64,000 nucleotides of DNA from an uncultured Flavobacteriaceae bacterium (lineage in GTDB: Bacteria > Bacteroidota > Bacteroidia > Flavobacteriales > Flavobacteriaceae): positions 124,001 to 188,000 of the forward strand of contig CANNAC010000002.1 in assembly GCA_947502495.1 (NCBI GenBank). Direction: 5' to 3'. Positions within the stretch are counted from its first letter, which is position 1. Each line of letters opens with the position of its first letter. Of this stretch, positions 1 through 64,000 are shown piece by piece. The notes below the pieces were generated by a model. The model made no database searches. It saw only the letters and a list, made by a program, of their open reading frames with translations, and was not told the origin of the DNA. Both the position numbers and the translations under genes were made by a program.

Positions 1-1404
1 GTACTAGATGTGTATGATTACACATCAAACACATGGTCTAATGGAGGAATGGCTCCTGTAGATTTTAATCACTTTCAGGCAGTTACTTATGAAGGTTTAA
101 TTTGGGTAATAGGCGCTTTTAAAACAAACGAACCCAACCCTGAATTGAATGCAGACTATATTTATATGTATAACCCAGCAAGTCAACAATGGATTCAAGG
201 TATGGAATTACCTACTGCAAGAAAGCGTGGTGCCGCTGGATTAGCCATGCATAATAATAAGTTTTATTTAGTTGGTGGAAACGTATATGGTCATGGTGGT
301 GGCTACACACCTTATCTGGATGTCTTCAATCCTGCTACTGGAATATTTACATCTTTAGCAGATGCGCCACATGCTAGAGATCACTTTCATACTGTGGTAC
401 ATAATGACAAACTTTATGCTTTAGGCGGCAGACTCACTGGTGGTGCAGGAGGACTATTTGCACCTCAAGTTCCCGAAGTAGATGTTTACGATTTAAACAC
501 CAACCTTTGGTCTACTTTAGCACCTAGTAGCAATATTCCTACCCCAAGAGCTGGAGCTGCGACTGTTTTATTTCAAAATGAAATATTTGTTATTGGCGGG
601 GAAACAACCTTTGGGAGTGCAACAGGTAATAATGGACAACGCGATATTGTAGAAGCTTTTAATCCTGTAACAGGTACATGGACCACCAAAGACAATCTAA
701 CTCAATACATACATGGTATTCAAGCAATAGTTTCAGGAGGTGGCATACATGTTATTAGTGGTTCCAGTGGTGGTACTTCTATAAAAAACATGGAATATTT
801 TGGTGTGAATAACCCAACAGGAAGTCCGAATGTAAATAGCACTTTCGCCTCAGATGAAACGACTAAGACTTTTCAATATGGTGCTAGTTATGGCACTGTG
901 AATATCCCTATCAGGCTATCTAATAGCACAGGAACCACTGGAACTTATATTGATAACATTACCATTTCGGGAGCAAATTTTACTTTAAATGCTGCGTACA
1001 GTAATTTACTATTAGGTGCGAATCAAGACATCATTATTGAAGCGGTTTTAAATGATACATCGCAAAATATGAGCACAGGAAATGTGCAAGTAACGTATAA
1101 TAATAGTTCCACTTTAAATATTGCTTTAGAAGGGACTTTAAACCCAACTTTATCTGTTACTAATCCCGACGATTTAAAAACACTTAAGGTATATCCAAAT
1201 CCTACAAAATCTACATTCCAGCTGAATACAAAAAGTACACAATTAAACGTGTTTGATATTACAGGAAAATCTATAAAAGTATTTCATGGTGACTTTAGTA
1301 AGGAGCATCCTTTTAATATTTCTAATCTTTCAAAAGGCATTTATTTTATACAAGTAAAAAATGCTTCGCAGGTTAGCCAAACAATCAAAATCATTAAAAT
1401 ATAA
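1..1404 (+). CDS. Kelch-repeat protein with T9SS sorting domain (5' end missing)
   Basis: The reading frame is open to the left window edge (codons for V-L-D precede the first possible start at 10), so this is the C-terminal part of a larger secreted protein. It holds several kelch blades, visible as repeated patterns such as VDVYDLNTNLWSTL and IFVIGGE. A beta-rich domain follows (about residues 275-380 of the visible part). The last 75 residues are a type A T9SS sorting domain, with VYPNPTKSTFQL and a final IKI-type tail. Kelch propellers commonly bind ligands or glycans; the specific ligand cannot be read from the sequence. It is likely outer-surface or secreted. It converges on the next gene across a bidirectional terminator. 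Its sorting domain resembles that of the amylase at 22415, which hints at a link to the glucan locus. Confidence 0.85.
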   Translation, partial: VLDVYDYTSNTWSNGGMAPVDFNHFQAVTYEGLIWVIGAFKTNEPNPELNADYIYMYNPASQQWIQGMELPTARKRGAAGLAMHNNKFYLVGGNVYGHGGGYTPYLDVFNPATGIFTSLADAPHARDHFHTVVHNDKLYALGGRLTGGAGGLFAPQVPEVDVYDLNTNLWSTLAPSSNIPTPRAGAATVLFQNEIFVIGGETTFGSATGNNGQRDIVEAFNPVTGTWTTKDNLTQYIHGIQAIVSGGGIHVISGSSGGTSIKNMEYFGVNNPTGSPNVNSTFASDETTKTFQYGASYGTVNIPIRLSNSTGTTGTYIDNITISGANFTLNAAYSNLLLGANQDIIIEAVLNDTSQNMSTGNVQVTYNNSSTLNIALEGTLNPTLSVTNPDDLKTLKVYPNPTKSTFQLNTKSTQLNVFDITGKSIKVFHGDFSKEHPFNISNLSKGIYFIQVKNASQVSQTIKIIKI

Positions 1405-1455
1405 TACCATATCCTGATATTCTTAAAAGGATTATTTTTAAAATCTATTTAAAAC

Positions 1456-1498
1456 AAAAAATCTCTTAGCGTAGTAATACACCAAGAGATTTTTTTTA
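1456..1498. terminator. Bidirectional intrinsic terminator
   Basis: Perfect 12-bp inverted repeat AAAAAATCTCTT (1456-1467) / AAGAGATTTTTT (1484-1495) with a 16-nt loop. A T-run follows on one strand and an A-run precedes on the other, so it can stop transcription from both convergent genes. Confidence 0.85.
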
Positions 1499-1516
1499 TA
1501 CCTATTCCTTGTGTTT

Positions 1517-1936
1517 TTAATCCATATACGTCCAATTTACACCATCGCTAATTACCGTGATGGTTCTCAAGTTGTTTTCGTACATATAAATTTCTGAACT
1601 TCCGGTTGTGGATCCTTTAGGAAACAAAGCCCCAGAAATCGTGGTTAACTTTGCAGTATTCGAATTATTAATATTTCTAATAATATATACTCTTCCTGGA
1701 AAAGTGACCGGGTTTGGAAGCCTAAATTCTTGATCTGTAGCTTGCGGATTGATAGATAAATAAACACCTCCATCAATATCTGTAGCAGTACCATTTCCTG
1801 TTAAAGTGATATGCTTTACAGAAAGATTCCCATTAATATCTAAAGTACTTTTAGGAGTTGTTGTACCAACACCCACTTGCGCAAAACAGTTACTACTAAC
1901 AAAAATAAAGCAACATATAATTAGAAAATTTTTCAT
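1517..1936 (-). CDS. Small exported hypothetical protein
   Basis: 139 residues with a signal peptide (hydrophobic stretch 3-18, cleavage expected after CFAQ). The mature N-terminus VGVGTTTPKSTLDINGNLS is a motif seen at the start of many Bacteroidota surface and tail-fibre-like proteins. The rest looks beta-rich and has no catalytic motif that I recognise. It lies just 10 nt beyond the stop of the GH13 gene on the same strand, so it may be the last gene of the maltodextrin operon. Its role is unknown. Confidence 0.7.
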   Translation of the reverse strand: MKNFLIICCFIFVSSNCFAQVGVGTTTPKSTLDINGNLSVKHITLTGNGTATDIDGGVYLSINPQATDQEFRLPNPVTFPGRVYIIRNINNSNTAKLTTISGALFPKGSTTGSSEIYMYENNLRTITVISDGVNWTYMD

Positions 1937-1946
1937 GTTTCGAGGT

Positions 1947-3368
1947 TTATTGTAGTAATATTTTATATTCCCAAGGACCTAGTGTAATTGCATTGCCATC
2001 CAGTTCGAATGCCGTATTAGACATATAATCGATGTACTTTCCTTTTTGTGGCACACTTGCTTTTAAAGCTTCATTAGAAACGTTTGCTACATATAGAATT
2101 GTGCTTCCATTTTTGCTTCTTTTAAACGCTAGAATATTTTTATTTGCAACTTCTATTTTCTCATAAGAAGCAGCGTCTTTTCCTCCGTTTAGTGCAGAGC
2201 TTGTACTTTTTAGTTTTCCTAATTTCTCTAAAACTGGCCACATTTTCCCTTTGGTATGCGGAAAACTATCTTTTTCAAAAAACAATAATCTATGGTCTAA
2301 ATCATATTCTTGACCAGAATAAATTAAAGGCATTCCAGGCGTTACGTAGCTTAAAGCTGTCATGGTTTCTGCAGCATCTCCCATACGCTCTTTTATGGTT
2401 CCATTCCAAGAATTTTCATCATGATTGGTTACAAAATTCATAAGCATATCATCTGCTTCGTATCTATCTAAATCGGCTTGCAATGCATTAGTAAAATCGG
2501 TAGCATCCTTTTCTCCTTGTGCCATATGATTCATAGCATGATGTCTATCCCAACCATAAGCCATATCAAATAAACCATCTTTCATTAATTCTGGCTCCCA
2601 AGCTTCTGCTAGCATGAAAATATCTTTTTGTGCGCGTAATTCCGGGATCGCTTGTTCCCAAAAATCTGCTGGTACAGACCCTGCAACATCACATCTTAAA
2701 CCGTCTACACCTTCTTTTGTTAACCAATAACTCATGTCTGCAATCATTTCTTTACGCATCTCTTGATTGTCGTAATTTAAATCGGCAACATCTGTCCAAT
2801 CGGTATCTACAGGATGCACCACCTCTCCTTTGTCGTTTTGTGTATAATATTCCGGATTGGTTTTTAACCAAGTATGATCCCAACCAGTGTGATTTGGTAC
2901 CCAGTCTAAAATCACATAAATCCCATTCTCATGTGCAGTATTGACCAGACTTCTAAAATCTTCAATGGTTCCAAATTCTGGATTGATTTTCGTGAAATCG
3001 GAAACCGCATAATAGCTTCCTAAATATTTCCCTTGTTCTGCTTCTGGAAAATCGCTTGCAAACTTGCTATCTTCTCCTCCAGTCGCTTTACGTTTTGTTT
3101 CTGAAATAGGAAAAACAGGCATTAGCCAAATCACTTTTACTCCTAATTGTTTTAACTGCGGAATGTCTTTTGTGAATTCCTCAAAAGTTCCTTCAGGAGA
3201 ATATTGACGAATGTTTGCTTCATAAATTACAGCAGTTTCTAAATCGGAAGCCGATATAGGTTTAAGAACTGCTTTTTCTTCTACAACAGCTGTTTCTTCT
3301 GTTTGTTTCTTTTCTTCTTTACAAGCAAATATGGTAAGGATTGCTAATAATACCGTTAATTTTTTCAT
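1947..3368 (-). CDS. GH13 alpha-amylase family lipoprotein
   Basis: 473 residues. A lipoprotein signal with lipobox IFAC (Cys16) is followed by an acidic linker, then a GH13 (beta/alpha)8 barrel. The four GH13 regions are visible: DWVPNH (155-160), GLRCD with nucleophile Asp227, MLAEAWE with acid/base Glu255, and NFVTNHD with His316-Asp317. A small beta C-terminal domain ends the protein. It probably hydrolyses alpha-1,4-glucan oligosaccharides in the periplasm or at a membrane surface. It follows the preceding GH13 gene by only 2 nt in a seven-gene operon with GH31 and GH65 genes. Exact product specificity cannot be set from sequence. Confidence 0.9.
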   Translation of the reverse strand: MKKLTVLLAILTIFACKEEKKQTEETAVVEEKAVLKPISASDLETAVIYEANIRQYSPEGTFEEFTKDIPQLKQLGVKVIWLMPVFPISETKRKATGGEDSKFASDFPEAEQGKYLGSYYAVSDFTKINPEFGTIEDFRSLVNTAHENGIYVILDWVPNHTGWDHTWLKTNPEYYTQNDKGEVVHPVDTDWTDVADLNYDNQEMRKEMIADMSYWLTKEGVDGLRCDVAGSVPADFWEQAIPELRAQKDIFMLAEAWEPELMKDGLFDMAYGWDRHHAMNHMAQGEKDATDFTNALQADLDRYEADDMLMNFVTNHDENSWNGTIKERMGDAAETMTALSYVTPGMPLIYSGQEYDLDHRLLFFEKDSFPHTKGKMWPVLEKLGKLKSTSSALNGGKDAASYEKIEVANKNILAFKRSKNGSTILYVANVSNEALKASVPQKGKYIDYMSNTAFELDGNAITLGPWEYKILLQ

Positions 3369-3370
3369 GG

Positions 3371-5050
3371 TTATCTCAATTTTAATTCTTCTAATAAAAT
3401 AATGTTTGTAGCTATGCTAATGGTGATGGTTCCGTTTTTCACTTCAAAGGTTTCTCCAGAATAGAAATCGGTAACTTCTTGTCCGTCTTTAAAAACAGAA
3501 GACACATTAATGGTTTGTTCTCCTTTTGGTAAGTCTAAACCAATTATAACTTCATCTTTAAAAGCATCTTTAGTGTACTTTCTACTGAAAACATAAGGCG
3601 AATCACTTATCATTTGATGCTTTCCTGCTCCAACCGAAGGATGCTTACTTCTAAACTGACCAAGCTTTTGCCAATGGATTAATAAGTCTTGTTTTTGAGA
3701 TCGCTCTTCCCAATTCATGAAACTTCTAAGTGTTGCATCGCCAACAGTTCCTTCAATAGTTAAATCTCTTGCCAACTCGTCTCCATAATAGATTTGCGAA
3801 GCTCCAGGAGAAAGCAATAAACGGGTTGCTGTTTCGTATGTTTTCTCTCTGTTTTTATCAAATGGTTGTCCGTCATCATGCGAAGTTAAATAGTTTAAAA
3901 CCCCATAATCTTTCAGTGTGCTATTTAAAATACTATCGTAATTTTTGAATTGTTCTTCATAGGATTGCTGTGCAGCATTCCATTTAAATTCAAAATTGAT
4001 AAGACTATTAAAAGCGTTCTCAAAATAGTTGACTTTTTTATCACCAAAATCGAAAGCTATTCCCGAAGAAATGCCGTAGTTATACAATTCGCCAACCAAG
4101 TAAAAATTGGTATTGTCTACTACTTTATCCGGATTGTTCTGCTTAAATTCCGCGAAAGCGTTATCACAAATGGCATTAAACTCCTGCCAAACATAAGCTT
4201 CGGTGTGTTTTACCGTATCGACTCTGTAGCCATCAATCCCGAAATCCCTCACGTAATCGCTCAACCATTTCATGATATAAAAACGAGGTGCTCGCGGATA
4301 ATCATTTGCTTTAAAAAACGCATCTAGCTCAGCAACTTCCTGGTCGTAACGTCCTTCTGCTTTCCATTTTGCAATTAAATGAGGTGGTAATTCTACTTCC
4401 TCATTGCTTTCGGTTTTAACATCTGGAAGATTTTTCACCAAGGTACAAGTCACGGTGTTTTCAAAGTTTTTGTAATCGCATTGCGGACTAGTTCTTACCC
4501 AATCGTTTGGCCAAACCGGATCTTGATCTGTAACAGGACCTGTGTGATTAATAACGGCATCCAATAAAACGCGAATGCCTTTCTTATGCGCAGCATCCAC
4601 TAGGTTTTTTAAATCTTCTTCGGTCCCAAGATTGGCATCTATATTGGTCCAATCTTTGGTCCAATAGCCATGAAACCCGTACGTGATTCCAGTACCTTCA
4701 TCTGTTCCTCCATGAATTTGTTCTACTATTGGTGACATCCAAATAGCGTTTATACCCAAATCTGTAAAGTAACCAGCTTCGATTTTCTGTGTGATTCCTT
4801 TTAAATCACCACCTTCAAAACCGCGTAAAAGACCTGTTTCTTTATCTCTGTTATAATTAACATCATTGTCTTTATCTCCATTATTAAAACGATCGGTTAA
4901 CAAAAAATAGACGTTTGCTGCTTCCCAAACAAAAGGCGTTTTAAACGCTTCTTTTTGTTGGCTTTCGGCTACATCTTGATTTGCTTTTTTATCGGTTTTA
5001 CAACTGAAAGCAAGTATGGCTATTGCCATTAAAAGTATGTTGTTTTTCAT
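3371..5050 (-). CDS. GH13 alpha-amylase family lipoprotein
   Basis: 559 residues with lipobox LAFSC (Cys17), so membrane-anchored. The GH13 barrel has region I DAVINH (164-169), nucleophile Asp278 in GYRVD, acid/base Glu321 in LVGEL and His391-Asp392 in LTSHDD. An insertion at about 190-250 lies between regions I and II. The N-terminal motif VYFLLTDRFNNGD is typical of alpha-amylases and cyclodextrin glucanotransferase-like enzymes. It likely cleaves maltodextrins after import through SusCD. It starts 7 nt after the GH31 fusion gene and runs 2 nt from the next GH13 gene, so it is co-transcribed. Confidence 0.9.
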   Translation of the reverse strand: MKNNILLMAIAILAFSCKTDKKANQDVAESQQKEAFKTPFVWEAANVYFLLTDRFNNGDKDNDVNYNRDKETGLLRGFEGGDLKGITQKIEAGYFTDLGINAIWMSPIVEQIHGGTDEGTGITYGFHGYWTKDWTNIDANLGTEEDLKNLVDAAHKKGIRVLLDAVINHTGPVTDQDPVWPNDWVRTSPQCDYKNFENTVTCTLVKNLPDVKTESNEEVELPPHLIAKWKAEGRYDQEVAELDAFFKANDYPRAPRFYIMKWLSDYVRDFGIDGYRVDTVKHTEAYVWQEFNAICDNAFAEFKQNNPDKVVDNTNFYLVGELYNYGISSGIAFDFGDKKVNYFENAFNSLINFEFKWNAAQQSYEEQFKNYDSILNSTLKDYGVLNYLTSHDDGQPFDKNREKTYETATRLLLSPGASQIYYGDELARDLTIEGTVGDATLRSFMNWEERSQKQDLLIHWQKLGQFRSKHPSVGAGKHQMISDSPYVFSRKYTKDAFKDEVIIGLDLPKGEQTINVSSVFKDGQEVTDFYSGETFEVKNGTITISIATNIILLEELKLR

Positions 5051-5057
5051 GTGATAC

Positions 5058-8000
5058 TTAATATTTAATTTGTACTTCCGCTTCTTTTGAAGTATTCCAA
5101 TACACTTGAAATGTTACTATTTTTGTTACTTCATTATAGTGGAAATCTATTTTTTTGCTATCGTATTTTATACGTTTTGGATGCTTAGGAAAATTATGAA
5201 TAACAACATCTATACTTTTTGTAGATGTCGCATAATTGGCGCCAATTTCCGCTTCAAATTCTAATTCCAAACTTTTCTCGGTGGTTTCTGCTTCAAAGTT
5301 TATAATTTCATATTTGTCTTTTTCAAAAGCATTTTTTGTTGCACCGTCATCGTTATACATACTACGCTCACTTTCTGAAATAGTAGCATCAAAATAATAA
5401 TGCACATCCAATACGTTTCCATTATATTCTGCGGTGCTTTGCATTGATTTTGCTGTTGGAATAAATGCACCTCCACGAACATAAGTTGGAATCGAATTTT
5501 CTACCGTTTTCACGGAAAGACTTTGTCCTCCTTTTACTTTTTCGTCTGTATAAAAGTTATACCAATTGGCGTTTTTTGGAAAGTAAACTTCCGCTTCGGT
5601 TTGATTCGCATTCACAATTGGTGTCACTAGAAAGTCATTTCCCCAAAGGTATGTGGAAGCCATAGTTTGCAGCGTATTGTTATCGTCTTCTTCAAAAAAT
5701 AACGGTCGCATTAAAGGCGCTCCAGATTGGTTGTTTTCAAACACCAAGTTGTAATTGTATGGTAATAATTTGTATCTTAATTCTATGGCTTGTTTGGCTA
5801 ATGCTTTTGCTGTATCACTTCTAAAAACAGGTTCTGCTGGAACATCCTCTTGCGCATGTGGTCTATAAATAGGTTGAAAAACGCCATACTGCAACCATCG
5901 TCCATATAGCTCGTCGTCTAAATTATTACCAGCAAAACCACCTAAATCACTATGCATATATGCCAAACCTTGCATTCCCATTTGTAGTGCAATTTCTGGC
6001 TGACTTTGTAGTCCTCCCCAAGTTCTATTCACATCTCCAGACCAAGGAATCATCCCAAAACGTTGCGACCCAGAACTTCCTGCGCGCATTAAAATAAATG
6101 GTCGTGTGTTTGGCGAATTTTCGGTATACATCTCTTGTACTAACTCTGCCCAATGATGCCCATAGATATTATGTACCTCATCGGCAGTTCCGGTAGCATG
6201 AAGTAAGCCTTTTGGATGCACTTCTGGTTCTCCTAAATCGCCCCAAACTCCAGAAACACCCAAATCTGACAACTCTTTATAAATGTTTTTAAACCATTTT
6301 TTTCCTTTCGCATTGAAAATATCAATCAATCCGGTGTTCCCAAAATAGAAGTCGTAGGTAAACGGATTCCCTGCTGCATCTTTCGCCAAAACGTCTTCTC
6401 TTACTGCTTCGTCCCAACGACTAGAAGTGGTTAATACAAAAGGCTCTGTGACTAAAACAGTTTTTACGTTGTTGTCTTTTAGGCCTTTTATCATTTGTTT
6501 CGGATTAGGAAACGAATCGCGATCAAACGCTAGATTTCCCATAGTGCCTTGAACCGTTTTTCCGAACCAAAAAATATCGATAATAATGGCATCTAACGGA
6601 ATATTTTCGTCTCTAAATTTCTGTGCTGTTTCTTCGACTTCTTGTTGTGAATGATAGCCAAATCGGCTAGAAAAGTTACCTAAAGCCCAACGTGGCGGCA
6701 TGGGTTGTCTTCCTGTTAATTGCGTGTAGTTTTTAGTTACATCTAACCAAGAATCACCAACCACCACTTGATAGGTTTTTCTGCCAGAAATGGTTTCGTA
6801 AGTCAGTGTATTATCTTTTTTAGAATCTAAATCTAAAAAGCCAATTGGTGCATTATCAAAATGAATTAAATACTTATTAGAAGATACCACAATTGGCATC
6901 GTGTAATTCATTAGCTCGCTTCTATCTTCGTAACCATAATGCGCTTTGTTGTATAACTCTAAACGGTTTCCTCTACGATTCATCCCTAAAGCTCTTGCGC
7001 CTCCACCATATAAAACCTCCTCAGGTTTTAAGTTGAAACTAATGGTCTCAAATTGGTCTGTTTTTTGATAACCATTTTTCACAGAAGTGACTTCTTTTCC
7101 GTCTTTAAAATAGGAAACATGAAAAGGTGCTTTCGTGATTTTTACAGCTAATTTTTCAGATTGAAAACTAATCTCTGAAGTTGTTTCATTAAATTTTACA
7201 TTTGAAAGTGCTTTATCTAAAACTACAGCATGAGACTTTTTATCAAATGTTTCACCTGTTGGTAAAAATGTAATTTCGATAATTTCAGGATTGTAAAAAT
7301 GCATGGAATAGTTACCATCTGAAACTTGAATATTTAATTGATTGTTTTGAAATTTAACAAATTTAAATTCTCTTTTTTCAATAGCATCTTCAAACAACCA
7401 TGTAATGGCTTCTGCAAAATTATTACTCCAAAGTGCTTCATTGTGTTTTCCTTCAGGAACGACTTTCGATTGCATGTTTTTTTCTGGAAAACCGTTGTTT
7501 TTTAAAATAGAAATAATACTATTCATATCTGTAACGGTTTGGCTAATTTCATTATAACCAGCGTTTTCACCTTCTTTCCCTCCTGCTAAAAAGTACATTT
7601 TTGTATTTTGAAGATTAGCATACTTTTTAGTAAACGCATTTACTTCTGGAGCAAACCAAAACGCAGGTGAATACACACCAACTTTACCAAAAACGTTTGG
7701 GTATTTTAATGCTGCATAATGAGAAATTAGACCTCCCATGGAACTACCAAAAATAGCTGTATTATCTCTGTCTTTTTTTGTGTTATAATTAGTGTCTATG
7801 TAAGGTTTTAATGTGTTTACTAAGAAATCTACATAAGTTTCACCTTCGCCTCCACCATATTTAGCATTAGTCCATGGAGAATACTCATCTAAGCGTTTGG
7901 AATCGCCATTGTCTACACCAACCACTATAATTTTAAGGTTGTCTTTAAATAATTTATCTAAAGTTTCGTCTACATTCCACTCGCCATAACCAGAAGTTTT

Positions 8001-8534
8001 AGCATCAAATAAATTTTGTCCATCGTGCATATACACCACAGGATACTCCTTGTTGGATGTTTTGTAATCTGGAGGCAAATAAATCCTAACACGACGTTTT
8101 CTATTAAGTTGTGGTATATTAAATGCTTCAGAAATAATGGTTACATTTTTTGAAGCAGTAGAAACTTCTTCAACATCAAATAAATGACCCCAACCTGCTA
8201 TTTTTACTTGTATTGTATCGTTTGATTTATTGAATTTATAAATACGATTATCTATAGCCTCTCCTTTATTTGTACTCTCTGAAGTATCCCAATTCCCTAA
8301 AGTAAACTTATATAAAATACGTTGTTCTGTTTTAGGAAGCGTAATTTGATACTGACCATTTATTTGTTCTAATTGGTAGTCTTTATGTCCTCCAGACCAG
8401 CCTTCAAAATCACCTGAAATAAAAATGGATGCCTCTTTTGGAGTATCATCTGGAAGTGCTTCCAAAATTATTGTGACTTGTGCAACTGTTACTTGAAATA
8501 GTAAAAAGGATAGTATGTATATAAGTTGTTTCAT
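5058..8534 (-). CDS. Esterase-like domain fused to GH31 alpha-glucosidase
   Basis: 1158 residues with a Sec signal (1-18, ending VTVAQ). Three parts are visible. Residues 20-118 form a beta domain resembling glycogen/starch-binding modules (IFISGDFEGW). Residues about 130-385 form an alpha/beta-hydrolase of the enterochelin-esterase type, with MHDGQNLFD and nucleophile elbow GSSMGG (Ser265), possible His364. Residues about 400-1158 form a GH31 enzyme with N-terminal beta-sandwich, catalytic barrel (nucleophile Asp766 in GVWGDLGEPE, likely acid Asp834 in WSGD) and C-terminal beta domains. GH31 members release glucose from non-reducing ends of alpha-glucans. The fused esterase could remove acyl groups or simply bind substrate; this is inference. 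It is likely periplasmic, in the middle of the glucan operon. Confidence 0.88.
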   Translation of the reverse strand: MKQLIYILSFLLFQVTVAQVTIILEALPDDTPKEASIFISGDFEGWSGGHKDYQLEQINGQYQITLPKTEQRILYKFTLGNWDTSESTNKGEAIDNRIYKFNKSNDTIQVKIAGWGHLFDVEEVSTASKNVTIISEAFNIPQLNRKRRVRIYLPPDYKTSNKEYPVVYMHDGQNLFDAKTSGYGEWNVDETLDKLFKDNLKIIVVGVDNGDSKRLDEYSPWTNAKYGGGEGETYVDFLVNTLKPYIDTNYNTKKDRDNTAIFGSSMGGLISHYAALKYPNVFGKVGVYSPAFWFAPEVNAFTKKYANLQNTKMYFLAGGKEGENAGYNEISQTVTDMNSIISILKNNGFPEKNMQSKVVPEGKHNEALWSNNFAEAITWLFEDAIEKREFKFVKFQNNQLNIQVSDGNYSMHFYNPEIIEITFLPTGETFDKKSHAVVLDKALSNVKFNETTSEISFQSEKLAVKITKAPFHVSYFKDGKEVTSVKNGYQKTDQFETISFNLKPEEVLYGGGARALGMNRRGNRLELYNKAHYGYEDRSELMNYTMPIVVSSNKYLIHFDNAPIGFLDLDSKKDNTLTYETISGRKTYQVVVGDSWLDVTKNYTQLTGRQPMPPRWALGNFSSRFGYHSQQEVEETAQKFRDENIPLDAIIIDIFWFGKTVQGTMGNLAFDRDSFPNPKQMIKGLKDNNVKTVLVTEPFVLTTSSRWDEAVREDVLAKDAAGNPFTYDFYFGNTGLIDIFNAKGKKWFKNIYKELSDLGVSGVWGDLGEPEVHPKGLLHATGTADEVHNIYGHHWAELVQEMYTENSPNTRPFILMRAGSSGSQRFGMIPWSGDVNRTWGGLQSQPEIALQMGMQGLAYMHSDLGGFAGNNLDDELYGRWLQYGVFQPIYRPHAQEDVPAEPVFRSDTAKALAKQAIELRYKLLPYNYNLVFENNQSGAPLMRPLFFEEDDNNTLQTMASTYLWGNDFLVTPIVNANQTEAEVYFPKNANWYNFYTDEKVKGGQSLSVKTVENSIPTYVRGGAFIPTAKSMQSTAEYNGNVLDVHYYFDATISESERSMYNDDGATKNAFEKDKYEIINFEAETTEKSLELEFEAEIGANYATSTKSIDVVIHNFPKHPKRIKYDSKKIDFHYNEVTKIVTFQVYWNTSKEAEVQIKY

Positions 8535-8551
8535 TTTCTTTGTTTAACAAG

Positions 8552-8576
8552 CACTTCGACTGCGCTCAGTGTGACA
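8552..8576. repeat. Short intergenic repeat-like element within the operon
   Basis: The 47-nt gap between the GH13 and GH31 genes contains CACTTCGACTGCGCTCAGTG followed by TGACA. From memory this resembles a short dispersed repeat common in Flavobacteriia. It can fold partly (CACT/AGTG ends). It may influence mRNA processing within the operon. Confidence 0.5.
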
Positions 8577-8581
8577 ACCGA

Positions 8582-10501
8582 TTATAATTTTGTAGTTAAT
8601 AAGATGCTTCCTCTTTCTTTCAGCTCTATTTTATCTTGCCAAATAAAGGTTTCATCTGTTACTATATTTTTTAATGTTTTTCCGTTTAAACCAATTTCCG
8701 CATAGCGTTTTAAATCTATGGTTATTGGCTCCTTATTTTTATTGATAATATTTACCACGGTTTCTCCATCTATACTTCTAAAAAGAAAATACGTTCCTAA
8801 AAAAGGTGCAAAATGAATAGTTTCTCCATCGGAAATAGCGGCACTTGATTTTCTATATTGCAATATTTTCTTAAGAAACAACTGCATATCTATTTGTGCA
8901 TCGGATAATCCTTCTCCCGTAAAAGCATTTACAGAATCTCCTTCCCAGCCACCAGGAAAATCGGTACGAATTAAACCATGGTCTCCAGGTTTTTCAAAGT
9001 CATTCATTAAGATTTCTGTTCCGTAATATATTTGCGGTATTCTCGGCAAGGTCAGCAAATAACTTAAAGCCATTTTTGTGTTTGGCACATCTCCTTTTAG
9101 CTGTGTAAAGATGCGACTCATATCATGATTATCCGGAAAAATCATAATGTCTTTTGGGGTTGTGTATGCAAAATCATTTGCTAATCCTTCGTAGATTTTC
9201 ACCAAACCAGTATCCCATTTTTCGTCTTCATTTAAAGCATCTACTATGTTTTTTTGCATTGCAAAATCCATTGTAGAACTTAAATTAGATTGGTAACCAT
9301 CTTTATTGTCATGTCCGTCTTGCCAATAGGCAATGAGCAACGGATTGGTACTCCACTCTTCACCAACGATAGAAAAATTGGGATATTCGTTCATGATGGC
9401 TCCAGCCCAATTTGCCATAAAGGTTTTGTCTGGATACGGATAAGTATCTTGTCGGATTCCTGTTAAATTTAGCGTTTCCACCCACCAAATAGAATTCTGA
9501 ATAATATAATTAGCTAAGAACGGATTACGCTGATTTAAATCTGGCATTGCGGACACAAACCAACCTTCTGCCATTTCTTTTTTATCGCGTTTGGATGCAT
9601 ACAAATCTTGATTACTTGTGCGTCTGTGATTAGAATTCTTTAAAGGCTTGTTATTCTCAAAACGATCCTGTTGGTTTAGCCAATCTTTAAAGGGTAAATC
9701 CTGCATCCACCAATGCCCACTTCCGCAATGATTAGCCACTTGGTCCATGATTAAACCTATACCTTTTTCTTTAGCTTTTGCTGCTAATTCTTGGTATTCT
9801 TCTAAACTTCCGTAACGTGGATCTACTTGGTAAAAATCGGTCATGGCGTAACCATGATACGAAGCTCTTTCCATGTCATTAGTTAATAAAGGACACGACC
9901 AAATTTGGGTAAAACCCATTTCTTCAATATAATCTAAATGCTGAATAATACCACGTAAATCTCCACCATGACGTGCATAATCATCTTTTCTATCGATGGT
10001 TTTTTCCTTTAAACTTTCATTTATATCATTAGCAATATTACCATTTGCAAAACGATCTGGAGTGATTAAATAAACAGCGTCACTACTATCAAAACCTTGA
10101 AAACTGGAAGCATCTCGTTCTCTATCTTTTAAGGAATAAGTATGAACGAGTTGCTTTTCGTTTTTAAAATCAAAATAGATATTAAATTGTCCTGCTTTGG
10201 TGTTTTCTGAAATACTTATATCTATAAATAAGTAATTAGGACTATCGGCTTTATGTACTTTTGCAATAGAAACACCATTGTAATTAATACTTGGTGTTGC
10301 TTCCGAAATGTTAGGATGCTTCACCAATAATTGTACTTGTGTATTATTAAAACCAGTCCACCAATGTGGAGGTTCTATACGTTCAATGTCATTTATAACT
10401 TCGGTTACAACTTCAGAAGTTTGTGTTTTTTCGGTTCCCTTCTGACAAGAAAAACTAACACTAATTAAAATTACTAATGCTAGTGGAATTAATCTTTTCA
10501 T
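8582..10501 (-). CDS. GH13 neopullulanase/cyclomaltodextrinase-like lipoprotein (SusA-like)
   Basis: 639 residues with lipobox VSFSC (Cys19). Residues about 40-125 form an N-terminal immunoglobulin-like domain (IEPPHWWTGFNNTQVQLL), typical of cyclomaltodextrinase/neopullulanase enzymes. The GH13 barrel follows, with MDQVANH (252-258), nucleophile Asp352 in GIRQD, acid/base Glu381 in IVGEE and His459-Asp460 in FPDNHD. A C-terminal beta domain ends it. This is the SusA-like role: periplasmic hydrolysis of imported maltooligosaccharides to short sugars. It is 20 nt downstream of the GH65 gene. Confidence 0.9.
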   Translation of the reverse strand: MKRLIPLALVILISVSFSCQKGTEKTQTSEVVTEVINDIERIEPPHWWTGFNNTQVQLLVKHPNISEATPSINYNGVSIAKVHKADSPNYLFIDISISENTKAGQFNIYFDFKNEKQLVHTYSLKDRERDASSFQGFDSSDAVYLITPDRFANGNIANDINESLKEKTIDRKDDYARHGGDLRGIIQHLDYIEEMGFTQIWSCPLLTNDMERASYHGYAMTDFYQVDPRYGSLEEYQELAAKAKEKGIGLIMDQVANHCGSGHWWMQDLPFKDWLNQQDRFENNKPLKNSNHRRTSNQDLYASKRDKKEMAEGWFVSAMPDLNQRNPFLANYIIQNSIWWVETLNLTGIRQDTYPYPDKTFMANWAGAIMNEYPNFSIVGEEWSTNPLLIAYWQDGHDNKDGYQSNLSSTMDFAMQKNIVDALNEDEKWDTGLVKIYEGLANDFAYTTPKDIMIFPDNHDMSRIFTQLKGDVPNTKMALSYLLTLPRIPQIYYGTEILMNDFEKPGDHGLIRTDFPGGWEGDSVNAFTGEGLSDAQIDMQLFLKKILQYRKSSAAISDGETIHFAPFLGTYFLFRSIDGETVVNIINKNKEPITIDLKRYAEIGLNGKTLKNIVTDETFIWQDKIELKERGSILLTTKL

Positions 10502-10521
10502 CTTAATTAGTGTGTTTAGTT

Positions 10522-12828
10522 TTAAATTTTCACCAAGTTATTTGGCGATACTGTTACGGAATTATTATTTACTTGAATGTTTAAATCTGTATTACCTTCT
10601 AGCTCGAAAGTCGTTTCCGTTTGTGACACATTCACTTTTAAAATTTGATCTCTAAAGTTTACTTTAAACGAATAAGCATCCCATTCTTTAGGAATACGAG
10701 GTTCAAAATGTAACGTATCGTTTTTAACACGCATACCACCAAAACCTTCTACAATACTCATCCAAGTTCCAGCCATACTTGTGATGTGCAAGCCTTCTTC
10801 TACCTCTTTATTATAATCGTCTAAATCTAAACGGGAAGTACGCAAATAGAACGTATATGCTTGATCCATTTGACCTAACTTGGCCGCCTGAATACTGTGA
10901 ACACAAGGTGATAGTGAACTTTCATGTACGGTAAATGGTTCATAAAAATCGAAATGACGCTTTAATTCTTCGGTTGAAAATTGGTCTTCGAAGAAGTAAA
11001 AACCTTGTAACGTATCTGCTTGTTTGATGTATGGCGAGCGTAAAATTCGGTCCCAACTCCACTTCTGGTTTATTGGTCTATCTGCTTTTGGCAAATCTGC
11101 AACCGTAATTAATTCCTTATCTAAAAAACCATCCTGTTGTAGGTACACTTGGTGTTCTTCCGAATATGGAAAATACATGTTATCTGCTACTTTTTTCCAG
11201 TGATCAAGCTCTTCGTGTGTGATTTTGGTTTTACCAGTAATACGTAAATAGTCTTCGTGATAACCTTCTTTTACTTTCTCTATATTTTCTAAGGCGTAAT
11301 CGATACACCATTTTGCTAAATAGTTGGTATAGAAATTATTGTTAATGTTATTTTCATATTCATTCGGACCAGTAACTCCTAAAATAACGTACTGATTTTT
11401 CTCTGTGGAAAAGGTTGCACGTTGCTGCCAAAATCTTGCAATTCCGATAAGAACTTCTAGTCCCATTTCTGGAATATAGCTGAAATCACCTGTGTAACGA
11501 TAGTAATTAAAAATAGCGAAAGCGATGGCGCCATTTCTGTGGATTTCTTCGAAAGTAATTTCCCATTCGTTATGGCATTCTTCACCATTCATGGTTACCA
11601 TTGGATACAATGCTGCTCCGTTTTTGAAGCCCAATTTTCCAGCATTTTCAATCGCTTTTTCTAAATGATTGTATCTGTATTTAAGTAAGCTTCTTGCAAC
11701 TTTTTGATCTTTGGTAGCCATATAAAATGGAATGCAATAGGCTTCGGTATCCCAATAGGTACTTCCTCCATATTTTTCACCTGTAAAACCTTTCGGACCA
11801 ATATTTAAAGTAGAATCTTTACCTAAATAGGTTTGATTTAATTGAAAGATATTAAAACGAATTCCTTGTTGTGCTCTTACGTCGCCATCAATAGTGATGT
11901 CTGACATTTCCCAGATTTTAGACCAAGCCTCTTTTTGGTTTGCTAAAAGTCCGTGAAACCCTAATTCTGTAGCCGTTTCTAAAACCTTCTTCGCTCCGGA
12001 AACCAATTCATCTCTATCGTGATTTCTATCTACCGTATAACCTCCAAATTTATGAATGCTTGCTGTTTGATTTGCAAGAACAGAAACGGTATAGCTAAAC
12101 GCAATAGTATTTGCTCGCTTATCTATCTCTGGTTTTTGGTCTTGTTTTTCATTATTTACAAAAACAGAAGATTCCATAAAAGCACAGGTATGAAAACCTG
12201 TTTTCATAGTTTTTGCTTCAATAAAAGCTCTTTCACCTTCTGAAGACACCTTTAAAGTATCCCAAAATTGATCATCCCAATTGGTGTCTTCGTTAGTAAT
12301 ACCAGCATCTAAATACGGTTGAAACTGAATAGTAGCTTCACCATTTAAAGGTGTTATTTGGTAATCAATTGCTCCGACCTCATCTATATCTAAACTTAAA
12401 AAACGTGTTGCTTTTATTGCAACTTCTAATTTATTTGGAAGTGTTGCTGTAAAGGATCTAGACAGCCAACCTTCTTTCATGTTAAGTTCTCTTCTAAAAT
12501 CTACAATTGCAATACAAGTATTTAAATCTAACTGTTCGCCATTAATTTCAATGTTAATACCTATCCAATTTGGAGCATTTAATACTTTCGCAAAATACTC
12601 TGGATAGCCATTTTTCCACCAACCTACTCTCGTTTTGTCTGGATAATAAACACCAGCAATATAACTTCCTTGAAAGGTGGCTCCTGTATATTTCTCTTCA
12701 AAATTAGCACGTTGGCCCATAGCACCATTTCCGATGCTAAATAAACTTTCTGAAGATTTAACGCGATCTGCATCAAAACCTTCTTCAATTATAGACCAAT
12801 TGTCTGGTTGTATATAATCTTGATTCAT
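10522..12828 (-). CDS. GH65 maltose phosphorylase-like enzyme
   Basis: 768 residues without a signal peptide, so cytoplasmic. The full GH65 layout is present: N-terminal beta-sandwich (1-270), linker, (alpha/alpha)6 barrel from about 310, and a small C-terminal beta domain. Motifs include KGFTGEKYGGSTYWDTE (346-362), NGEECHNEWE and GPNEY with probable general acid Glu490. Maltose phosphorylase converts maltose and phosphate to glucose and beta-glucose-1-phosphate. The beta-phosphoglucomutase gene directly upstream supports a product in the beta configuration. Other GH65 phosphorylases (kojibiose, trehalose, nigerose) use the same fold, but the GH13/GH31 neighbours favour maltose. Confidence 0.92.
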   Translation of the reverse strand: MNQDYIQPDNWSIIEEGFDADRVKSSESLFSIGNGAMGQRANFEEKYTGATFQGSYIAGVYYPDKTRVGWWKNGYPEYFAKVLNAPNWIGINIEINGEQLDLNTCIAIVDFRRELNMKEGWLSRSFTATLPNKLEVAIKATRFLSLDIDEVGAIDYQITPLNGEATIQFQPYLDAGITNEDTNWDDQFWDTLKVSSEGERAFIEAKTMKTGFHTCAFMESSVFVNNEKQDQKPEIDKRANTIAFSYTVSVLANQTASIHKFGGYTVDRNHDRDELVSGAKKVLETATELGFHGLLANQKEAWSKIWEMSDITIDGDVRAQQGIRFNIFQLNQTYLGKDSTLNIGPKGFTGEKYGGSTYWDTEAYCIPFYMATKDQKVARSLLKYRYNHLEKAIENAGKLGFKNGAALYPMVTMNGEECHNEWEITFEEIHRNGAIAFAIFNYYRYTGDFSYIPEMGLEVLIGIARFWQQRATFSTEKNQYVILGVTGPNEYENNINNNFYTNYLAKWCIDYALENIEKVKEGYHEDYLRITGKTKITHEELDHWKKVADNMYFPYSEEHQVYLQQDGFLDKELITVADLPKADRPINQKWSWDRILRSPYIKQADTLQGFYFFEDQFSTEELKRHFDFYEPFTVHESSLSPCVHSIQAAKLGQMDQAYTFYLRTSRLDLDDYNKEVEEGLHITSMAGTWMSIVEGFGGMRVKNDTLHFEPRIPKEWDAYSFKVNFRDQILKVNVSQTETTFELEGNTDLNIQVNNNSVTVSPNNLVKI

Positions 12829-12852
12829 TTTTTATATTTTTTTGATGAAAGA

Positions 12853-12872
12853 CGCTTCGGCGGAACGAAGTG
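12853..12872. repeat. Small stem-loop between pgmB and GH65 gene
   Basis: The 60-nt gap holds CGCTTCG (12853-12859) / CGAAGTG (12866-12872), a 7-bp stem with one G-U pair and a 6-nt loop. It resembles the CTTCG-rich element at 8552. No U-run follows in the operon direction, so it is more likely a processing or stability element than a terminator. Confidence 0.4.
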
Positions 12873-12888
12873 TGCCTTTCCACTTTTT

Positions 12889-13545
12889 TTATCTATTTAT
12901 TAATTCTTGAACGAAGCTATTTTCCATTTCTGTAAAGTCTGAAAAAATATAATTTGCTTCCTTTAATACATTTTGCTCTCCAATACCGATGGAAATCATA
13001 TGTGCTGCATTTGCAGCTTCTACACCTGCAACTGCATCTTCAAAAACGATACAATCTTCAGGATTTACTCCTAATTGTTTCGCTGCAAGCAGAAAAACTT
13101 CTGGATCTGGTTTTGCTTTTGTTACGTTATTCCCATCTACAATAGCATCAAAATAATGCAGCAAATCCACCTTTTCTAAAATTGGGCGTGCGTTTTTACT
13201 TGCCGATCCTAAGGCGATTGGAATATTGTTTTCTTGTAGAAAAGCTAATACTCGTGGAACATCTGGAAGAATCTCTGAAGCATCCATGTTTTCTATATAT
13301 TGTAAGTAGTCTACATTTTTTTCGATCATCCAAGTATCGAATTGTTCTTGTGTAGCTTCTTTTTTTCCTATGTCTAATAAAATTTCTAAACAACGTTTTC
13401 TACTAACGCCTTTAAATAATTCGTTTTGTTCTTTTGTAAATTCGAAACCCAATTGATTAGCTAATTTTTTCCAAGCTAAAAAGTGATATTTTGCGGTGTC
13501 TACAATGACGCCATCTAGGTCGAATATGAATCCTTTTTTACTCAT
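12889..13545 (-). CDS. pgmB: Beta-phosphoglucomutase
   Basis: 218 residues, HAD superfamily. The nucleophile motif FDLDGVIVD gives Asp9 and Asp11, and it is followed by the helical cap residues TAKYHFLAWKKLA typical of beta-PGM. Motif II is LGSASKN, and the acidic motif FEDAVAGVEAA binds magnesium. It converts beta-glucose-1-phosphate to glucose-6-phosphate, the step that follows GH65 maltose phosphorylase. It sits 3 nt after the MFS transporter gene and upstream of the GH65 gene. Cytoplasmic. Length and motifs fit the family fully. Confidence 0.95.
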   Translation of the reverse strand: MSKKGFIFDLDGVIVDTAKYHFLAWKKLANQLGFEFTKEQNELFKGVSRKRCLEILLDIGKKEATQEQFDTWMIEKNVDYLQYIENMDASEILPDVPRVLAFLQENNIPIALGSASKNARPILEKVDLLHYFDAIVDGNNVTKAKPDPEVFLLAAKQLGVNPEDCIVFEDAVAGVEAANAAHMISIGIGEQNVLKEANYIFSDFTEMENSFVQELINR

Positions 13546-13548
13546 TTT

Positions 13549-14925
13549 TTAAATTTCTTCTGTTTGATAGGTAATGGCGTTTTTATTGGTAATAAGTAAA
13601 TTGCAAAGTCCTGCAATAATTAAACTTATTCCTGCTACTGTCATGGCATTTATTGCTTCTTCGCCTAATAATCCAGAAACAAAATTAATTCCGCCAAGTG
13701 CTGCAATTATTTGTGGGATTACAATAAACATATTGAAGATTCCCATAATTACTCCCATTTTCTTGGGATCTACAGAGCTGGATAACATGGCATAAGGCAT
13801 GGAAAGAATACTTCCCCAAGCAAAGCCAATTAACACAAAGCACCATTTTAAATTTTCGGGTGATGTATAGCTCATTAATAAGAAACCTAAGCCTCCAAGT
13901 ATTAAGGCTGTCATGTGTACTAATTTTCTATTGATGCGTCTTTTTGAAGTGTATAAGACTAGTAATAATGCAAATGCCATAGAGGATAATCCATAGACTC
14001 CCATTGCTGAACCAACGGCATTGGAGGATTCTTGAAATGCGGTATTTGCCACTTTAAAAGCTTCGGCTTGCACCGTATTCGCCATATCGAAAGCAGATTC
14101 AATAGGCGCTGGTGTATGAAATACATGTTCTGTTAGTGCTGGATTTGCTAAACTCCACATGGTAAAAAATGCAAACCAGGAAAAGAATTGGATGACACCT
14201 AACTTTTTCATGGTTAGTGGCATGTTTCCTATATTGTTTAAAATATCTGGAATGAATTGATTTTTCTTTGCTTTCTCTTTTTCGAATTCTTCCATGTCTT
14301 CCGGAGGATATTCTGTAGTAGTAAAAACGGTATATAAAATACTGACTAAAAACACAAAAGCACCAATAGCAAAAGCCACTTTTACAGACATTGGAACAAC
14401 ACCTGAAGCCGCAGAATTACTAACTCCCAATTGCGAAACCATCCAAGGTAAATTACTTGCAACCCAAGTACCAATACCGATAATTAAAGTTTGAATCACA
14501 AAACCGTAAGAGCGTTGTGAGTCTGGCAGTTTATCTGCTACTAAGGCTCTAAATGGTTCCATAGAAATATTTATGGAAGCATCGAGAATCCATAAAAAAC
14601 CTGCCGCAACCCAAAGTGCGGGCGAATGCGGAACAAAGAATAATGCAATAGAACTTAGAATGGCTCCAATTAGAAAGTACGGTCTACGTCTTCCCCATTT
14701 AGCACTCCATGTTCTGTCGCTTAAATAGCCAATAATTGGCTGTACCAATAAACCAGTTAAAGGTGCTGCAATCCATAGTAATGGAATAGCATCTTTTTCT
14801 GCTCCTAGGGTTTGAAATATTCGAGACATAAAGCCTCCTTGTAGTGCAAATCCGAATTGTATTCCTAAGAAACCGAAACTCATGTTCCAGATTTCCCAAA
14901 AACCTAACGCGCGCTTTTTCATCAA
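13549..14925 (-). CDS. MFS sugar transporter (SLC45/maltose-type)
   Basis: 458 residues with about 12 hydrophobic segments. N-terminal signature residues include WNMSFGFLGIQFGFALQGG and LTGLLVQPIIGYLSDRTWSAKWGRRRPYFL, the latter carrying the conserved loop 2-3 D-R-x-x-x-x-G-R-R-R motif of sucrose/maltose MFS carriers. It most likely imports maltose across the inner membrane to feed the cytoplasmic GH65 phosphorylase. It is the first gene of the leftward glucan operon, downstream of the LacI regulator. It has a cytoplasmic central loop at about residues 210-240 (EEFEKEKAKKNQ). Confidence 0.9.
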   Translation of the reverse strand: MMKKRALGFWEIWNMSFGFLGIQFGFALQGGFMSRIFQTLGAEKDAIPLLWIAAPLTGLLVQPIIGYLSDRTWSAKWGRRRPYFLIGAILSSIALFFVPHSPALWVAAGFLWILDASINISMEPFRALVADKLPDSQRSYGFVIQTLIIGIGTWVASNLPWMVSQLGVSNSAASGVVPMSVKVAFAIGAFVFLVSILYTVFTTTEYPPEDMEEFEKEKAKKNQFIPDILNNIGNMPLTMKKLGVIQFFSWFAFFTMWSLANPALTEHVFHTPAPIESAFDMANTVQAEAFKVANTAFQESSNAVGSAMGVYGLSSMAFALLLVLYTSKRRINRKLVHMTALILGGLGFLLMSYTSPENLKWCFVLIGFAWGSILSMPYAMLSSSVDPKKMGVIMGIFNMFIVIPQIIAALGGINFVSGLLGEEAINAMTVAGISLIIAGLCNLLITNKNAITYQTEEI

Positions 14926-14970
14926 TAGTATATTTTATAATTAATACTATTCTGATAAGCTGTTTAACTT

Positions 14971-15011
14971 ATCAAAACTTATGGGTGAGAAATGAAAATA
15001 TAAGTTTTGAT
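14971..15011. repeat. Perfect 12-bp inverted repeat upstream of MFS gene
   Basis: ATCAAAACTTAT (14971-14982) and ATAAGTTTTGAT (15000-15011) are perfect arms with a 17-nt loop, in the 132-nt gap between the lacI-type gene and the MFS gene. It could end the lacI-type transcript or act in regulating the operon. No clear U-run follows, so the function is open. Confidence 0.5.
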
Positions 15012-15057
15012 TTGGGTGTAAATATATAAAAGTTTTTAAATATTCTGTGTTATTTTT

Positions 15058-16098
15058 TTATTTGGTGGATTCTCGTTCTATTAATTCGGTCTCAATAATT
15101 ACAGTTTCGTAGACGTCTTCTTCGTCTTCTCTTTCTAGATTATTGATTAATAATTCGGCTGCTTTTTCGCCTATTTTTTGTCCGTGCTGACTTACAGTTG
15201 TCAAAGATGGAACGGCGTGTTTAGAGAGTACACCGTCTGTAAACCCGATAATTTGAATATCTTCTGGAATTCTTAAATGCATCTTCCTTGCCACCTTCAT
15301 TGCGGTAAGAGCATAAAGCTCATTTACGGCAAAAATACCATCTAAATTTTTATTTCTTTTAAATAAACTTTCTACTTCTTTTTCTAACGAATCTAAGTGA
15401 TCTTCCGACAATAACTGGTCAACAACCTTTAAAATCAAACTTGCTTTTGGGTTCATTTTATGCTCTTCTAAAGCTTCTAAATAACCCTGAGTTCGAAGTT
15501 TACCAACACTTACATAATCTCTTGTTGTTATTATCCCTATGTTTTCACAACCACTAGAAATTAGCTTACTTACTGCTTTTTTAGCTCCTTCTAAATCATC
15601 TACAATTACCTTGTCGCAATTAATAGCATCCACGACACGATCAAACATAACAATGGGCATTCCTTGATTAATTGTTTCTATAAAATGATGGTAATCTTGT
15701 TGCTGTAAAGTCTCTTTAGAGATAGAAAGTATAAATCCGTCGATACTACCATTGGCAAGCATTTCCATATTAATAACCTCTTTATCAAAAGACTCATTAG
15801 ACAAACCAACAATAACATTATAGCCACGTTTATTGGCAACTAACTCAATACCTCGAATCACTTTCGAGAAAAAATGATGCACAATTTCTGGTATAATAAT
15901 ACCTATTGTTTTTGTTTTCCTGTTCTTTAAACTAAGCGCAATATTGTTTGGTCTATAATTATAGAGCTTAGCAAATGCTTGTACTTTTTGTCTAGTATCT
16001 TCACTAATTTCCTTGCTATTTCTTAGTGCTTTAGAAACTGTTGAAATAGAGACATCTAGCTCTTTTGCTATTTGCTTTAGGGTGACTTTTCGTTTCAT
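15058..16098 (-). CDS. LacI-family transcriptional regulator of the glucan locus
   Basis: 346 residues. The N-terminal LacI helix-turn-helix VTLKQIAKELDVSISTVSKALRN (5-27) and hinge RPNNIALSLK are followed by a periplasmic-binding-protein-like effector domain (TIGIIIPEIVHHFFSKVIRGIE onward). It lies between the leftward glucan operon and the divergent susC gene, with a LacI-type palindrome at 16202 in the shared promoter. It probably senses a maltose-type sugar. Classical Bacteroides starch loci use the membrane regulator SusR instead, so this is a distinct control logic. A second LacI gene sits at 25384. Confidence 0.93.
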   Translation of the reverse strand: MKRKVTLKQIAKELDVSISTVSKALRNSKEISEDTRQKVQAFAKLYNYRPNNIALSLKNRKTKTIGIIIPEIVHHFFSKVIRGIELVANKRGYNVIVGLSNESFDKEVINMEMLANGSIDGFILSISKETLQQQDYHHFIETINQGMPIVMFDRVVDAINCDKVIVDDLEGAKKAVSKLISSGCENIGIITTRDYVSVGKLRTQGYLEALEEHKMNPKASLILKVVDQLLSEDHLDSLEKEVESLFKRNKNLDGIFAVNELYALTAMKVARKMHLRIPEDIQIIGFTDGVLSKHAVPSLTTVSQHGQKIGEKAAELLINNLEREDEEDVYETVIIETELIERESTK

Positions 16099-16201
16099 AC
16101 ATTTTTATTAATCGCTCAAAAAAGGCGTTATTTAATTGCCAAAGTAATAATTTTAGCTTGTTTTTTATACAAAACTCTCATATTTAAAAAAGTTTTCAAC
16201 A

Positions 16202-16215
16202 CGAAAACGTTTGCG
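16202..16215. promoter_or_regulatory. LacI-type operator
   Basis: CGAAAACGTTTGCG matches the CGnAAACGTTTnCG palindrome used by many LacI-family regulators. It lies in the 225-nt divergent region, 109 nt from the susC start and 103 nt from the lacI start, so it could control both. Confidence 0.75.
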
Positions 16216-16287
16216 CTAATGTTTTCTTTTTCCTAGGTCAAATCTTTACATAAAATTTACATAGTTTTAACATCGAGAAGTGAAAAT

Positions 16288-16319
16288 ATAACTAATTAAA
16301 TTAATAACTAATTAAATTA
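16288..16319 (+). repeat. Perfect 16-bp tandem duplication in susC leader
   Basis: ATAACTAATTAAATTA occurs twice head to tail (16288-16303 and 16304-16319), ending 4 nt before the susC ATG at 16324. This A/T-rich unstructured leader occupies the place of a ribosome-binding site. Such A-rich leaders aid initiation in Bacteroidota; the exact duplication is unusual. Confidence 0.85.
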
Positions 16320-16323
16320 TTTT

Positions 16324-19300
16324 ATGAAAACAAAGTTAAATGGCTTATTGTTTTTTCTACTGGTTTTTCCTTTGTGCATGATAGCGCAAAGTACGGTAAA
16401 AGGAACTGTAACGGAACAATCCTCATCTTTACCGCTTCCTAGTGTGAATGTGATTATAAAAGACACATCTAGAGGAACTGCTACAGATTTTGATGGAAGA
16501 TATGAAGTTAATGTAAATAACGGAGACGTTTTAGTGTTTTCTTATATTGGGTTTATTGCTCAAGAAATTATTTATAACGGACAACAAACCATAAATGTTA
16601 ACCTAATAGAAGACGCTTCCAATTTAGACGAAGTGGTAATCATTGGTTATGGTAGTGTTAAGAAAGAAGACCTTACGGGATCTGTAGAAGTGATAACTTC
16701 AGATGATTTTAATAAAGGTTCTATTCAATCGCCAGAACAACTTTTAAGAGGAAAAGCTGCCGGTGTAAGAATTACGAGTGCTGGTGGACAACCAGATGCT
16801 GCTCCGAATATTAGAATTAGAGGTGGATCATCATTAGCAGGAAACAATAATCCTTTAATTGTAATTGATGGTGTACCTGTGGATAATGGAGGAATTTCTG
16901 GTGTAGGAAACCCTTTAAGCTTAATCAACCCTAACGATATTGAAAGCTTTAGTATTTTAAAAGATGCTTCGGCAACTGCAATTTACGGATCAAGAGCATC
17001 TAATGGTGTAATTATTATTACCACAAAAAAAGGAACTTCTGGTGAAGCAAAGTATACCTTTTCTGCAAGCACATCTATAAGTAATATTGGTGATGATGAT
17101 TATGTACCGGTAATGGACAGCGCTAATTTTGTTAAATTTATTAGTGAGTATTACCCAGAAAAAACTGGACTTTTAGGAGTTCCTGTTGGATCGGTTGCTA
17201 CAGACGAAAATGTATCTCAAATTATTGATACACCTGATGGACCTAGAGCAATTTATGACACGAATTGGCAAGATGTTATTTATAGAACAGCAATTAATAA
17301 AGATTATAACTTTGGTGTAAGAGCTAATTTATTGAAAAAAATACCATTTAGAGCATCTGTAGGATATAACGAAAGTGAAGGTGTTGTTAAAACAAACGAT
17401 TATCAACGTGTTACCGCTTCTTTAAGATTGACACCAAAATTATTTGAGGATCATCTTAAAATTGATTTCAATGCAAAAGGAACTTTTGTAGATAAAAATG
17501 CAATAGATGAAGGTGGTGCTTTAGGCGGTGCTATTTCTATGGACCCAACAAAACCAGTTTACGATTCAAACTCTATATTTGGTGGTTACTACAGTAAAAT
17601 ATTATCTGCTACAGATGCAAACTCACCAAACGGAAGAGTTGGATCAAGCAACCCATTAGCATTACTTGAACAACGCACTAGACCGGAGCGTGTAAATAGA
17701 ATTTTAGGGAATTTAGAATTAGATTACAAATTTCATTTTCTACCAGAATTAAGAGTAGTAACTAATTTTGGACTAGAAGCATCGAGAGCTAAAATTAAAG
17801 AACGCTTTGACGATAACGCACTAGCTACATATACTTTAGTTCCAGACCCTAATGAGCCTGTAGGAACCTATATCTTTAATCCTGGTGTTGGATTTAGAGA
17901 AAGTCAACATGTTACCAATACAACATGGGAATCCTATTTATCTTATGCTAAAGATTTAGACGGTTTTATAAACTCGTATGATGTGCAAGCAGGTTATGCG
18001 TACCAAAACTTTAAAAATGATGGTAATAAAGACGAGTTTAGAAATGATGAAGTTTCTGGGGTACGTATTCCAAATATAGATCCTTCAAATCCAAACAACA
18101 GATACTTTAGTCTTTTAAACCTACAATCTTTCTTTGGAAGATCTAATATTAATTTAGGAGATAAATACCTAATAACGCTATCTATGAGAGCAGATGGTTC
18201 TTCTTTCTTTACCGAAGAGAATCGTTGGGGTTATTTTCCTTCTGCAGCATTAGCATGGAAATTAAAAGAAGAATCTTTTTTACAAAATGTAAGCGTTATC
18301 AACGATTTAAAAGTAAGATTAGGTTGGGGTAAAACAGGTAACCAAGATGTTTCGGGACAAGTAGGTTTCTTCCCATCTATACCAGTTTTTGAAATTGGAT
18401 CACCAAACAGTCAGTTTATAGAAGGTGTTACCTTATATAATGCGAAGGAATTTAATCCAGACCTGACTTGGGAGAAAACAACTACTTATAATCTAGGTAT
18501 CGATTTCGACTTCTTTAAAAACAGTCTTTTAAGTGGGTCTTTTGATATCTTTAAAAGAGAAACAACCGATTTATTAGTAGTAACTAATGTCCCTCCAGGA
18601 CAAGCACTAAGTGATTTGTTAATACAAAACGTTGGTTCTACAGATAGTAAAGGTTTTGAATTAGGTTTAAATTTAAACCCTATAAGCACCGATAATTTTG
18701 AGTTATCCTTAAACGGAAACATTGCATATAACATTAATGAGGTTACCGACTTAAAAGGTATTGAGCAAATATCTGCTGGTGGTGGCTTACCAATTGGTAC
18801 TGGTAACAATCTTTTAAGAAATGCTGTTGGAGAACAAGCAGGTTCTGCTTGGGTATTAAAACAAGTATATGACACAGACGGAAACCCAATTCTTGGAAGT
18901 TTTGTAGATTTAAATGGAGATAATATCATTAATGAAGATGATAGATATTATAGAGCGATACAACCTAATTGGACTTTTGGTTTCGGTTTAAATATGAATT
19001 ACAAAAACTGGGATCTTGGTGCTAGCTTTAGAGGTCAGCTAGATGGAGAAGTATATAATTCTAGACGTTTAACAGCTGGAGTTATTGAAAATGTACTTCC
19101 TTTAGATGAGCAATCTTTAAATAATACCTTAGACTATTACGCAGGTGAAGCAGATTTAGCATTTACCGAAATTAGAGATCCTATTCAATATTCGGATTAC
19201 TTTTTAGAAAAAGCTTCTTTCTTAAGATGTGAAAATATTGTTTTAGGATACACACTTCCTAATAACCTATTTAAAAACACAACTATCAAATTATATGGCG

Positions 19301-19425
19301 CTGTAAATAATGCTTTTATTATTACTAATTACAGCGGACAAGATCCTGAAAATTTTGGCGGAATTGACACCAATTTCTACCCAAGAGCAACAGTATATAA
19401 TGTAGGAGTTAACATTGATTTTTAA
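16324..19425 (+). CDS. susC: SusC-like TonB-dependent outer-membrane transporter
   Basis: 1033 residues with a signal peptide ending IAQS. A carboxypeptidase-regulatory-like domain follows (about 23-100, VKGTVTEQSSSLPLPSVNVII ... FDGRYEVNV), then the TonB-dependent plug (GYGSVKKEDLTGSVEVI, IRIRGGSSLAGNNNPLIVIDG, AIYGSRASNGVIIITTKKG) and a large C-terminal beta-barrel ending in Phe (VGVNIDF). This is the full SusC architecture. It imports maltooligosaccharides together with the SusD lipoprotein encoded 10 nt downstream. It is divergent from the LacI regulator and preceded by the operator at 16202. Confidence 0.95.
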   Translation: MKTKLNGLLFFLLVFPLCMIAQSTVKGTVTEQSSSLPLPSVNVIIKDTSRGTATDFDGRYEVNVNNGDVLVFSYIGFIAQEIIYNGQQTINVNLIEDASNLDEVVIIGYGSVKKEDLTGSVEVITSDDFNKGSIQSPEQLLRGKAAGVRITSAGGQPDAAPNIRIRGGSSLAGNNNPLIVIDGVPVDNGGISGVGNPLSLINPNDIESFSILKDASATAIYGSRASNGVIIITTKKGTSGEAKYTFSASTSISNIGDDDYVPVMDSANFVKFISEYYPEKTGLLGVPVGSVATDENVSQIIDTPDGPRAIYDTNWQDVIYRTAINKDYNFGVRANLLKKIPFRASVGYNESEGVVKTNDYQRVTASLRLTPKLFEDHLKIDFNAKGTFVDKNAIDEGGALGGAISMDPTKPVYDSNSIFGGYYSKILSATDANSPNGRVGSSNPLALLEQRTRPERVNRILGNLELDYKFHFLPELRVVTNFGLEASRAKIKERFDDNALATYTLVPDPNEPVGTYIFNPGVGFRESQHVTNTTWESYLSYAKDLDGFINSYDVQAGYAYQNFKNDGNKDEFRNDEVSGVRIPNIDPSNPNNRYFSLLNLQSFFGRSNINLGDKYLITLSMRADGSSFFTEENRWGYFPSAALAWKLKEESFLQNVSVINDLKVRLGWGKTGNQDVSGQVGFFPSIPVFEIGSPNSQFIEGVTLYNAKEFNPDLTWEKTTTYNLGIDFDFFKNSLLSGSFDIFKRETTDLLVVTNVPPGQALSDLLIQNVGSTDSKGFELGLNLNPISTDNFELSLNGNIAYNINEVTDLKGIEQISAGGGLPIGTGNNLLRNAVGEQAGSAWVLKQVYDTDGNPILGSFVDLNGDNIINEDDRYYRAIQPNWTFGFGLNMNYKNWDLGASFRGQLDGEVYNSRRLTAGVIENVLPLDEQSLNNTLDYYAGEADLAFTEIRDPIQYSDYFLEKASFLRCENIVLGYTLPNNLFKNTTIKLYGAVNNAFIITNYSGQDPENFGGIDTNFYPRATVYNVGVNIDF

Positions 19426-19435
19426 TAAATTAACT

Positions 19436-20974
19436 ATGAAAAACAACATTTTAAAATATTTATTTAGTCTTAGTATACTGCTTTTTGTAGGCTGTACTAA
19501 TGACTTAGATACGGAACCAAAAGTAGAACTTTCTTTAGAAGAACTATTAGAGCAAGACCCGAACGCTGTGGAAGGTATTTTATCTAGACTTTATGCATCC
19601 TTTGCTCTTTCTGGTGCAGATGGACCTGGAAGTTCAGATATTAGTGATGATCCAGGGGAATCTCCATTTTTAAGAGGAATTGTTAACCTACAAGATTTCA
19701 CCGCAGATGGTATGAAGAACCGTTGGGGAGATAATGGATTGGATCAGTTAACTACAACTTCTGACTGGAATTCTGAAAACAAGTTTTTTAGATATATGTA
19801 TAACAGAATTTTCTTTACGATACCTCAGTGTAACAATTTACTTTCTATTTTAGAAAATGTAGATGTTGAAAACAAAGAACAAATACTTGCTGAAGTTCGA
19901 TTCATTAGATCTTTAGCGTACTATTATCTTATTGATGTATTTGGGAAAGGTGTTTTAGCAACACAAGAAAACTTCGGAGAAACAAATCCGTTACCGGAAG
20001 CTTCAAGACAAGAATTATTTGATTTTACAGAAGCAGAATTGCTTGCTATTCAATCTAGCTTACCTCCAACAAACACGTACGGTAGAGCTACAGAAGCCGC
20101 AGCAGCGATGTTACTATCCAAATTATATTTAAATGCCGAAGTATACACAGGAACTGCTAGATACAATGATGCTGCTACTTATTTAAATGTAGTGATTGCT
20201 TCTAGTCACACCTTGGCAGATGACTTTGTAAGTTTATTTTCTGCAGATAACAATACATCTAATGAAATCATTTTCCCTTTAATTGCGGATGCTGTTGTAA
20301 GTCAGAGTTTTGGAAACACAACCTATATAGTAAACGGAAGTTTAAATTCGGAAACAACACCTTTAAACCAATTTGGTGCAACCGAAGGTTGGGCAGGACA
20401 TAGAGCTTCTAAAGGATGGTATGGTTTATTTGGTGATTTATCTACTTCAAGTGATGTAAGAGCAAGTCTATTCTGGACCGAAGGTCATGAATATGAAATG
20501 ACAGATTACAGAACTTGGACAGATGGATATCCTTCTATTAAATTTAGAAACACCAATTTTAGTGGTGCTTCATTACCTTCTTCTTTTTCAAGTACGGATT
20601 TCCCACTATTTAGATTAGCAGATGCGTATTTGATGTATGCAGAATGTGCTGTTAGAGGTGCTTCCAATGCAAGTATGACAGATGCACTTACTTATGTAAA
20701 TATGGTAAGAACGCGTTCGAATGCAGATACCGTAGGAATGAGTGATCTTACCTTAAGCTTTTTAATAGACGAAAGAGGTAGAGAATTAAACTTAGAAGGA
20801 CATAGACGTTCCGACTTAATACGCTTTGGTATGTTTACTGGAGGAAGTTACTTATGGCCTTGGAAAGGAAATACACTTAATGGTACTTCCATTCCTTCCA
20901 CATACAACGTATTTCCTATTCCATCTACCGCTTTACAAGCAAATCCTAATCTAACACAAAACCTTGGTTATTAA
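19436..20974 (+). CDS. susD: SusD-like glycan-binding lipoprotein
   Basis: 512 residues from the ATG at 19436. An upstream in-frame TTG overlaps susC and is less likely, because the ATG is followed directly by a lipoprotein signal (lipobox FVGC, Cys20). Features of the RagB/SusD family include TPR-like helices (EVRFIRSLAYYYLIDVFG) and the C-terminal pattern DERGRELNLEGHRRSDLIRFG. It caps the SusC barrel at the cell surface and delivers alpha-glucan oligosaccharides. Confidence 0.95.
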   Translation: MKNNILKYLFSLSILLFVGCTNDLDTEPKVELSLEELLEQDPNAVEGILSRLYASFALSGADGPGSSDISDDPGESPFLRGIVNLQDFTADGMKNRWGDNGLDQLTTTSDWNSENKFFRYMYNRIFFTIPQCNNLLSILENVDVENKEQILAEVRFIRSLAYYYLIDVFGKGVLATQENFGETNPLPEASRQELFDFTEAELLAIQSSLPPTNTYGRATEAAAAMLLSKLYLNAEVYTGTARYNDAATYLNVVIASSHTLADDFVSLFSADNNTSNEIIFPLIADAVVSQSFGNTTYIVNGSLNSETTPLNQFGATEGWAGHRASKGWYGLFGDLSTSSDVRASLFWTEGHEYEMTDYRTWTDGYPSIKFRNTNFSGASLPSSFSSTDFPLFRLADAYLMYAECAVRGASNASMTDALTYVNMVRTRSNADTVGMSDLTLSFLIDERGRELNLEGHRRSDLIRFGMFTGGSYLWPWKGNTLNGTSIPSTYNVFPIPSTALQANPNLTQNLGY

Positions 20975-20990
20975 TTTAAAAAACATAACA

Positions 20991-22352
20991 ATGAAAAATT
21001 TAAAAATTTTAGTATTAATGGTTCTTGCTATTATTAGCTTGAACTCCTGTAAAGAAGATGATGACTTAGTCTTTACTGCTACTCCTCAAGGTGATTTTAT
21101 GTTCTCTAATGACTTTTTAGAACTATATACACTAACACCAGAAGCTTCCACTAATATTGGAGAACGCTTTACTTGGGACAATGCAGATTTTGAAACTCCT
21201 ACAAATGTAACGTATGAATTACAACGTTCATTTATTGGAGATTTCACAGATACGCAAATAGTTGGTACTACTTCAGATAATGAAATAGCGATTACCATTG
21301 GTGATCTATTAACCTTTGCAGACGAAGCTGGTTTAAACAACGATGCTGCAACTCCTGAATTAAACTCTGGATCTATTTCTTTTAGACTTAGAGCGTTTGT
21401 GGGTATTACAGGTGACGGACCAGAATTAGTTTCTTTTCCTCAAGTATTAAATATTGTTTTACCTCCTGCTTCTGCTCCAGTAAACGGTTCTGGAATTGAA
21501 GAAGCTACATGGGGAATTGTAGGTTCTGGATATAATGATTGGGGTAATGCTGGACCTGACGGACAATTTTACACGACTAGTGAAGCGAATATTTTTGTAG
21601 CGTATGCTGCACTTTTAACTGGTGAAATTAAATTTAGAGAAAACAACGAATGGGTGAATCCTGATTTTGGAGACACAGGAGCAGATGGAACTCTAGATCA
21701 AGGTGGTGATAATATACCTACTACAGCTGGAAATTATAAAGTAACCCTAAACCTTAATGACAATACATACACTATAGAAGCTTTTTCTTGGGGAATTGTA
21801 GGTTCTGGTTATAATGACTGGGGTAATGGTGGTCCGGATGCTAAATTTTACTACGATTATACAACAGATACATTTAAAGTTGGTGTACAATTAATAGATG
21901 GTGAAATTAAATTCAGACAAAACAACGAATGGGTAAACCCTGATTTTGGAGATACCGGAGTTGACGGAACTTTAGATCAAGGTGGAGATAACATTGCAGT
22001 TACTGCTGGTCACTATACGATTACTTTAAACTTTAATGATGGTCTTTACACTATGGAAGCTACAGACCTTTGGGGTATTGTAGGTTCTGGTTATAATGAC
22101 TGGGGTAATGATGGTGCTGATTTCGCTTTAACAGAAGTTCATCCTGATATTCTAGTTGGAGAAATTGCAACGTTACTAGATGGTGAAATTAAATTCAGAC
22201 AAAACAACGAATGGGTGAACCCAGATTTTGGAGACACAGGAGTAGATGGTACTTTAGACCAAGGAGGAGATAACATTGCTGTTACTGCTGGATTATATAG
22301 AGTTAGATTAGATTTAGCTGCAGGCACATATTCACTTAATAAAGTGCAGTAA
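20991..22352 (+). CDS. SusE/SusF-like outer-membrane starch-binding lipoprotein with three repeats
   Basis: 453 residues from the ATG at 20991 (17 nt after susD). The lipoprotein signal ends LNSC (Cys20) before acidic residues KEDDD, a common Bacteroidota surface-export signal. An N-terminal SusE-type domain (about 25-165) is followed by three copies of a module of about 93 residues beginning at residues 174, 267 and 361. Each starts WGIVGSGYNDWGN and contains GEIKFR-NNEWVNPDFGDTG and DGTLDQGGDNI. These resemble SusE/F starch-binding modules. It should bind alpha-glucan at the cell surface beside SusCD. A hairpin after the stop may attenuate transcription into the amylase gene. Confidence 0.9.
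   Translation: MKNLKILVLMVLAIISLNSCKEDDDLVFTATPQGDFMFSNDFLELYTLTPEASTNIGERFTWDNADFETPTNVTYELQRSFIGDFTDTQIVGTTSDNEIAITIGDLLTFADEAGLNNDAATPELNSGSISFRLRAFVGITGDGPELVSFPQVLNIVLPPASAPVNGSGIEEATWGIVGSGYNDWGNAGPDGQFYTTSEANIFVAYAALLTGEIKFRENNEWVNPDFGDTGADGTLDQGGDNIPTTAGNYKVTLNLNDNTYTIEAFSWGIVGSGYNDWGNGGPDAKFYYDYTTDTFKVGVQLIDGEIKFRQNNEWVNPDFGDTGVDGTLDQGGDNIAVTAGHYTITLNFNDGLYTMEATDLWGIVGSGYNDWGNDGADFALTEVHPDILVGEIATLLDGEIKFRQNNEWVNPDFGDTGVDGTLDQGGDNIAVTAGLYRVRLDLAAGTYSLNKVQ
21510..22352 (+). repeat. Three tandem in-frame coding repeats in the SusE-like gene
   Basis: Units begin at 21510, 21789 and 22071, giving periods of 279 and 282 nt. The nucleotide sequence is also close to identical over long parts (for example GGTTCTGGTTATAATGACTG in units 2 and 3), which points to recent duplication or gene conversion. 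Confidence 0.9.
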
Positions 22353-22372
22353 GCCTTATCCATAAAATAATG

Positions 22373-22401
22373 AAGGGCTGATAGAACAATCAGCCCTTTT
22401 T
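22373..22401 (+). terminator. Intrinsic terminator/attenuator after the SusE-like gene
   Basis: AAGGGCTGAT (22373-22382) / ATCAGCCCTT (22389-22398) form a 10-bp stem with a 6-nt loop, followed by T's. It lies only 14 nt before the amylase start, so it probably reduces rather than abolishes read-through. Confidence 0.8.
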
Positions 22402-22414
22402 AAATGCAACTAAT

Positions 22415-25297
22415 ATGAAAAATATTTACCTTTTTATAATTACTTTATTGCTTTCCAATAGTATGCTTGGACAAGTAACTATTAGTCCAAATCCATTTGA
22501 AATAAATCAATCTATAACCATTACCGTAGACATTAATAGTGCTGCTACCGACTGTAACGGATTTACAAACCCCATTAAAGTATATGCGCATTTAGGTGTT
22601 GGTAATGATACAGATGAATATGGAATTAGTGCCATTGGTAATTGGGGACAAGACGATGGTGTTGGTGAAATGACAGATAACGGCAACGGAACTTGGAGTA
22701 TTACATTTACCACAAATACATACTTCGGATTAAATGCTTCTCAAGAAGCGAATGTTACAAAAATGGGAATGGTTTTCAGAAATGAAAATGGTAGCCAAGA
22801 ATTTAAAGCTAGCGGATGTTCTAATTTCATTTTTGAAGTTGGTACTTTTCAAGTAAGCTTAAGTACGCCAACGCCAGATTCTACTACGATTCTAAATTCT
22901 GGAGATGACTTAGCAGTTAGCGCAACCAATATTGGAGGAAACGCGAACTACGTCCTTAAAGCGAATGGCACTGTAATAAACACACAATCCAATATAAACG
23001 CTTATAACTATACAATTACTAATGTTACTAGTAACCAAAACTACACATTAGAGGTTACCGCTGGTGGAACTACAATTAGTAAGCAATTTTCTACATTAGT
23101 GGATCCAGGTTCTAATATTGCTGTAATGCCTACATCTTATCTAGATGGTATTACGTATTTAAGTGATACCGAAGCGGTATTAGTTTTATATGCAACTGGA
23201 AAAGATTTTGTTTACGTAGCAGGAAGCTTTAATAACTGGCAACCAGATGCAACCTATGCAATGAAAAAAGATCCGACAAGAAATAATAAATTCTGGATCA
23301 CATTAACAGGATTAACTCCTAATCAAATTGAAACCTACCAATATTGGGTGGTTGATAAAACGCCTGCAACTAACTCACCAACTATGGTAAAAGTTGCAGA
23401 TCCATACTCGACATTAGTATTATCTCCTTTTGATGACCCATGGATTCCAACTTCCACCTATCCAAACTTACCAGCATATCCTGCCGGACAAGAGCGTGAA
23501 GTGACGGTTTTAGAAACCGGACAAACCCCATATTCTTGGGTAGTTACCGATTTTGAAAAACCTAAAAAAGAAGATTTAGTAGTTTACGAAGTGCTTATTA
23601 GAGACTTCGATGCCGATAGAAACTTTCAAGATTTAATAGATAAAATAGATTATTTTAAAAACCTAAATGTAAATGCCATCGAACTAATGCCAGTAATGGA
23701 GTTTGAAGGAAATGAAAGTTGGGGTTATAATACATCTTTTCATTTAGCACTAGATAAATTTTATGGTACCGAGGCTAAGTTTAAAGAATTGATAGATGTA
23801 TGCCACCAAAATGGTATTGCTGTAATTTTAGATGTTGCCTTAAACCACGCTTTTGGAAGAAATCCTATGGTACGCATGTGGATGGATGATGCAGATGGTG
23901 ACGGTTGGGGAGAGCCAAGTAGCGAAAATCCTTATTTTAATCAAATAGCGGCACACAGTTATAGTGTTGGTTCCGATTTTGACCATTCTAATCCAAGAAC
24001 AAAAGACTATACAAAACGTGTTGTAAAGCACTGGATTGAAGAGTTTAAAATTGATGGTTTCCGTTGGGATTTAACCAAAGGATTCACACAAAACGCAACA
24101 GGTAGTGATGCACAAACTAATGCATATCAAGCAGATCGTGTTGCTGTTTTAAAAGAATATGCCGATTATTCTTGGTCTTTAGACGAAACACATTACGTGA
24201 TTTTCGAACATTTAGGTTTTGGCGGAAGCGCACAAGAAGAAACAGAATGGGCGAACTACAGACTTACAGATAGTGAACCTAAAGGAATTATGCTTTGGGG
24301 AAAATTAACCGAACCATATAACCAATTAACCATGGGTTATAATTCGGATAATAATTTTGAAGGCATCGGACATATTGCTAGAGGTTTTGATGCTCCTAGA
24401 TCTATGGGATACGCAGAAAGCCATGATGAAGAACGTTTAATGTACAAAAACCTACAATATGGTAATGCATCCAATGCTTCTCATGATGTAACAGATTTAA
24501 ATGTAGCAATATCAAGAATGTCTGCGTTAGGTGCTGTAAGTTTAACAATTCCTGGTCCGAAAATGATATGGCATTTTGGTGAATTAGGTATGGAAAACTC
24601 CATATTTACTTGTAATAATGGGACGGTAAATGAACCAGGAGGAACAGATGGTGATTGTAAATTAGATACAAAACCACAACCACAATGGACAGACAATTGG
24701 GAAACAGATGCGACTAGAAGTCAAGTGTATAGCGATTGGTCTAGAATGAATTATTTAAAAATAAATGAACCTGTTTTTGAAGGGGACTACACCATTACTT
24801 CTGGAAGTCTTACGCCAAGAATCGATATTTTTGATACTTCTATTCCTACTACATCATTAAGAAATGTTATTGTTTTAGCAAACTTTGATGTGGTTGCACA
24901 AACGGTAAACACGAGTTTCCCAACAAGTGGAACTTGGTATGATTTAATGGATGAAACTGGAAATACGACAATAGAATCTACAGTAACAACCATTAGTATT
25001 CCGGCCGGACAGTTTAGAATTTTCGGAAACAACGCGCCTACATTAAGCATCACTGATTTGGAAACAGTTACCGATTTAACTTTATATCCAAATCCGACAA
25101 ACAATGCATTTCAATTAAATAAAGATATTACAGGACTTCAAATATTTGATATCTCTGGAAAACTCGTAAAAGAATACCAAGGTGATTTTTCAAAAAAATC
25201 AACTTTTACTATTTCAGAACTATCTAGAGGAATGTATGTAGTAAAAGTAAAAAACAGGTTAGAACAAATAAGTACCACTAAACTAATTAAATTTTAA
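22415..25297 (+). CDS. Secreted multidomain GH13 amylase with T9SS sorting domain
   Basis: 960 residues with a signal peptide (to about 20, MLGQ). Two N-terminal beta domains (20-145 and 150-228) come first; the first resembles domains found on Bacteroidota surface amylases. A CBM48-like module follows at about 250-345 (VYVAGSFNNWQPD). The GH13 barrel spans about 385-790, with ILDVALNH (471-478), nucleophile Asp552 in GFRWD, acid/base Glu598 in VIFEH and His670-Asp671 in AESHDEE. The C-terminal 75 residues are a T9SS type A sorting domain (LYPNPTNNAFQL). It should act outside the cell or on its surface as the first endo-acting step on starch/glycogen, filling the SusG role. The CBM48 hints at activity near branch points. 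Confidence 0.92.
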   Translation: MKNIYLFIITLLLSNSMLGQVTISPNPFEINQSITITVDINSAATDCNGFTNPIKVYAHLGVGNDTDEYGISAIGNWGQDDGVGEMTDNGNGTWSITFTTNTYFGLNASQEANVTKMGMVFRNENGSQEFKASGCSNFIFEVGTFQVSLSTPTPDSTTILNSGDDLAVSATNIGGNANYVLKANGTVINTQSNINAYNYTITNVTSNQNYTLEVTAGGTTISKQFSTLVDPGSNIAVMPTSYLDGITYLSDTEAVLVLYATGKDFVYVAGSFNNWQPDATYAMKKDPTRNNKFWITLTGLTPNQIETYQYWVVDKTPATNSPTMVKVADPYSTLVLSPFDDPWIPTSTYPNLPAYPAGQEREVTVLETGQTPYSWVVTDFEKPKKEDLVVYEVLIRDFDADRNFQDLIDKIDYFKNLNVNAIELMPVMEFEGNESWGYNTSFHLALDKFYGTEAKFKELIDVCHQNGIAVILDVALNHAFGRNPMVRMWMDDADGDGWGEPSSENPYFNQIAAHSYSVGSDFDHSNPRTKDYTKRVVKHWIEEFKIDGFRWDLTKGFTQNATGSDAQTNAYQADRVAVLKEYADYSWSLDETHYVIFEHLGFGGSAQEETEWANYRLTDSEPKGIMLWGKLTEPYNQLTMGYNSDNNFEGIGHIARGFDAPRSMGYAESHDEERLMYKNLQYGNASNASHDVTDLNVAISRMSALGAVSLTIPGPKMIWHFGELGMENSIFTCNNGTVNEPGGTDGDCKLDTKPQPQWTDNWETDATRSQVYSDWSRMNYLKINEPVFEGDYTITSGSLTPRIDIFDTSIPTTSLRNVIVLANFDVVAQTVNTSFPTSGTWYDLMDETGNTTIESTVTTISIPAGQFRIFGNNAPTLSITDLETVTDLTLYPNPTNNAFQLNKDITGLQIFDISGKLVKEYQGDFSKKSTFTISELSRGMYVVKVKNRLEQISTTKLIKF

Positions 25298-25324
25298 TCC
25301 CTAAATAGAATTTAAGTTCTAACC

Positions 25325-25361
25325 AAAAAAGCGCAACAAGTTTACTTGATTGCGCTTTTTT
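25325..25361. terminator. Bidirectional intrinsic terminator
   Basis: AAAAAAGCGCAA (25325-25336) pairs with TTGCGCTTTTTT, extended by CAAG/CTTG around a TTTA loop with one bulged A. It separates the convergent amylase and second lacI-type gene. Confidence 0.88.
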
Positions 25362-25383
25362 ATTATATTAAAACCACTAAAAT

Positions 25384-26376
25384 CTATAGATTTACAGCTA
25401 TTGTTTTTGTTTGAAAACTAGTATTATCCTTGCTCTTTATTCTATCTAATAAAAGCTTGCCACATGTTACACCTATTTCTTTAGCGTTTTGATTAATTAC
25501 AATAAGGGAAGCATCATACTTCGATTGCATATCATTACAAAAACCTGCAATAGAAATTGCATTATCATCTTTTTGTAATTTATTAGTTAATAAAATAGCG
25601 TGCAAAACACTTTTTTCATTTAAACCAAAAACACCATCAATACTTGAATCTTCTTTTAATAGTTCGCCAAGTTTTTGTTTTAAGCCTTTAGATCTCTCGT
25701 CTGTTATCACCGTACATTTTACAGTAGCGCTATGCTTATTCATTGCCGCTTCAAACCCTTTTCTTCTTAGGTTTAAATGATGTAGATTATTTGTTTTCGC
25801 TGTGATTACAATATGTTTACAATTTCTATCGGTTATAAGAAACTCGGTAGCATCAAAAGCAGCCTGAAAATCATCTGTAATCACCTTATCACATTCCAAC
25901 TCATCACAAATTCTATCAAACATAACTATTGGAGTCCCGTTATCTATTAATGTTTTAATGTGCTGGTACTCGCTTTTCTGTTCGGCTTCTTTAGAGATGC
26001 AAATAATTAATCCGTCAACAAATCCACTAGACATTACAGAAATGTTTTTGGTTTCCTTTTCAATTAAATCATTAGAAATAGAGGTAATTAATTTATAGCC
26101 ATTATCATCTAAATATGTTTCTACGCCTACTAACACTTTAGCATAAAACGGATTTAAAATATTAGGCACGACCAATCCGATAGTACTAGTAGTACCTTTT
26201 CTAAAATTGGAAGCGAAGCTATTTGGCGTATAATTATTTGCTTTAGCATATTCTAAAACTCTTTTTTTTGTTGCAGCACCAATTTCTGAACTATCAGAAA
26301 GCGCCTTAGAAACTGTGGATACAGAAATCTCTAATGCTTGCGCAATAGAAGCTAAAGTTGTTCTTTTTGATGGCAT
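25384..26376 (-). CDS. LacI-family transcriptional regulator (second copy)
   Basis: 330 residues with an N-terminal LacI helix-turn-helix (TTLASIAQALEISVSTVSKALSD, 5-27), hinge (NNYTPNSFASNFRKG) and sugar-binding-type effector domain (TIGLVVPNILNPFYAKVLVGVE). It is a paralogue of the regulator at 15058: the effector domains share order and phrases such as GFVDGLIICISKEAEQ versus GSIDGFILSISKETLQ. It may respond to a different sugar or fine-tune the same locus. The 205-nt gap upstream (26377-26581) would carry its promoter; I found no CGnAAACGTTTnCG palindrome there. Confidence 0.92.
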   Translation of the reverse strand: MPSKRTTLASIAQALEISVSTVSKALSDSSEIGAATKKRVLEYAKANNYTPNSFASNFRKGTTSTIGLVVPNILNPFYAKVLVGVETYLDDNGYKLITSISNDLIEKETKNISVMSSGFVDGLIICISKEAEQKSEYQHIKTLIDNGTPIVMFDRICDELECDKVITDDFQAAFDATEFLITDRNCKHIVITAKTNNLHHLNLRRKGFEAAMNKHSATVKCTVITDERSKGLKQKLGELLKEDSSIDGVFGLNEKSVLHAILLTNKLQKDDNAISIAGFCNDMQSKYDASLIVINQNAKEIGVTCGKLLLDRIKSKDNTSFQTKTIAVNL

Positions 26377-26581
26377 GTAACTCGAATTTTAGGATGTATA
26401 TTATTTTGCAAAAATACTTCTTTTATTCCTTTCTTTAACATTTTGGCATATTTTTGAAAGAAACCCAGAAATTACAGTCCGGAAAAAGGAGTGCGAAATA
26501 ACACTATTTCCTCAAACACATCCAGGCGTTTACTCCTAATCAAGTGTTGCTTGTGCAAATTACAAAGGGCTATTTTTTCGT

Positions 26582-27523
26582 TTATTTAATTAAAAGTGTG
26601 TCTGTAAAATAGTGTTTGCAATCTAAAAAATGATTTACCACTTTAAAGTTACTTTGAACAGCAAGTACATCAATTTCTTCTAAACTATATTTTTTGGATA
26701 ATTCTGTCCAAATCAATTCATCATACTTAAAATCGAACATGACATCCAGTTTTTTAAGTGCTACTTTTTGATTTCGAAGACTAACTATATAGCTTTTCAC
26801 ATCACCACTTATTGGATTATAATGGCAATAAAAATCAAAATCATCCACTTTAAAATCGCCATCAAACTCTTTATTGATTCGCAATAATAAATTCAGATTG
26901 AAACGTTTTGTAATACCATGCTTATCAAAATATGCGTTTTGAACAATTATCGGATTCTTTTTCACATCTACGCCAAGTAATAAAGCATCTCCTTTTTTCA
27001 TATTATCATTAAATAATTGCAAAAGGTCTACGGCCTTTTTTTCTGAATAATTCCCAATATTTCCGCCTAAAAACAATAGCAAACTAGGGATATCTGTTTG
27101 TACATTTTCTTTAGACAGAATTTCAAAATAATCTCCAACACGCGGATGAATAGAAAGGTTTGGCAATTTCTCCTTCAGCTTTTTGGTAAGTGAATCCATT
27201 GCGCCTTGCGAAATATCTACTGGCACATAATGAAAGTCAATCTCATTATTCACCAAGTATTCTAAGAGCTTAAACGTTTTAAATCCATCACCTGCTCCTA
27301 ATTCTACAATATTAAATGGAGTATCCAAATTTACCGCTTCAATAATTTGTTTTGCCTGCAACGACAAAATTTCAAATTCACTATCGGTTAAATAATATTC
27401 AGGCATGTTCATTATTTCCTGAAAAATTCGACTTCCTATATCATCATAAAAATATTTAGAGGATAAGTGTTTCTTTTTAGATGATAATCCTTCAATTACA
27501 TCGTTTGCAAAATCTGTATTCAT
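26582..27523 (-). CDS. egtD: EgtD-like L-histidine N-alpha-methyltransferase
   Basis: 313 residues of the EgtD/DUF2260 family. The family N-terminus (SSKYFYDDIGSRIFQEIMNMPEYYLTDSEFEIL, 22-54) precedes a SAM-binding motif IVELGAGDGFKT (about 68-79) and the conserved LLLFLGGNIGNY. In ergothioneine synthesis the enzyme trimethylates histidine to hercynine. It follows egtB by 65 nt on the same strand, which strongly supports the pathway assignment. Cytoplasmic. Its final C-terminal residues (HYFTDTLLIK) fit the family end. Some family members act on other amino-acid substrates. Confidence 0.9.
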   Translation of the reverse strand: MNTDFANDVIEGLSSKKKHLSSKYFYDDIGSRIFQEIMNMPEYYLTDSEFEILSLQAKQIIEAVNLDTPFNIVELGAGDGFKTFKLLEYLVNNEIDFHYVPVDISQGAMDSLTKKLKEKLPNLSIHPRVGDYFEILSKENVQTDIPSLLLFLGGNIGNYSEKKAVDLLQLFNDNMKKGDALLLGVDVKKNPIIVQNAYFDKHGITKRFNLNLLLRINKEFDGDFKVDDFDFYCHYNPISGDVKSYIVSLRNQKVALKKLDVMFDFKYDELIWTELSKKYSLEEIDVLAVQSNFKVVNHFLDCKHYFTDTLLIK

Positions 27524-27588
27524 TATAATGCTAATCGTTTTTCTAAAGTGGTTGGTATTAATACGGTATTAGTAAGATGCAGTATTTC

Positions 27589-28743
27589 TTATTTTTTCAC
27601 TAATCGAATTCCAGAAAACATCCATTGTAAACTGGCGTGAAAAAAGTTTCGATACGTTTTTCTACTATGCTTTTTTGGGGTAGCAATGGATGCACCGCGC
27701 AATACTTGTAAATTCACCATAAACTTTCCGTTGTACTCACCTAAAGCACCATCTGCTTTTGTAAAATTAGGATATGGTTGATAGGCACTTGCTGTCCATT
27801 CCCAAAGCTGTCCATACTCTAATTGATCTGCGGCAACTTCCCATTCAAACTCGGTAGGCAAAAGCATTCCTTTCCATTCGGCAAAGGCATAGGCTTCATA
27901 ATAACTAATATGTGTAACTGGTAAATTCAGATTAATTTCTTCTAATCCGTTAAAATTATAATACTTCCAAACCCCATTGGTAAAGTGCCAATATAAAGGT
28001 GCTTTTATGTTGTTCTTACAGATAAAATCCCATCCTTCGGCATGCCATAAATTAAAATTAGCATAGCCTCCATCTTTCATAAACGCCAAATATTCTCCAT
28101 TAGTAACTAGTCTATTTGAAATTTGAAAAGGATGGATATATACTTTATGAACTCCTAATTCATTATCAAAACAGAAATCCTTTCCGGCATGTCCAATATT
28201 GTAAACACCTTCTTCTATAGAAATAAATTCTTGTTTTTGTTTTTCTTCGGAAAGTAAAAAAGCGCCTTCATATTTCGGGAATGTAGGCTGATACCCTAAA
28301 ATATACTTGATATCATAAGCTAATAATTCTTGATGTTGTTGCTCATGATGGATACCTATTTCTACTAATTCTAAAAGTGCTTCGGAAGTATTTTCATTCA
28401 ATAATGCAATTACATTTTGAGTGACATAATTTCTATATGCATACACTTCTTTTACGGTTGGTCGCGTCATTAAACCGCGATTAGGACGCAAAACGCGTTC
28501 GCCAGCATTGTTGTAATAACTATTGAATAAATAGGCGAAATCCGCATCAAAAACGGAATAATTGTCTTTAAATTTAGAAAGAATAAATTGCTCAAAAAAC
28601 CAAGTAGAATGTGCTAAATGCCATTTTGGCGGCGAAACATCTACAATGGGTTGCACCGAATAATCTTCCGTCTGTAACGGTTTACAAATAGCTTCCGTTT
28701 GTAAACGGACTTCTTGAAATGTACTTAGAATTGTCTTTACCAA
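27589..28743 (-). CDS. egtB: EgtB-like iron-dependent sulfoxide synthase
   Basis: 384 residues. The N-terminal DinB-type helical domain includes PPKWHLAHSTWFFEQF and the iron-binding motif HHEQQHQE (His133-x3-His137-x-Glu139). The C-terminal formylglycine-generating-enzyme-like domain (VTNGEYLAFMKDGGY ... LPTEFEWEVAAD ... VLRGAS) completes the EgtB layout. It joins hercynine with a thiol (gamma-glutamylcysteine or cysteine) through oxygen-dependent C-S bond formation. Separate egtB and egtD genes, rather than the fused OvoA, favour ergothioneine over ovothiol. No egtA, egtC or egtE gene is adjacent, as in other short egt clusters. Confidence 0.9.
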   Translation of the reverse strand: MVKTILSTFQEVRLQTEAICKPLQTEDYSVQPIVDVSPPKWHLAHSTWFFEQFILSKFKDNYSVFDADFAYLFNSYYNNAGERVLRPNRGLMTRPTVKEVYAYRNYVTQNVIALLNENTSEALLELVEIGIHHEQQHQELLAYDIKYILGYQPTFPKYEGAFLLSEEKQKQEFISIEEGVYNIGHAGKDFCFDNELGVHKVYIHPFQISNRLVTNGEYLAFMKDGGYANFNLWHAEGWDFICKNNIKAPLYWHFTNGVWKYYNFNGLEEINLNLPVTHISYYEAYAFAEWKGMLLPTEFEWEVAADQLEYGQLWEWTASAYQPYPNFTKADGALGEYNGKFMVNLQVLRGASIATPKKHSRKTYRNFFHASLQWMFSGIRLVKK

Positions 28744-29286
28744 AATGCGTATTCTTTTAATTTTATTTCTAGTTCTCGTTTTCTATATGCTGTAAATTAT
28801 CCATTTTCACATACTTTCAAAAGGCATTTAACAACAATTTTAATTTCCGTGGAATAAAGGTTTCTCCAAATGTTTTTTTGTGGATTTTATAATCGTAATG
28901 CACAATCGCTTCCAATAATGGTTTTAAATCGGAAAACAAAAGTGTTTATCGTATTCCTTTTTGTCGCATTGTAGTCAGAATTCTTTCAACATATTTACTT
29001 CTATATTTACCTTTTTCTTCTTAAAACTTAAATTGCAGCGCGATAATCGACACACATACGATATTCTCATTTCCTTTTAAGTGAAAGTAAAAACACTTCC
29101 TTTTACATTAGGCTATAATTAAACGTTCTATAGTATTTGAATTCGTTTTTATCGATTTTATAAAGCTACGGAATATGTTTTAAAGAAGTACAAAGAAGAT
29201 AAATCGAGAATAGACTAGTACTTAAAACGCAGGAAACCTGCTGAATACCAATTGCAAAAGGAGAAAAAAAAAGATATCTAAACAAA
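28744..29286. other. Long intergenic stretch without an intact gene
   Basis: About 540 nt between egtB and the tRNA terminator. No intact ORF above about 45 codons was found. Besides the minus-strand relic, a plus-strand stretch at about 29145-29281 reads ATEYVLKKYKEDKSRID, a stop, then YLKRRKPAEYQLQKEKKKDI. The region looks like degraded coding DNA plus the egtB promoter. Confidence 0.5.
28817..29065 (-). pseudogene. Possible remnant of a decayed gene
   Basis: On the minus strand 28817-28945 reads 42 codons ending SDLKPLLEAIVHYDYKIH ... PRKLKLLLNAF-stop, without any Met and preceded by a stop. Another frame just upstream (to about 29065) reads NLSFKKKKVNIEVNMLKEF, a stop, then LQCDKKEYDKHF. 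The composition is protein-like, but frames shift and stops interrupt. I do not recognise the family. It may be chance in A/T-rich DNA. Confidence 0.3.
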
Positions 29287-29317
29287 AAAAAGCTTCAACA
29301 TAATGTTGAAGCTTTTT
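29287..29317 (-). terminator. Terminator of the tRNA-Leu gene
   Basis: AAAAAGCTTCAACA (29287-29300) / TGTTGAAGCTTTTT (29304-29317), a 14-bp perfect stem with TAA loop and flanking A/T runs, 7 nt downstream of the tRNA 3' end on the minus strand. Confidence 0.88.
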
Positions 29318-29323
29318 ACTCTG

Positions 29324-29405
29324 TACAGGCGGAGAGACTCGAACTCTCACACCTCGCGGCACTAGATCCTAAGTCTAGCGTGTCTACCAATTCCACCACG
29401 CCTGC
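29324..29405 (-). tRNA. tRNA-Leu, anticodon UAG
   Basis: On the minus strand the 82-nt sequence folds as a class II tRNA. The acceptor stem is GCAGGCG with CGCCTGT (first pair G-U), discriminator A. The D-arm holds GTGGAATTGGTAGACAC. The anticodon stem CTAGA/TCTAG encloses loop CTTAGGA with anticodon TAG (reads CUA). A variable arm (TGCCGCGAGGTGT) and the T-arm GAGAG-TTCGAGT-CTCTC follow. CCA is not encoded. It stands alone between egtB and the M20 gene. Confidence 0.95.
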
Positions 29406-29520
29406 AACTTATCCGATAATTTCGGATTGCAAATATAAACAATACTTTTAATATTCATAACATCTAAATAAAGAAAATTATTCCCCTTTTTTGTACTTTT
29501 ACAAAAACCGCAATTTTATT

Positions 29521-30909
29521 ATGAAAGACATTAAAAAATATATCGATCAGCACAAGGATAGATTCTTAAACGAATTAATAGAACTACTTAAGATTCCGTC
29601 GATTAGCGCAGATTCCGCATACAAGAAGGACGTTTTAAAAACAGCAGACGAAATTAAGTCCAGTCTGGAAAAAGCAGGCTGTGAAAACGTAGAAATTTGT
29701 CAAACGAAGGGATATCCTATCGTATATGGCGATAAAATTATAGATAAAAACTTGCCAACCGTGCTCGTTTATGGTCATTATGACGTGCAACCACCAGATC
29801 CAATTAACTTATGGGATTCTCCGCCATTCGAACCTGTTATCAAAAAAACAGAACTACATCCAGAAGGCGCAATTTTTGCTCGTGGAGCTTGTGATGACAA
29901 AGGACAAATGTATATGCACGTGAAAGCCATGGAGCTTATGACGCAAACCAACCAATTGCCTTGTAACGTGAAATTCATGATTGAAGGGGAAGAAGAAGTA
30001 GGTAGTGCAAGTCTTGCCGATTTTGTAAAAGAAAACCATGAAAAATTAAGTAACGATGTTATTTTAATTTCAGATACTGGAATGATTGCCAAAGACACAC
30101 CTTCTATAACTACCGGATTACGTGGTTTAAGCTATGTCGAAGTAGAAGTTACTGGCCCGAATAGAGATTTACACTCTGGTCTTTATGGTGGTGCAGTTGC
30201 AAACCCAATCAACGTATTAACCAAAATGATTGCTTCTTTACATGATGAAAACAATCACATTACCATTCCTGGTTTTTACGATAATGTAGAAGAACTTAGT
30301 ACAGAAGAAAGAGCAGAAATGGCGAAAGCACCTTTCTCTTTAGACAACTATAAAAAAGCATTAGATATTGATGCCGTTTATGGGGAAGCAGGATATTCTA
30401 CCAACGAAAGAAATTCGATAAGACCAACTTTAGATGTTAACGGAATTTGGGGTGGTTACACTGGTGAAGGCGCAAAAACCGTAATTGCAAGCCAAGCATT
30501 TGCAAAAATATCGATGCGTTTAGTACCAAATCAAGATTGGGAAGAAATCACCCAACTCTTTAAAAAACACTTTGAAAGCATTGCTCCTAAAGGCGTGACC
30601 GTAAAAGTTACTCCACATCATGGCGGACAAGGTTACGTAACACCTATCGATAGTATTGGTTACAAAGCGGCAAGTAAAGCTTATACAGATACTTTTGGAA
30701 AAACGCCAATCCCACAACGTAGCGGAGGAAGTATTCCTATTGTTTCTTTGTTTGAAAAAGAATTAAAAAGTAAAACTATTTTAATGGGATTTGGTTTAGA
30801 TAGCGATGCTATTCACTCACCAAATGAGCATTTCGGCGTATGGAATTACTTAAAAGGTATTGAAACTATTCCTTATTTCTACCACTATTTTACAGAATTA
30901 AACAAATAG
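29521..30909 (+). CDS. M20-family dipeptidase
   Basis: 462 residues from the ATG at 29521 (an upstream in-frame TTG is unlikely). M20 metallopeptidase motifs are clear: VYGHYDVQPPD with a zinc-binding His, GACDDKGQ with the bridging Asp, EGEEEVGS with the catalytic Glu pair, and SGGSIPIV. A dimerisation domain sits at about 210-330. It is cytoplasmic, with no signal. It cleaves dipeptides or small peptides, and members of this subgroup resemble carnosinase/CNDP-type enzymes. A structured repeat element begins directly after its stop codon. Confidence 0.92.
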   Translation: MKDIKKYIDQHKDRFLNELIELLKIPSISADSAYKKDVLKTADEIKSSLEKAGCENVEICQTKGYPIVYGDKIIDKNLPTVLVYGHYDVQPPDPINLWDSPPFEPVIKKTELHPEGAIFARGACDDKGQMYMHVKAMELMTQTNQLPCNVKFMIEGEEEVGSASLADFVKENHEKLSNDVILISDTGMIAKDTPSITTGLRGLSYVEVEVTGPNRDLHSGLYGGAVANPINVLTKMIASLHDENNHITIPGFYDNVEELSTEERAEMAKAPFSLDNYKKALDIDAVYGEAGYSTNERNSIRPTLDVNGIWGGYTGEGAKTVIASQAFAKISMRLVPNQDWEEITQLFKKHFESIAPKGVTVKVTPHHGGQGYVTPIDSIGYKAASKAYTDTFGKTPIPQRSGGSIPIVSLFEKELKSKTILMGFGLDSDAIHSPNEHFGVWNYLKGIETIPYFYHYFTELNK

Positions 30910-30910
30910 T

Positions 30911-31030
30911 ATTTGGGTGTTACCTCCTGCTGCTTTTTTAATAAGCAAAAGGAGGTCGCACTTTTCATTATATCTTTTTTTGCCATATATGGCAGCAAAA
31001 AAAGGATGCCATTGCAATTGCTAACACAAA
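30911..31030 (+). ncRNA. Structured intergenic element, copy A
   Basis: Starts 1 nt after the M20 stop with ATTTGGGTGTTACC. A first hairpin has arms ACCTCCT (30922-30928) / AGGAGGT (30950-30956). A second has arms CTTTTTTTGC (30974-30983) / GCAAAAAAAG (30995-31004). The tail is GGATGCC ... TAACACAAA. Head, second hairpin and tail match copy B (48152-48041), while first-hairpin arms differ but still pair. This suggests a selected RNA structure. It may correspond to a known Bacteroidota RNA family (Flavo-1 is one candidate), which I could not check. Confidence 0.65.
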
Positions 31031-31047
31031 GCAGACATTACTATTAA

Positions 31048-31917
31048 ATGAAGAATAGCCACTTTAAACATCTATTAGAACTTACATTAGCAACTTGCTT
31101 TATAAGTACTTCTGGTGTTTTAGGTAAATATATAGATATGCCTACCGAAATACTCATTTGGTGGCGAAGTGCTTTAGCTTTTATAATCCTTTTTGCGTAT
31201 TGCAAGTATAAAAAAATAGATCTAAAGCTTCACTCTAAAAAAGACAGGCTTCCTTTTATGCTAAGCGCCTTTTTTATGGGAGCACATTGGATTTCCTATT
31301 TCTATGCGCTCAAACTATCTAATGTAGCATTAGGCATGCTTTCCTTATATACCTTTCCGGTTATTATTGCTCTTTTAGAACCTTTATTTATAAAAATAAA
31401 ATTCGACCCAATGCATATTGTATTAGGAATACTTGTGCTTTTAGGCATTTATATTCTTGCTCCAGATTTTAATCTAGAAAACTCAAATGTAAAAGGAGTG
31501 TTTTTAGGTCTTCTTTCTGCTGTTTTTTATGCCTTACGAATTCTGATACTAAAACAACATGTAGCTAAATACAATGGTACCACATTAATGGTGTATCAGT
31601 TATTAATACTAACGGTGCTATTGGCGCCATTCTTATTTTTCAAAGATACTAGCACCATAAAAACAGAATATCCTTATGTGCTTATACTAGCTTTATTAAC
31701 CACCGCTATCGGACATACATTATTTATAAAAAAGCTACAATATTTTAGCGTGAGTACCGCCAGTATTATTAGTAGCACGCAACCCGTTTTCGGGATTATT
31801 CTAGCCTTTTTCTTCCTAAACGAAATACCTACAGCCAACACCTACATTGGCGGTTCTTTAATTATAGCCACTGTTATTATAGAGAGCATACGCTCTAAAA
31901 AGAAAAAAACGGTTTAG
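31048..31917 (+). CDS. EamA/DMT-family transporter
   Basis: 289 residues with ten hydrophobic segments in two EamA repeats (about 10-135 and 148-282). Typical phrases are SGVLGKYIDMPTEILIWWRSALAF and SSTQPVFGIILAFFFLNEIPT near the C-terminus. Inner-membrane drug/metabolite exporters of this type move amino acids or related metabolites; the substrate is unknown. Its stop codon overlaps the stop of the convergent M28 gene by 3 nt. The only upstream spacer is the structured element copy A. Confidence 0.9.
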   Translation: MKNSHFKHLLELTLATCFISTSGVLGKYIDMPTEILIWWRSALAFIILFAYCKYKKIDLKLHSKKDRLPFMLSAFFMGAHWISYFYALKLSNVALGMLSLYTFPVIIALLEPLFIKIKFDPMHIVLGILVLLGIYILAPDFNLENSNVKGVFLGLLSAVFYALRILILKQHVAKYNGTTLMVYQLLILTVLLAPFLFFKDTSTIKTEYPYVLILALLTTAIGHTLFIKKLQYFSVSTASIISSTQPVFGIILAFFFLNEIPTANTYIGGSLIIATVIIESIRSKKKKTV

Positions 31918-33287
31918 TCTTTTATTATTTTAGTGATACTGTATTTCGTATTAGAACGCGCTTTTAAAAAATAAACACCACCACTTAAAGTACTTAAATC
32001 TAATATCGTCTTCGTTCCTGAAGATGTTTTATCTAGTATCTTTTTCCCTGTGATATCGTATAATTCTAAAATTACTGCATCCGAAATAGTAGGTATATCG
32101 ACCATTAAATTCGTTTTCACCGGATTAGGATATAACAAAATTTCACTACCGCTAAACGTTTCCATTCCTAAAGAATTAACAGTAATAGGCATACTCTTTT
32201 CTACACAAGAACCAAAACTAATTTCTACGCCATAATTCCCATTAACACTAGCAGTATAGCTTTGATTTGTTGCTCCTACAATATTCATATTAGCATCATA
32301 ATTGAACCATTGATAAGCAGCTCCGTTTTGATTTGCTGTTAAAACATTTAAACTCTGACTCACGGTATTATCGATAGCTACAAGACCAGCTTTGGTAACC
32401 ATATATCCCATAATTAATTTAGAAAGCTCATGGTAATATGGAAAGTTCAAAGTACTATATCTATCATTAGAACTATGGTAAAAAGGCGTTTCGTCATTCG
32501 TTTCCCAAGACTCTCCTACCAAAACCGCAGAATAATCTTGATTCCAAAATCTAGCATGATCACTAGCAGAAGTTCCCGGATTTACCACAGTTTCTTGTAG
32601 TGTAAATCCATATGCTGGATTATTTAAAACAGAAATAATATCATCTTTCATGGCTAATGAGTTAGCAACATCTCTAACATCAATATCAAATACATTATCA
32701 TTATCCCCATCATAACCCATCATATCAATATTTAAAACGCCTAAAATATTGTCATTATTTGCAGCAGCTTGATTGGCATAATATGCAGCTCCTTGCAGAC
32801 CTATTTCCTCTTCATCCCAAAGCGCATAAACAATGGTGTTATCTAAACATTGTGTAGATAAAATTCTTGCTATCTCTAAAACAGTAGCTGTTCCAGATGC
32901 ATTGTCGTCGGCACAATAATCTGCTACCGAATCGTAATGTGCACAAATAATATAAATATTATCCGGATTTGTTTTTCCTAGCTGCGTAGCAATTATATTT
33001 CGTCTTCCAGCCTCACCATTAATCAATTGGTTACTAACCGTAATATTATCCAATCGGTCTAATTTCTGGTATAAATAATCGGCAGCTAATTCATTATTAG
33101 AATGAATTCTATTGGCTATGGTAACCGTATTTCCATTAATAATGGTAGGCTGCTCTCCAGTAAATTCTCTTAAGGTAAGTTGCAAAGAATCTAAGTCCAT
33201 TTGATGTATTACTTCTGTGATGGTTTGACCATTAACAAAAGAAGAAATAAGCAGTGTGCACAGAAGGATAAAGTAATTTTTTTTCAT
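31914..33287 (-). CDS. Secreted M28 metallopeptidase with T9SS sorting domain
   Basis: 457 residues with a signal peptide (1-21, SFVNGQ). The M28 core is at about 85-300: CAHYDS (zinc His117), ADDNASG (bridging Asp127/128), WDEEEIGL (catalytic and ligand Glu around 159-161) and a later DHARFW segment. An Ig-like linker (about 310-370) leads to a T9SS type A domain (LLYPNPVKTNL ... SITKIIKD). It is an extracellular aminopeptidase in most relatives. Its start faces the BlaI operator region (33343-33386), so it might be co-regulated with the BlaI/M56 pair. Confidence 0.9.
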   Translation of the reverse strand: MKKNYFILLCTLLISSFVNGQTITEVIHQMDLDSLQLTLREFTGEQPTIINGNTVTIANRIHSNNELAADYLYQKLDRLDNITVSNQLINGEAGRRNIIATQLGKTNPDNIYIICAHYDSVADYCADDNASGTATVLEIARILSTQCLDNTIVYALWDEEEIGLQGAAYYANQAAANNDNILGVLNIDMMGYDGDNDNVFDIDVRDVANSLAMKDDIISVLNNPAYGFTLQETVVNPGTSASDHARFWNQDYSAVLVGESWETNDETPFYHSSNDRYSTLNFPYYHELSKLIMGYMVTKAGLVAIDNTVSQSLNVLTANQNGAAYQWFNYDANMNIVGATNQSYTASVNGNYGVEISFGSCVEKSMPITVNSLGMETFSGSEILLYPNPVKTNLMVDIPTISDAVILELYDITGKKILDKTSSGTKTILDLSTLSGGVYFLKARSNTKYSITKIIKD

Positions 33288-33342
33288 AAAATAGAATGCA
33301 ATAATTTTTTGCGTAAAGGTAATGGAATTAAAAATATTTATG

Positions 33343-33358
33343 CTCTACGTTTGTAGAA
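33343..33358. promoter_or_regulatory. BlaI-type operator 1 (covers -33 element)
   Basis: CTCTACGTTTGTAGAA is an almost perfect palindrome (CTCTAC-N4-GTAGAa). Its TTTG at 33350-33353 is correctly spaced (20 nt) to act as the -33 element for the TACATTTG at 33374. Confidence 0.8.
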
Positions 33359-33370
33359 TTGAATTTTATA

Positions 33371-33386
33371 CTCTACATTTGTAGAG
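33371..33386. promoter_or_regulatory. BlaI-type operator 2 overlapping -7 element
   Basis: CTCTACATTTGTAGAG is a perfect palindrome. Its core TACATTTGTA fits the BlaI/MecI consensus TACAnnTGTA. It also contains TACATTTG, an exact match to the Bacteroidota -7 element TAnnTTTG, 33 nt before the chosen BlaI start. A third half-site (TGTAGAG) lies just before the ATG. Confidence 0.85.
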
Positions 33387-33406
33387 AACAATCTAAACAT
33401 GTAGAG

Positions 33407-33772
33407 ATGCAATTATCCAAAACAGAAGAAGATTTAATGAATCATATCTGGAGATTACAAAAGGCTTTTATGAAAGATTTACTAGAAGCATATCCAGAAC
33501 CTAAACCAGCCAATACAACGGTTGCGACACTTTTAAAACGTATGACAGACAAAGGCTTTATCGCGTACACTCTTTTTGGTAATTCACGTGAATATTATCC
33601 TTTAGTAAAGAAAAAAGATTATTTCTCTAAACATGTAAACGGATTAATAAAGAACTTTTTTAACGATAGCAGTTCGCAATTTGCTTCCTTTTTCACTAAA
33701 GAAACCAATCTATCTAAAAAAGAATTAGAAGATTTAAGAAGCATTATAGATCAAGAAATAAAAAACAAATAG
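33407..33772 (+). CDS. BlaI/MecI-family repressor (pair 1)
   Basis: 121 residues from the ATG at 33407. The longer frame from 33359 would translate through the operator and promoter, so it is rejected. The winged-helix core is MQLSKTEEDLMNHIWRLQKAFMKDLLEAY ... NTTVATLLKRMTDKGFIAY, and the C-terminal helices fit BlaI dimerisation. BlaI-type repressors are removed by cleavage or inactivated through a membrane M56 peptidase, and such a gene lies 2 nt downstream. The palindromes over its own promoter indicate autoregulation. Confidence 0.92.
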   Translation: MQLSKTEEDLMNHIWRLQKAFMKDLLEAYPEPKPANTTVATLLKRMTDKGFIAYTLFGNSREYYPLVKKKDYFSKHVNGLIKNFFNDSSSQFASFFTKETNLSKKELEDLRSIIDQEIKNK

Positions 33773-33774
33773 TC

Positions 33775-35688
33775 ATGGAAATCGTACTATTAAAATCCAG
33801 TATATGTTTGCTTGCTTTTATTGCTTTCTATAAAGTATTTTTAGAAAGAACAAGTAACCATCAATTTAAGCGTATTTACTTATTAGGTGTTGTCTTGGTT
33901 TCTATTACCATTCCTTTTATAACTTTTATAGAATATATAGAGCCTCAAAAGGCATTAACCAATATTTCTGAAGTAACAGGTTTTTCTGAAAATCAAAACC
34001 CAATAACAAAAGAGCCAACAAACTATTTACCAATAATATTATGGAGTATTTACGGATTAGGAGTCCTATTATTTTTAATACGATTTGTGTACAACCTATC
34101 GCAAATAGCCTTAAAAATAAGGAGAAATCCGAAGCAAAAAACAAACGATTTTATCCGTGTCTTATTGAAAGATTTAATAATACCACACACCTTTTTTAAT
34201 TACATTTTTTTCAATAAAACCAAATATGAAAATAACGAAATACCAAAAGAAGTTTTACTTCATGAGCAAACACACGCCAAACAAAAACACAGTTTAGACA
34301 TACTGTTTATAGAGGTCTTACAAATAATATTTTGGTTTCACCCTTTAGTCTATATATTAAAGAAAGACATCAAACTAAACCATGAATTTTTAGCAGACCA
34401 AGCAGTTATTAACAAAGGCATAGAAAGCACTAATTATCAAAAAATCTTGCTATCGTTCTCATCAAACCAGCAAGCATTAACCTTAGAACACGCAATCAAT
34501 TATTCATCCATCAAAAAACGATTTACAGTTATGAAAACACAAACATCCAAACAGACTTTTTGGCTTCGTAGTTTATTACTACTGCCATTATTAGCAATCT
34601 TAATTTTCAGCTTTAGCACTAAAAAACAGGTAGAGAAAGAAGCCGAAACAAAATCACAAATATCCAACGAAGCAATTAATAATTCAGAAGACTTAGAAAT
34701 ACGAATTACTAAAGACCTTAAGATTTTTATAAACGACAGACCTACATCTTTAGAAAATTTACAAAACACGCTTCATGAGTTCCATAATCATTTAACTTTT
34801 AATGAAAAGCAAAAGCTAGTTCTCGTTGAAATTAAATTGGAAGATAATATTGAAATGGGATTTTTTACCGATGTAAAAGAACAACTGAGAGCTTCCGGGT
34901 ATTTAAAACTAAATATCACACCTAGAAACTATACAACCCAAAAGCAAGATAAAGCAACACCTAAACAACTTGCAGAATACAACAAACTTGCAAAAAAATA
35001 CAACAATCAACCAGAAGACAAAAGATTTATCGAACGTAAAGAGGTCGAAAAATTAGAATATATATATAGTTTAATGACTGAAAAGCAAAAGACGGAAGCA
35101 GAACCTTTTCCAAACTTTCCTTCTCCACCTCCAGCACCGAAAGTAAAAAAAGGAGAAGTAAGTAACATTCCACCTCCACCACCTCCAATTCCAGGTGATG
35201 CAACGGAAGAAGAAAGAGCAGAATACGAGAGAATTCATGAAGAGTACCATCAGAAATACGAGATTAAAAATGGTCATGTTTCTGAAAGAATGATTCCACC
35301 ACCTCCACCACCAAAGTCTCCATTAGATCACGTAGTCGAAATGGCGAAAAAAGATGCTAATTTTTATTTTGAAGGGAAGAAAATCACATCCGATAAAGCC
35401 ATTGAAATAATAAAAAGCGATAACGATTTAAGTATTTCTACGCAAACAAAAGGATTAAAAAAACCCTTGGTAAACATCACTACACATCCTGTGATTACCG
35501 ACGATAAAGGAAAAGTAATTACTAAAGTAGAAACATTGGAAGAAATTAAATCTAATGTTGAAAAAGACAAACATGGTTATCTATATATAAATGGTGACAC
35601 CTTTTTCTATACTATTAAAAATAAGCAAATAACCTATTTTAATAGATACGGAAAAAAAGTAAATGAAAAAGGAGAACTACTAAATTAG
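33775..35688 (+). CDS. M56 (BlaR1-like) membrane metallopeptidase (pair 1)
   Basis: 637 residues. The N-terminal half has membrane segments near 5-20, 34-53, 86-105, 175-195 and about 265-282. The gluzincin motif LLHEQTH (His163-Glu164-x2-His167) and LNHEFLADQ (Glu204) form the zinc site. The extracytoplasmic part lacks a penicillin-binding domain. Instead it has polar, lysine-rich sequence with proline runs (PPPPPPIPGD, PPPPPPKSPL) and a C-terminal beta region with YLYINGDTFFY. It likely senses an envelope signal and relieves repression by BlaI. The ligand is unknown; the missing PBP sensor argues against beta-lactam sensing. Confidence 0.88.
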   Translation: MEIVLLKSSICLLAFIAFYKVFLERTSNHQFKRIYLLGVVLVSITIPFITFIEYIEPQKALTNISEVTGFSENQNPITKEPTNYLPIILWSIYGLGVLLFLIRFVYNLSQIALKIRRNPKQKTNDFIRVLLKDLIIPHTFFNYIFFNKTKYENNEIPKEVLLHEQTHAKQKHSLDILFIEVLQIIFWFHPLVYILKKDIKLNHEFLADQAVINKGIESTNYQKILLSFSSNQQALTLEHAINYSSIKKRFTVMKTQTSKQTFWLRSLLLLPLLAILIFSFSTKKQVEKEAETKSQISNEAINNSEDLEIRITKDLKIFINDRPTSLENLQNTLHEFHNHLTFNEKQKLVLVEIKLEDNIEMGFFTDVKEQLRASGYLKLNITPRNYTTQKQDKATPKQLAEYNKLAKKYNNQPEDKRFIERKEVEKLEYIYSLMTEKQKTEAEPFPNFPSPPPAPKVKKGEVSNIPPPPPPIPGDATEEERAEYERIHEEYHQKYEIKNGHVSERMIPPPPPPKSPLDHVVEMAKKDANFYFEGKKITSDKAIEIIKSDNDLSISTQTKGLKKPLVNITTHPVITDDKGKVITKVETLEEIKSNVEKDKHGYLYINGDTFFYTIKNKQITYFNRYGKKVNEKGELLN

Positions 35689-35710
35689 ACTTTAAATAGA
35701 TATAATCTCT

Positions 35711-35752
35711 AAAGACCTTTCTAGTGTAAAAAGCTAGAAAGGTCTTTTTTTT
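35711..35752 (+). terminator. Intrinsic terminator of the BlaI/M56 pair 1 operon
   Basis: AAAGACCTTTCTAG (35711-35724) / CTAGAAAGGTCTTT (35734-35747): 14-bp perfect stem, 9-nt loop, then a T-run. Confidence 0.92.
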
Positions 35753-35822
35753 GGTTAAAAAGTGTAACAAAAAGGCCCTTTCGGCGTTCTAATAGTCTAA
35801 TCATCAATCAAAATCAATCCTC

Positions 35823-36923
35823 ATGTTAAAACAATTTTTTATTATCTGCTCTGGCGCAGATACCAACATTCTCAAAGATTGCTCTAATGGAGAGCAAAAC
35901 AAATACGCAGGAATTGGAGCTACTGTTTTCTTTACTGCAATCATGGCATTTATAGCTTCTAGTTATGCGCTTTTTACGGTTTTCGATAATCTATATACAG
36001 CCATCTTTTTTGGCTTAATCTGGGGATTACTCATTTTTAATTTAGATCGTTTTATTGTTTCTACCATAAAGAAAAGGGATCGTTTTATGGATGAATTTAT
36101 TCAAGCTTCCCCAAGAATTGTATTGGCATTAATTATCGCTATTGTAATCTCTAAACCTTTAGAATTAAAGATTTTTGAAAAGGAAATTAATCAAGTACTT
36201 TTAGAACAAAAAAACGAACTTACGCTAGCAAACAAAGACCAAATCGCTTTACAGTTCACACCAGAAATTCAAGCTTTAGAAAACAATATTACAGTACTAC
36301 AAACAGAAATAGACACCAAAGAAGAAGCAGTAAATGCCTTATATGCTATTTTTATTAACGAAGCCGAAGGAACTGCTGGAACCAAACTCTTAGGTAAAGG
36401 TCCAGTGTACAAAGAAAAGCGAGATAAACACGATGCTGCTTTAGCAGAATTACAAGAATTAAAAACCAACAACAAAGAAAAAATCACAGCTACTGAAACG
36501 CAAATAATTCAGCTTAAAACAAATTATGATACGCAAGTGGCAACTTCACAACCCATTATTGAAGGATTTGATGGTTTAATGGCTAGAGTAAATGCATTAA
36601 ATCAATTGCCTTGGCTACCAAGTCTATTCATATTCTTATTATTTTTAGCCATTGAAACTTCGCCTATTATCGCAAAATTACTATCACCAAAAGGAGAATA
36701 CGACTTTAAGTTTGAAAACGAAGAACATAAAATTAGAACTTGGACCACACAACAAGTGCATCAAGAAAAAAAGATGCTGGATGCAGATAACGCCATAAAC
36801 GATAAAGTGTATAAAGACATTGCAGAAGAGGAAGAACTTTATGCTTACAAAAAGAAAATCGCTCGAGAGCTTATGAAAAAGCAACAGGATGCTTTTTATG
36901 CCAAACAAACCAAGATATTATAA
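35823..36923 (+). CDS. DUF4407 membrane protein
   Basis: 366 residues. It begins FFIICSGADTNILKDC, typical of DUF4407. Membrane segments lie at about 35-52, 56-75 and 93-110. A long coiled-coil region (about 120-235, rich in Lys/Glu/Gln) is followed by a fourth segment at about 260-280 (LPSLFIFLLFLAIETSPIIAKL) and a charged cytoplasmic tail. The biochemical role of this family is not known. It stands between two terminated units, so it is likely transcribed alone. Confidence 0.88.
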   Translation: MLKQFFIICSGADTNILKDCSNGEQNKYAGIGATVFFTAIMAFIASSYALFTVFDNLYTAIFFGLIWGLLIFNLDRFIVSTIKKRDRFMDEFIQASPRIVLALIIAIVISKPLELKIFEKEINQVLLEQKNELTLANKDQIALQFTPEIQALENNITVLQTEIDTKEEAVNALYAIFINEAEGTAGTKLLGKGPVYKEKRDKHDAALAELQELKTNNKEKITATETQIIQLKTNYDTQVATSQPIIEGFDGLMARVNALNQLPWLPSLFIFLLFLAIETSPIIAKLLSPKGEYDFKFENEEHKIRTWTTQQVHQEKKMLDADNAINDKVYKDIAEEEELYAYKKKIARELMKKQQDAFYAKQTKIL

Positions 36924-37028
36924 AACGGCAAACACCAACTAGTACTATATTAACCATAATGAATAGGATTTTATTCGATTGACGATTACATAGTGATTAA
37001 AGTTTAAGATTTCATTACTTTTAAAGTT

Positions 37029-37988
37029 ATGAAAAACATACTACAAATCGATGGGGATTTCATGGAACAAAACACTGTTTTTACAGAATTGATTCAAGAA
37101 ATAAAACAATGCTTTTCCAATAAAAGCATTATGGTACCCATGCGTCACCATCATGATTTCCCAAATCCTGCAGTGAACAAAGACGCGACGCTTTTACTAA
37201 TGCCTGCGTGGAATCCAGATAAAAATGCTGGAGTTAAAATAGTTACTGTACATCCAGAAAACGGACAATTTAATTTACCTGCCATTCAAGGAATCTATAT
37301 TTATTTAGATGCTGTTAAAGGAAATATTAAGGCCATATTAGAAGCTAAAAGCTTAACCGCTAAACGCACAGCAGCAGCTTCGGCTTTGGCATCCGTTTAC
37401 TTATCTAAACTAAACTCTAGTAGTATGCTCATGATTGGAACAGGCGCTTTATCTGCGAACCTAATTCAAGCACATGCTTCTGTAAGACCTATAAAAACAG
37501 TGTATATTTGGGGAAGAAATTACGAGAAAGCGAAAGCGATTGCTTCCAGCTTAAAAAATGAAAATTTTACCGTTCAAGTAATTCCAACTATCGAAGAAAA
37601 AATAGGAGATGTAGATATTATTTCCTGTGCTACACTTTCTAAAACACCATTAATTTTAGGCGCATATTTAAAAAAAGGACAACATATTGATTTAGTTGGC
37701 GCTTATAAAGTAGACATGCGGGAAGCGGATGATGATACCATAAAAAAAGCTTCCGTTTACGTAGATACTTTTCAAGGTGGATTAAAAGAAAGCGGTGATA
37801 TTGTTATTCCTCTTAAAAATGGAAGCCTTAAAGAGGAAGACATAAAAGGCGATTTATTCAGCCTAACTTCTAATCCAACAAAAGGCAGACAGAACGATAA
37901 TGAAATCACAGTTTTTAAATCTGTTGGCCACGCTATAGAGGATTTAGCAGCTGCTAATTATTACTATAATAAATTCACAAATGCATAA
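37029..37988 (+). CDS. Ornithine cyclodeaminase/mu-crystallin family; probable delta1-pyrroline-2-carboxylate reductase
   Basis: 319 residues with the Rossmann motif MLMIGTGALSANLIQAHASVRP (about 136-157), family residues KAIL-EAKSLTAKRTAAASALAS, and DLVGAYKVDMREAD in place of the usual GAD/DxPRE segment. Related enzymes make proline from ornithine or reduce delta1-pyrroline-2-carboxylate. The stop overlaps the start of the trans-3-hydroxyproline dehydratase gene by 8 nt. That enzyme produces delta1-pyrroline-2-carboxylate, so the reductase role, yielding L-proline, is strongly favoured. Cytoplasmic, NAD(P)H-dependent. Confidence 0.88.
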   Translation: MKNILQIDGDFMEQNTVFTELIQEIKQCFSNKSIMVPMRHHHDFPNPAVNKDATLLLMPAWNPDKNAGVKIVTVHPENGQFNLPAIQGIYIYLDAVKGNIKAILEAKSLTAKRTAAASALASVYLSKLNSSSMLMIGTGALSANLIQAHASVRPIKTVYIWGRNYEKAKAIASSLKNENFTVQVIPTIEEKIGDVDIISCATLSKTPLILGAYLKKGQHIDLVGAYKVDMREADDDTIKKASVYVDTFQGGLKESGDIVIPLKNGSLKEEDIKGDLFSLTSNPTKGRQNDNEITVFKSVGHAIEDLAAANYYYNKFTNA

Positions 37989-39048
37989 AACATATCCAAA
38001 TATACGCTCTAATACAAACTTCAAACCACACAAAGATTGGTTACAAATAAAAACCATTGACATGCATACTGGAGGAGAACCACTGCGGGTTATTGTAGAT
38101 GGTTTCCCAGAACTTAAAGGGGATTCTGTTTTGGATTACAGAAGATATTGTAAAGAAAATTTTGACCATTTACGTACTGCTTTAATGTTTGAACCTAGAG
38201 GTCATGCAGACATGTACGGATGCATACTTTTACCACCAAATGATGCCAACGCCGATTTCGGAATTATCTTTTTACACAACGAAGGCTACTCTACCATGTG
38301 TGGTCATGCAATTATCGCCATTTCTACTCTAGCAATAGAAATGCATTGGGTAGATGTAAAAGAAGGTGATAATATTATAAAAATTGATGCGCCTTGTGGC
38401 AGAATTACTTCTTTTGCAAATGTGAAAAATGGAACCGTTACAGGTGTTCGTTTTCATTGCGTACCAAGTTTTGTGGTAGGTTTAGACAAGACAGTAGAAG
38501 TCGATGGACTAGGAAAAATAACCTATGATTTGGCTTATGGAGGCGCTTTTTACGCCTATGTGGATATGGCTAAAAACAACTTTGATTTTGATTTAAGCGT
38601 TGCTTCTTACCGAACGCTTATTACAAAAGGAATGGATATTAAACACGCTGTTATGCAAGCAGACAAAAAAATTAAGCATCCTTTTGAAGCCGATTTAAGC
38701 TTCCTTTACGGCACCATTTTTATAGATAATAACAAACAGCCATCTGGAATAGATAGTCGTAATGTTTGCATTTTTGCCGAAGGTGAAGTAGATCGTTGCC
38801 CTACAGGATCTGGAGTTTCAGGAAGAATGGCAATACATAAGGCTAGAAAAGAAATTGATTATGGAGAAACCATGACCATTGAAAGTATTACAGATTCCGT
38901 TTTTAAAGGTTCTATAATTTCTGAAGAGGATTATGGTACTTTCCAAGCTGTAATTCCACAAGTCGAAGGAATGGCATATATAACAGGAATACAAACTTTT
39001 TTAATAGATCCTAACGATCCCATGAAAGATGGATTTATTTTAAGATAA
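37981..39048 (+). CDS. Trans-3-hydroxy-L-proline dehydratase (proline racemase family)
   Basis: 355 residues, proline racemase fold. The first catalytic position is Cys107 in STMCGHA. The second is Thr275 in DRCPTGSGVSG, where epimerases and racemases have Cys. The Cys/Thr pair is diagnostic of trans-3-hydroxy-L-proline dehydratase, as in human L3HYPDH. The product is delta1-pyrroline-2-carboxylate, reduced by the overlapping upstream gene. A nearby Cys273 replaces the more common Ser two residues before Thr275. Contrast the Cys/Cys paralogue at 44992. Confidence 0.9.
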   Translation: MHKTYPNIRSNTNFKPHKDWLQIKTIDMHTGGEPLRVIVDGFPELKGDSVLDYRRYCKENFDHLRTALMFEPRGHADMYGCILLPPNDANADFGIIFLHNEGYSTMCGHAIIAISTLAIEMHWVDVKEGDNIIKIDAPCGRITSFANVKNGTVTGVRFHCVPSFVVGLDKTVEVDGLGKITYDLAYGGAFYAYVDMAKNNFDFDLSVASYRTLITKGMDIKHAVMQADKKIKHPFEADLSFLYGTIFIDNNKQPSGIDSRNVCIFAEGEVDRCPTGSGVSGRMAIHKARKEIDYGETMTIESITDSVFKGSIISEEDYGTFQAVIPQVEGMAYITGIQTFLIDPNDPMKDGFILR

Positions 39049-39059
39049 CACTTTAAACT

Positions 39060-39491
39060 ATGAAAAAAATCATCCTATTACTTTGTTTCATTAATGTTAG
39101 CATTTGCACTTCTCAAACTACTATAAAAGAAGATCACGAAGCTATTGTTGCCGTTATGAAACTACAAGAAAAAGCTTGGTCTAATAATGACTTCGAAGGT
39201 TTTATGCAAGGCTATTGGAAAAGTGATTCTTTAAAATTTTATGGTAGCAGCGGACTAACAAAAGGATGGCAACAGACTTTAGACAACTACAAAAAAGGAT
39301 ATCCTACAAAAGAACATGCTGGCACTTTAACCTTTACAATAAAGGATATTTCAAAAATTAGTGATGGGAATTATTGGGTTATGGGAGCATACGATCTAAA
39401 ACGAAAAGTGGGTGATGCAAATGGTGTTTTTATGATTATATTTAAAAAAATAAATGGGGAATGGAAAATTGTTGCAGATACGTCTTGCTAA
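39060..39491 (+). CDS. SnoaL/DUF4440-like exported protein
   Basis: 143 residues with a signal peptide (MKKIILLLCFINVSICTSQ). The NTF2-like fold is suggested by AVMKLQEKAWSNNDFEGFMQGYWKSDSLKFYG and a C-terminal VFMIIFKKINGEWKIVADTSC. Such proteins bind or turn over small molecules; there is no clear active site here. It lies 11 nt after the dehydratase gene and 29 nt before the peptidase gene, so it is co-transcribed with them. The role in the pathway is unknown. Confidence 0.8.
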   Translation: MKKIILLLCFINVSICTSQTTIKEDHEAIVAVMKLQEKAWSNNDFEGFMQGYWKSDSLKFYGSSGLTKGWQQTLDNYKKGYPTKEHAGTLTFTIKDISKISDGNYWVMGAYDLKRKVGDANGVFMIIFKKINGEWKIVADTSC

Positions 39492-39520
39492 TTTTCTAAA
39501 AACTAAAAAAAAAAACTCAC

Positions 39521-40846
39521 ATGAAAAATATTCGGTCTTACTTTATAATAGCTCTAGTGCTATTATCTATTAGTTGTAAAACTTCACAAGTTATAGATAA
39601 AGTTCCCACTGCAATTGTTATCGAAGTTTCTAATTTTGAAAAACTAGCTTCTATAAAAAATGTGATAAGCATTGAAAAACACGAACAAGTAAGTCATTTT
39701 GATGAAAATTATGAAATCTGGTTTCAGCAACCAATAGACCATAACGACCTATCTAAAGGTACATTTAAACAACGTGTATTTTTAGGTTTTGAAGACAAAA
39801 ACAAACCCGTAATTGTAGAGCTTCGTGGTTACGGAATTGGCTCAGAAAGAGCTGGCGAATTAGCAGAGCATTACCAAGCGAATCAATTAGCTATTGAACA
39901 TCGATACTTTAATAATTCGCGTCCTGAAAATATAGATTGGAATACGCTAACCATTGAAAACGCCGCAAAAGACCAAGAATATATAATTACTGCGATAAAA
40001 AACGCGATATATCCGGATGCCAAATTTGTTAGCACAGGAATTTCTAAAGGCTGCCAAACGACTATGGCACACCGTAGATATTTTCCAAAAAATGTAGACG
40101 CAAGTGTATGTTATGTTGGTCCGTTAAATTACCAAAGAGAAGATCCTAGAGTGTATTCATTTTTAAAAAATGTAGGTACAAAAGAGGAACGTGAAAAGAT
40201 TACAGTCTTTCAAAAAATATGCTTTGAAAACAGAAATGCTCTTTTAGAAAGAATGAAAAATGTTGGAGAAGAAAAAGGCATGACTTGGGAGTTTGGAGTA
40301 GAGAAAGCTATAGATTATACCATCCTAGAATACTCCTTTGCTTTTTGGCAATGGGGAACGCCAATAGACAGTATTCCTGCTGAAAACCCAAGCGTCGAAA
40401 ACATCTACAACCATTTAATAGACGTTGTTGGTTATGGCTTTTTTGATAAAAAATCGGTGGAAGGTTTACAACCTTATTTTTGGGCTGCTTTAACAGAACA
40501 AGGAATTTACGGTTATGAAACAGCTCCTTTTAAAGCCTATTTAAACACCGAAGAAATTTACAAATTTGATTGGGCTTTTCCGGAAGGCGTGTCTAAAAAC
40601 TACGACCTAAAACCGATGCAAGAAATTAAATCTTTTCTAGATACTTCTGCAGAAGACATGTTGTTTATTTATGGCGAATATGATGCTTGGAGTGCAACTG
40701 CTGTCGAGCTTACTGAAGATGCTTCACAAAGAGAAGTTTATAAATTTGTAAACCCAAAAGGAAGTCACACTACAAGAATCAAAAGTTTTAATCCGGAAAC
40801 CAAAACTAAAATTTATACCATTATTGATGGTTGGTTAAAAGAATAA
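39521..40846 (+). CDS. S37-family (PS-10) serine peptidase, lipoprotein
   Basis: 441 residues with lipobox SISC (Cys19). The alpha/beta-hydrolase core shows LRGYGIGSER, AIEHRYFNNSRP (substrate-loop region), nucleophile Ser175 in TGISKGCQT, acidic GEYDAWSATA and catalytic His in NPKGSHTTR. This pattern matches peptidase family S37, secreted tripeptidyl/prolyl-type aminopeptidases. A membrane-anchored enzyme releasing proline-containing peptides fits the adjacent proline and hydroxyproline genes. Its 3' end converges on the M24 genes. Confidence 0.82.
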   Translation: MKNIRSYFIIALVLLSISCKTSQVIDKVPTAIVIEVSNFEKLASIKNVISIEKHEQVSHFDENYEIWFQQPIDHNDLSKGTFKQRVFLGFEDKNKPVIVELRGYGIGSERAGELAEHYQANQLAIEHRYFNNSRPENIDWNTLTIENAAKDQEYIITAIKNAIYPDAKFVSTGISKGCQTTMAHRRYFPKNVDASVCYVGPLNYQREDPRVYSFLKNVGTKEEREKITVFQKICFENRNALLERMKNVGEEKGMTWEFGVEKAIDYTILEYSFAFWQWGTPIDSIPAENPSVENIYNHLIDVVGYGFFDKKSVEGLQPYFWAALTEQGIYGYETAPFKAYLNTEEIYKFDWAFPEGVSKNYDLKPMQEIKSFLDTSAEDMLFIYGEYDAWSATAVELTEDASQREVYKFVNPKGSHTTRIKSFNPETKTKIYTIIDGWLKE

Positions 40847-40885
40847 GGCAGCAAATTATTATCGAATAATCTTCTTCCATTTTCT

Positions 40886-42106
40886 TTAAACCCCAAACGG
40901 ATTATCGATACTATGCATTGGTTTTGTAAACCACTTCGGACCATCATTAGTCATGTAAATATGGTCTTCTAATCGGATTCCGAATGTATCTGGAACACAA
41001 ATCATTGGCTCATTACTAAAAGTCATACCTGCTGTTAAAACCGTTTTATCATTTCTAACAATATATGGCCATTCGTGAATTCCTAGCCCAATGCCGTGTC
41101 CTGTTCTATGTGGTAATCCTGGCAATTTATAATCTGGTCCTAATCCGTGAGATTCTAAAACCACTCTAGATGCATTATCTATATCTGCACAAGTATTTCC
41201 TAATTGTGCAGCATCAAAAGCAGCTTGTTGTGTTTCTTTTTCAATGTTCCAAATACGCGTTTGCTCTTCATTTGCTTTCCCAAAAACATAGGTTCTTGTA
41301 ATATCTGAAATATAATCGTGTAGCATACAACCGGTATCTACTAAAACCACCTCATTTTCTTCTAAATCTTTAGGTGTTTTTACACCATGCGGAAAAGAAG
41401 AATCTACACCAAACAGCACAATACAGAAATAGGATCCTGAAGTCGATCCGTATTTTATATGTGCTTCGTGAATAAAATCGGTAACTTCTTTGGCAGAAAT
41501 TCCTACGTATAAAATTCTTGCTACTGCCTTTTGAACTTCTAAAGTAATATTCATGGCATGTTGCATAATTGCAATTTCTGCTTCCGACTTGATCATTCTA
41601 CAACCAGCAGTAATAGCTTTCGCACTTACCAATTCATACGAATCTTGACAGTTTCTAATACCGTCAAAAACAAAAAACGGAGTTGCTTCATCCATGGCAA
41701 TAGCTCCAGATGCTACGCCGTTTTCTTTTAAAAGTGTCGCGAATAATTGGTAAGGAGATTCGTGCTCTTCCCAACCTTTAACATCTCCTTCTATTAGCAT
41801 GAAATCGAAAATAGTTCCTTTTTCAAATTCCGGAGCGATATAAATTAGTTTCCCATTTGGAAATAATAAAGCACCAACCATGCGCTCACTTGCGCTCCAT
41901 TTCATTCCTGTAAAGTAGAATAAATTGGTACCTGCATGTAAATACAATGCTGGAACATTCTGTTCTTGCATGAACTTGCAAGCTTTGTCCATTCGTTGTT
42001 GAAACTCTTCTTTTTGTATTGGTTGCACTAAATGTGCGGTCGGCTTAATAGCTTCCAATTCTGCCTTTATAGTAGATCCTCCTATTCCTATCATATTATT
42101 TTTCAT
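40886..42106 (-). CDS. M24-family Xaa-Pro peptidase (prolidase-like)
   Basis: 406 residues. An N-terminal creatinase-type domain (about 20-160) leads to a pita-bread M24 domain. Metal ligands are visible in VLVDTGCMLHDYISDITRTY (two Asp), TGHGIGLGIHEWP (His), FSNEPMIC (Glu) and GIRLEDHIYM (Glu). It should cleave Xaa-Pro bonds of di- or short peptides in the cytoplasm. Its start overlaps the end of the preceding M24 gene by 11 nt, so translation is coupled. It is the last gene of the leftward hydroxyproline operon. Confidence 0.9.
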   Translation of the reverse strand: MKNNMIGIGGSTIKAELEAIKPTAHLVQPIQKEEFQQRMDKACKFMQEQNVPALYLHAGTNLFYFTGMKWSASERMVGALLFPNGKLIYIAPEFEKGTIFDFMLIEGDVKGWEEHESPYQLFATLLKENGVASGAIAMDEATPFFVFDGIRNCQDSYELVSAKAITAGCRMIKSEAEIAIMQHAMNITLEVQKAVARILYVGISAKEVTDFIHEAHIKYGSTSGSYFCIVLFGVDSSFPHGVKTPKDLEENEVVLVDTGCMLHDYISDITRTYVFGKANEEQTRIWNIEKETQQAAFDAAQLGNTCADIDNASRVVLESHGLGPDYKLPGLPHRTGHGIGLGIHEWPYIVRNDKTVLTAGMTFSNEPMICVPDTFGIRLEDHIYMTNDGPKWFTKPMHSIDNPFGV

Positions 42107-43394
42107 TATTCATTAAAGCTTCAATGTCTTCTATTTCAATTGGCATTGCTTCCGTTAAATTGATATTTCCATTTTCTGTAATTACATAATCGTTTTCTAA
42201 TCTGCAACCAATCCCTTCTTCTGGAATATAAATTCCTGGTTCGCAAGTAAGTACCATTCCTATTTCTAAAGGACGCGAATACAAGCCAACATCATGAACA
42301 TCTAATCCAATATGATGCGCAGTACCATGCATGAAATACTTTTTATACAATGGCTTTTCCGGATCCTGATTTGCAACTGCATCTGCATCTAACAATCCTA
42401 GTTTTATCAATTCTGCTTCTACTAAACTTGCCATTTGAGACTCGTAATCTGCAGGAAGTATCCCTGGTTTTAAAAGCTTACTTCCTTCTTTTAAACAATG
42501 TAAAACCGCGCTATACACTTCTTTTTGTCTTTTACTGAATTTTCCATTTACAGGAAAACATCTGGTAGTATCACTATTATAATTTGCATAGCAAACGCCA
42601 AAATCCATAAGCACCATTTCACCATCTTTACAAACAGCATCGTTAGTATTATAATGCAATGCACATGCATTTTTACCAGAAGCAACAATAGGTTTAAAGG
42701 CATGTCTTACCGCTCCAGACTTCACTAAATTATAGATTAGCTCTGCTTCTAACTCGTATTCGTTTATATTTGGTTTACACGATTCTAAAACACGTTTAAA
42801 ACTAACCACACTAATATCTGCAGCTTTTTGCATTTGGGCAATTTCTACTTCCGATTTTATTGGACGCAGATCTCTAGTTATTTTTGCTGCTCTATGCAAT
42901 GGATGTAAAGGGTATTTCTTTTTACACCATTGTATCATTCTATCTTGCTGCGTTTCTTGATCTTTTGTGGCACGCTTTAAATATTCATTGTGCCCAAGGT
43001 AAAAACCGTCGGCTTCAAAAGCCATATATTGCAAAAGCATTTCGAAGTCATGTACCCATTCTACTCTAGAAATTCCAGAAATATCTGTTGCTTGTTCTTT
43101 GGTTAGTTTCTCACCATCCCAAATTTTCATTTGTTCATTGGTTTCTTTGACAAACAAAATAGCCTTGTTCTCCTTTTTATGTGCATCTGGATATAAAACC
43201 AGAATAGTTTCCTCTTGGTCTATTCCCGAGAAATAAAACAAATCATTATTTTGCGTAAAACCCATAACATCATCTGCATTATTATGCTTCACATCATTGG
43301 ATGTTAGGATAGCTATTGTATTTGGTTCCATTTTAGAAATAAATTGATTTCTATTTTTTTGGAATAAGGTATTCGGAAGTGGTTGGTATCTCAT
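42096..43394 (-). CDS. M24-family Xaa-Pro aminopeptidase (PepP-like)
   Basis: 432 residues with an aminopeptidase-P N-terminal domain (RYQPLPNTLFQKNRNQF ... LFYFSGIDQEETILVLYP). The M24 catalytic domain has VLMDFGVCYANYNSDTTRCFP (two Asp), MHGTAHHIGLDVHD (His), LTCEPGIYIPEEGIG (Glu) and CRLENDYVIT (Glu). It removes N-terminal residues before proline. It sits 1 nt after the D-amino-acid dehydrogenase gene and overlaps the next M24 gene. Having two different M24 enzymes in a hydroxyproline operon suits degradation of collagen-like peptides. Confidence 0.92.
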   Translation of the reverse strand: MRYQPLPNTLFQKNRNQFISKMEPNTIAILTSNDVKHNNADDVMGFTQNNDLFYFSGIDQEETILVLYPDAHKKENKAILFVKETNEQMKIWDGEKLTKEQATDISGISRVEWVHDFEMLLQYMAFEADGFYLGHNEYLKRATKDQETQQDRMIQWCKKKYPLHPLHRAAKITRDLRPIKSEVEIAQMQKAADISVVSFKRVLESCKPNINEYELEAELIYNLVKSGAVRHAFKPIVASGKNACALHYNTNDAVCKDGEMVLMDFGVCYANYNSDTTRCFPVNGKFSKRQKEVYSAVLHCLKEGSKLLKPGILPADYESQMASLVEAELIKLGLLDADAVANQDPEKPLYKKYFMHGTAHHIGLDVHDVGLYSRPLEIGMVLTCEPGIYIPEEGIGCRLENDYVITENGNINLTEAMPIEIEDIEALMNNEK

Positions 43395-43395
43395 A

Positions 43396-44643
43396 TTAAA
43401 ATTTCCTGTCTGGATGAAAAGGATGTAAATTTAATGAAGTTTTTCTATCTGAAATAATTTCGGAAACTAATTTTCCTGTCGCTGTAGCCATACTCCAACC
43501 CATCATAGCGTGTCCTGTCGCTATAGATAAATTATCGCATTTTGACGACTTCCCTATATACGGCAATCCATCTGGTGATACTGGTCGTAAGCCAGAAGCT
43601 GCGTCGTTTTTTTCTTCTTCCGTTAGCTTCAATTCTGGATAAAAACGAGTAGTCGCATTTGCAATAGCATCTACACGAACTTTGTTTATGGTATCATTTA
43701 TTCCTGCAATTTCCATAGTACCTGCAAAACGTGTAAAACCATGCATTGGTGTTACAGCAACTTTTGCTTCTGCTAAAATGGAAGGTATTGTAATTCCTGT
43801 TTGTTGTGTTGTATTTATTCGATAGCCTTTTCCTGCTTGCAGTAATAATTTAACCCCTAATTTCTTGCTCAAAATAGGACTCCAAGAACCTGCTGCCAAA
43901 ACAAATTCATCTGCTTTTAATATTTGTTTATTTGTTTTTACTTCAGAAATTCGCCCGTTTAAAACGTTTACATCTTCTACTTTTTCATTGGCACAAAAGG
44001 TAACACCTACCTTTTTTAAATGCGCTTTCATTTCTTCCATAAATTCCTGTGGCGTTGTATGTGAATCGCAGGAATAATAGGCTGCTCCTTTTACATTCCA
44101 ATTTACATTTGGTTCCATTTTTTTAAGCTCTGCCATAGACAATTCCCTTGCGTCTAAACCTTCCTTTTTTGCTAAATGAGCTGCTTTAATTTCCTCTTCC
44201 AGCATCGCTTCTGTTTGACACAACATGAGTAATCCTTTCTTTTCATAATGGAAGGTAAAGTTTTCATCCCGCTTAATAGCATCATACAAATCCTGACTAA
44301 ATAGCGTAATTCCTTTTATCGCTGGAATTGCTTTTTTAACATGATTCGCGCTGCATGATTTATTAAAAGCCAAAGTCCATTTTAAAAAATCGGCATTTAA
44401 TCGCGGTTTAATATACAACGGACTAGAAGAATCCAACATCCATTTCAGTCCTTTCTTCATAACTCCAGGTGCCGAAAGTGGCACAATATGACTAGGAGAT
44501 AAATAGCCAGCATTGACATAAGACGCACCAGAATCTAGATTCGATTGATCTATTATCGTTATTTGAAAACCTTCTTTTTGAAGATAATACGCAGAACATA
44601 AGCCTATAATTCCGCCACCAATTATTACTACACTTTTTGACAT
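43396..44643 (-). CDS. FAD-dependent D-amino-acid (cis-4-hydroxy-D-proline) dehydrogenase
   Basis: 415 residues, DAO/DadA family. The N-terminal FAD motif is VVIIGGGIIGLCSAYYLQKEGFQITIID (5-32), and the C-terminal signature is ATGHAMMGWSMATATGKLVSEI. It probably oxidises cis-4-hydroxy-D-proline, the epimerase product, to delta1-pyrroline-4-hydroxy-2-carboxylate and passes electrons to a respiratory acceptor. This substrate is inferred from the operon with an epimerase, a DHDPS-family deaminase and a semialdehyde dehydrogenase. By sequence alone it could be a general D-amino-acid dehydrogenase. Confidence 0.88.
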   Translation of the reverse strand: MSKSVVIIGGGIIGLCSAYYLQKEGFQITIIDQSNLDSGASYVNAGYLSPSHIVPLSAPGVMKKGLKWMLDSSSPLYIKPRLNADFLKWTLAFNKSCSANHVKKAIPAIKGITLFSQDLYDAIKRDENFTFHYEKKGLLMLCQTEAMLEEEIKAAHLAKKEGLDARELSMAELKKMEPNVNWNVKGAAYYSCDSHTTPQEFMEEMKAHLKKVGVTFCANEKVEDVNVLNGRISEVKTNKQILKADEFVLAAGSWSPILSKKLGVKLLLQAGKGYRINTTQQTGITIPSILAEAKVAVTPMHGFTRFAGTMEIAGINDTINKVRVDAIANATTRFYPELKLTEEEKNDAASGLRPVSPDGLPYIGKSSKCDNLSIATGHAMMGWSMATATGKLVSEIISDRKTSLNLHPFHPDRKF

Positions 44644-44656
44644 TTGCTACCTTATT

Positions 44657-44926
44657 TTAAGCTTCTTTATTTTTAATTTTGTCTACAGTAATCACTCTAA
44701 AAGTATTGCTATTTATGGTGATTCCTATCTGATGTTGGGTATTTGAAATATAGAAGTTCTTCCCTCTTTTTTTATAGTGTTCTAGACCGGTTTCTTGCAA
44801 CACCTTTTTTAGAAGTATTTCACTTTCCTCCTTTGAAAAACGGGTACCCAACTTCTTATTTATTCTTTGATACACCAGTTCTGTATAACAATGCTTTTCT
44901 AAAATTTCGTTTTTATTTATTTCCAT
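44657..44926 (-). CDS. Small DUF3781-like protein
   Basis: 89 residues, no signal or membrane segment. The sequence NEILEKHCYTELVYQRINKKLGTRFSKEES and the C-terminal NFYISNTQHQIGITINSNTFRVITVDKI resemble what I recall of the DUF3781 family. The function is unknown. It is tightly placed (13 nt) before the D-amino-acid dehydrogenase gene and 65 nt after the epimerase gene, so it is co-expressed with the hydroxyproline operon. It may be incidental cargo. Confidence 0.7.
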   Translation of the reverse strand: MEINKNEILEKHCYTELVYQRINKKLGTRFSKEESEILLKKVLQETGLEHYKKRGKNFYISNTQHQIGITINSNTFRVITVDKIKNKEA

Positions 44927-44991
44927 TTCTTTAAATACATTTCAAAGGGTCTTCTTTTAATAGGCCTTCTAGCTTTAAAAGTATAAAAAAC

Positions 44992-45999
44992 TTAAATCAC
45001 TTGAAATCCTAATGCATAAGGATCATCTGCAGCATCAATCGTAATGGTGTTATGGCCAAATACTTTTGCCCAACCTTGAATACTTGGTATTATGGCTTTA
45101 TTACCATTTAAAAGCGTTTCGGCTTCCACGCGTCCTATAAATTTACTTCCTATAAAACTTTCGTGTACAAATTCTTCTCCTATTTTTAATTTTCCTTTTG
45201 CATAAAGCTGCGCTAATCTTGCTGAGGTTCCTGTTCCGCAAGGACTTCTATCTATCGCTTTATCTCCATAAAAAACAGCATTTCTCCCAGATGAAGTTAC
45301 ATCAATTGGATTTCCTGTCCAAAGCATATGAGTTACATTTTTAATCGTTTCATTTTCTGGATGCATAAATTGATTGGGATATTTCTCTTGGATTCTATCT
45401 CTAACTATTTGCGAATATTGAATGATTTTGGAAGCTGTAAAATCCTGTACTCCAGAAAAGTTTTTCTGCGGATCTACAATAGCATAATAGTTTCCACCAT
45501 ACGCAACATCAAAAATAATCTCGCCTAATTCTGGGCATTCCACAGTTAAATCCTGCGCCGCTAAATAACTTTTTACATTGGTAAGCTTTACCCAATCTAC
45601 TTTGTTATTGGTTTGTTGGTATTCGATTTCTACTAAACCTGCAGGAGCTTCCATTTTAATTTTCCCTGGAATTTTAGGTATCACTAAACCTTCTTCAATA
45701 GCAATAGTAATCGTTCCGATGGTTCCATGGCCGCACATTGGTAAGCAACCAGAAGTTTCTATAAACAGAATAGCGAAATCATTTTCAGGATTATGCGGCG
45801 GAAACAAAAGGCTTCCGCTCATCATATCATGACCACGAGGTTCAAACATTAAGCCTTTACGAATCCAATCGTATTCTTTTAAAAAATGTTGGCGTTTCTC
45901 ACTCATGGAATTACCAATTAAATTTGGGCCACCACTTTTTATAACGCGTACTGGATTTCCGCAAGTATGTGCATCAATACAAACAAATGTCTTTTTCAT
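44992..45999 (-). CDS. 4-hydroxyproline 2-epimerase (proline racemase family)
   Basis: 335 residues with proline racemase fold and both catalytic cysteines: Cys89 in LPMCGHGT and Cys254 in DRSPCGTGTSA. The Cys/Cys pair marks an epimerase or racemase rather than a dehydratase. In this context it converts trans-4-hydroxy-L-proline to cis-4-hydroxy-D-proline, the first step of bacterial 4-hydroxyproline catabolism. Its paralogue at 37981 has Cys/Thr instead. Proline racemase activity is the alternative, but neighbours support hydroxyproline. Confidence 0.92.
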   Translation of the reverse strand: MKKTFVCIDAHTCGNPVRVIKSGGPNLIGNSMSEKRQHFLKEYDWIRKGLMFEPRGHDMMSGSLLFPPHNPENDFAILFIETSGCLPMCGHGTIGTITIAIEEGLVIPKIPGKIKMEAPAGLVEIEYQQTNNKVDWVKLTNVKSYLAAQDLTVECPELGEIIFDVAYGGNYYAIVDPQKNFSGVQDFTASKIIQYSQIVRDRIQEKYPNQFMHPENETIKNVTHMLWTGNPIDVTSSGRNAVFYGDKAIDRSPCGTGTSARLAQLYAKGKLKIGEEFVHESFIGSKFIGRVEAETLLNGNKAIIPSIQGWAKVFGHNTITIDAADDPYALGFQVI

Positions 46000-46067
46000 A
46001 ATTTCTTATAACATTTCCCGAATCTTTCTCAAGCAAGGCGTTTTAAAAAAGCTTCTGAAGGGAAAAT

Positions 46068-47651
46068 TTAGATTCCGGATTTGGTTTGCTTATTATTTAT
46101 TAATCTAGAAATCTGCAACGGATTCTCGTTTTTTAGTTCGTTTGGCAATAATGAATTGGGCCAATCTTGATAACTAAAAGGGCGCACCCAACGTTTTATA
46201 GCATGTATACCAACTGCTGTAAATCGACTATCGGTTGACGATGGATATGGTCCGCCATGCACCATCGAAGGACAAACCTCAACTCCTGTTGGCACACCAT
46301 TAAAAATAACTCGTCCAACGCGATTTTGTAATGCTGCAATGACTTTAGAATACTTAGAAGCCTCACCAGCATCTGCGATTAAAGTTCCTGTTAATTGTCC
46401 TTCTAATTTTGAAATTATCGTTTCTAATTCTTCTGCATTTTCACATTGTACAACGATGGAATACGGCCCAAAAACTTCTTGATGTAAGGTTGAGTTTTCC
46501 AAAAACGTTTTACCAGAAACTGTTGCAACCGTTTGTTTTGCATAATTGGTTTTCACGGCGGATTCATAATTCGCTGTAACCGTTATTTCAGGCTGCGAAA
46601 TTGCTTTTTGTTTATTGCTTTCATACGCTGAAATAATGTTTGGATGTAACATTACCGCTGGTTCTATTTTCAGGATTTCATTGGATAAATTCTGAATGAA
46701 ATTGGATAAATTTTCGCCTTTAATAGCTAGTAGTAAACCCGGATTTGTGCAAAACTGTCCTGTTCCTAAAGTAATAGAACCTGCATAGGTTTTTGCTAGA
46801 TCTTTTTGTCTGTTTTTTAATGCTTCCGGAAGAATTATTACTGGATTGACACTTCCCATTTCAGCGAATACAGGAATTGGTTCTTCGCGTTGTGCTGCTA
46901 TGTCGTATAAGGCACGTCCGCCACGAATACTACCAGTAAAACCAACTGCTTTTACACCCGGATGTTTTACTAGTTGTTGTCCAACTTCGATTCCGCTAGA
47001 ATTTAAATTAGAAAAAACGCCATTAGGCATTCCTATTTTTTCTGCGGCTTTTAGAATTGCAGAAGCCACTAATTCTCCGGTTCCTGCGTGCATTGGATGC
47101 GATTTTACAAGTACTGGACAACCAGCTGCAAATGCGGCTGCAGTATCGCCACCAGCAGTGGAGTATGCTAACGGAAAATTACTTGCACCAAAAACTACTA
47201 CCGGTCCTAAAGGCACTAACATTTTACGAATATCAGATCTTGGCATTGGTTGGCGTTCTGGCTGCGCAGTATCTATTGCCGCTTCTACCCAAGAACCTTC
47301 TTTTACCAAGTCTGCAAAACTACGCAACTGGCCAACGGTTCTACCGCGTTCTCCTTTTGCTCGACCTTCTGGCAAACCGGTTTCGGAGCAATAGGTTTGA
47401 ATTAATACGTCATCTAAGGCTAAAATTTCATCAGCAATGGCATTTAAAAATGTCGCTTTTTTTTCTCCTGAAGTATTTCTGAAAGTTTTAAAAGCATAGG
47501 ATGCTAAAGTTACTGCTTCGTCAATTTCTTCTGGAGTTGCTTCTGTAAAAACAGGTGTGTTTTCCACATTTAATTGCGGATTAAATGTTCGGTATGTTTT
47601 GTCTCCAGATGCAGATTGCTTGTTTCCTATGTAGTTTTTTCCTGTTATCAT
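46068..47651 (-). CDS. 2-oxoglutarate semialdehyde (2,5-dioxovalerate) dehydrogenase
   Basis: 527 residues, aldehyde dehydrogenase superfamily. It has NAD(P)-binding segments (GPVVVFGASNFPLAYSTAGGD, VKAVGFTGSIRGG), catalytic Glu in PVFAEMGSVNPVIILP and catalytic Cys in LGTGQFCTNPGLL. The length and QFCTNPG motif suit the ketoglutarate-semialdehyde dehydrogenase group. It would oxidise the semialdehyde made by the DHDPS-family deaminase (48157) to 2-oxoglutarate for the TCA cycle. An antisense 182-codon open frame within it is a coding shadow. Confidence 0.92.
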   Translation of the reverse strand: MITGKNYIGNKQSASGDKTYRTFNPQLNVENTPVFTEATPEEIDEAVTLASYAFKTFRNTSGEKKATFLNAIADEILALDDVLIQTYCSETGLPEGRAKGERGRTVGQLRSFADLVKEGSWVEAAIDTAQPERQPMPRSDIRKMLVPLGPVVVFGASNFPLAYSTAGGDTAAAFAAGCPVLVKSHPMHAGTGELVASAILKAAEKIGMPNGVFSNLNSSGIEVGQQLVKHPGVKAVGFTGSIRGGRALYDIAAQREEPIPVFAEMGSVNPVIILPEALKNRQKDLAKTYAGSITLGTGQFCTNPGLLLAIKGENLSNFIQNLSNEILKIEPAVMLHPNIISAYESNKQKAISQPEITVTANYESAVKTNYAKQTVATVSGKTFLENSTLHQEVFGPYSIVVQCENAEELETIISKLEGQLTGTLIADAGEASKYSKVIAALQNRVGRVIFNGVPTGVEVCPSMVHGGPYPSSTDSRFTAVGIHAIKRWVRPFSYQDWPNSLLPNELKNENPLQISRLINNKQTKSGI

Positions 47652-47736
47652 GGCATTTATGTCTTTTTGATGTGTACGAAGAGAATCGCTTTGCTTTATA
47701 TGATAAAGAACACATCTATACTTTAGATATATTCTT

Positions 47737-48000
47737 TTAGTTATGGATTCGTTTTAAATGTGCTTCTACATCTACTGGTTGGTGTACTATTTTGGTAGAT
47801 GCTGGATATTTTTTTAATAATGCTTCTGGTCGTATTGGTCGTTTTTCAAAGCCGCCACCACAATTCGGACAAACCTGTTCTAAAATAGTATCTACGCAGT
47901 CTTTACAGAAGGTACACTCGAAGGTACATATCATTGCATCTTGTGCATCGAATGGTAATTTTTTATTACAATTCTCACAGGTTGGTCTTATTTCTAGCAT
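47737..48000 (-). CDS. DUF1272 zinc-ribbon-like small protein
   Basis: 87 residues of the DUF1272 family: MLEIRPTCENCNKKLPFDAQDAMICTFECTFCKDC ... CPNCGGGFEKRPIRP. Paired Cys-x2-Cys motifs (starting near residues 8, 29 and 48) suggest two zinc sites. The function of the family is unknown. It lies in the hydroxyproline operon between the deaminase and the aldehyde dehydrogenase gene, separated from the former by structured element copy B. Confidence 0.88.
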   Translation of the reverse strand: MLEIRPTCENCNKKLPFDAQDAMICTFECTFCKDCVDTILEQVCPNCGGGFEKRPIRPEALLKKYPASTKIVHQPVDVEAHLKRIHN

Positions 48001-48040
48001 TATTTTATGTTTGTTAATTCTATTATTTGGTGTTCTGTAT

Positions 48041-48152
48041 TTGTGTTAAGGATTGCAGCGGCATCCTTTTTTTGCTTCTATATAAGGCAAAAAAAAATAC
48101 AGCGTAAAGCCTGACCAAACGTAGCTTAAGCGAAGTTTGGGAACACCCAAAT
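48041..48152 (-). ncRNA. Structured intergenic element, copy B
   Basis: Read on the minus strand it begins ATTTGGGTGTTCCC 4 nt after the stop of the DHDPS-family gene. A first hairpin CCAAAC/GTTTGG (48115-48120 with 48135-48140) follows. Then come GTCAGGCTTTACGCTGTA, a U-run/A-run hairpin ending GCAAAAAAAGGATGCC, and the tail CTTAACACAAA. Head and tail match copy A almost exactly; stem bases differ while pairing is kept. Confidence 0.65.
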
Positions 48153-48156
48153 CACT

Positions 48157-49074
48157 TTACAAATTTTTATAATCTGGCAATATTGGCCTGCTTTTTAGCG
48201 CATCTTCAATTACTTTTAATACCTGTATCCGTTCTTCACCATGTAGCGGTAATCTTGGTGCTCTAACATTTTCTGTACCTATTCCGGTTGCTACCTCGGC
48301 GAGCTTAATATTTTGCACTAATTTGGGATTTATATCCAACTCTAATAATGGCATAAACCAACGGTATATTTCAATTGCTTCTTGAATTCTTCCTACTTTT
48401 TGAAGTTGATAAATAGCAACCGTTTCGGCTGGAAATGCGCATACCAAACCGGCAATTATTCCATCGGCTCCCATTAACAAACTTTCTAAGGATATGGTGT
48501 CTACGCCAGACATGATTTTTAAACGATTACCAAAGCGATTTTTGATTCTTGTCACGTTAGAAACATCTCTGGTCGATTCTTTTACAGCTTCAATATTTGG
48601 GCAGTTTGCCAATAGTTCTTCGAACATATCTAGCGTTACTTCAATTTTATAATCTACTGGATTATTGTAAATCATTATAGGAAGTTTTGTGCTATTTGCA
48701 ATTGCTTTAAAGTATTCTACAACTTCTCTATCTCCCGCATTATAACGCATTGGTGGCAAAAGCATCAAACCTTGCGCACCATCTTCTTCTGCTTTTTTAG
48801 CACATTGAATCGCGTCTTTTGTAGTCTGCTCTGCAATATTTATTAGCACTGGAATTTTACCATTAACAAACGCTATGGTTTCTCTGGTTAGGATTCTTTT
48901 TTCATTATCTGTTAATGTACTGGCTTCGCCCAAAGTACCACCAAGTACAATTCCATGTACACCTGCATCTAGTTGTGCCTGAATATTAACTTTAAATGTT
49001 TTAAGATCTAACGTATCGTTTTCTGTAAACTTTGTCGTTACTGCTGGCATCACGCCTTCCCATTTTATACTCAT
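48157..49074 (-). CDS. DHDPS-family delta1-pyrroline-4-hydroxy-2-carboxylate deaminase
   Basis: 305 residues, DapA/NAL superfamily TIM barrel. Family motifs are GIVLGGTLGEASTLTDNEK (41-59), IMIYNNP with Tyr136, and Schiff-base Lys165 in EAVKESTRD. In hydroxyproline operons this member deaminates and dehydrates delta1-pyrroline-4-hydroxy-2-carboxylate to 2-oxoglutarate semialdehyde. The epimerase, dehydrogenase and semialdehyde dehydrogenase genes downstream support that over dihydrodipicolinate synthase. First gene of the leftward operon, divergent from the AraC-type regulator. Confidence 0.9.
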   Translation of the reverse strand: MSIKWEGVMPAVTTKFTENDTLDLKTFKVNIQAQLDAGVHGIVLGGTLGEASTLTDNEKRILTRETIAFVNGKIPVLINIAEQTTKDAIQCAKKAEEDGAQGLMLLPPMRYNAGDREVVEYFKAIANSTKLPIMIYNNPVDYKIEVTLDMFEELLANCPNIEAVKESTRDVSNVTRIKNRFGNRLKIMSGVDTISLESLLMGADGIIAGLVCAFPAETVAIYQLQKVGRIQEAIEIYRWFMPLLELDINPKLVQNIKLAEVATGIGTENVRAPRLPLHGEERIQVLKVIEDALKSRPILPDYKNL

Positions 49075-49213
49075 AATTTCTACGTTTTAAAGTGGTAAAA
49101 CTAATAGAATACTCTTGTATTTAATGATAAGGTTTTATCCATAATTAATACTATATTATTCAATTTGTAAACATTAAATTTATAAAAGAATAGTATTTGC
49201 GTATATTTGAAGT
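49075..49213. promoter_or_regulatory. Divergent promoter region of hydroxyproline operon and AraC gene
   Basis: 139-nt A/T-rich region between the deaminase (minus) and AraC-type (plus) starts. Two related stretches, AGAATACTCTTGTATTT and AGAATAGTATTTGCGTAT, are possible direct-repeat sites for the AraC-type regulator. This is a weak match by eye. Confidence 0.4.
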
Positions 49214-50056
49214 ATGAAAGTACTACCATTTAAAATACCTAAACCGGAGCAAGATGCTTTAATTTTTCAAATAGATGCGGCGGAATCTTTTTATGATAAG
49301 TTGCACCAACACGAAGAAATTCAGTTAAGTTTTATCGTGGAAGGAGAAGGAACTCTTGTGGTAGGAGATACTGTAAATGATTATGCGAAGGAAGACATTT
49401 TAATTATAGGAAGTAATATTCCACATGTTTTTAAGAGCGACTCGAAGACTTGTGAAAAATCGCATATGCTATCTCTCTTTTTTACGAAGCAGTCGTTTGG
49501 CGCTCATTTTTTTGAGCTAGAAGAATTAAAAGAGCTCCAACTTTTTTTTAAACTCGCAAAGCATGGTTTTAAGATTACCTCTAAACAACAGGAAATAAAG
49601 ACCTTGTTTTTACAACTAGAAAAGGCATCTAAACTCCATCGTTTTTATGTATTACTGAAGCTTCTAGAAATAACATCGAAGGCGAATTACAAAAGCTTAT
49701 CTTCTTTTATTTATGATAAAAAATACAGTGATAATGAAGGTTATAGAATGCGTAATGTTTTTGAATACACGATGAATAACTTTAATAAAGAGGTTACTTT
49801 AAGTTCTATTTCGGAAGTAGCGAATATGACTAAAAATGCCTTTTGTAAGTATTTTAAAAAGAGAACGAATAAAACCTATTTTCAGTTTTTAAATGAACTA
49901 CGCATTGAGCATGCTAGTAAGCTTTTGCTATCGGAAAACAATTATCCTACTACAGAAATAGCAGAACTTTCGGGTTTTAATAATATTTCGAATTTTAATA
50001 GACAGTTTAAAGCGATAAAAGGAAAAAGTCCGTCACAATGGAAGAAAACAAAATAG
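49214..50056 (+). CDS. AraC-family transcriptional regulator
   Basis: 280 residues. The N-terminal cupin effector domain (FYDKLHQHEEIQLSFIVEGEGTLVVGD ... DILIIGSNIPHVFKSD) is followed by a C-terminal double helix-turn-helix (VTLSSISEVANMTKNAFCKYFKKRTNKTYFQFLNELRIEHASKLL ... TTEIAELSGFNNISNFNRQFKAIKGKSP). It is divergent from the hydroxyproline operon and is its most likely activator, responding to hydroxyproline or an intermediate. A short hairpin with T-run follows it. Confidence 0.92.
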   Translation: MKVLPFKIPKPEQDALIFQIDAAESFYDKLHQHEEIQLSFIVEGEGTLVVGDTVNDYAKEDILIIGSNIPHVFKSDSKTCEKSHMLSLFFTKQSFGAHFFELEELKELQLFFKLAKHGFKITSKQQEIKTLFLQLEKASKLHRFYVLLKLLEITSKANYKSLSSFIYDKKYSDNEGYRMRNVFEYTMNNFNKEVTLSSISEVANMTKNAFCKYFKKRTNKTYFQFLNELRIEHASKLLLSENNYPTTEIAELSGFNNISNFNRQFKAIKGKSPSQWKKTK

Positions 50057-50104
50057 GTTTTTGGGGATTTCTAAAAGATGAAACATCTCTGAGGTTTAAT
50101 CTAT

Positions 50105-50127
50105 AAAGCAGCACGCCGCTTTTTTTT
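50105..50127 (+). terminator. Probable terminator of the AraC-type gene
   Basis: AAAGC (50105-50109) / GCTTT (50118-50122) around an 8-nt loop, followed by TTTTT. The stem is short, so the call is moderate. Confidence 0.5.
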
Positions 50128-50240
50128 GATGGACGTCGTTTTTTCAAGAATAGAACTGGTCTATCTATGGATAATCTCAACCTTTTTCACCTTCGTTTTA
50201 GTCTTTTGTACTACAAGCACGAAAGGTATCGAGAACTCAT

Positions 50241-50340
50241 AAAAAAACTACCTATCGGCAAGTATACTGGATAGCCTGACGTTTTGTAATCCTTCAAGAT
50301 TTTTTTTGACCTTGCAGGATTACAAAAGCTAACGCCCTAT
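50241..50340 (-). ncRNA. Structured intergenic element, copy C (diverged)
   Basis: Read on the minus strand it begins ATAGGGCGTTAGC 2 nt after the PhnA-like stop. A first hairpin TTTTGTAATCCT/AGGATTACAAAA (50282-50293 with 50316-50327) has 12-bp perfect arms. CGTCAGGCTATCCAGTATA then matches the core of copy B (GTCAGGCTTTACGCTGTA). A weak stem and TTTTTTT end it; the GGATGCC/TAACACAAA tail is not evident. The convergent gap 50057-50342 holds nothing else recognisable. Confidence 0.5.
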
Positions 50341-50342
50341 TA

Positions 50343-50921
50343 TTATAATTTCTTAACGTATTCTGTAATTATAACGGTTAGTGTTGGACCAACTTTACCT
50401 TCAATATAGGTTTCGTTATCGCGATCTAAACGTATATTTCTAACAGCGGTACCTTGTTTAGCAACTTGGCTAGATCCTTTTATTTTAAGATCTTTTATTA
50501 ACACTACAGAATCTCCAGTTTCTAAAACAACACCATTTACATCTCTGTGAATTAGTTTTCCTTCTTCATCTTCGCCTTCTCCAGTAGATTTTGCAAACTC
50601 TAACACGTCTTCTTCCAGATACATCATGTCTAACAAGTCTTGTGGCCATCCTTCTTTTCTTAAACGGGATAACATTCTCCATGCTGCAACTTGTACTGCT
50701 TGGTGTTCGCTCCACATACTATCATTTAAACAGCGCCAATGATTAGGATCTGTACTTTCTGGATCTTCTATTTGATCTACACATGTTTTACAAGCTGTAA
50801 GTGTTTCTATTAGGCTTTGATCTTTTCTAGGCGCTAATGTATGTAGTTGTAAATGCTCTTCATTTTGGCATAATTCACACTTGCCATCTGCTCGTTTATT
50901 TAATTCTCTTTCTAAACTCAT
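50343..50921 (-). CDS. PhnA-domain protein
   Basis: 192 residues. The N-terminal zinc ribbon has CELCQNEEHLQLH and TLTACKTCVDQ (two Cys-x2-Cys pairs). The C-terminal SH3-like PhnA domain reads DVNGVVLETGDSVVLIKDLKIKGSSQVAKQGTAVRNIRL ... GKVGPTLTVIITEYVKKL. Despite the old name, PhnA-type proteins are not established phosphonate enzymes and their role is unclear. Cytoplasmic. It is likely a single-gene unit. Confidence 0.9.
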   Translation of the reverse strand: MSLERELNKRADGKCELCQNEEHLQLHTLAPRKDQSLIETLTACKTCVDQIEDPESTDPNHWRCLNDSMWSEHQAVQVAAWRMLSRLRKEGWPQDLLDMMYLEEDVLEFAKSTGEGEDEEGKLIHRDVNGVVLETGDSVVLIKDLKIKGSSQVAKQGTAVRNIRLDRDNETYIEGKVGPTLTVIITEYVKKL

Positions 50922-50984
50922 TTTTGTAAATTTTTGAAAAACAAAAGTACGTTTATTCTAACAGTACAACAAGAAGAAATAGTG

Positions 50985-51263
50985 TTAAGCCACTTGATCC
51001 GATTTCAAACGATTAGATACTTGACCATTACCTAAGCCAACTATAGAGAGTTTTTTGTTTTTAGAAAGCGCTTCGTTATGTAATTGCGCTATGGCAACAA
51101 CACCTTGATTATCTATAGCACTTAACTCTTGCAGGTTTAGTATAACATCATCTGCTTGATTAAAAACGTCTTTTAATTCGTTTTTAAAAATGGGTATATT
51201 TAACCTTATAAGGTTTCCTTTTACCTTATACACATTGTCATAATTTGTAATTATAAGTTTCAT
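50985..51263 (-). CDS. STAS-domain protein 1
   Basis: 92 residues, whole-length STAS fold: VYKVKGNLIRLNIPIFKNELKDVFNQADDVILNLQELSAIDNQGVVAIAQLHNEAL. In anti-sigma-factor antagonists the loop reads D-S-x-G with a phosphorylatable Ser. Here it is D-N-Q-G, so the usual phosphorylation site is absent. It is 56 nt from a homologous STAS gene and no kinase or phosphatase partner is adjacent. The partner protein is unknown. Confidence 0.85.
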   Translation of the reverse strand: MKLIITNYDNVYKVKGNLIRLNIPIFKNELKDVFNQADDVILNLQELSAIDNQGVVAIAQLHNEALSKNKKLSIVGLGNGQVSNRLKSDQVA

Positions 51264-51319
51264 GGTTTTATTTTATTTAGTAATAGAATTTGGTGCTATA
51301 ATCGAATACTTACTACTAA

Positions 51320-51598
51320 TTAGGCCGCGTCAATAGTTGTTATATGATCGAATATTTCTTTACTACCTAAACCTGTAATAAAAAAGGGCTTATGTGCTTT
51401 TAAGGATTGTTTGTAGATATCTTCGAAAGCCGAGACGCCTTCATTATCTATACTTTTAAGTTCGTCAATATTTATCACCAATTCATTGGTGGTGCTAAAT
51501 ATGTTTTTGAAATAAATTTGAAATTTTTTTACGTTTGTTTTGTTAAGTATTCCAGTAACTTTAAACGTGTCTAGTGAATTTGTGATTTCTAGTGCCAT
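51320..51598 (-). CDS. STAS-domain protein 2
   Basis: 92 residues, same length and layout as the downstream STAS gene: TFKVTGILNKTNVKKFQIYFKNIFSTTNELVINIDELKSIDNEGVSAFEDIYKQSL ... GLGSKEIFDHI. The regulatory loop is D-N-E-G, again with Asn where Ser or Thr is normally phosphorylated. The pair most likely arose by tandem duplication and then diverged. A stand-alone scaffold or non-phosphorylated antagonist role is inference. Confidence 0.85.
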   Translation of the reverse strand: MALEITNSLDTFKVTGILNKTNVKKFQIYFKNIFSTTNELVINIDELKSIDNEGVSAFEDIYKQSLKAHKPFFITGLGSKEIFDHITTIDAA

Positions 51599-51737
51599 CT
51601 TTTAAATGTTTAAATTATAAAATATTAAGCGCTATTAATCTCTGTAAAGATGTGATTTATTATTAGTTACTCCTAATATGTTCGATGAAATGCGGTATAA
51701 ATTGTTGAATGTAAAAAAGCGTAATATTATTCATGCA

Positions 51738-52100
51738 TCAGAATAAAGAATCTCGAAGTTTTTTAGATAAACCTTTAACAACCATGTCATAAGAATGATT
51801 AATTAGTTCTATTACAAACGAAGGTTGTAATTCGACGGTATGTAATTGTATGGTATTCCAGTGTTTTTTACTCATATGATAACCTGGTTCAATGCTGTCG
51901 TATGTTGCACGAAGTTCTTGTGCATAGTCTGGATCACATTTTAAGTTTAGAGATGGTGCGCCAGCTTCCCAAACTTTTAAAGAGGTTAAGGCAAACATTT
52001 TTCCTTGCACTTTAAAAACAAGCGTCGTTTCATCAAAAGGAAAATGTTCGGTAACTCCTTTTTTACTAAAACAATAGTCCCGAAGTTGTTCTATGTTCAT
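51738..52100 (-). CDS. MmcQ/YjbR-family protein
   Basis: 120 residues from the ATG at 52100. A longer in-frame extension to 52172 runs into the upstream DUF4230 gene and lacks family similarity. YjbR features are MNIEQLRDYCFSKKGVTEHFPFDETTLVFKVQGKMFAL and SKKHWNTIQL. The fold is CyaY-like and may bind DNA; no enzymatic role is established. It starts 8 nt after the DUF4230 stop, so the two are co-transcribed. Confidence 0.88.
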   Translation of the reverse strand: MNIEQLRDYCFSKKGVTEHFPFDETTLVFKVQGKMFALTSLKVWEAGAPSLNLKCDPDYAQELRATYDSIEPGYHMSKKHWNTIQLHTVELQPSFVIELINHSYDMVVKGLSKKLRDSLF

Positions 52101-52108
52101 GATTCGAT

Positions 52109-52720
52109 TTATTCTTCGATTTTCTTTACTGGAGCTTCCTCTAGTTTTAAAGCGGAATAATCTAGTTTCCATCCAATAGTTTCCACGATGCTTTCCATTA
52201 AAGAGATAGTTTGTAACGCTTCTTTTTGTGCAGCTTGTATTAAACCACTTTCTGGAACTTTGTCTAAAATATGTTGTTTCGCTTCTTGGTTTAATCCGGT
52301 TAAATCGGAAGCTTCAAACTTATTAAAGTATCCATCTTTTTTATCGTAATAGTTTAAATCTGTTTCTACAGATAATACTTCTGGCTGCGGAAAATGTGCT
52401 AGAATAATGCGTTTGTTTTTATTATCTGCTTCTAATTGAATTTTGCTTAAATCATAGCCAACATAGGCTTTAGCGTTTATTACGATTAGTGCTTTTTTCT
52501 TACTATTTACCATTTTTAAAAAACGTTCTTTCACGTCTTCATAATGGTAAATTTCTGCAAAATCACCTTCTACGGTTATAAATTTACAAACGGTTTTTAC
52601 TTTATCTAATAGTAATAGGGATTGGGAATTTACAAGTTGTTTATTTTTAAACGATTTAAAATAAGTAACAACACTTAAACTAGCTAATATCCCTATAATA
52701 ATTCCTAAAAAGGCTTCCAT
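52109..52720 (-). CDS. DUF4230 membrane-anchored protein
   Basis: 203 residues with one N-terminal membrane segment (FLGIIIGILASLSVVTYF, 4-21) and then an extracytoplasmic DUF4230 domain (KVKTVCKFITVEGDFAEIYHYED ... SKKKALIVINAKAYVGYDLSKI). Function unknown. It follows the cyclase-family gene by 48 nt. Confidence 0.82.
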   Translation of the reverse strand: MEAFLGIIIGILASLSVVTYFKSFKNKQLVNSQSLLLLDKVKTVCKFITVEGDFAEIYHYEDVKERFLKMVNSKKKALIVINAKAYVGYDLSKIQLEADNKNKRIILAHFPQPEVLSVETDLNYYDKKDGYFNKFEASDLTGLNQEAKQHILDKVPESGLIQAAQKEALQTISLMESIVETIGWKLDYSALKLEEAPVKKIEE

Positions 52721-52768
52721 TTATTTAATTGATTTTATTCTTTTATACGCAATATACATACCAAAAAA

Positions 52769-53521
52769 TTACTCGTTTAAAAGAGCATATAAAATGGGTT
52801 TACTTGGTGAAGCATCATTTTCAAAAGGAGCGATCTGTAAATTAAGAAAATACGTACCATCATTTACATGATTTGGCACAAAAATAAATTCGGTTATGGT
52901 TGCGCCTAATCGTACTTTTCCTTTGGTATTCCAAAATGCATTATGTGCTAAAAGCTTACCTTCATCTTTTTCTTTATCTACACTTGGTAAATCAATCAGT
53001 AAATGCTCCACACCTTTTTCTCTTAAATATACTGCAGCGTCTTCTAATAAATAAGGCGGATTACTGTGTGAATATTGCGCCGATAATTTTTCGCTAGTAT
53101 TTGGCAACGTACGTATCACTACTGCTTTTCTTTTTTTGTTTCCTAAAGCAAATTGGATCTGCTTTTTAGAGATAACGAAGTCGTCACCCAATTTTTCTGG
53201 TGCGACCGTAATGACTTCCGCTAAAAAGAAAAACTTCTTTAAACTCTTATTTACAGAGTGCACTTTTTCTACAATATGACCAACACATTCGGTGTGTGTA
53301 CCATGTGCATGCGGATTGAAAGAGATATTATTAAAATTGATACTCGCGCCATCTTTTACACTTGCTGTCCAGCCTTCGTCTTGAACCGGCTTTATCGTTG
53401 GTTCGGCTAAATACCACGCATTTACATTGTTTTTTGAAGCGATTAGAGGAATAGATATATCTAATGGTTTAGAAAAATCTATCTTATATTTTTTTGAATT
53501 GGTTTCTATAGTTGCTATCAT
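52769..53521 (-). CDS. Cyclase-family protein (kynurenine formamidase-like fold)
   Basis: 250 residues from the ATG at 53521 (a TTG two codons upstream is less likely). The metal motif HAHGTHTECVGH matches the HxGTHxDxPxH cyclase signature, with Glu in place of Asp and no Pro, plus LLIDLPSVDKEKDEGKLLAHNAFW. Such enzymes hydrolyse amides such as N-formylkynurenine or related esters; no kynurenine genes lie nearby, so the substrate is open. It starts 11 nt after the hemW stop. Confidence 0.85.
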   Translation of the reverse strand: MIATIETNSKKYKIDFSKPLDISIPLIASKNNVNAWYLAEPTIKPVQDEGWTASVKDGASINFNNISFNPHAHGTHTECVGHIVEKVHSVNKSLKKFFFLAEVITVAPEKLGDDFVISKKQIQFALGNKKRKAVVIRTLPNTSEKLSAQYSHSNPPYLLEDAAVYLREKGVEHLLIDLPSVDKEKDEGKLLAHNAFWNTKGKVRLGATITEFIFVPNHVNDGTYFLNLQIAPFENDASPSKPILYALLNE

Positions 53522-53532
53522 ACCCAAATATA

Positions 53533-54684
53533 CTAAATCACGAAGAGTTGAGACGCAATTCCGTCGACTAAAAATTTACCTTTTTGTGTTGTTTTTAACT
53601 TCTCGATACTATTTTGATTCGCATCAAAATCACTCGAAGTGACAAGCAATCCTTCCTCTATATATTTTTGTGAAGTTTGCAACAAATGTTTTTTATAATC
53701 TGTTCCAAAATCGCTTTCTACTTTTTGTAAGGAAACGCCCCAAATGGTTCTTAATCCTGTCATTACATATTCGTTATACTGATCTGAAATACTTAAGATT
53801 TCTACCGTATTTGGAAGGGTATTATTTTGTATTTCTTGAATATATTTACTGTTATTGGAAACATTCCAACTACGTTGTGTTTGATGAAAAGAATGTGCCG
53901 AAGGACCAATACCCAAATAGGTTTTCCCTTGCCAGTAACTCGTATTATGTTTCGAAAAATAGTTTGGCTTCCCAAAATTAGAAATTTCATAATGCACAAA
54001 ACCTTGCTTTTCGGTTTCGGTAACCAAATGATTAAAATGTTCTAATGCTAAGTCCTCATCTATTGGTGGATAATTTCCTTTTTTAATAAAAGTAGCCAAC
54101 GCCGTTTTAGGTTCTACAGTTAGGGCATAGCTTGAAATATGGTTTATACCAAAACGAAACGCTTTTTCCAGGTTTGCTTGCCACTTATCCAAAGACATAT
54201 TAGGAATTCCATAAATTAAGTCAATCGTGATATTATCGTAATATTGCGTTGCAAATTCCAAACACTTTTCTGCTTCTTCTGCATTATGCGCTCTATTCAT
54301 GCTTTTTAAATCGTCTTCAAAAAAAGATTGGATTCCGATGCTTAATCTATTGATAGGCGTTTTGGATAATGCAATGATTCGTTGTTCGGTTAAATCGTCT
54401 GGATTTGCCTCTAATGTAATTTCCGGATTTGCAGAAACCTTATAATTCTTATACACCGATTCTATTAACAAAACCAATTCCTCATTAGTAAGTAACGATG
54501 GCGTTCCTCCGCCGAAATAAATGGTTTCTACTTCTTGGTCTTGCAATTCGTTTTTACGAAGCTGTAGCTCTGTTATTAATGCCTCTACCAACTCATCTTT
54601 TTTCTTCATAGAAGTCGAAAAATGGAAGTCGCAGTAATGACACGCTTGCTTGCAAAATGGTATGTGTATATATATGCCGCTCAT
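53533..54684 (-). CDS. hemW: HemW-type radical SAM protein
   Basis: 383 residues. The N-terminal radical SAM motif CKQACHYC (Cys11, Cys15, Cys18) is followed by YFGGGTPSLL, NPEITLEANPDDL, RLSIGIQSF and a C-terminal HemN-like domain (YLGIGPSAHSF ... YVMTGLRTIWGV). HemW proteins are heme chaperones related to oxygen-independent coproporphyrinogen dehydrogenase HemN. HemW lacks the extra N-terminal HemN residues, as here. Cytoplasmic. Confidence 0.92.
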   Translation of the reverse strand: MSGIYIHIPFCKQACHYCDFHFSTSMKKKDELVEALITELQLRKNELQDQEVETIYFGGGTPSLLTNEELVLLIESVYKNYKVSANPEITLEANPDDLTEQRIIALSKTPINRLSIGIQSFFEDDLKSMNRAHNAEEAEKCLEFATQYYDNITIDLIYGIPNMSLDKWQANLEKAFRFGINHISSYALTVEPKTALATFIKKGNYPPIDEDLALEHFNHLVTETEKQGFVHYEISNFGKPNYFSKHNTSYWQGKTYLGIGPSAHSFHQTQRSWNVSNNSKYIQEIQNNTLPNTVEILSISDQYNEYVMTGLRTIWGVSLQKVESDFGTDYKKHLLQTSQKYIEEGLLVTSSDFDANQNSIEKLKTTQKGKFLVDGIASQLFVI

Positions 54685-54782
54685 TTTTTTTTAGTATTCA
54701 GTGTTCCGTTGCAGTAGGCAGTTTAACTCATTCCCTAAAAAAAGGTATCATAAATTATAATAAAACCGTGGATGATTACTGC

Positions 54783-55337
54783 TTATTTCTTAACTCGATC
54801 CTCATTTTGTTTTACAAAACTGTCCCAACCAGAATAGCTTTTACCAACCGTAATTTTTCCGGAATTATAAAAATGACAAACTGCGGCAGCCAAACCATCG
54901 GTTGCATCTAAGTTTTTTGGTAGCGTTTTTAAACCTAATAAACTTTGAAGCATTTTTGCAACCTGTTCTTTACTGGCATTACCATTTCCGGTAACTGCCA
55001 TTTTTATCTTTTTTGGAAGGTATTCTGTAATTGGTATTTCACGAGAAAGACCTGCAGCCATTGCAACGCCTTGTGCACGACCAAGCTTTAACATACTTTG
55101 TACATTCTTACCAAAAAAAGGTGCTTCAATAGCAATTTCATCTGGATGATGCGTATCGATCAATTCGATAGTACGTTCAAAAATAAGCTTCAGTTTTAGA
55201 TAATGGTCCTTGTATTTCTTTAAATCTAATTCGTTTAATTGCAAGAATTCCATCTTCTTATTCTTGACTCTAATAAGTCCGAAACCCATGATAGTTGTTC
55301 CTGGATCTATTCCTAAAATAATTCTTTCTTCGCTCAT
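54783..55337 (-). CDS. ruvC: Crossover junction endodeoxyribonuclease RuvC
   Basis: 184 residues from the ATG at 55337. Active-site acids appear in IILGIDPGTT (Asp), EIAIEAPFFG (Glu) and DATDGLAAAVCH (two Asp), the complete D-E-D-D set. It resolves Holliday junctions. Its ATG overlaps the stop of the upstream beta-barrel gene in a TAATG arrangement, so translation is coupled. Confidence 0.95.
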   Translation of the reverse strand: MSEERIILGIDPGTTIMGFGLIRVKNKKMEFLQLNELDLKKYKDHYLKLKLIFERTIELIDTHHPDEIAIEAPFFGKNVQSMLKLGRAQGVAMAAGLSREIPITEYLPKKIKMAVTGNGNASKEQVAKMLQSLLGLKTLPKNLDATDGLAAAVCHFYNSGKITVGKSYSGWDSFVKQNEDRVKK

Positions 55338-55972
55338 TATTCGCAATAGTAACAACCGCTTAATGAAATAGAGATACCAATAGTTGCTGTTAAAAGGTTT
55401 CCGTTAAAAGTTCCAAATCCATCACTACTATTATCGTAATCGCCACTAAATGCATAAAGATAAGAAGTGTCTAAAAACAAAGAAAGGCTTTCCGAAAGTC
55501 CGTAATGAAATTCCAAACCAGCCATCGCATTTAAAAAGGATTCCTTGTTATCGGTATAAATCCCTAGTGGTTTTACAAAAGTAAATCCTGGTCCGGCATG
55601 CGCCATAATAGCGTAGTTTTGCGGTAATCGTATTAAATTACCAAGATCATAAACGGCTTGCAGATTCACTCTAGAATAGTTTACTTTAAATTCTAGCGAG
55701 TTACTTGCGTTGGAAAGTCTATTATAACCAAAATCTATTTTTGCGCCCAAATCTCTACTAAACATACGCTGTAAACCAATATGAACGGTTGGAAAATTTA
55801 CAGGTTTTGCTTCAAAAGTAGAAACAAAAGCAGTTTGACTCGGACTATTAATTCCTACCGCAAATTGTGCTTTCCAAGTACTGGTTTCGCTTTGTGAAAA
55901 ACCAGAAAAGGAAAGGAAACTTAGTAGCAATAAAAATATAGAGGACTTAAATGTTTTAAATGGTATCGTCAT
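55337..55972 (-). CDS. Outer-membrane beta-barrel protein
   Basis: 211 residues from the ATG at 55972. The longer frame to 56023 would put 17 residues before the signal peptide and run into the divergent gene. The signal peptide is TFKSSIFLLLLSFLSFSGFSQ. The rest is alternating beta strands with aromatic ends (GAKIDFGYNRLS, LEFKVNYSRVNLQAVYDLG, LSLFLDTSYLYAF, NLLTATIGISISLSGCYYCE), as in small OmpA-like barrels. Ligand unknown. Confidence 0.82.
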   Translation of the reverse strand: MTIPFKTFKSSIFLLLLSFLSFSGFSQSETSTWKAQFAVGINSPSQTAFVSTFEAKPVNFPTVHIGLQRMFSRDLGAKIDFGYNRLSNASNSLEFKVNYSRVNLQAVYDLGNLIRLPQNYAIMAHAGPGFTFVKPLGIYTDNKESFLNAMAGLEFHYGLSESLSLFLDTSYLYAFSGDYDNSSDGFGTFNGNLLTATIGISISLSGCYYCE

Positions 55973-56010
55973 AAGGCAATATTGTTTTAATTTGCGCATT
56001 TTAGTACACA

Positions 56011-56982
56011 ATGTATAGAGCACTACCCCACAAAATTAAACAATTCTTTTTTGTACTTATTAAATTAAGTATTGTATTTGGTGCTTTTTATTTTATTTAC
56101 AACAAACTAACCACAAACAACGATTTAGATTTTAGTGCTTTTGTTGCTTTTTTACAAAAAAACAAGATTTTTTCATTGAAAAACGTGCTTTTTTTACTCT
56201 TTATTACTTTTTTAAATTGGTTTTTAGAAATTTACAAATGGCAAATTCTAGTGTCTTCCATTAAAAAAATATCTTTTCTCGAAGCCTTAAAACAAAGTTT
56301 AGGCGCTTTAACCGCTTCCCTTTTTACACCAAATAGAATTGGAGACTACGGAGCAAAAGCTTTATATTTTACTTCGGAATACAGAAAACGTATTGTGCTT
56401 TTAAACTTTATTGGTAATATGATGCAAATGGCAATCACTATACTTTTTGGCGTTTTTGGTTTGTATTATTTTGTATCTGCATATCAGGTGGATTTTAATT
56501 TTTTAAGGGTTTCGAAGTTCTTGATTACTATTGCCGTTATTTCTATACTTACTGTTTTCGGATTCAAACAAAAACGTTTTAAAATAAAAGGTTTTTCTAT
56601 AGAAAAAGTCCGTGGATTTATTAAAAATACATCTGTAAAAATCAAGATTTACACGTTTACTTTATCGCTATTAAGATACTTGATTTTCTCGTTTCAGTTT
56701 TACTTTTTACTCGGTATTTTTGGTATGGAATTGACTTACTTTCAAGCCATGATTGCCATAACAAGTATGTATTTAATTAGCTCGGTAATTCCTTCCATAT
56801 TTATTTTTGATGTTATCATTAAAGGAAGTGTTGCAGTTTATATTTTCACTAAAATTGGCGTAAATGAATTCACTATTTTAAGTATTATTTTACTAATGTG
56901 GATTTTAAATTTTGTACTACCAAGCATACTTGGAAGCTTTTATGTGCTTACCTTTAAACTTCCAAAAAACAAAGCAGAATGA
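56011..56982 (+). CDS. Flippase-like (LPG synthase TM/UPF0104) membrane protein
   Basis: 323 residues with about eight membrane segments. The family phrase ALKQSLGALTASLFTPNRIGDYGAKALYF (about 91-119) is typical of lysylphosphatidylglycerol synthase transmembrane/AglD-type proteins. These may translocate lipid-linked substrates. It overlaps the glycosyltransferase gene by 4 nt (ATGA), so the two probably work together on an envelope glycan or glycolipid. Confidence 0.88.
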   Translation: MYRALPHKIKQFFFVLIKLSIVFGAFYFIYNKLTTNNDLDFSAFVAFLQKNKIFSLKNVLFLLFITFLNWFLEIYKWQILVSSIKKISFLEALKQSLGALTASLFTPNRIGDYGAKALYFTSEYRKRIVLLNFIGNMMQMAITILFGVFGLYYFVSAYQVDFNFLRVSKFLITIAVISILTVFGFKQKRFKIKGFSIEKVRGFIKNTSVKIKIYTFTLSLLRYLIFSFQFYFLLGIFGMELTYFQAMIAITSMYLISSVIPSIFIFDVIIKGSVAVYIFTKIGVNEFTILSIILLMWILNFVLPSILGSFYVLTFKLPKNKAE

Positions 56983-58127
56983 TCCTTTTACTATTTGTTG
57001 TTATTACACTTGTCTACGTATTTTTAATAGGAAGTTTAGCCATTGATTTTGATAAAGTAAAACCTTTCTCTTTGGAAGATGTAGAAGCCAAAACGAGCTT
57101 CTCTATACTTATTCCGTTTAGAAATGAAGCGGAAAATTTACCAGCACTTTTAAAATCTATTGCAGGGTTACAATACCCAAAACATTTGTTTGAAGTTATT
57201 TTGGTAGATGATGCTTCTGAAGATGCTTCAGTTTCGGTTATTAAAAAGATTCTCGACACCAATTTATCTACCGATAAATCCACTCGAACAGACATAATAA
57301 TTACCGATAATGTTAGGGAAAGTAATTCGCCAAAAAAAGATGCAATAACTTCGGCCATACAAATTGCCAAGTATGACTGGATAGTTACTACCGATGCGGA
57401 TTGTATTCTACCTAAATTTTGGCTAGATACTCTAGATACTTTTATTCAAAAACAAGAGCCTAATTTTATAGTTTCTCCTGTTACCTATAGCAATGTAACT
57501 TCGTTTTTAGATCGCTTTCAGCTATTGGATTTTTTAAGTCTGCAAGGCGCAACTATTGGTGGTTTTGGCATAAACAAACCCTTTTTATGCAACGGAGCGA
57601 ATTTAGCGTACAAAAAAGATTTTTTCAAAGCGGTTCAAGGATTTCAAGGAAATACCAATATTGCGAGTGGAGATGATATTTTTCTGCTAGAAAAGGCATT
57701 AAAACAAGATGCGAAAAAAGTACATTATTTAAAATGTGAACATACCATTGTAACTACAGAAGCAGAAAAAACGACACGTTCATTAATTTCGCAACGCGTA
57801 CGTTGGGCTTCCAAATCTGCTAATTACAAAAACAGTTTTGCTAAAGTTGTAGGATGCATTGTTTTATTAATGAATGCGGCACTTATTACAGCATTGACAC
57901 TTAGTATTACTGGTCTTTTTAATTTTAAAGTACTGCTATATCTATTCCTAATTAAATGCAGTATTGATTTTTTATTACTGTTTAAAACCCTCCGTTTTTT
58001 CAATCAAGAATCCTTTTTATCTTCTTACCTATTTAGCTGTTTACTCTATCCTTTTTTTAGTGTTTATGTAGTTATCGTTTCCGTTTTTTCTAATTACAAA
58101 TGGAAAGGTAGAGCTTTCAGCAAATAA
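56979..58127 (+). CDS. Family 2 glycosyltransferase, membrane-bound
   Basis: 382 residues. An N-terminal membrane segment (1-18) precedes a GT-A domain (FSILIPFRNEAENLPALLKSI, VILVDDASEDAS, WIVTTDADC with the DxD metal site, NGANLAYKKDFF, SGDDIFLLEKA, QRVRWASKS as the QxxRW motif). Three C-terminal membrane segments end it. This is a processive-type GT2 layout. Donor and acceptor are unknown. Translational coupling to the flippase-like gene indicates joint action. Confidence 0.9.
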   Translation: MILLLFVVITLVYVFLIGSLAIDFDKVKPFSLEDVEAKTSFSILIPFRNEAENLPALLKSIAGLQYPKHLFEVILVDDASEDASVSVIKKILDTNLSTDKSTRTDIIITDNVRESNSPKKDAITSAIQIAKYDWIVTTDADCILPKFWLDTLDTFIQKQEPNFIVSPVTYSNVTSFLDRFQLLDFLSLQGATIGGFGINKPFLCNGANLAYKKDFFKAVQGFQGNTNIASGDDIFLLEKALKQDAKKVHYLKCEHTIVTTEAEKTTRSLISQRVRWASKSANYKNSFAKVVGCIVLLMNAALITALTLSITGLFNFKVLLYLFLIKCSIDFLLLFKTLRFFNQESFLSSYLFSCLLYPFFSVYVVIVSVFSNYKWKGRAFSK

Positions 58128-58178
58128 CCATTTTACCATATATATTTAGTAGTTTTACATCAAAGAAATTAATATTCT

Positions 58179-58910
58179 ATGCGTTTCGATAAAACATCTA
58201 ATCCTGCTTTTTCGAATTATTTTTGGAAGGACAAAAAATCGTCTGCTGCAAAAATGACGGTCTCTGGTATTTTTATAAAATCGCTTTTTTGTATTGCAAT
58301 TATTGCCGCAATAACAGTTTATATTTGGAGTCTGTACAGTGCTGGTTTTGATATGGAATGGTTTCTTTATGGCGGAATCATTTCTTCTATAATTATTAGC
58401 GTAATGATATCGTACAAACACAATTGGGCGCCATTCTTAGTACCTTTGTACGCGGTTGCCAAAGGCTATTTTTTAGGCGGAATAAGTAGTTTTGCTCACG
58501 CCAAATTTCCGAACATGCCTTACCAAGCAATTGGCGTCACTATCATTACTTTTTTTACCATACTTTTTCTGTATCAAACTAGAATTATTGCGGTCACACA
58601 AAAACTAAAAAGCATCATTATTACCGCTGCTTCTAGTATCTTTTTAGTCTATCTTATTTCCTGGATTTTAAACTTTTTTGGAATTCAGTCCTTTATTTGG
58701 GGGACTTCTTTAATTGCTATTGCATTTAATGTTATAGCGGCAATTGTAGCTTCCTTAACACTACTTCTAGATTTTCAATATATAGAAAGACAAAAAGGTA
58801 AAGCGCCTAAAAGTAAAGAATGGTTGGCTACTTGGGGCCTTTTGGTTTCTTTAGTTTGGTTGTATGTAGAAATTTTAAGGTTAATGAAAAAGTTGGCGAT
58901 TCGATATTAA
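58179..58910 (+). CDS. Bax inhibitor-1/YccA-family membrane protein
   Basis: 243 residues with seven membrane segments after an N-terminal cytoplasmic stretch (FDKTSNPAFSNYFWKDK). The phrase VPLYAVAKGYFLGGISSFAHAKFPNMPYQAIGVTIITFF is characteristic of the YetJ/BI-1 group with Bax_inhibitor_1-type segments. Related proteins are calcium leak channels or interact with FtsH. Its stop overlaps that of the convergent lipoprotein gene by 4 nt. Confidence 0.88.
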   Translation: MRFDKTSNPAFSNYFWKDKKSSAAKMTVSGIFIKSLFCIAIIAAITVYIWSLYSAGFDMEWFLYGGIISSIIISVMISYKHNWAPFLVPLYAVAKGYFLGGISSFAHAKFPNMPYQAIGVTIITFFTILFLYQTRIIAVTQKLKSIIITAASSIFLVYLISWILNFFGIQSFIWGTSLIAIAFNVIAAIVASLTLLLDFQYIERQKGKAPKSKEWLATWGLLVSLVWLYVEILRLMKKLAIRY

Positions 58911-59383
58911 TCCACTTGAATACTAATAGGTAAAGTAAACTGGGTTTTTACTTGTTGTCCCCTTTTAATTGCTGGATATATCTCTGGAATAAAATCTAAA
59001 CTTTGGCGTAATAAAACTTCCATATTAGGGATTTCCAGCAGCGTTACAGAATCTATTTTGGCATCCATAAGATGTAACTCTCCAGTTTCGGAGATTTGAA
59101 AATGCACTAAAATAGTGTCCTGAATATCTTGCGTAACTACTATTTTTTCTGCTGCTAGGCTTTTATAAATAGCTTCGGTTAATGTATTTTGAAAACACTG
59201 TTTCTTGTTTTCTTGATCGGAAGAAGTAGTACAGGTTTCAAAACTGGGATAGACATCGACCTCATTCCAATTAAACGTTTGTAATTCTTCTTCAAGAATA
59301 GCTTCTGAAGATGTTTTCTTCACATTAAAATAGTTACAGGAGGTTACTCCTAAAAATAATAAAAAAAGCAGGATCCTTTGCAT
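58907..59383 (-). CDS. Lipoprotein with TonB-C-like domain
   Basis: 158 residues with lipobox GVTSC (Cys16). The rest includes YPSFETCTTSSDQENKKQCFQNTLTEAIYKSL and QDTILVHFQISETGELHLMDAKIDSV, close in layout to the C-terminal TonB-like part of the adjacent M56 protein (VFPGCEGEVDNNERKKCMAVQVNRFV ... HRISVQFMVDKNGDVVHVKA). It may partner with or derive from that sensor. No membrane anchor besides the lipid is seen. Confidence 0.75.
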   Translation of the reverse strand: MQRILLFLLFLGVTSCNYFNVKKTSSEAILEEELQTFNWNEVDVYPSFETCTTSSDQENKKQCFQNTLTEAIYKSLAAEKIVVTQDIQDTILVHFQISETGELHLMDAKIDSVTLLEIPNMEVLLRQSLDFIPEIYPAIKRGQQVKTQFTLPISIQVD

Positions 59384-59489
59384 ATGTTAAAGAAAACCGA
59401 AATGTACAATTTTTATATGAAATGTTAATGTTTCTATTCCGCAAAGAGGTTATAACTAACTTATCTTCAAGTTTTATTTTATAAACAGC

Positions 59490-59519
59490 AAAAAACCGAA
59501 AGCAAGCTTTCGGTTTTTT
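59490..59519 (-). terminator. Terminator of the M56/BlaI pair 2 operon
   Basis: AAAAAACCGAAAGC (59490-59503) and GCTTTCGGTTTTTT (59506-59519) form a 14-nt inverted repeat, giving a hairpin with flanking A/T runs that works on both strands. Confidence 0.9.
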
Positions 59520-59540
59520 ATACAGTATAATCTTATTCGA

Positions 59541-60971
59541 TTATTCCTTTATTTGAAACTGAATAGGAAATCCGTAAGGAACAGCAACTGCCTTACCAAG
59601 ATGCATCCCAGGTTTCATTTTAGGTAATAAGCTTACAATTCTAATCGCTTCTTCTTCTAATTTAGGATGTGGCGCTCTTGCTTTTACATGCACTACATCA
59701 CCGTTTTTATCTACCATAAACTGCACGCTAATTCTATGTTTACCTGCTTCTAAACCTAAATCATTCGCTAAGCCTACATTAAAATTTTCGCTTACAAACC
59801 GGTTAACTTGAACAGCCATACACTTCTTTCTTTCGTTATTATCTACTTCTCCTTCGCATCCCGGAAAAACAGGAACGTTTTCTATAACGGAAAAAGAGAC
59901 CTCATCACTACTAGTAAAGCTAGATGCACTAATACTTCCGGAGCTTGTTTTACCATTATCTTCAACATTGGCTTTAAATTCGTCAATAATATATTCTGCT
60001 AGTTCCAGACGCTCTGCTTTTGTTAATGTACTATTTTCTGTTTGTAATTGATTTCTAAATTTTTCGACAACTTGGTCAAAGTCTTGGTCTGTATTTACAT
60101 TCGCTTCTTCTTTTGAACAGGAAGTGTAAATTAACATACACACAAGTACTGGTAATAAAAAGGTGTACTTGATAAGGTTTCTCTTTTTTGATTTTGATTT
60201 TTGTAACATAATGATTCGTTTTTTGATTAATGATTGTTTGAAAAATGGATTGACTAATGAGATTTGTTTCACATTAAAAATTTGTGATAATAAATTCTCA
60301 TAATATTTCTTGTTGTTATTTTTGGAAGCTTTGTTATCTGCAATAAATTCATGCACATTTGCTATTCTATTTTGATACCAATAAATCAATGGGTTAAACC
60401 AAAATAAGACTCTTAATATTTCGAAAAACAATAGATCTAATGTGTGTTTTTGAAGCACATGAATTTGCTCATGTTTAAAGATGGCTTCGTGGTCTTTTTC
60501 AGCAATCTCCTCACCTAAAAACACATAGTTAAAAAAGGAAAAAGCGGCATTACTTTTTGCTAATCTTACAATTACTAAACTTCCTTTTTTGTATCTCTGA
60601 CTCGTAATAATTAGTCTTATTATTTGAATTATTTTATATACGAATAACAACGCAGCAATGCACATTCCTAGGTACAAAATAAGACTCCAGGACCAATACA
60701 CACTTTGATCTATGGTTTCTATTGCAATCGCTGTTGTACTTATATTATTAGCATCTCCTAAAATGATTTCTGGAAGTATGATTCTATAGTTTTGAGTCAC
60801 TATGCTTTTAACACTTTCAATTTGAATAAAAGGCAATACTAAAGAGAGCAATGCTGTGGATAACAGATATATTCTGTTATAATTAAAAAAGGTTTCTCTT
60901 TTCAAAAACAGATCATAAACTACTAAAAACAGCAATTGAAAAACGACGGTTTGTAATATATAATGCACCAT
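59541..60971 (-). CDS. M56 (BlaR1-like) membrane metallopeptidase with TonB-C domain (pair 2)
   Basis: 476 residues. Membrane segments lie at about 5-22, 35-50, 95-120, 180-198 and 268-285. The zinc motif FKHEQIH (His167-Glu168-x2-His171) and NVHEFIADN match pair 1. The extracytoplasmic part ends in a TonB-like C-terminal domain (about 385-476), as in many Bacteroidota M56 proteins. It presumably transmits an envelope signal to the BlaI protein encoded 1 nt upstream. No penicillin-binding domain is present. Confidence 0.9.
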   Translation of the reverse strand: MVHYILQTVVFQLLFLVVYDLFLKRETFFNYNRIYLLSTALLSLVLPFIQIESVKSIVTQNYRIILPEIILGDANNISTTAIAIETIDQSVYWSWSLILYLGMCIAALLFVYKIIQIIRLIITSQRYKKGSLVIVRLAKSNAAFSFFNYVFLGEEIAEKDHEAIFKHEQIHVLQKHTLDLLFFEILRVLFWFNPLIYWYQNRIANVHEFIADNKASKNNNKKYYENLLSQIFNVKQISLVNPFFKQSLIKKRIIMLQKSKSKKRNLIKYTFLLPVLVCMLIYTSCSKEEANVNTDQDFDQVVEKFRNQLQTENSTLTKAERLELAEYIIDEFKANVEDNGKTSSGSISASSFTSSDEVSFSVIENVPVFPGCEGEVDNNERKKCMAVQVNRFVSENFNVGLANDLGLEAGKHRISVQFMVDKNGDVVHVKARAPHPKLEEEAIRIVSLLPKMKPGMHLGKAVAVPYGFPIQFQIKE

Positions 60972-60972
60972 A

Positions 60973-61332
60973 TTATTCTTGTTTATCTATTTCTTTAAGT
61001 ACCGATTCTAGGTCGTTTAAACTTATATCGTTCTTTTTCATGAAAAAAGAAACCATGCTTTTAAAAGAGCCTTGAAAATAATTATCTACTAATTTATTTA
61101 TAGATTGATTACTGTATTCCTGTTGTTGAAGCAATGGAAAATAAATATGCCCTTTTCCTTTTTTCTCATAATCTACAAAGCCTTTACTTTCTAAAATTCT
61201 AACAATTGTAGATACTGTATTGTATGCTGGTTTAGGTTCTGGAAGCTCCTCTATTATCGCTTTTACGTTCGCCTTTTCCAGGTGCCAAAGTACTTGCATT
61301 ATATCTTCTTCTGCTTTTGTAAGTTGCTTCAT
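60973..61332 (-). CDS. BlaI/MecI-family repressor (pair 2)
   Basis: 119 residues. The winged-helix core MKQLTKAEEDIMQVLWHLEKANVKAIIEELPEPKPAYNTVSTIVRILESKGFVDY is followed by helical C-terminal residues (VVSFFMKKNDISLNDLESVLKEIDKQE). It is paralogous to the BlaI at 33407 (shared PEPKPA-NT and SFF-K phrases). The M56 gene begins 1 nt downstream. Three AACTAA-N4-TTAGTT palindromes upstream are probable autoregulatory operators. Confidence 0.93.
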   Translation of the reverse strand: MKQLTKAEEDIMQVLWHLEKANVKAIIEELPEPKPAYNTVSTIVRILESKGFVDYEKKGKGHIYFPLLQQQEYSNQSINKLVDNYFQGSFKSMVSFFMKKNDISLNDLESVLKEIDKQE

Positions 61333-61338
61333 ATTTAT

Positions 61339-61403
61339 AACTAACTTTTTAGTTCAACAAGACAAATATAACTAAATTATTAGTTTGAACTAATTTTTTA
61401 GTT
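61339..61403. promoter_or_regulatory. Three BlaI-type palindromes and -7 element (pair 2)
   Basis: AACTAACTTTTTAGTT (61339-61354), AACTAAATTATTAGTT (61370-61385) and AACTAATTTTTTAGTT (61388-61403) share arms AACTAA/TTAGTT with a 4-nt centre. On the minus strand TATATTTG (complement of 61363-61370) fits the -7 element TAnnTTTG. Binding here would block BlaI pair 2 and perhaps the divergent DUF456 gene. Confidence 0.82.
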
Positions 61404-61416
61404 ACAAAAATGTAAC
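61401..61416. promoter_or_regulatory. Fourth palindrome before the DUF456 gene
   Basis: GTTACAAAAATGTAAC is a perfect GTTACA-N4-TGTAAC palindrome of the same 6-4-6 design, overlapping the third BlaI-type site by 3 nt and lying 36 nt before the DUF456 start. Confidence 0.6.
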
Positions 61417-61452
61417 ATTCTTTAATTCTCTTCGTCTTATAACAAAAAATAC

Positions 61453-61962
61453 ATGGATATATTTTTAGCCTTTATGGGCTTTCTATTTATAATTATAGGG
61501 CTTGTTGGTAGTTTTCTACCTGTGCTGCCTGGCCCACCAATGAGTTGGGTTGGATTGTTACTTTTACATCTCACCAAAGCCGTACCAAATGAGATGTGGT
61601 TTTTAGTTATTACGCTAGTTATAGCACTAGTTGTTTTTGCTTTAGATTATATAATACCAGCACTTGGCACTAAAAAATTTGGAGGAAGTAAAACAGGAAT
61701 GATTGGTACTACCGTTGGTTTATTAATTTCTATATTTTTTCCAGTATTTGGTGTTTTTGGAATTATTATCTGGCCTTTTGTTGGAGCATTAGTAGGAGAA
61801 CTAATAAATAAAGCAGATTCTAAAACAGCGCTAAAGGCGGCTTTTGGTTCTTTTTTGGGGTTTTTAACAGGAACTTTTCTAAAGTTCATTGTTGCTATCG
61901 TTTACTTTGGATTTTTTATTATGACTTTTTGGGAATACAAAGCCAGCATTTTCAGTTTTTAG
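61453..61962 (+). CDS. DUF456 membrane protein
   Basis: 169 residues, mostly membrane segments with glycine-rich stretches: FIIIGLVGSFLPVLPGPPMSWVGLLLLHL, GTKKFGGSKTGMIGTTVGLLISIFFPVFG and GALVGELINKADSKTALKAAFGSFLGFLTGTFLKF. This is the DUF456 pattern with its glycine-zipper-like repeats. The function is unknown. It is divergent from BlaI pair 2 and shares its operator region, so co-regulation is plausible. Confidence 0.9.
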   Translation: MDIFLAFMGFLFIIIGLVGSFLPVLPGPPMSWVGLLLLHLTKAVPNEMWFLVITLVIALVVFALDYIIPALGTKKFGGSKTGMIGTTVGLLISIFFPVFGVFGIIIWPFVGALVGELINKADSKTALKAAFGSFLGFLTGTFLKFIVAIVYFGFFIMTFWEYKASIFSF

Positions 61963-61982
61963 CAAAACCGTGGAAATAGAAA

Positions 61983-62020
61983 AAGCCTTACAATTTCATA
62001 AAAATGAAATCATAAGGCTT
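61983..62020. repeat. Inverted repeat after the DUF456 gene
   Basis: AAGCCTTA (61983-61990) and ATTTCAT (61993-61999) pair with ATGAAAT (62004-62010) and TAAGGCTT (62013-62020), giving an interrupted 15-bp stem with a 4-nt loop. No U-run follows, but the location fits a terminator between convergent genes. Confidence 0.6.
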
Positions 62021-62241
62021 AATTCATGCTATAATCAACATAATTTTATCTGAGGGGACTAACTAATTACGCGTTGTTGATAGTACTAAGATAGATATAA
62101 TATATAGAACACGCTTACGGAAAAACCGTAATTGATTTACGGAAAAACCACACTATTCAAGCTTTTCAAGACTTTGAAGGTTTCAAAAAAAAGAATAAAT
62201 TTCAAAAATTAACATTTAGAAAAAGATAATTCGTACAAAAA
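62021..62241. other. Non-coding stretch with TTACGG repeats
   Basis: No gene seen. TTACGG-AAAAA-CCGTAA (62115-62131) is a small perfect hairpin, and TTACGGAAAAACC recurs at 62137-62149. The region lies beyond the 3' end of the response-regulator gene. Confidence 0.5.
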
Positions 62242-62916
62242 TTATAGAAAACCTTTATTTCGGGCTTCTTTTAATAACGTTTCATCTTGGCTATCTGTGA
62301 TAGAAAAAACTTCTTTTAAGCTCTTTTTTCTTTTTTCAACAGAACTTGTAGAAATACCAATATGTTTGGTTAAACTTTTTGTTTTTATCCCTTGGGATAG
62401 CAGATATAAAATTCTTCGGTCGATATCGTCTATTTCAATTTCAGACTCTAAAGCTGTTTTCAAATATTTGGTAACCGTGGTACTATAAAAAGGAGGGTTA
62501 TTTAAAACAGCCTGAAATGCGCTAGCCAATTCCCTAGAAGTTAAATCACTTTTTATCACAAAACCTTCCGGCTTAATTTCTTTAATAATATTATGTATTC
62601 TATACGGTTCATTAAACATAGTAAGAATAACAATTTTAGCCGTTGGCAAAAGGTCTCTAGCGTATTTAGAAAGGTCTTCTCCAGAGGTTATGGTTCCATC
62701 AGACGAAGGAGGCAAACTAATGTCCATGAACAAGATATCATACGGACTCTCTTCTTCTATAGACTTTCTCATTAATGCTATAGATTGATCGCAGGTATTC
62801 GCAATATCTATTTGCAATTCTTGTGTTTCTTTTTTGGTCGCTAATAGTGTGTTTTGATAACCTTCTATAATCATAGGATGGTCATCTGTCATTAATATTT
62901 TAATTATTTCTTGCAT
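62242..62916 (-). CDS. NarL/LuxR-type response regulator
   Basis: 224 residues. The receiver domain has acidic Asp11/Asp12 (MTDDHPMIIEGY) and phospho-acceptor Asp65 (ILFMDISLP). The C-terminal LuxR-type helix-turn-helix is IDDIDRRILYLLSQGIKTKSLTKHIGISTSSVEKRKKSLKEVF. It starts 18 nt after the histidine kinase stop, so the two form a two-component system. The target genes are not evident in the window. Confidence 0.9.
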   Translation of the reverse strand: MQEIIKILMTDDHPMIIEGYQNTLLATKKETQELQIDIANTCDQSIALMRKSIEEESPYDILFMDISLPPSSDGTITSGEDLSKYARDLLPTAKIVILTMFNEPYRIHNIIKEIKPEGFVIKSDLTSRELASAFQAVLNNPPFYSTTVTKYLKTALESEIEIDDIDRRILYLLSQGIKTKSLTKHIGISTSSVEKRKKSLKEVFSITDSQDETLLKEARNKGFL

Positions 62917-62934
62917 TCAGTTAGGTCTTTTTTG

Positions 62935-64000
62935 CTAGATTGGAATAGTAATGGCAATGGTCGTGCCTTTATTTATTTGCGATTTAATTTTTAATATTCC
63001 TTTAATTTCTTTGACTCTGGAGGTTATATTTTTAATACCAATTCCTTTTTTGGATTTGCTGACTTCAAAACCAGAACCATCGTCTGTAATTGTGATACAA
63101 ATTACATTATTTTTTATACTAAAGCTAATTTCTACGATGGAAGCATTAGCATGTTTATATATATTTTGAAGGGATTCTTGTAATATTCTATAGATGTGAA
63201 TTTTAGTTTTATTGGTTATATTATCCCAATGTATCGAATCACTGTGAATAAGCTTATAATCCAATCCATAAGCTCGAGTTTGCATTTCTAAAAGCGATTT
63301 AATAATATCTGCAAAACCAGAACCGGAAACAAAATCGGTATTTAACTCATGAGATACTTTTCTAATTTCTTGCTCGATAGCTTGTAACTCATCTATATAA
63401 TTTTCTCTCGATTTAATAGCTTCTTCCGTAGAACTCATATTTAAACTATCTAAACTCAATCTCGTTCCAAAAAGTCTTCCTAAAATACCATCGTGCAATT
63501 CTTCAGAAATCCTTCTCTTTTCTGTACTTCTAGCTTCATCAATTTTATCCTGTTGCGACAACATAAGATTATAGATTTCTTCATTGGTCTCTTGCTGTTC
63601 TTGTACAAACTTTAACTCTTTGTTTTTAGAACGTTGTGTGAAAATAATATATAATAAAGCAAGTGTAACTAATAAAGCTATGGATATCCAAAGGAAGAAA
63701 AATCGTTCTTTAGATACTTGTTCTTTTTCTGCTTTTATTTGATCTGTTTCGTAATCGATTCTAGCAAATTTATTTCGAATAGAACGCTCTACTTTCTGTA
63801 AGCTATCGCTTAATTTTATATAGGCATTTAAGCTAGATTTAGCGTTTTCTCCTGTTTCGAGTTTCGATTTTAGTAGAAGCGCTTCTAAAATAGTTTCATT
63901 GGCGACTAATTCTTTACTTATTTTGTATGCATTATCGGCATAATATCTAGCACTATCTATATTTTTTATTTCTAGATAAAATTCGGATACATCCATACTA
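62935..64000 (-). CDS. Histidine kinase of the NarX/DesK type (5' end missing)
   Basis: The frame is open at the right window edge, so the true start lies outside. Visible parts: TPR-like sensor helices (IDSARYYADNAYKISKEL), a membrane segment (FFFLWISIALLVTLALLYIIF), a coiled linker, HisKA_3 phospho-acceptor helix (EKRRISEELHDGILGRLFGTRL) and HATPase (ILQESLQNIYKHANAS, TDDGSGFEVSKSKKGIGIKNI). TPR-containing kinases of this sort are common in Flavobacteriia. The partner is the adjacent response regulator. Confidence 0.9.
   Translation of the reverse strand, partial: SMDVSEFYLEIKNIDSARYYADNAYKISKELVANETILEALLLKSKLETGENAKSSLNAYIKLSDSLQKVERSIRNKFARIDYETDQIKAEKEQVSKERFFFLWISIALLVTLALLYIIFTQRSKNKELKFVQEQQETNEEIYNLMLSQQDKIDEARSTEKRRISEELHDGILGRLFGTRLSLDSLNMSSTEEAIKSRENYIDELQAIEQEIRKVSHELNTDFVSGSGFADIIKSLLEMQTRAYGLDYKLIHSDSIHWDNITNKTKIHIYRILQESLQNIYKHANASIVEISFSIKNNVICITITDDGSGFEVSKSKKGIGIKNITSRVKEIKGILKIKSQINKGTTIAITIPI

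Follow-up and report, generated by a model that had tools for sequence, protein, structure and literature searches.

The window analysed here, a stretch of 64,000 nucleotides from an uncultured Flavobacteriaceae bacterium, raises the question of what kind of element begins directly behind the stop codons of three unrelated genes. Copy A (30911..31030, folding strand minus), placed on its sequence, its Flavo-1 match and a strand assignment from mismatches, follows a peptidase M20 gene (29491..30909, plus) and almost fills the gap to the next gene, which encodes an EamA transporter (31048..31917, plus). Copy B (48041..48152, folding strand plus) follows a DHDPS-family gene (48157..49074, minus), with a DUF1272 gene next after it (47737..48000, minus), and copy C (50241..50340, plus) follows a PhnA-domain gene (50343..50921, minus). 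All three copies were found where a sequence-only reading had placed them, 1, 4 and 2 nt past the respective stops; if the head's first G is taken as the starting point, these distances become 5, 8 and 5 nt.

The common head, core, U-run/A-run hairpin and tail were present as that reading had described them, and hairpin 1 is paired in each copy with differing bases. In copy A, with head GGGTGTT (30915-30921) and tail TAACAC ending at 31027, hairpin 1 (30922..30956, minus; arms ACCTCCT/AGGAGGT) lies mostly beyond the Rfam model, and the Flavo-1 (RF01705) inner part occupies 30950..31029 (minus). Copy B has its head at 48148-48142, its tail TAACAC ending at 48043, hairpin 1 at 48115..48141 (plus; arms CCAAAC/GTTTGG) and the Flavo-1 inner part at 48041..48120 (plus). 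Copy C retains the head, hairpin 1 (50282..50327, plus; arms TTTTGTAATCCT/AGGATTACAAAA) and the start of the core, and its 3' half is gone. Because the orthologues of copy C in four related genomes (G001, G002, G004 and G005) are full elements, with nested inserts within the element in G001 and G004, copy C is regarded as a decayed copy.

Flavo-1 had been proposed as a candidate family, and a cmscan search against Rfam indeed matched copy A (55.6 bits, E 2.3e-9) and copy B (58.7 bits, E 3.2e-10) to RF01705 across the full model length and over the gathering score of 42; copy C gave no Rfam match in this search. The proposal of a dispersed repeat also held, as 39 matches over the cut-off were found in the source genome. 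At E ≤10 this number rose to 51, a level at which 10 of 14 control genomes also matched, none over the cut-off, and at E ≤0.001 it was 45, with no match in any of the 14 controls. In total the source genome holds about 50 copies. A lack of further copies in related genomes had been named as grounds for rejection; copies were present, 9-45 in each of eight relatives, and the copy number across relatives is highly uneven (0 to 45). The original observation is thereby confirmed as real and far beyond chance. Flavo-1 was first described in 2010 (PMC2864571); its Rfam type is 'Gene; sRNA', and the accessible portions of the literature naming it give no function.

The RF01705 model spans only the inner part of the element. 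In the whole element, roughly 90-200 nt long with ends defined by motif expressions, the head pairs with the tail, the core covaries and hairpins 1 and 2 are both variable; the core forms a rod of short covarying helices with GnA/GnA loops between them and hairpin 2 at its end. Missing covariation was the other stated ground for rejection, and five of the six core pairs covary strongly across 83 distinct loci. Pairing was observed at 79 (x1), 78 (x2), 78 (N), 82 (p) and 77 (q) loci, compared to shuffle means of 28-44, and none of 5000 shuffles reached the observed value; the sixth pair, x3, is almost invariant. For pair counts, 8 of 130 copies were unparsable, and in the other 122 the parser chose the better-pairing 5' register where several were available (114 of the 122 had only one). 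Mutual information was 0.75-1.33 at the real core pairs and 0.01-0.08 at four shifted pairings. For type III the parsing is rough: in 29 of 30 matches, 92 of 116 cells were Watson-Crick, with 7 A.C, 1 G.T and 16 other mismatches.

The fold had been assigned to the same strand as the upstream gene; the mismatches, the internal loops and both Rfam matches, the latter lying on the opposite strand, contradict this. Scored on the strand first assigned, mismatches total 23 A.C against 1 G.T. The core contributes 14 A.C-class against 1 G.T-class (122 of 130 copies), where the single G.T (L144) and one of the 14 A.C cells (L056, next to an inserted palindrome) are equally doubtful; with one count per locus the core gives 11 against 1. 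Hairpin 1 gives 7 against 0 in a register taken as the best of 12 offsets, which is biased toward pairing, and G204/G176 (20 copies) give 2 against 0. From this excess of A.C over G.T it follows that the folding strand is that of Rfam, which is usually antisense to the gene that the element follows. That the core and hairpin 1 pair, and on which strand, is demonstrated, and a sense-strand 3' UTR RNA, as first proposed, was rejected on the asymmetry.

A start directly after stop codons proved to be a strong preference and not a rule. Among 60 distinct type II loci, 25 begin at most 11 nt from a stop codon, compared to about 3 expected from a null drawn from 208 kb of G000 only, with ORFs of at least 70 aa taken as genes. 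Type II comprised 62 loci, two of them without a recognisable tail (one, L142, really type I); 44 of the 62 are from G000 and the remainder from five other genomes. For type I, only 5 of 19 loci with a same-strand upstream gene start close behind its stop, in a class that is mixed since copies with an unrecognised head fell into it. The claim that the element is not a simple terminator was borne out: an intrinsic terminator has its T-run immediately behind the hairpin on the transcribed strand, but on either strand of the element the T-run falls within the 5' arm of hairpin 2. Of the 60 type II loci, 5 have a terminator-like site in the 70 nt behind the tail and 4 have one ahead of the head.

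Comparison between genomes showed that the element is modular. What is swapped between related genomes is the inner modules or the hairpins, with the frame remaining in place at its locus, so that species differ in their inner modules at the same loci; an alternative inner module can fill the same frames as the Flavo-1 module, and hairpin tips are common to unrelated loci. One copy of this alternative module matched no Rfam family at gathering score, the best E-value being Chlorobi-1 (0.0053; 19.9 bits, with 50 required), which fell immediately next to the element. A large number of loci are old and occur in more than one species. In orthologous comparisons, which are pairwise within loci and thus not independent, 309 of 354 cells were unchanged, 27 had changed on both sides and were still paired, 16 on one side, and 2 otherwise; L138, judged to be grouped through a chance flank, and L144 were excluded, and L042, included, shows changes resembling exchange of a whole core. 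Of the unpaired loop centres, 43 of 118 had changed. Compensatory change, as originally claimed, is therefore borne out by pair counts and orthologous comparisons, and some of the differences between copies are instead exchanges of whole hairpins.

These results are best accounted for, at close to an even chance, by a modular non-autonomous repeat to which A, B and, in decayed form, C belong, and whose folded single strand, probably DNA, is recognised. The strand identified by Rfam folds with its head paired to its tail, hairpin 1 on one side and the core rod on the other, and this folded strand would be recognised by some enzyme or recombination process. Copies would occupy safe space behind genes and could stay intact through mutual exchange or conversion of modules. 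Several observations count against this reading: old loci common between species also fit a host function, and point-by-point compensation at old loci exceeds the needs of a purely selfish element unless conversion is frequent. No exact empty site with a target duplication and no replication-strand bias were found, reverse transcriptase matches are not wholly unlinked from the element, and wobble on one strand would be expected of RNA just as well.

The compensatory change had been taken as support for a function at the RNA level. The compensation is real, but it does not show such a function, because single-stranded DNA that must fold gives the same signal; covariation by itself is no proof of an RNA gene. 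It is possible, though doubtful, that the element is a cis-acting or antisense RNA, its Rfam strand transcribed either toward the upstream gene's 3' end or, from a convergent gene, as its 3' UTR, with a fold that stabilises, processes or ends transcripts. Wobble tolerance on one strand is equally expected of RNA, GnA/GnA internal loops are typical of it, and at old loci the elements have been retained with compensating changes. Divergent neighbours flank only 3 of 60 type II loci, and the Rfam strand gave folding z-scores of -3.9 (A) and -2.5 (B). However, the strand of the upstream gene folds equally well in copy A (-4.2; copy B -1.6), and at 29 of 60 type II loci both neighbours run opposite to the folding strand, which is then antisense to both. 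A full flavobacterial-type promoter precedes the folding strand at only 1 of 60 loci. In the accessible part of a Flavobacterium psychrophilum transcriptome study, Flavo-1 matches are transcribed sense or antisense indistinctly and many are untranscribed (PMC9723704). The element is probably no small RNA gene in its own right, nor is it an ordinary terminator, and a folded DNA strand is more likely than an RNA.

That the element is a double-stranded DNA site of BIME type lying behind genes, a cruciform or protein-binding insulator that serves the host and is currently immobile, is improbable. Such a site would fit the occurrence of both orientations behind genes (tandem 29 to 15, convergent 10, among 60 type II loci), the copies upstream of two apparent rRNA operons and the loci common across genera. 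But a cruciform should not leave mismatches split 23 to 1 between the two strands, the copy number varies widely among relatives, and the element is absent or decayed at the phoH and aroC loci in some genera, which are examples and not rates, as the frame was wrongly read at some phoH loci, including that of G000, and at 10 or more of the 30 aroC loci.

The palindromic, extragenic position near stops and the single-strand fold also recall elements of the REP or IS200/IS605 type, with a Y1 (HUH) transposase as the mover, and G000 carries a Y1_Tnp-family gene. This is very unlikely, since the palindromes flanking that gene differ from the element and no Y1_Tnp match was found in G001, G002, G005, G006, G009, G011, G023 and G025, which have 9-45 copies each; a Y1 transposase was therefore rejected as the mover. 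IS200/IS605 elements are known for replication-strand bias; by contrast, copies per strand were 22 and 19 in G001 and 8 and 4 in G020, with no lagging-strand bias. A reverse transcriptase is likewise no requirement, as five copy-bearing genomes (G001, G002, G004, G005 and G020) had no RVT_1 match. Among the 14 genomes tested, RVT_1 matches occurred in G000, G006, G023, G028 and G036, all carrying Flavo-1, and in none of the four lacking it; the two are thus not wholly unlinked. Judged as a MITE, the element has short inverted repeats in its head and tail, and no exact empty site with target duplication was found among the loci compared. Some copies (L053/L055) lie in the regions upstream of the two apparent rRNA operons, where similarity extends past the element, and were rejected as recent transposition; four copies in G036 (L121-L124) are similar but share longer flanks, so that a larger unit was duplicated and the element itself did not move. 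It is hardly credible that the element is an attC-like site belonging to an unrecognised integron system: its position behind stops, antisense folded strand and variable terminal hairpin are as in attC, but the outer boxes, GTTA left and TAAC right, reverse the attC order and the copies are scattered singly.

For the modular repeat, a wider reading is put forward tentatively, short of an even chance: rather than a family of small RNAs, Flavo-1 may be one inner module among several that can replace each other in bacterial interspersed elements of a new class, which dock just behind stops, are selected for one folded strand and persist as copies at fixed addresses exchange modules in a homing-like manner. 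That Flavo-1 forms the interior of a more extensive modular repeat fits the inability of transcriptome data to assign it a role. With the folding strand and the location known, a poorly defined RNA family becomes one on which specific questions can be tested: whether RNA or DNA is acting, and by what agency modules are exchanged.

Among known systems, attC sites are similar in that the strand that folds is antisense to the gene before it and the terminal structure is variable. Their R boxes run RYYYAAC...GTTRRRY in that order, opposite to GTTA...TAAC here, and the stretches read contained single, scattered copies and no cassette arrays. REP and BIME sequences, as far as the accessible text describes them, are likewise extragenic, folded and often touch ORF ends; REPs, however, are palindromes of 20-40 bp, most tagged GTAG or CGTC (PMC3733652), whereas the present element is three-part, with differing ends, a length of some 90-200 nt and no link to Y1 transposases, so that neither the tagged short palindrome nor a Y1 transposase accompanying the repeats, as in REP/RAYT systems, was found. 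The Rfam family itself is matched by A and B over the full model and on the same folding strand, but the full element adds the head/tail pairing, hairpin 1 and a second inner module, and the promoter count gives no sign of an independent RNA gene. The BOX elements of Streptococcus pneumoniae, another phylum, are in the part of their description consulted modular interspersed intergenic repeats whose folded modules are present or absent in a frame and whose current movement is slow (PMC3049150). By that description they resemble the present element in their modular frame with folded modules, and differ in that BOX varies in boxB copy number, whereas the elements described here tend to start a few bases past a stop codon and exchange hairpins.

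The three repeats noticed in the sequence-only reading lie directly behind stop codons as described. On the strand of the upstream gene, copy A (30911-31030, +) starts 1 nt past the stop of an M20 peptidase gene, copy B (48152-48041, -) 4 nt past that of a DHDPS-family gene and copy C (50340-50241, -) 2 nt past that of a PhnA-domain gene. Flavo-1 (RF01705), named there as a candidate family, was recovered by the Rfam scan for A and B (55.6 and 58.7 bits, respectively; gathering score 42), both on the strand opposite to that of the upstream gene, and copy C gave no match. Since the orthologous PhnA locus has full elements in four compared genomes (G001, G002, G004, G005), copy C is a decayed copy; the element of G003 is decayed and resembles copy C, and G006 has none at this locus. 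DUF1272 and copy B lie among genes resembling a hydroxyproline operon (43396-50921; proline racemase, ALDH, DHDPS, AraC-type regulator). In G001, G002 and G004, DUF1272, a single element and the PhnA gene stand side by side (G001:C1:794520-795632), and the operon-like genes are absent from this place in the alignments of G001 and G004, which is what recombination between B and C, acting as direct repeats, would leave.

The proposed dispersed repeat was borne out by 39 matches above the cut-off in the own genome (45 at E ≤ 0.001; 51 at E ≤ 10, of which 50 were fetched and read) and by further copies in relatives. Of 14 control genomes, 10 matched at E ≤ 10, none at E ≤ 0.001 and none above the cut-off. 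Flavo-1 matches were found in 26 of the 40 genomes searched, own genome included (0 to 45 copies each), and in 74 of 246 genomes of a wider draw within the order, where no more than 18 candidates were scored for any one genome.

The anatomy was drawn from 130 copies of eight genomes. The element begins with the head GGGCGTTA and its variants. Hairpin 1 comes next and differs among copies in both sequence and length; behind it stand the 5' core, hairpin 2, in which a T-run and an A-run flank a tip that varies, and the 3' core. The tail TAACGC comes last and can pair with the head. Of these parts, the Rfam model spans the cores and hairpin 2 alone. An alternative inner module (type III, TCGCTC...GAGGAGCTC) was found both in this head-bearing frame (type II) and in a second frame (type I). 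The type III tip is conserved, mostly TCTCTGCGAG (L206-L235 except L213), and each of the seven genomes of the own genus has 3 to 12 matches to the pattern. The pattern matched in 9 of 31 genomes, the match in G017 being coding sequence and not an element, and its reversed control matched once overall; the one type III copy scanned reached no Rfam family at its gathering score. Palindromes of the CCTGCCTGCCGGCAGGCAGG type were inserted at several element positions, frequently separating TATA from TCTTTT and leaving the outer parts in place (L056, L059, L064, L065; L078; L217, L221, L232). Hairpin 2 tips frequently carry other interspersed palindromes (TTCTCGATAC...CACTCGAACTGACA; GTCATTACGA...GGTAATCT; for example L018, L029, L037, L050, L052, L260), suggestive of a hot spot for insertion at the tip.

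By flank similarity the 130 copies represent 90 distinct loci, 24 of them with copies of more than one genome (the membership of L138 was judged a chance grouping). When 208 kb were aligned with G001 and G004, frames were common to the genomes and inner parts differed. At the copy A locus the hairpin 2 tip is exchanged for an unrelated ~85 nt in G001 and G004; C2:78226 has a Flavo module in the own genome and type III in G004, C2:98914 has type III in the own genome and a Flavo module in G001, and hairpin 1 at C2:202433 is unlike that of G001. Identical tips occur at unrelated loci of one genome, most strongly in G204. In the phoH and aroC neighbourhoods, taken as examples only, the element is kept in some genera and decayed in others, and several genomes have the next gene immediately behind phoH.

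The compensatory change claimed for hairpin 1 extends to the core. Six core pairs were readable in 122 of the 130 copies. In a set of 83 distinct loci, Watson-Crick pairs were formed by x1 in 79, x2 in 78, N in 78, p in 82 and q in 77, compared with shuffle means of 28 to 44 (observed values reached in 0 of 5000 shuffles), and x3 hardly varied. Mutual information was 0.75 to 1.33 for the true pairings and 0.01 to 0.08 for four shifted ones. Orthologous comparisons covered 354 base-pair cells: 309 showed no change, both partners had changed in 27 with Watson-Crick pairing preserved, a single side had changed in 16, and 2 fell outside these groups; unpaired loop centres were altered in 43 of 118. 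Copy A and its G002 orthologue differ by such a compensated pair.

The element had been assigned to the strand of the upstream gene, which did not hold. On that strand, the non-Watson-Crick core cells of the 122 copies were 14 A.C-class (13 distinct loci) and 1 G.T-class. The A.C of L056 and the sole G.T (L144) look like register artefacts; counted once per locus they were 11 and 1. Hairpin 1, whose stem could be read in 38 of 57 loci, gave 7 A.C and 0 G.T, and 20 copies of G204 and G176 gave 2 and 0. Summed as they stand, the counts come to 23 and 1 (sign test about 3e-6, independence assumed). Because an A.C mismatch reads as G.U or G.T on the complementary strand, it is Rfam's strand that must fold. 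Internal loops conserved as TnC/TnC on the strand of the upstream gene read GnA/GnA on Rfam's, a motif associated with sheared G.A pairs. Single-copy folding energies failed to tell the strands apart: RNA z-scores for Rfam's and the opposite strand were -3.9 and -4.2 (A) and -2.5 and -1.6 (B), and DNA parameters gave a similar picture.

Type II heads lie ≤11 nt from a same-strand stop codon in 25 of 60 distinct loci; computed from 208 kb of the own genome, a uniform intergenic point does so by chance in 4.5%, or 9.6% where the upstream gene is same-strand. Seven of the 60 have tails ≤12 nt from an opposite-strand stop. Neighbours are arranged in the same direction at 29 loci, reverse at 15, convergent at 10 and divergent at 3, no tail-side gene being called at the remaining 3. 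Antisense to the preceding gene is therefore the commonest orientation of the folding strand. In type I the stop preference is weaker (5 of 19 loci with a same-strand upstream gene), and in G028 and G036 these elements frequently lie behind a terminator-like T-run. Flavo-1 elements at contig ends (L053, about 1510-1685; L055, about 1455-1630) lie directly upstream of what we take to be two rRNA operon promoter regions.

No RVT_1 match was found in five copy-bearing genomes (G001, G002, G004, G005, G020) among the 14 tested. Copies are present in each of the five genomes that did match, and the four that lack Flavo-1 gave no match, so that a weak link is conceivable. In eight genomes, each carrying between 9 and 45 copies, no Y1 transposase was matched. 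The Y1 gene of the own genome was rejected as mover, being surrounded by palindromes other than the Flavo-1 element; this Y1_Tnp-family (RAYT-like) gene (L073, G000:C9:19818-23054) lies amid its own repeated CACGGATTTGCAATCCGTG-type palindromes, which are a separate REP-like family. With the origin set at dnaA, no replication-strand bias was seen (22 to 19 in G001, 8 to 4 in G020). A full flavobacterial-type promoter preceded the folding strand at 1 of 60 loci, and the -7 box alone at 4 loci, versus 3 on the control side. Thus, no known mobiliser or own transcript is evident.

Taken together, the results point to a modular element behind genes in which one strand folds, with selection or frequent conversion acting on the fold. 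The folded strand may act as RNA or as single-stranded DNA. Compensated change at old loci is the strongest point for RNA. We lean to DNA, because the largest class of loci has a folding strand that is antisense and promoterless, because wobble occurs in few cells (14 of the 732 in the core) and because the F. psychrophilum transcriptome data, where they concern Flavo-1, show no strand rule (PMC9723704). Where the open-licence literature names Flavo-1, in the 2010 discovery paper (PMC2864571), the transcriptome study and a review (PMC9029176), the passages concerned give no function, and among the matches listed for flavobacterial repeats, whether palindromic or dispersed, no open-licence title describes this element. 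The type I frame (TTTAGGAGCT...GGGGCTA), with hairpin 1 small or missing, is the form that resembles the Rfam Flavo-1 consensus.
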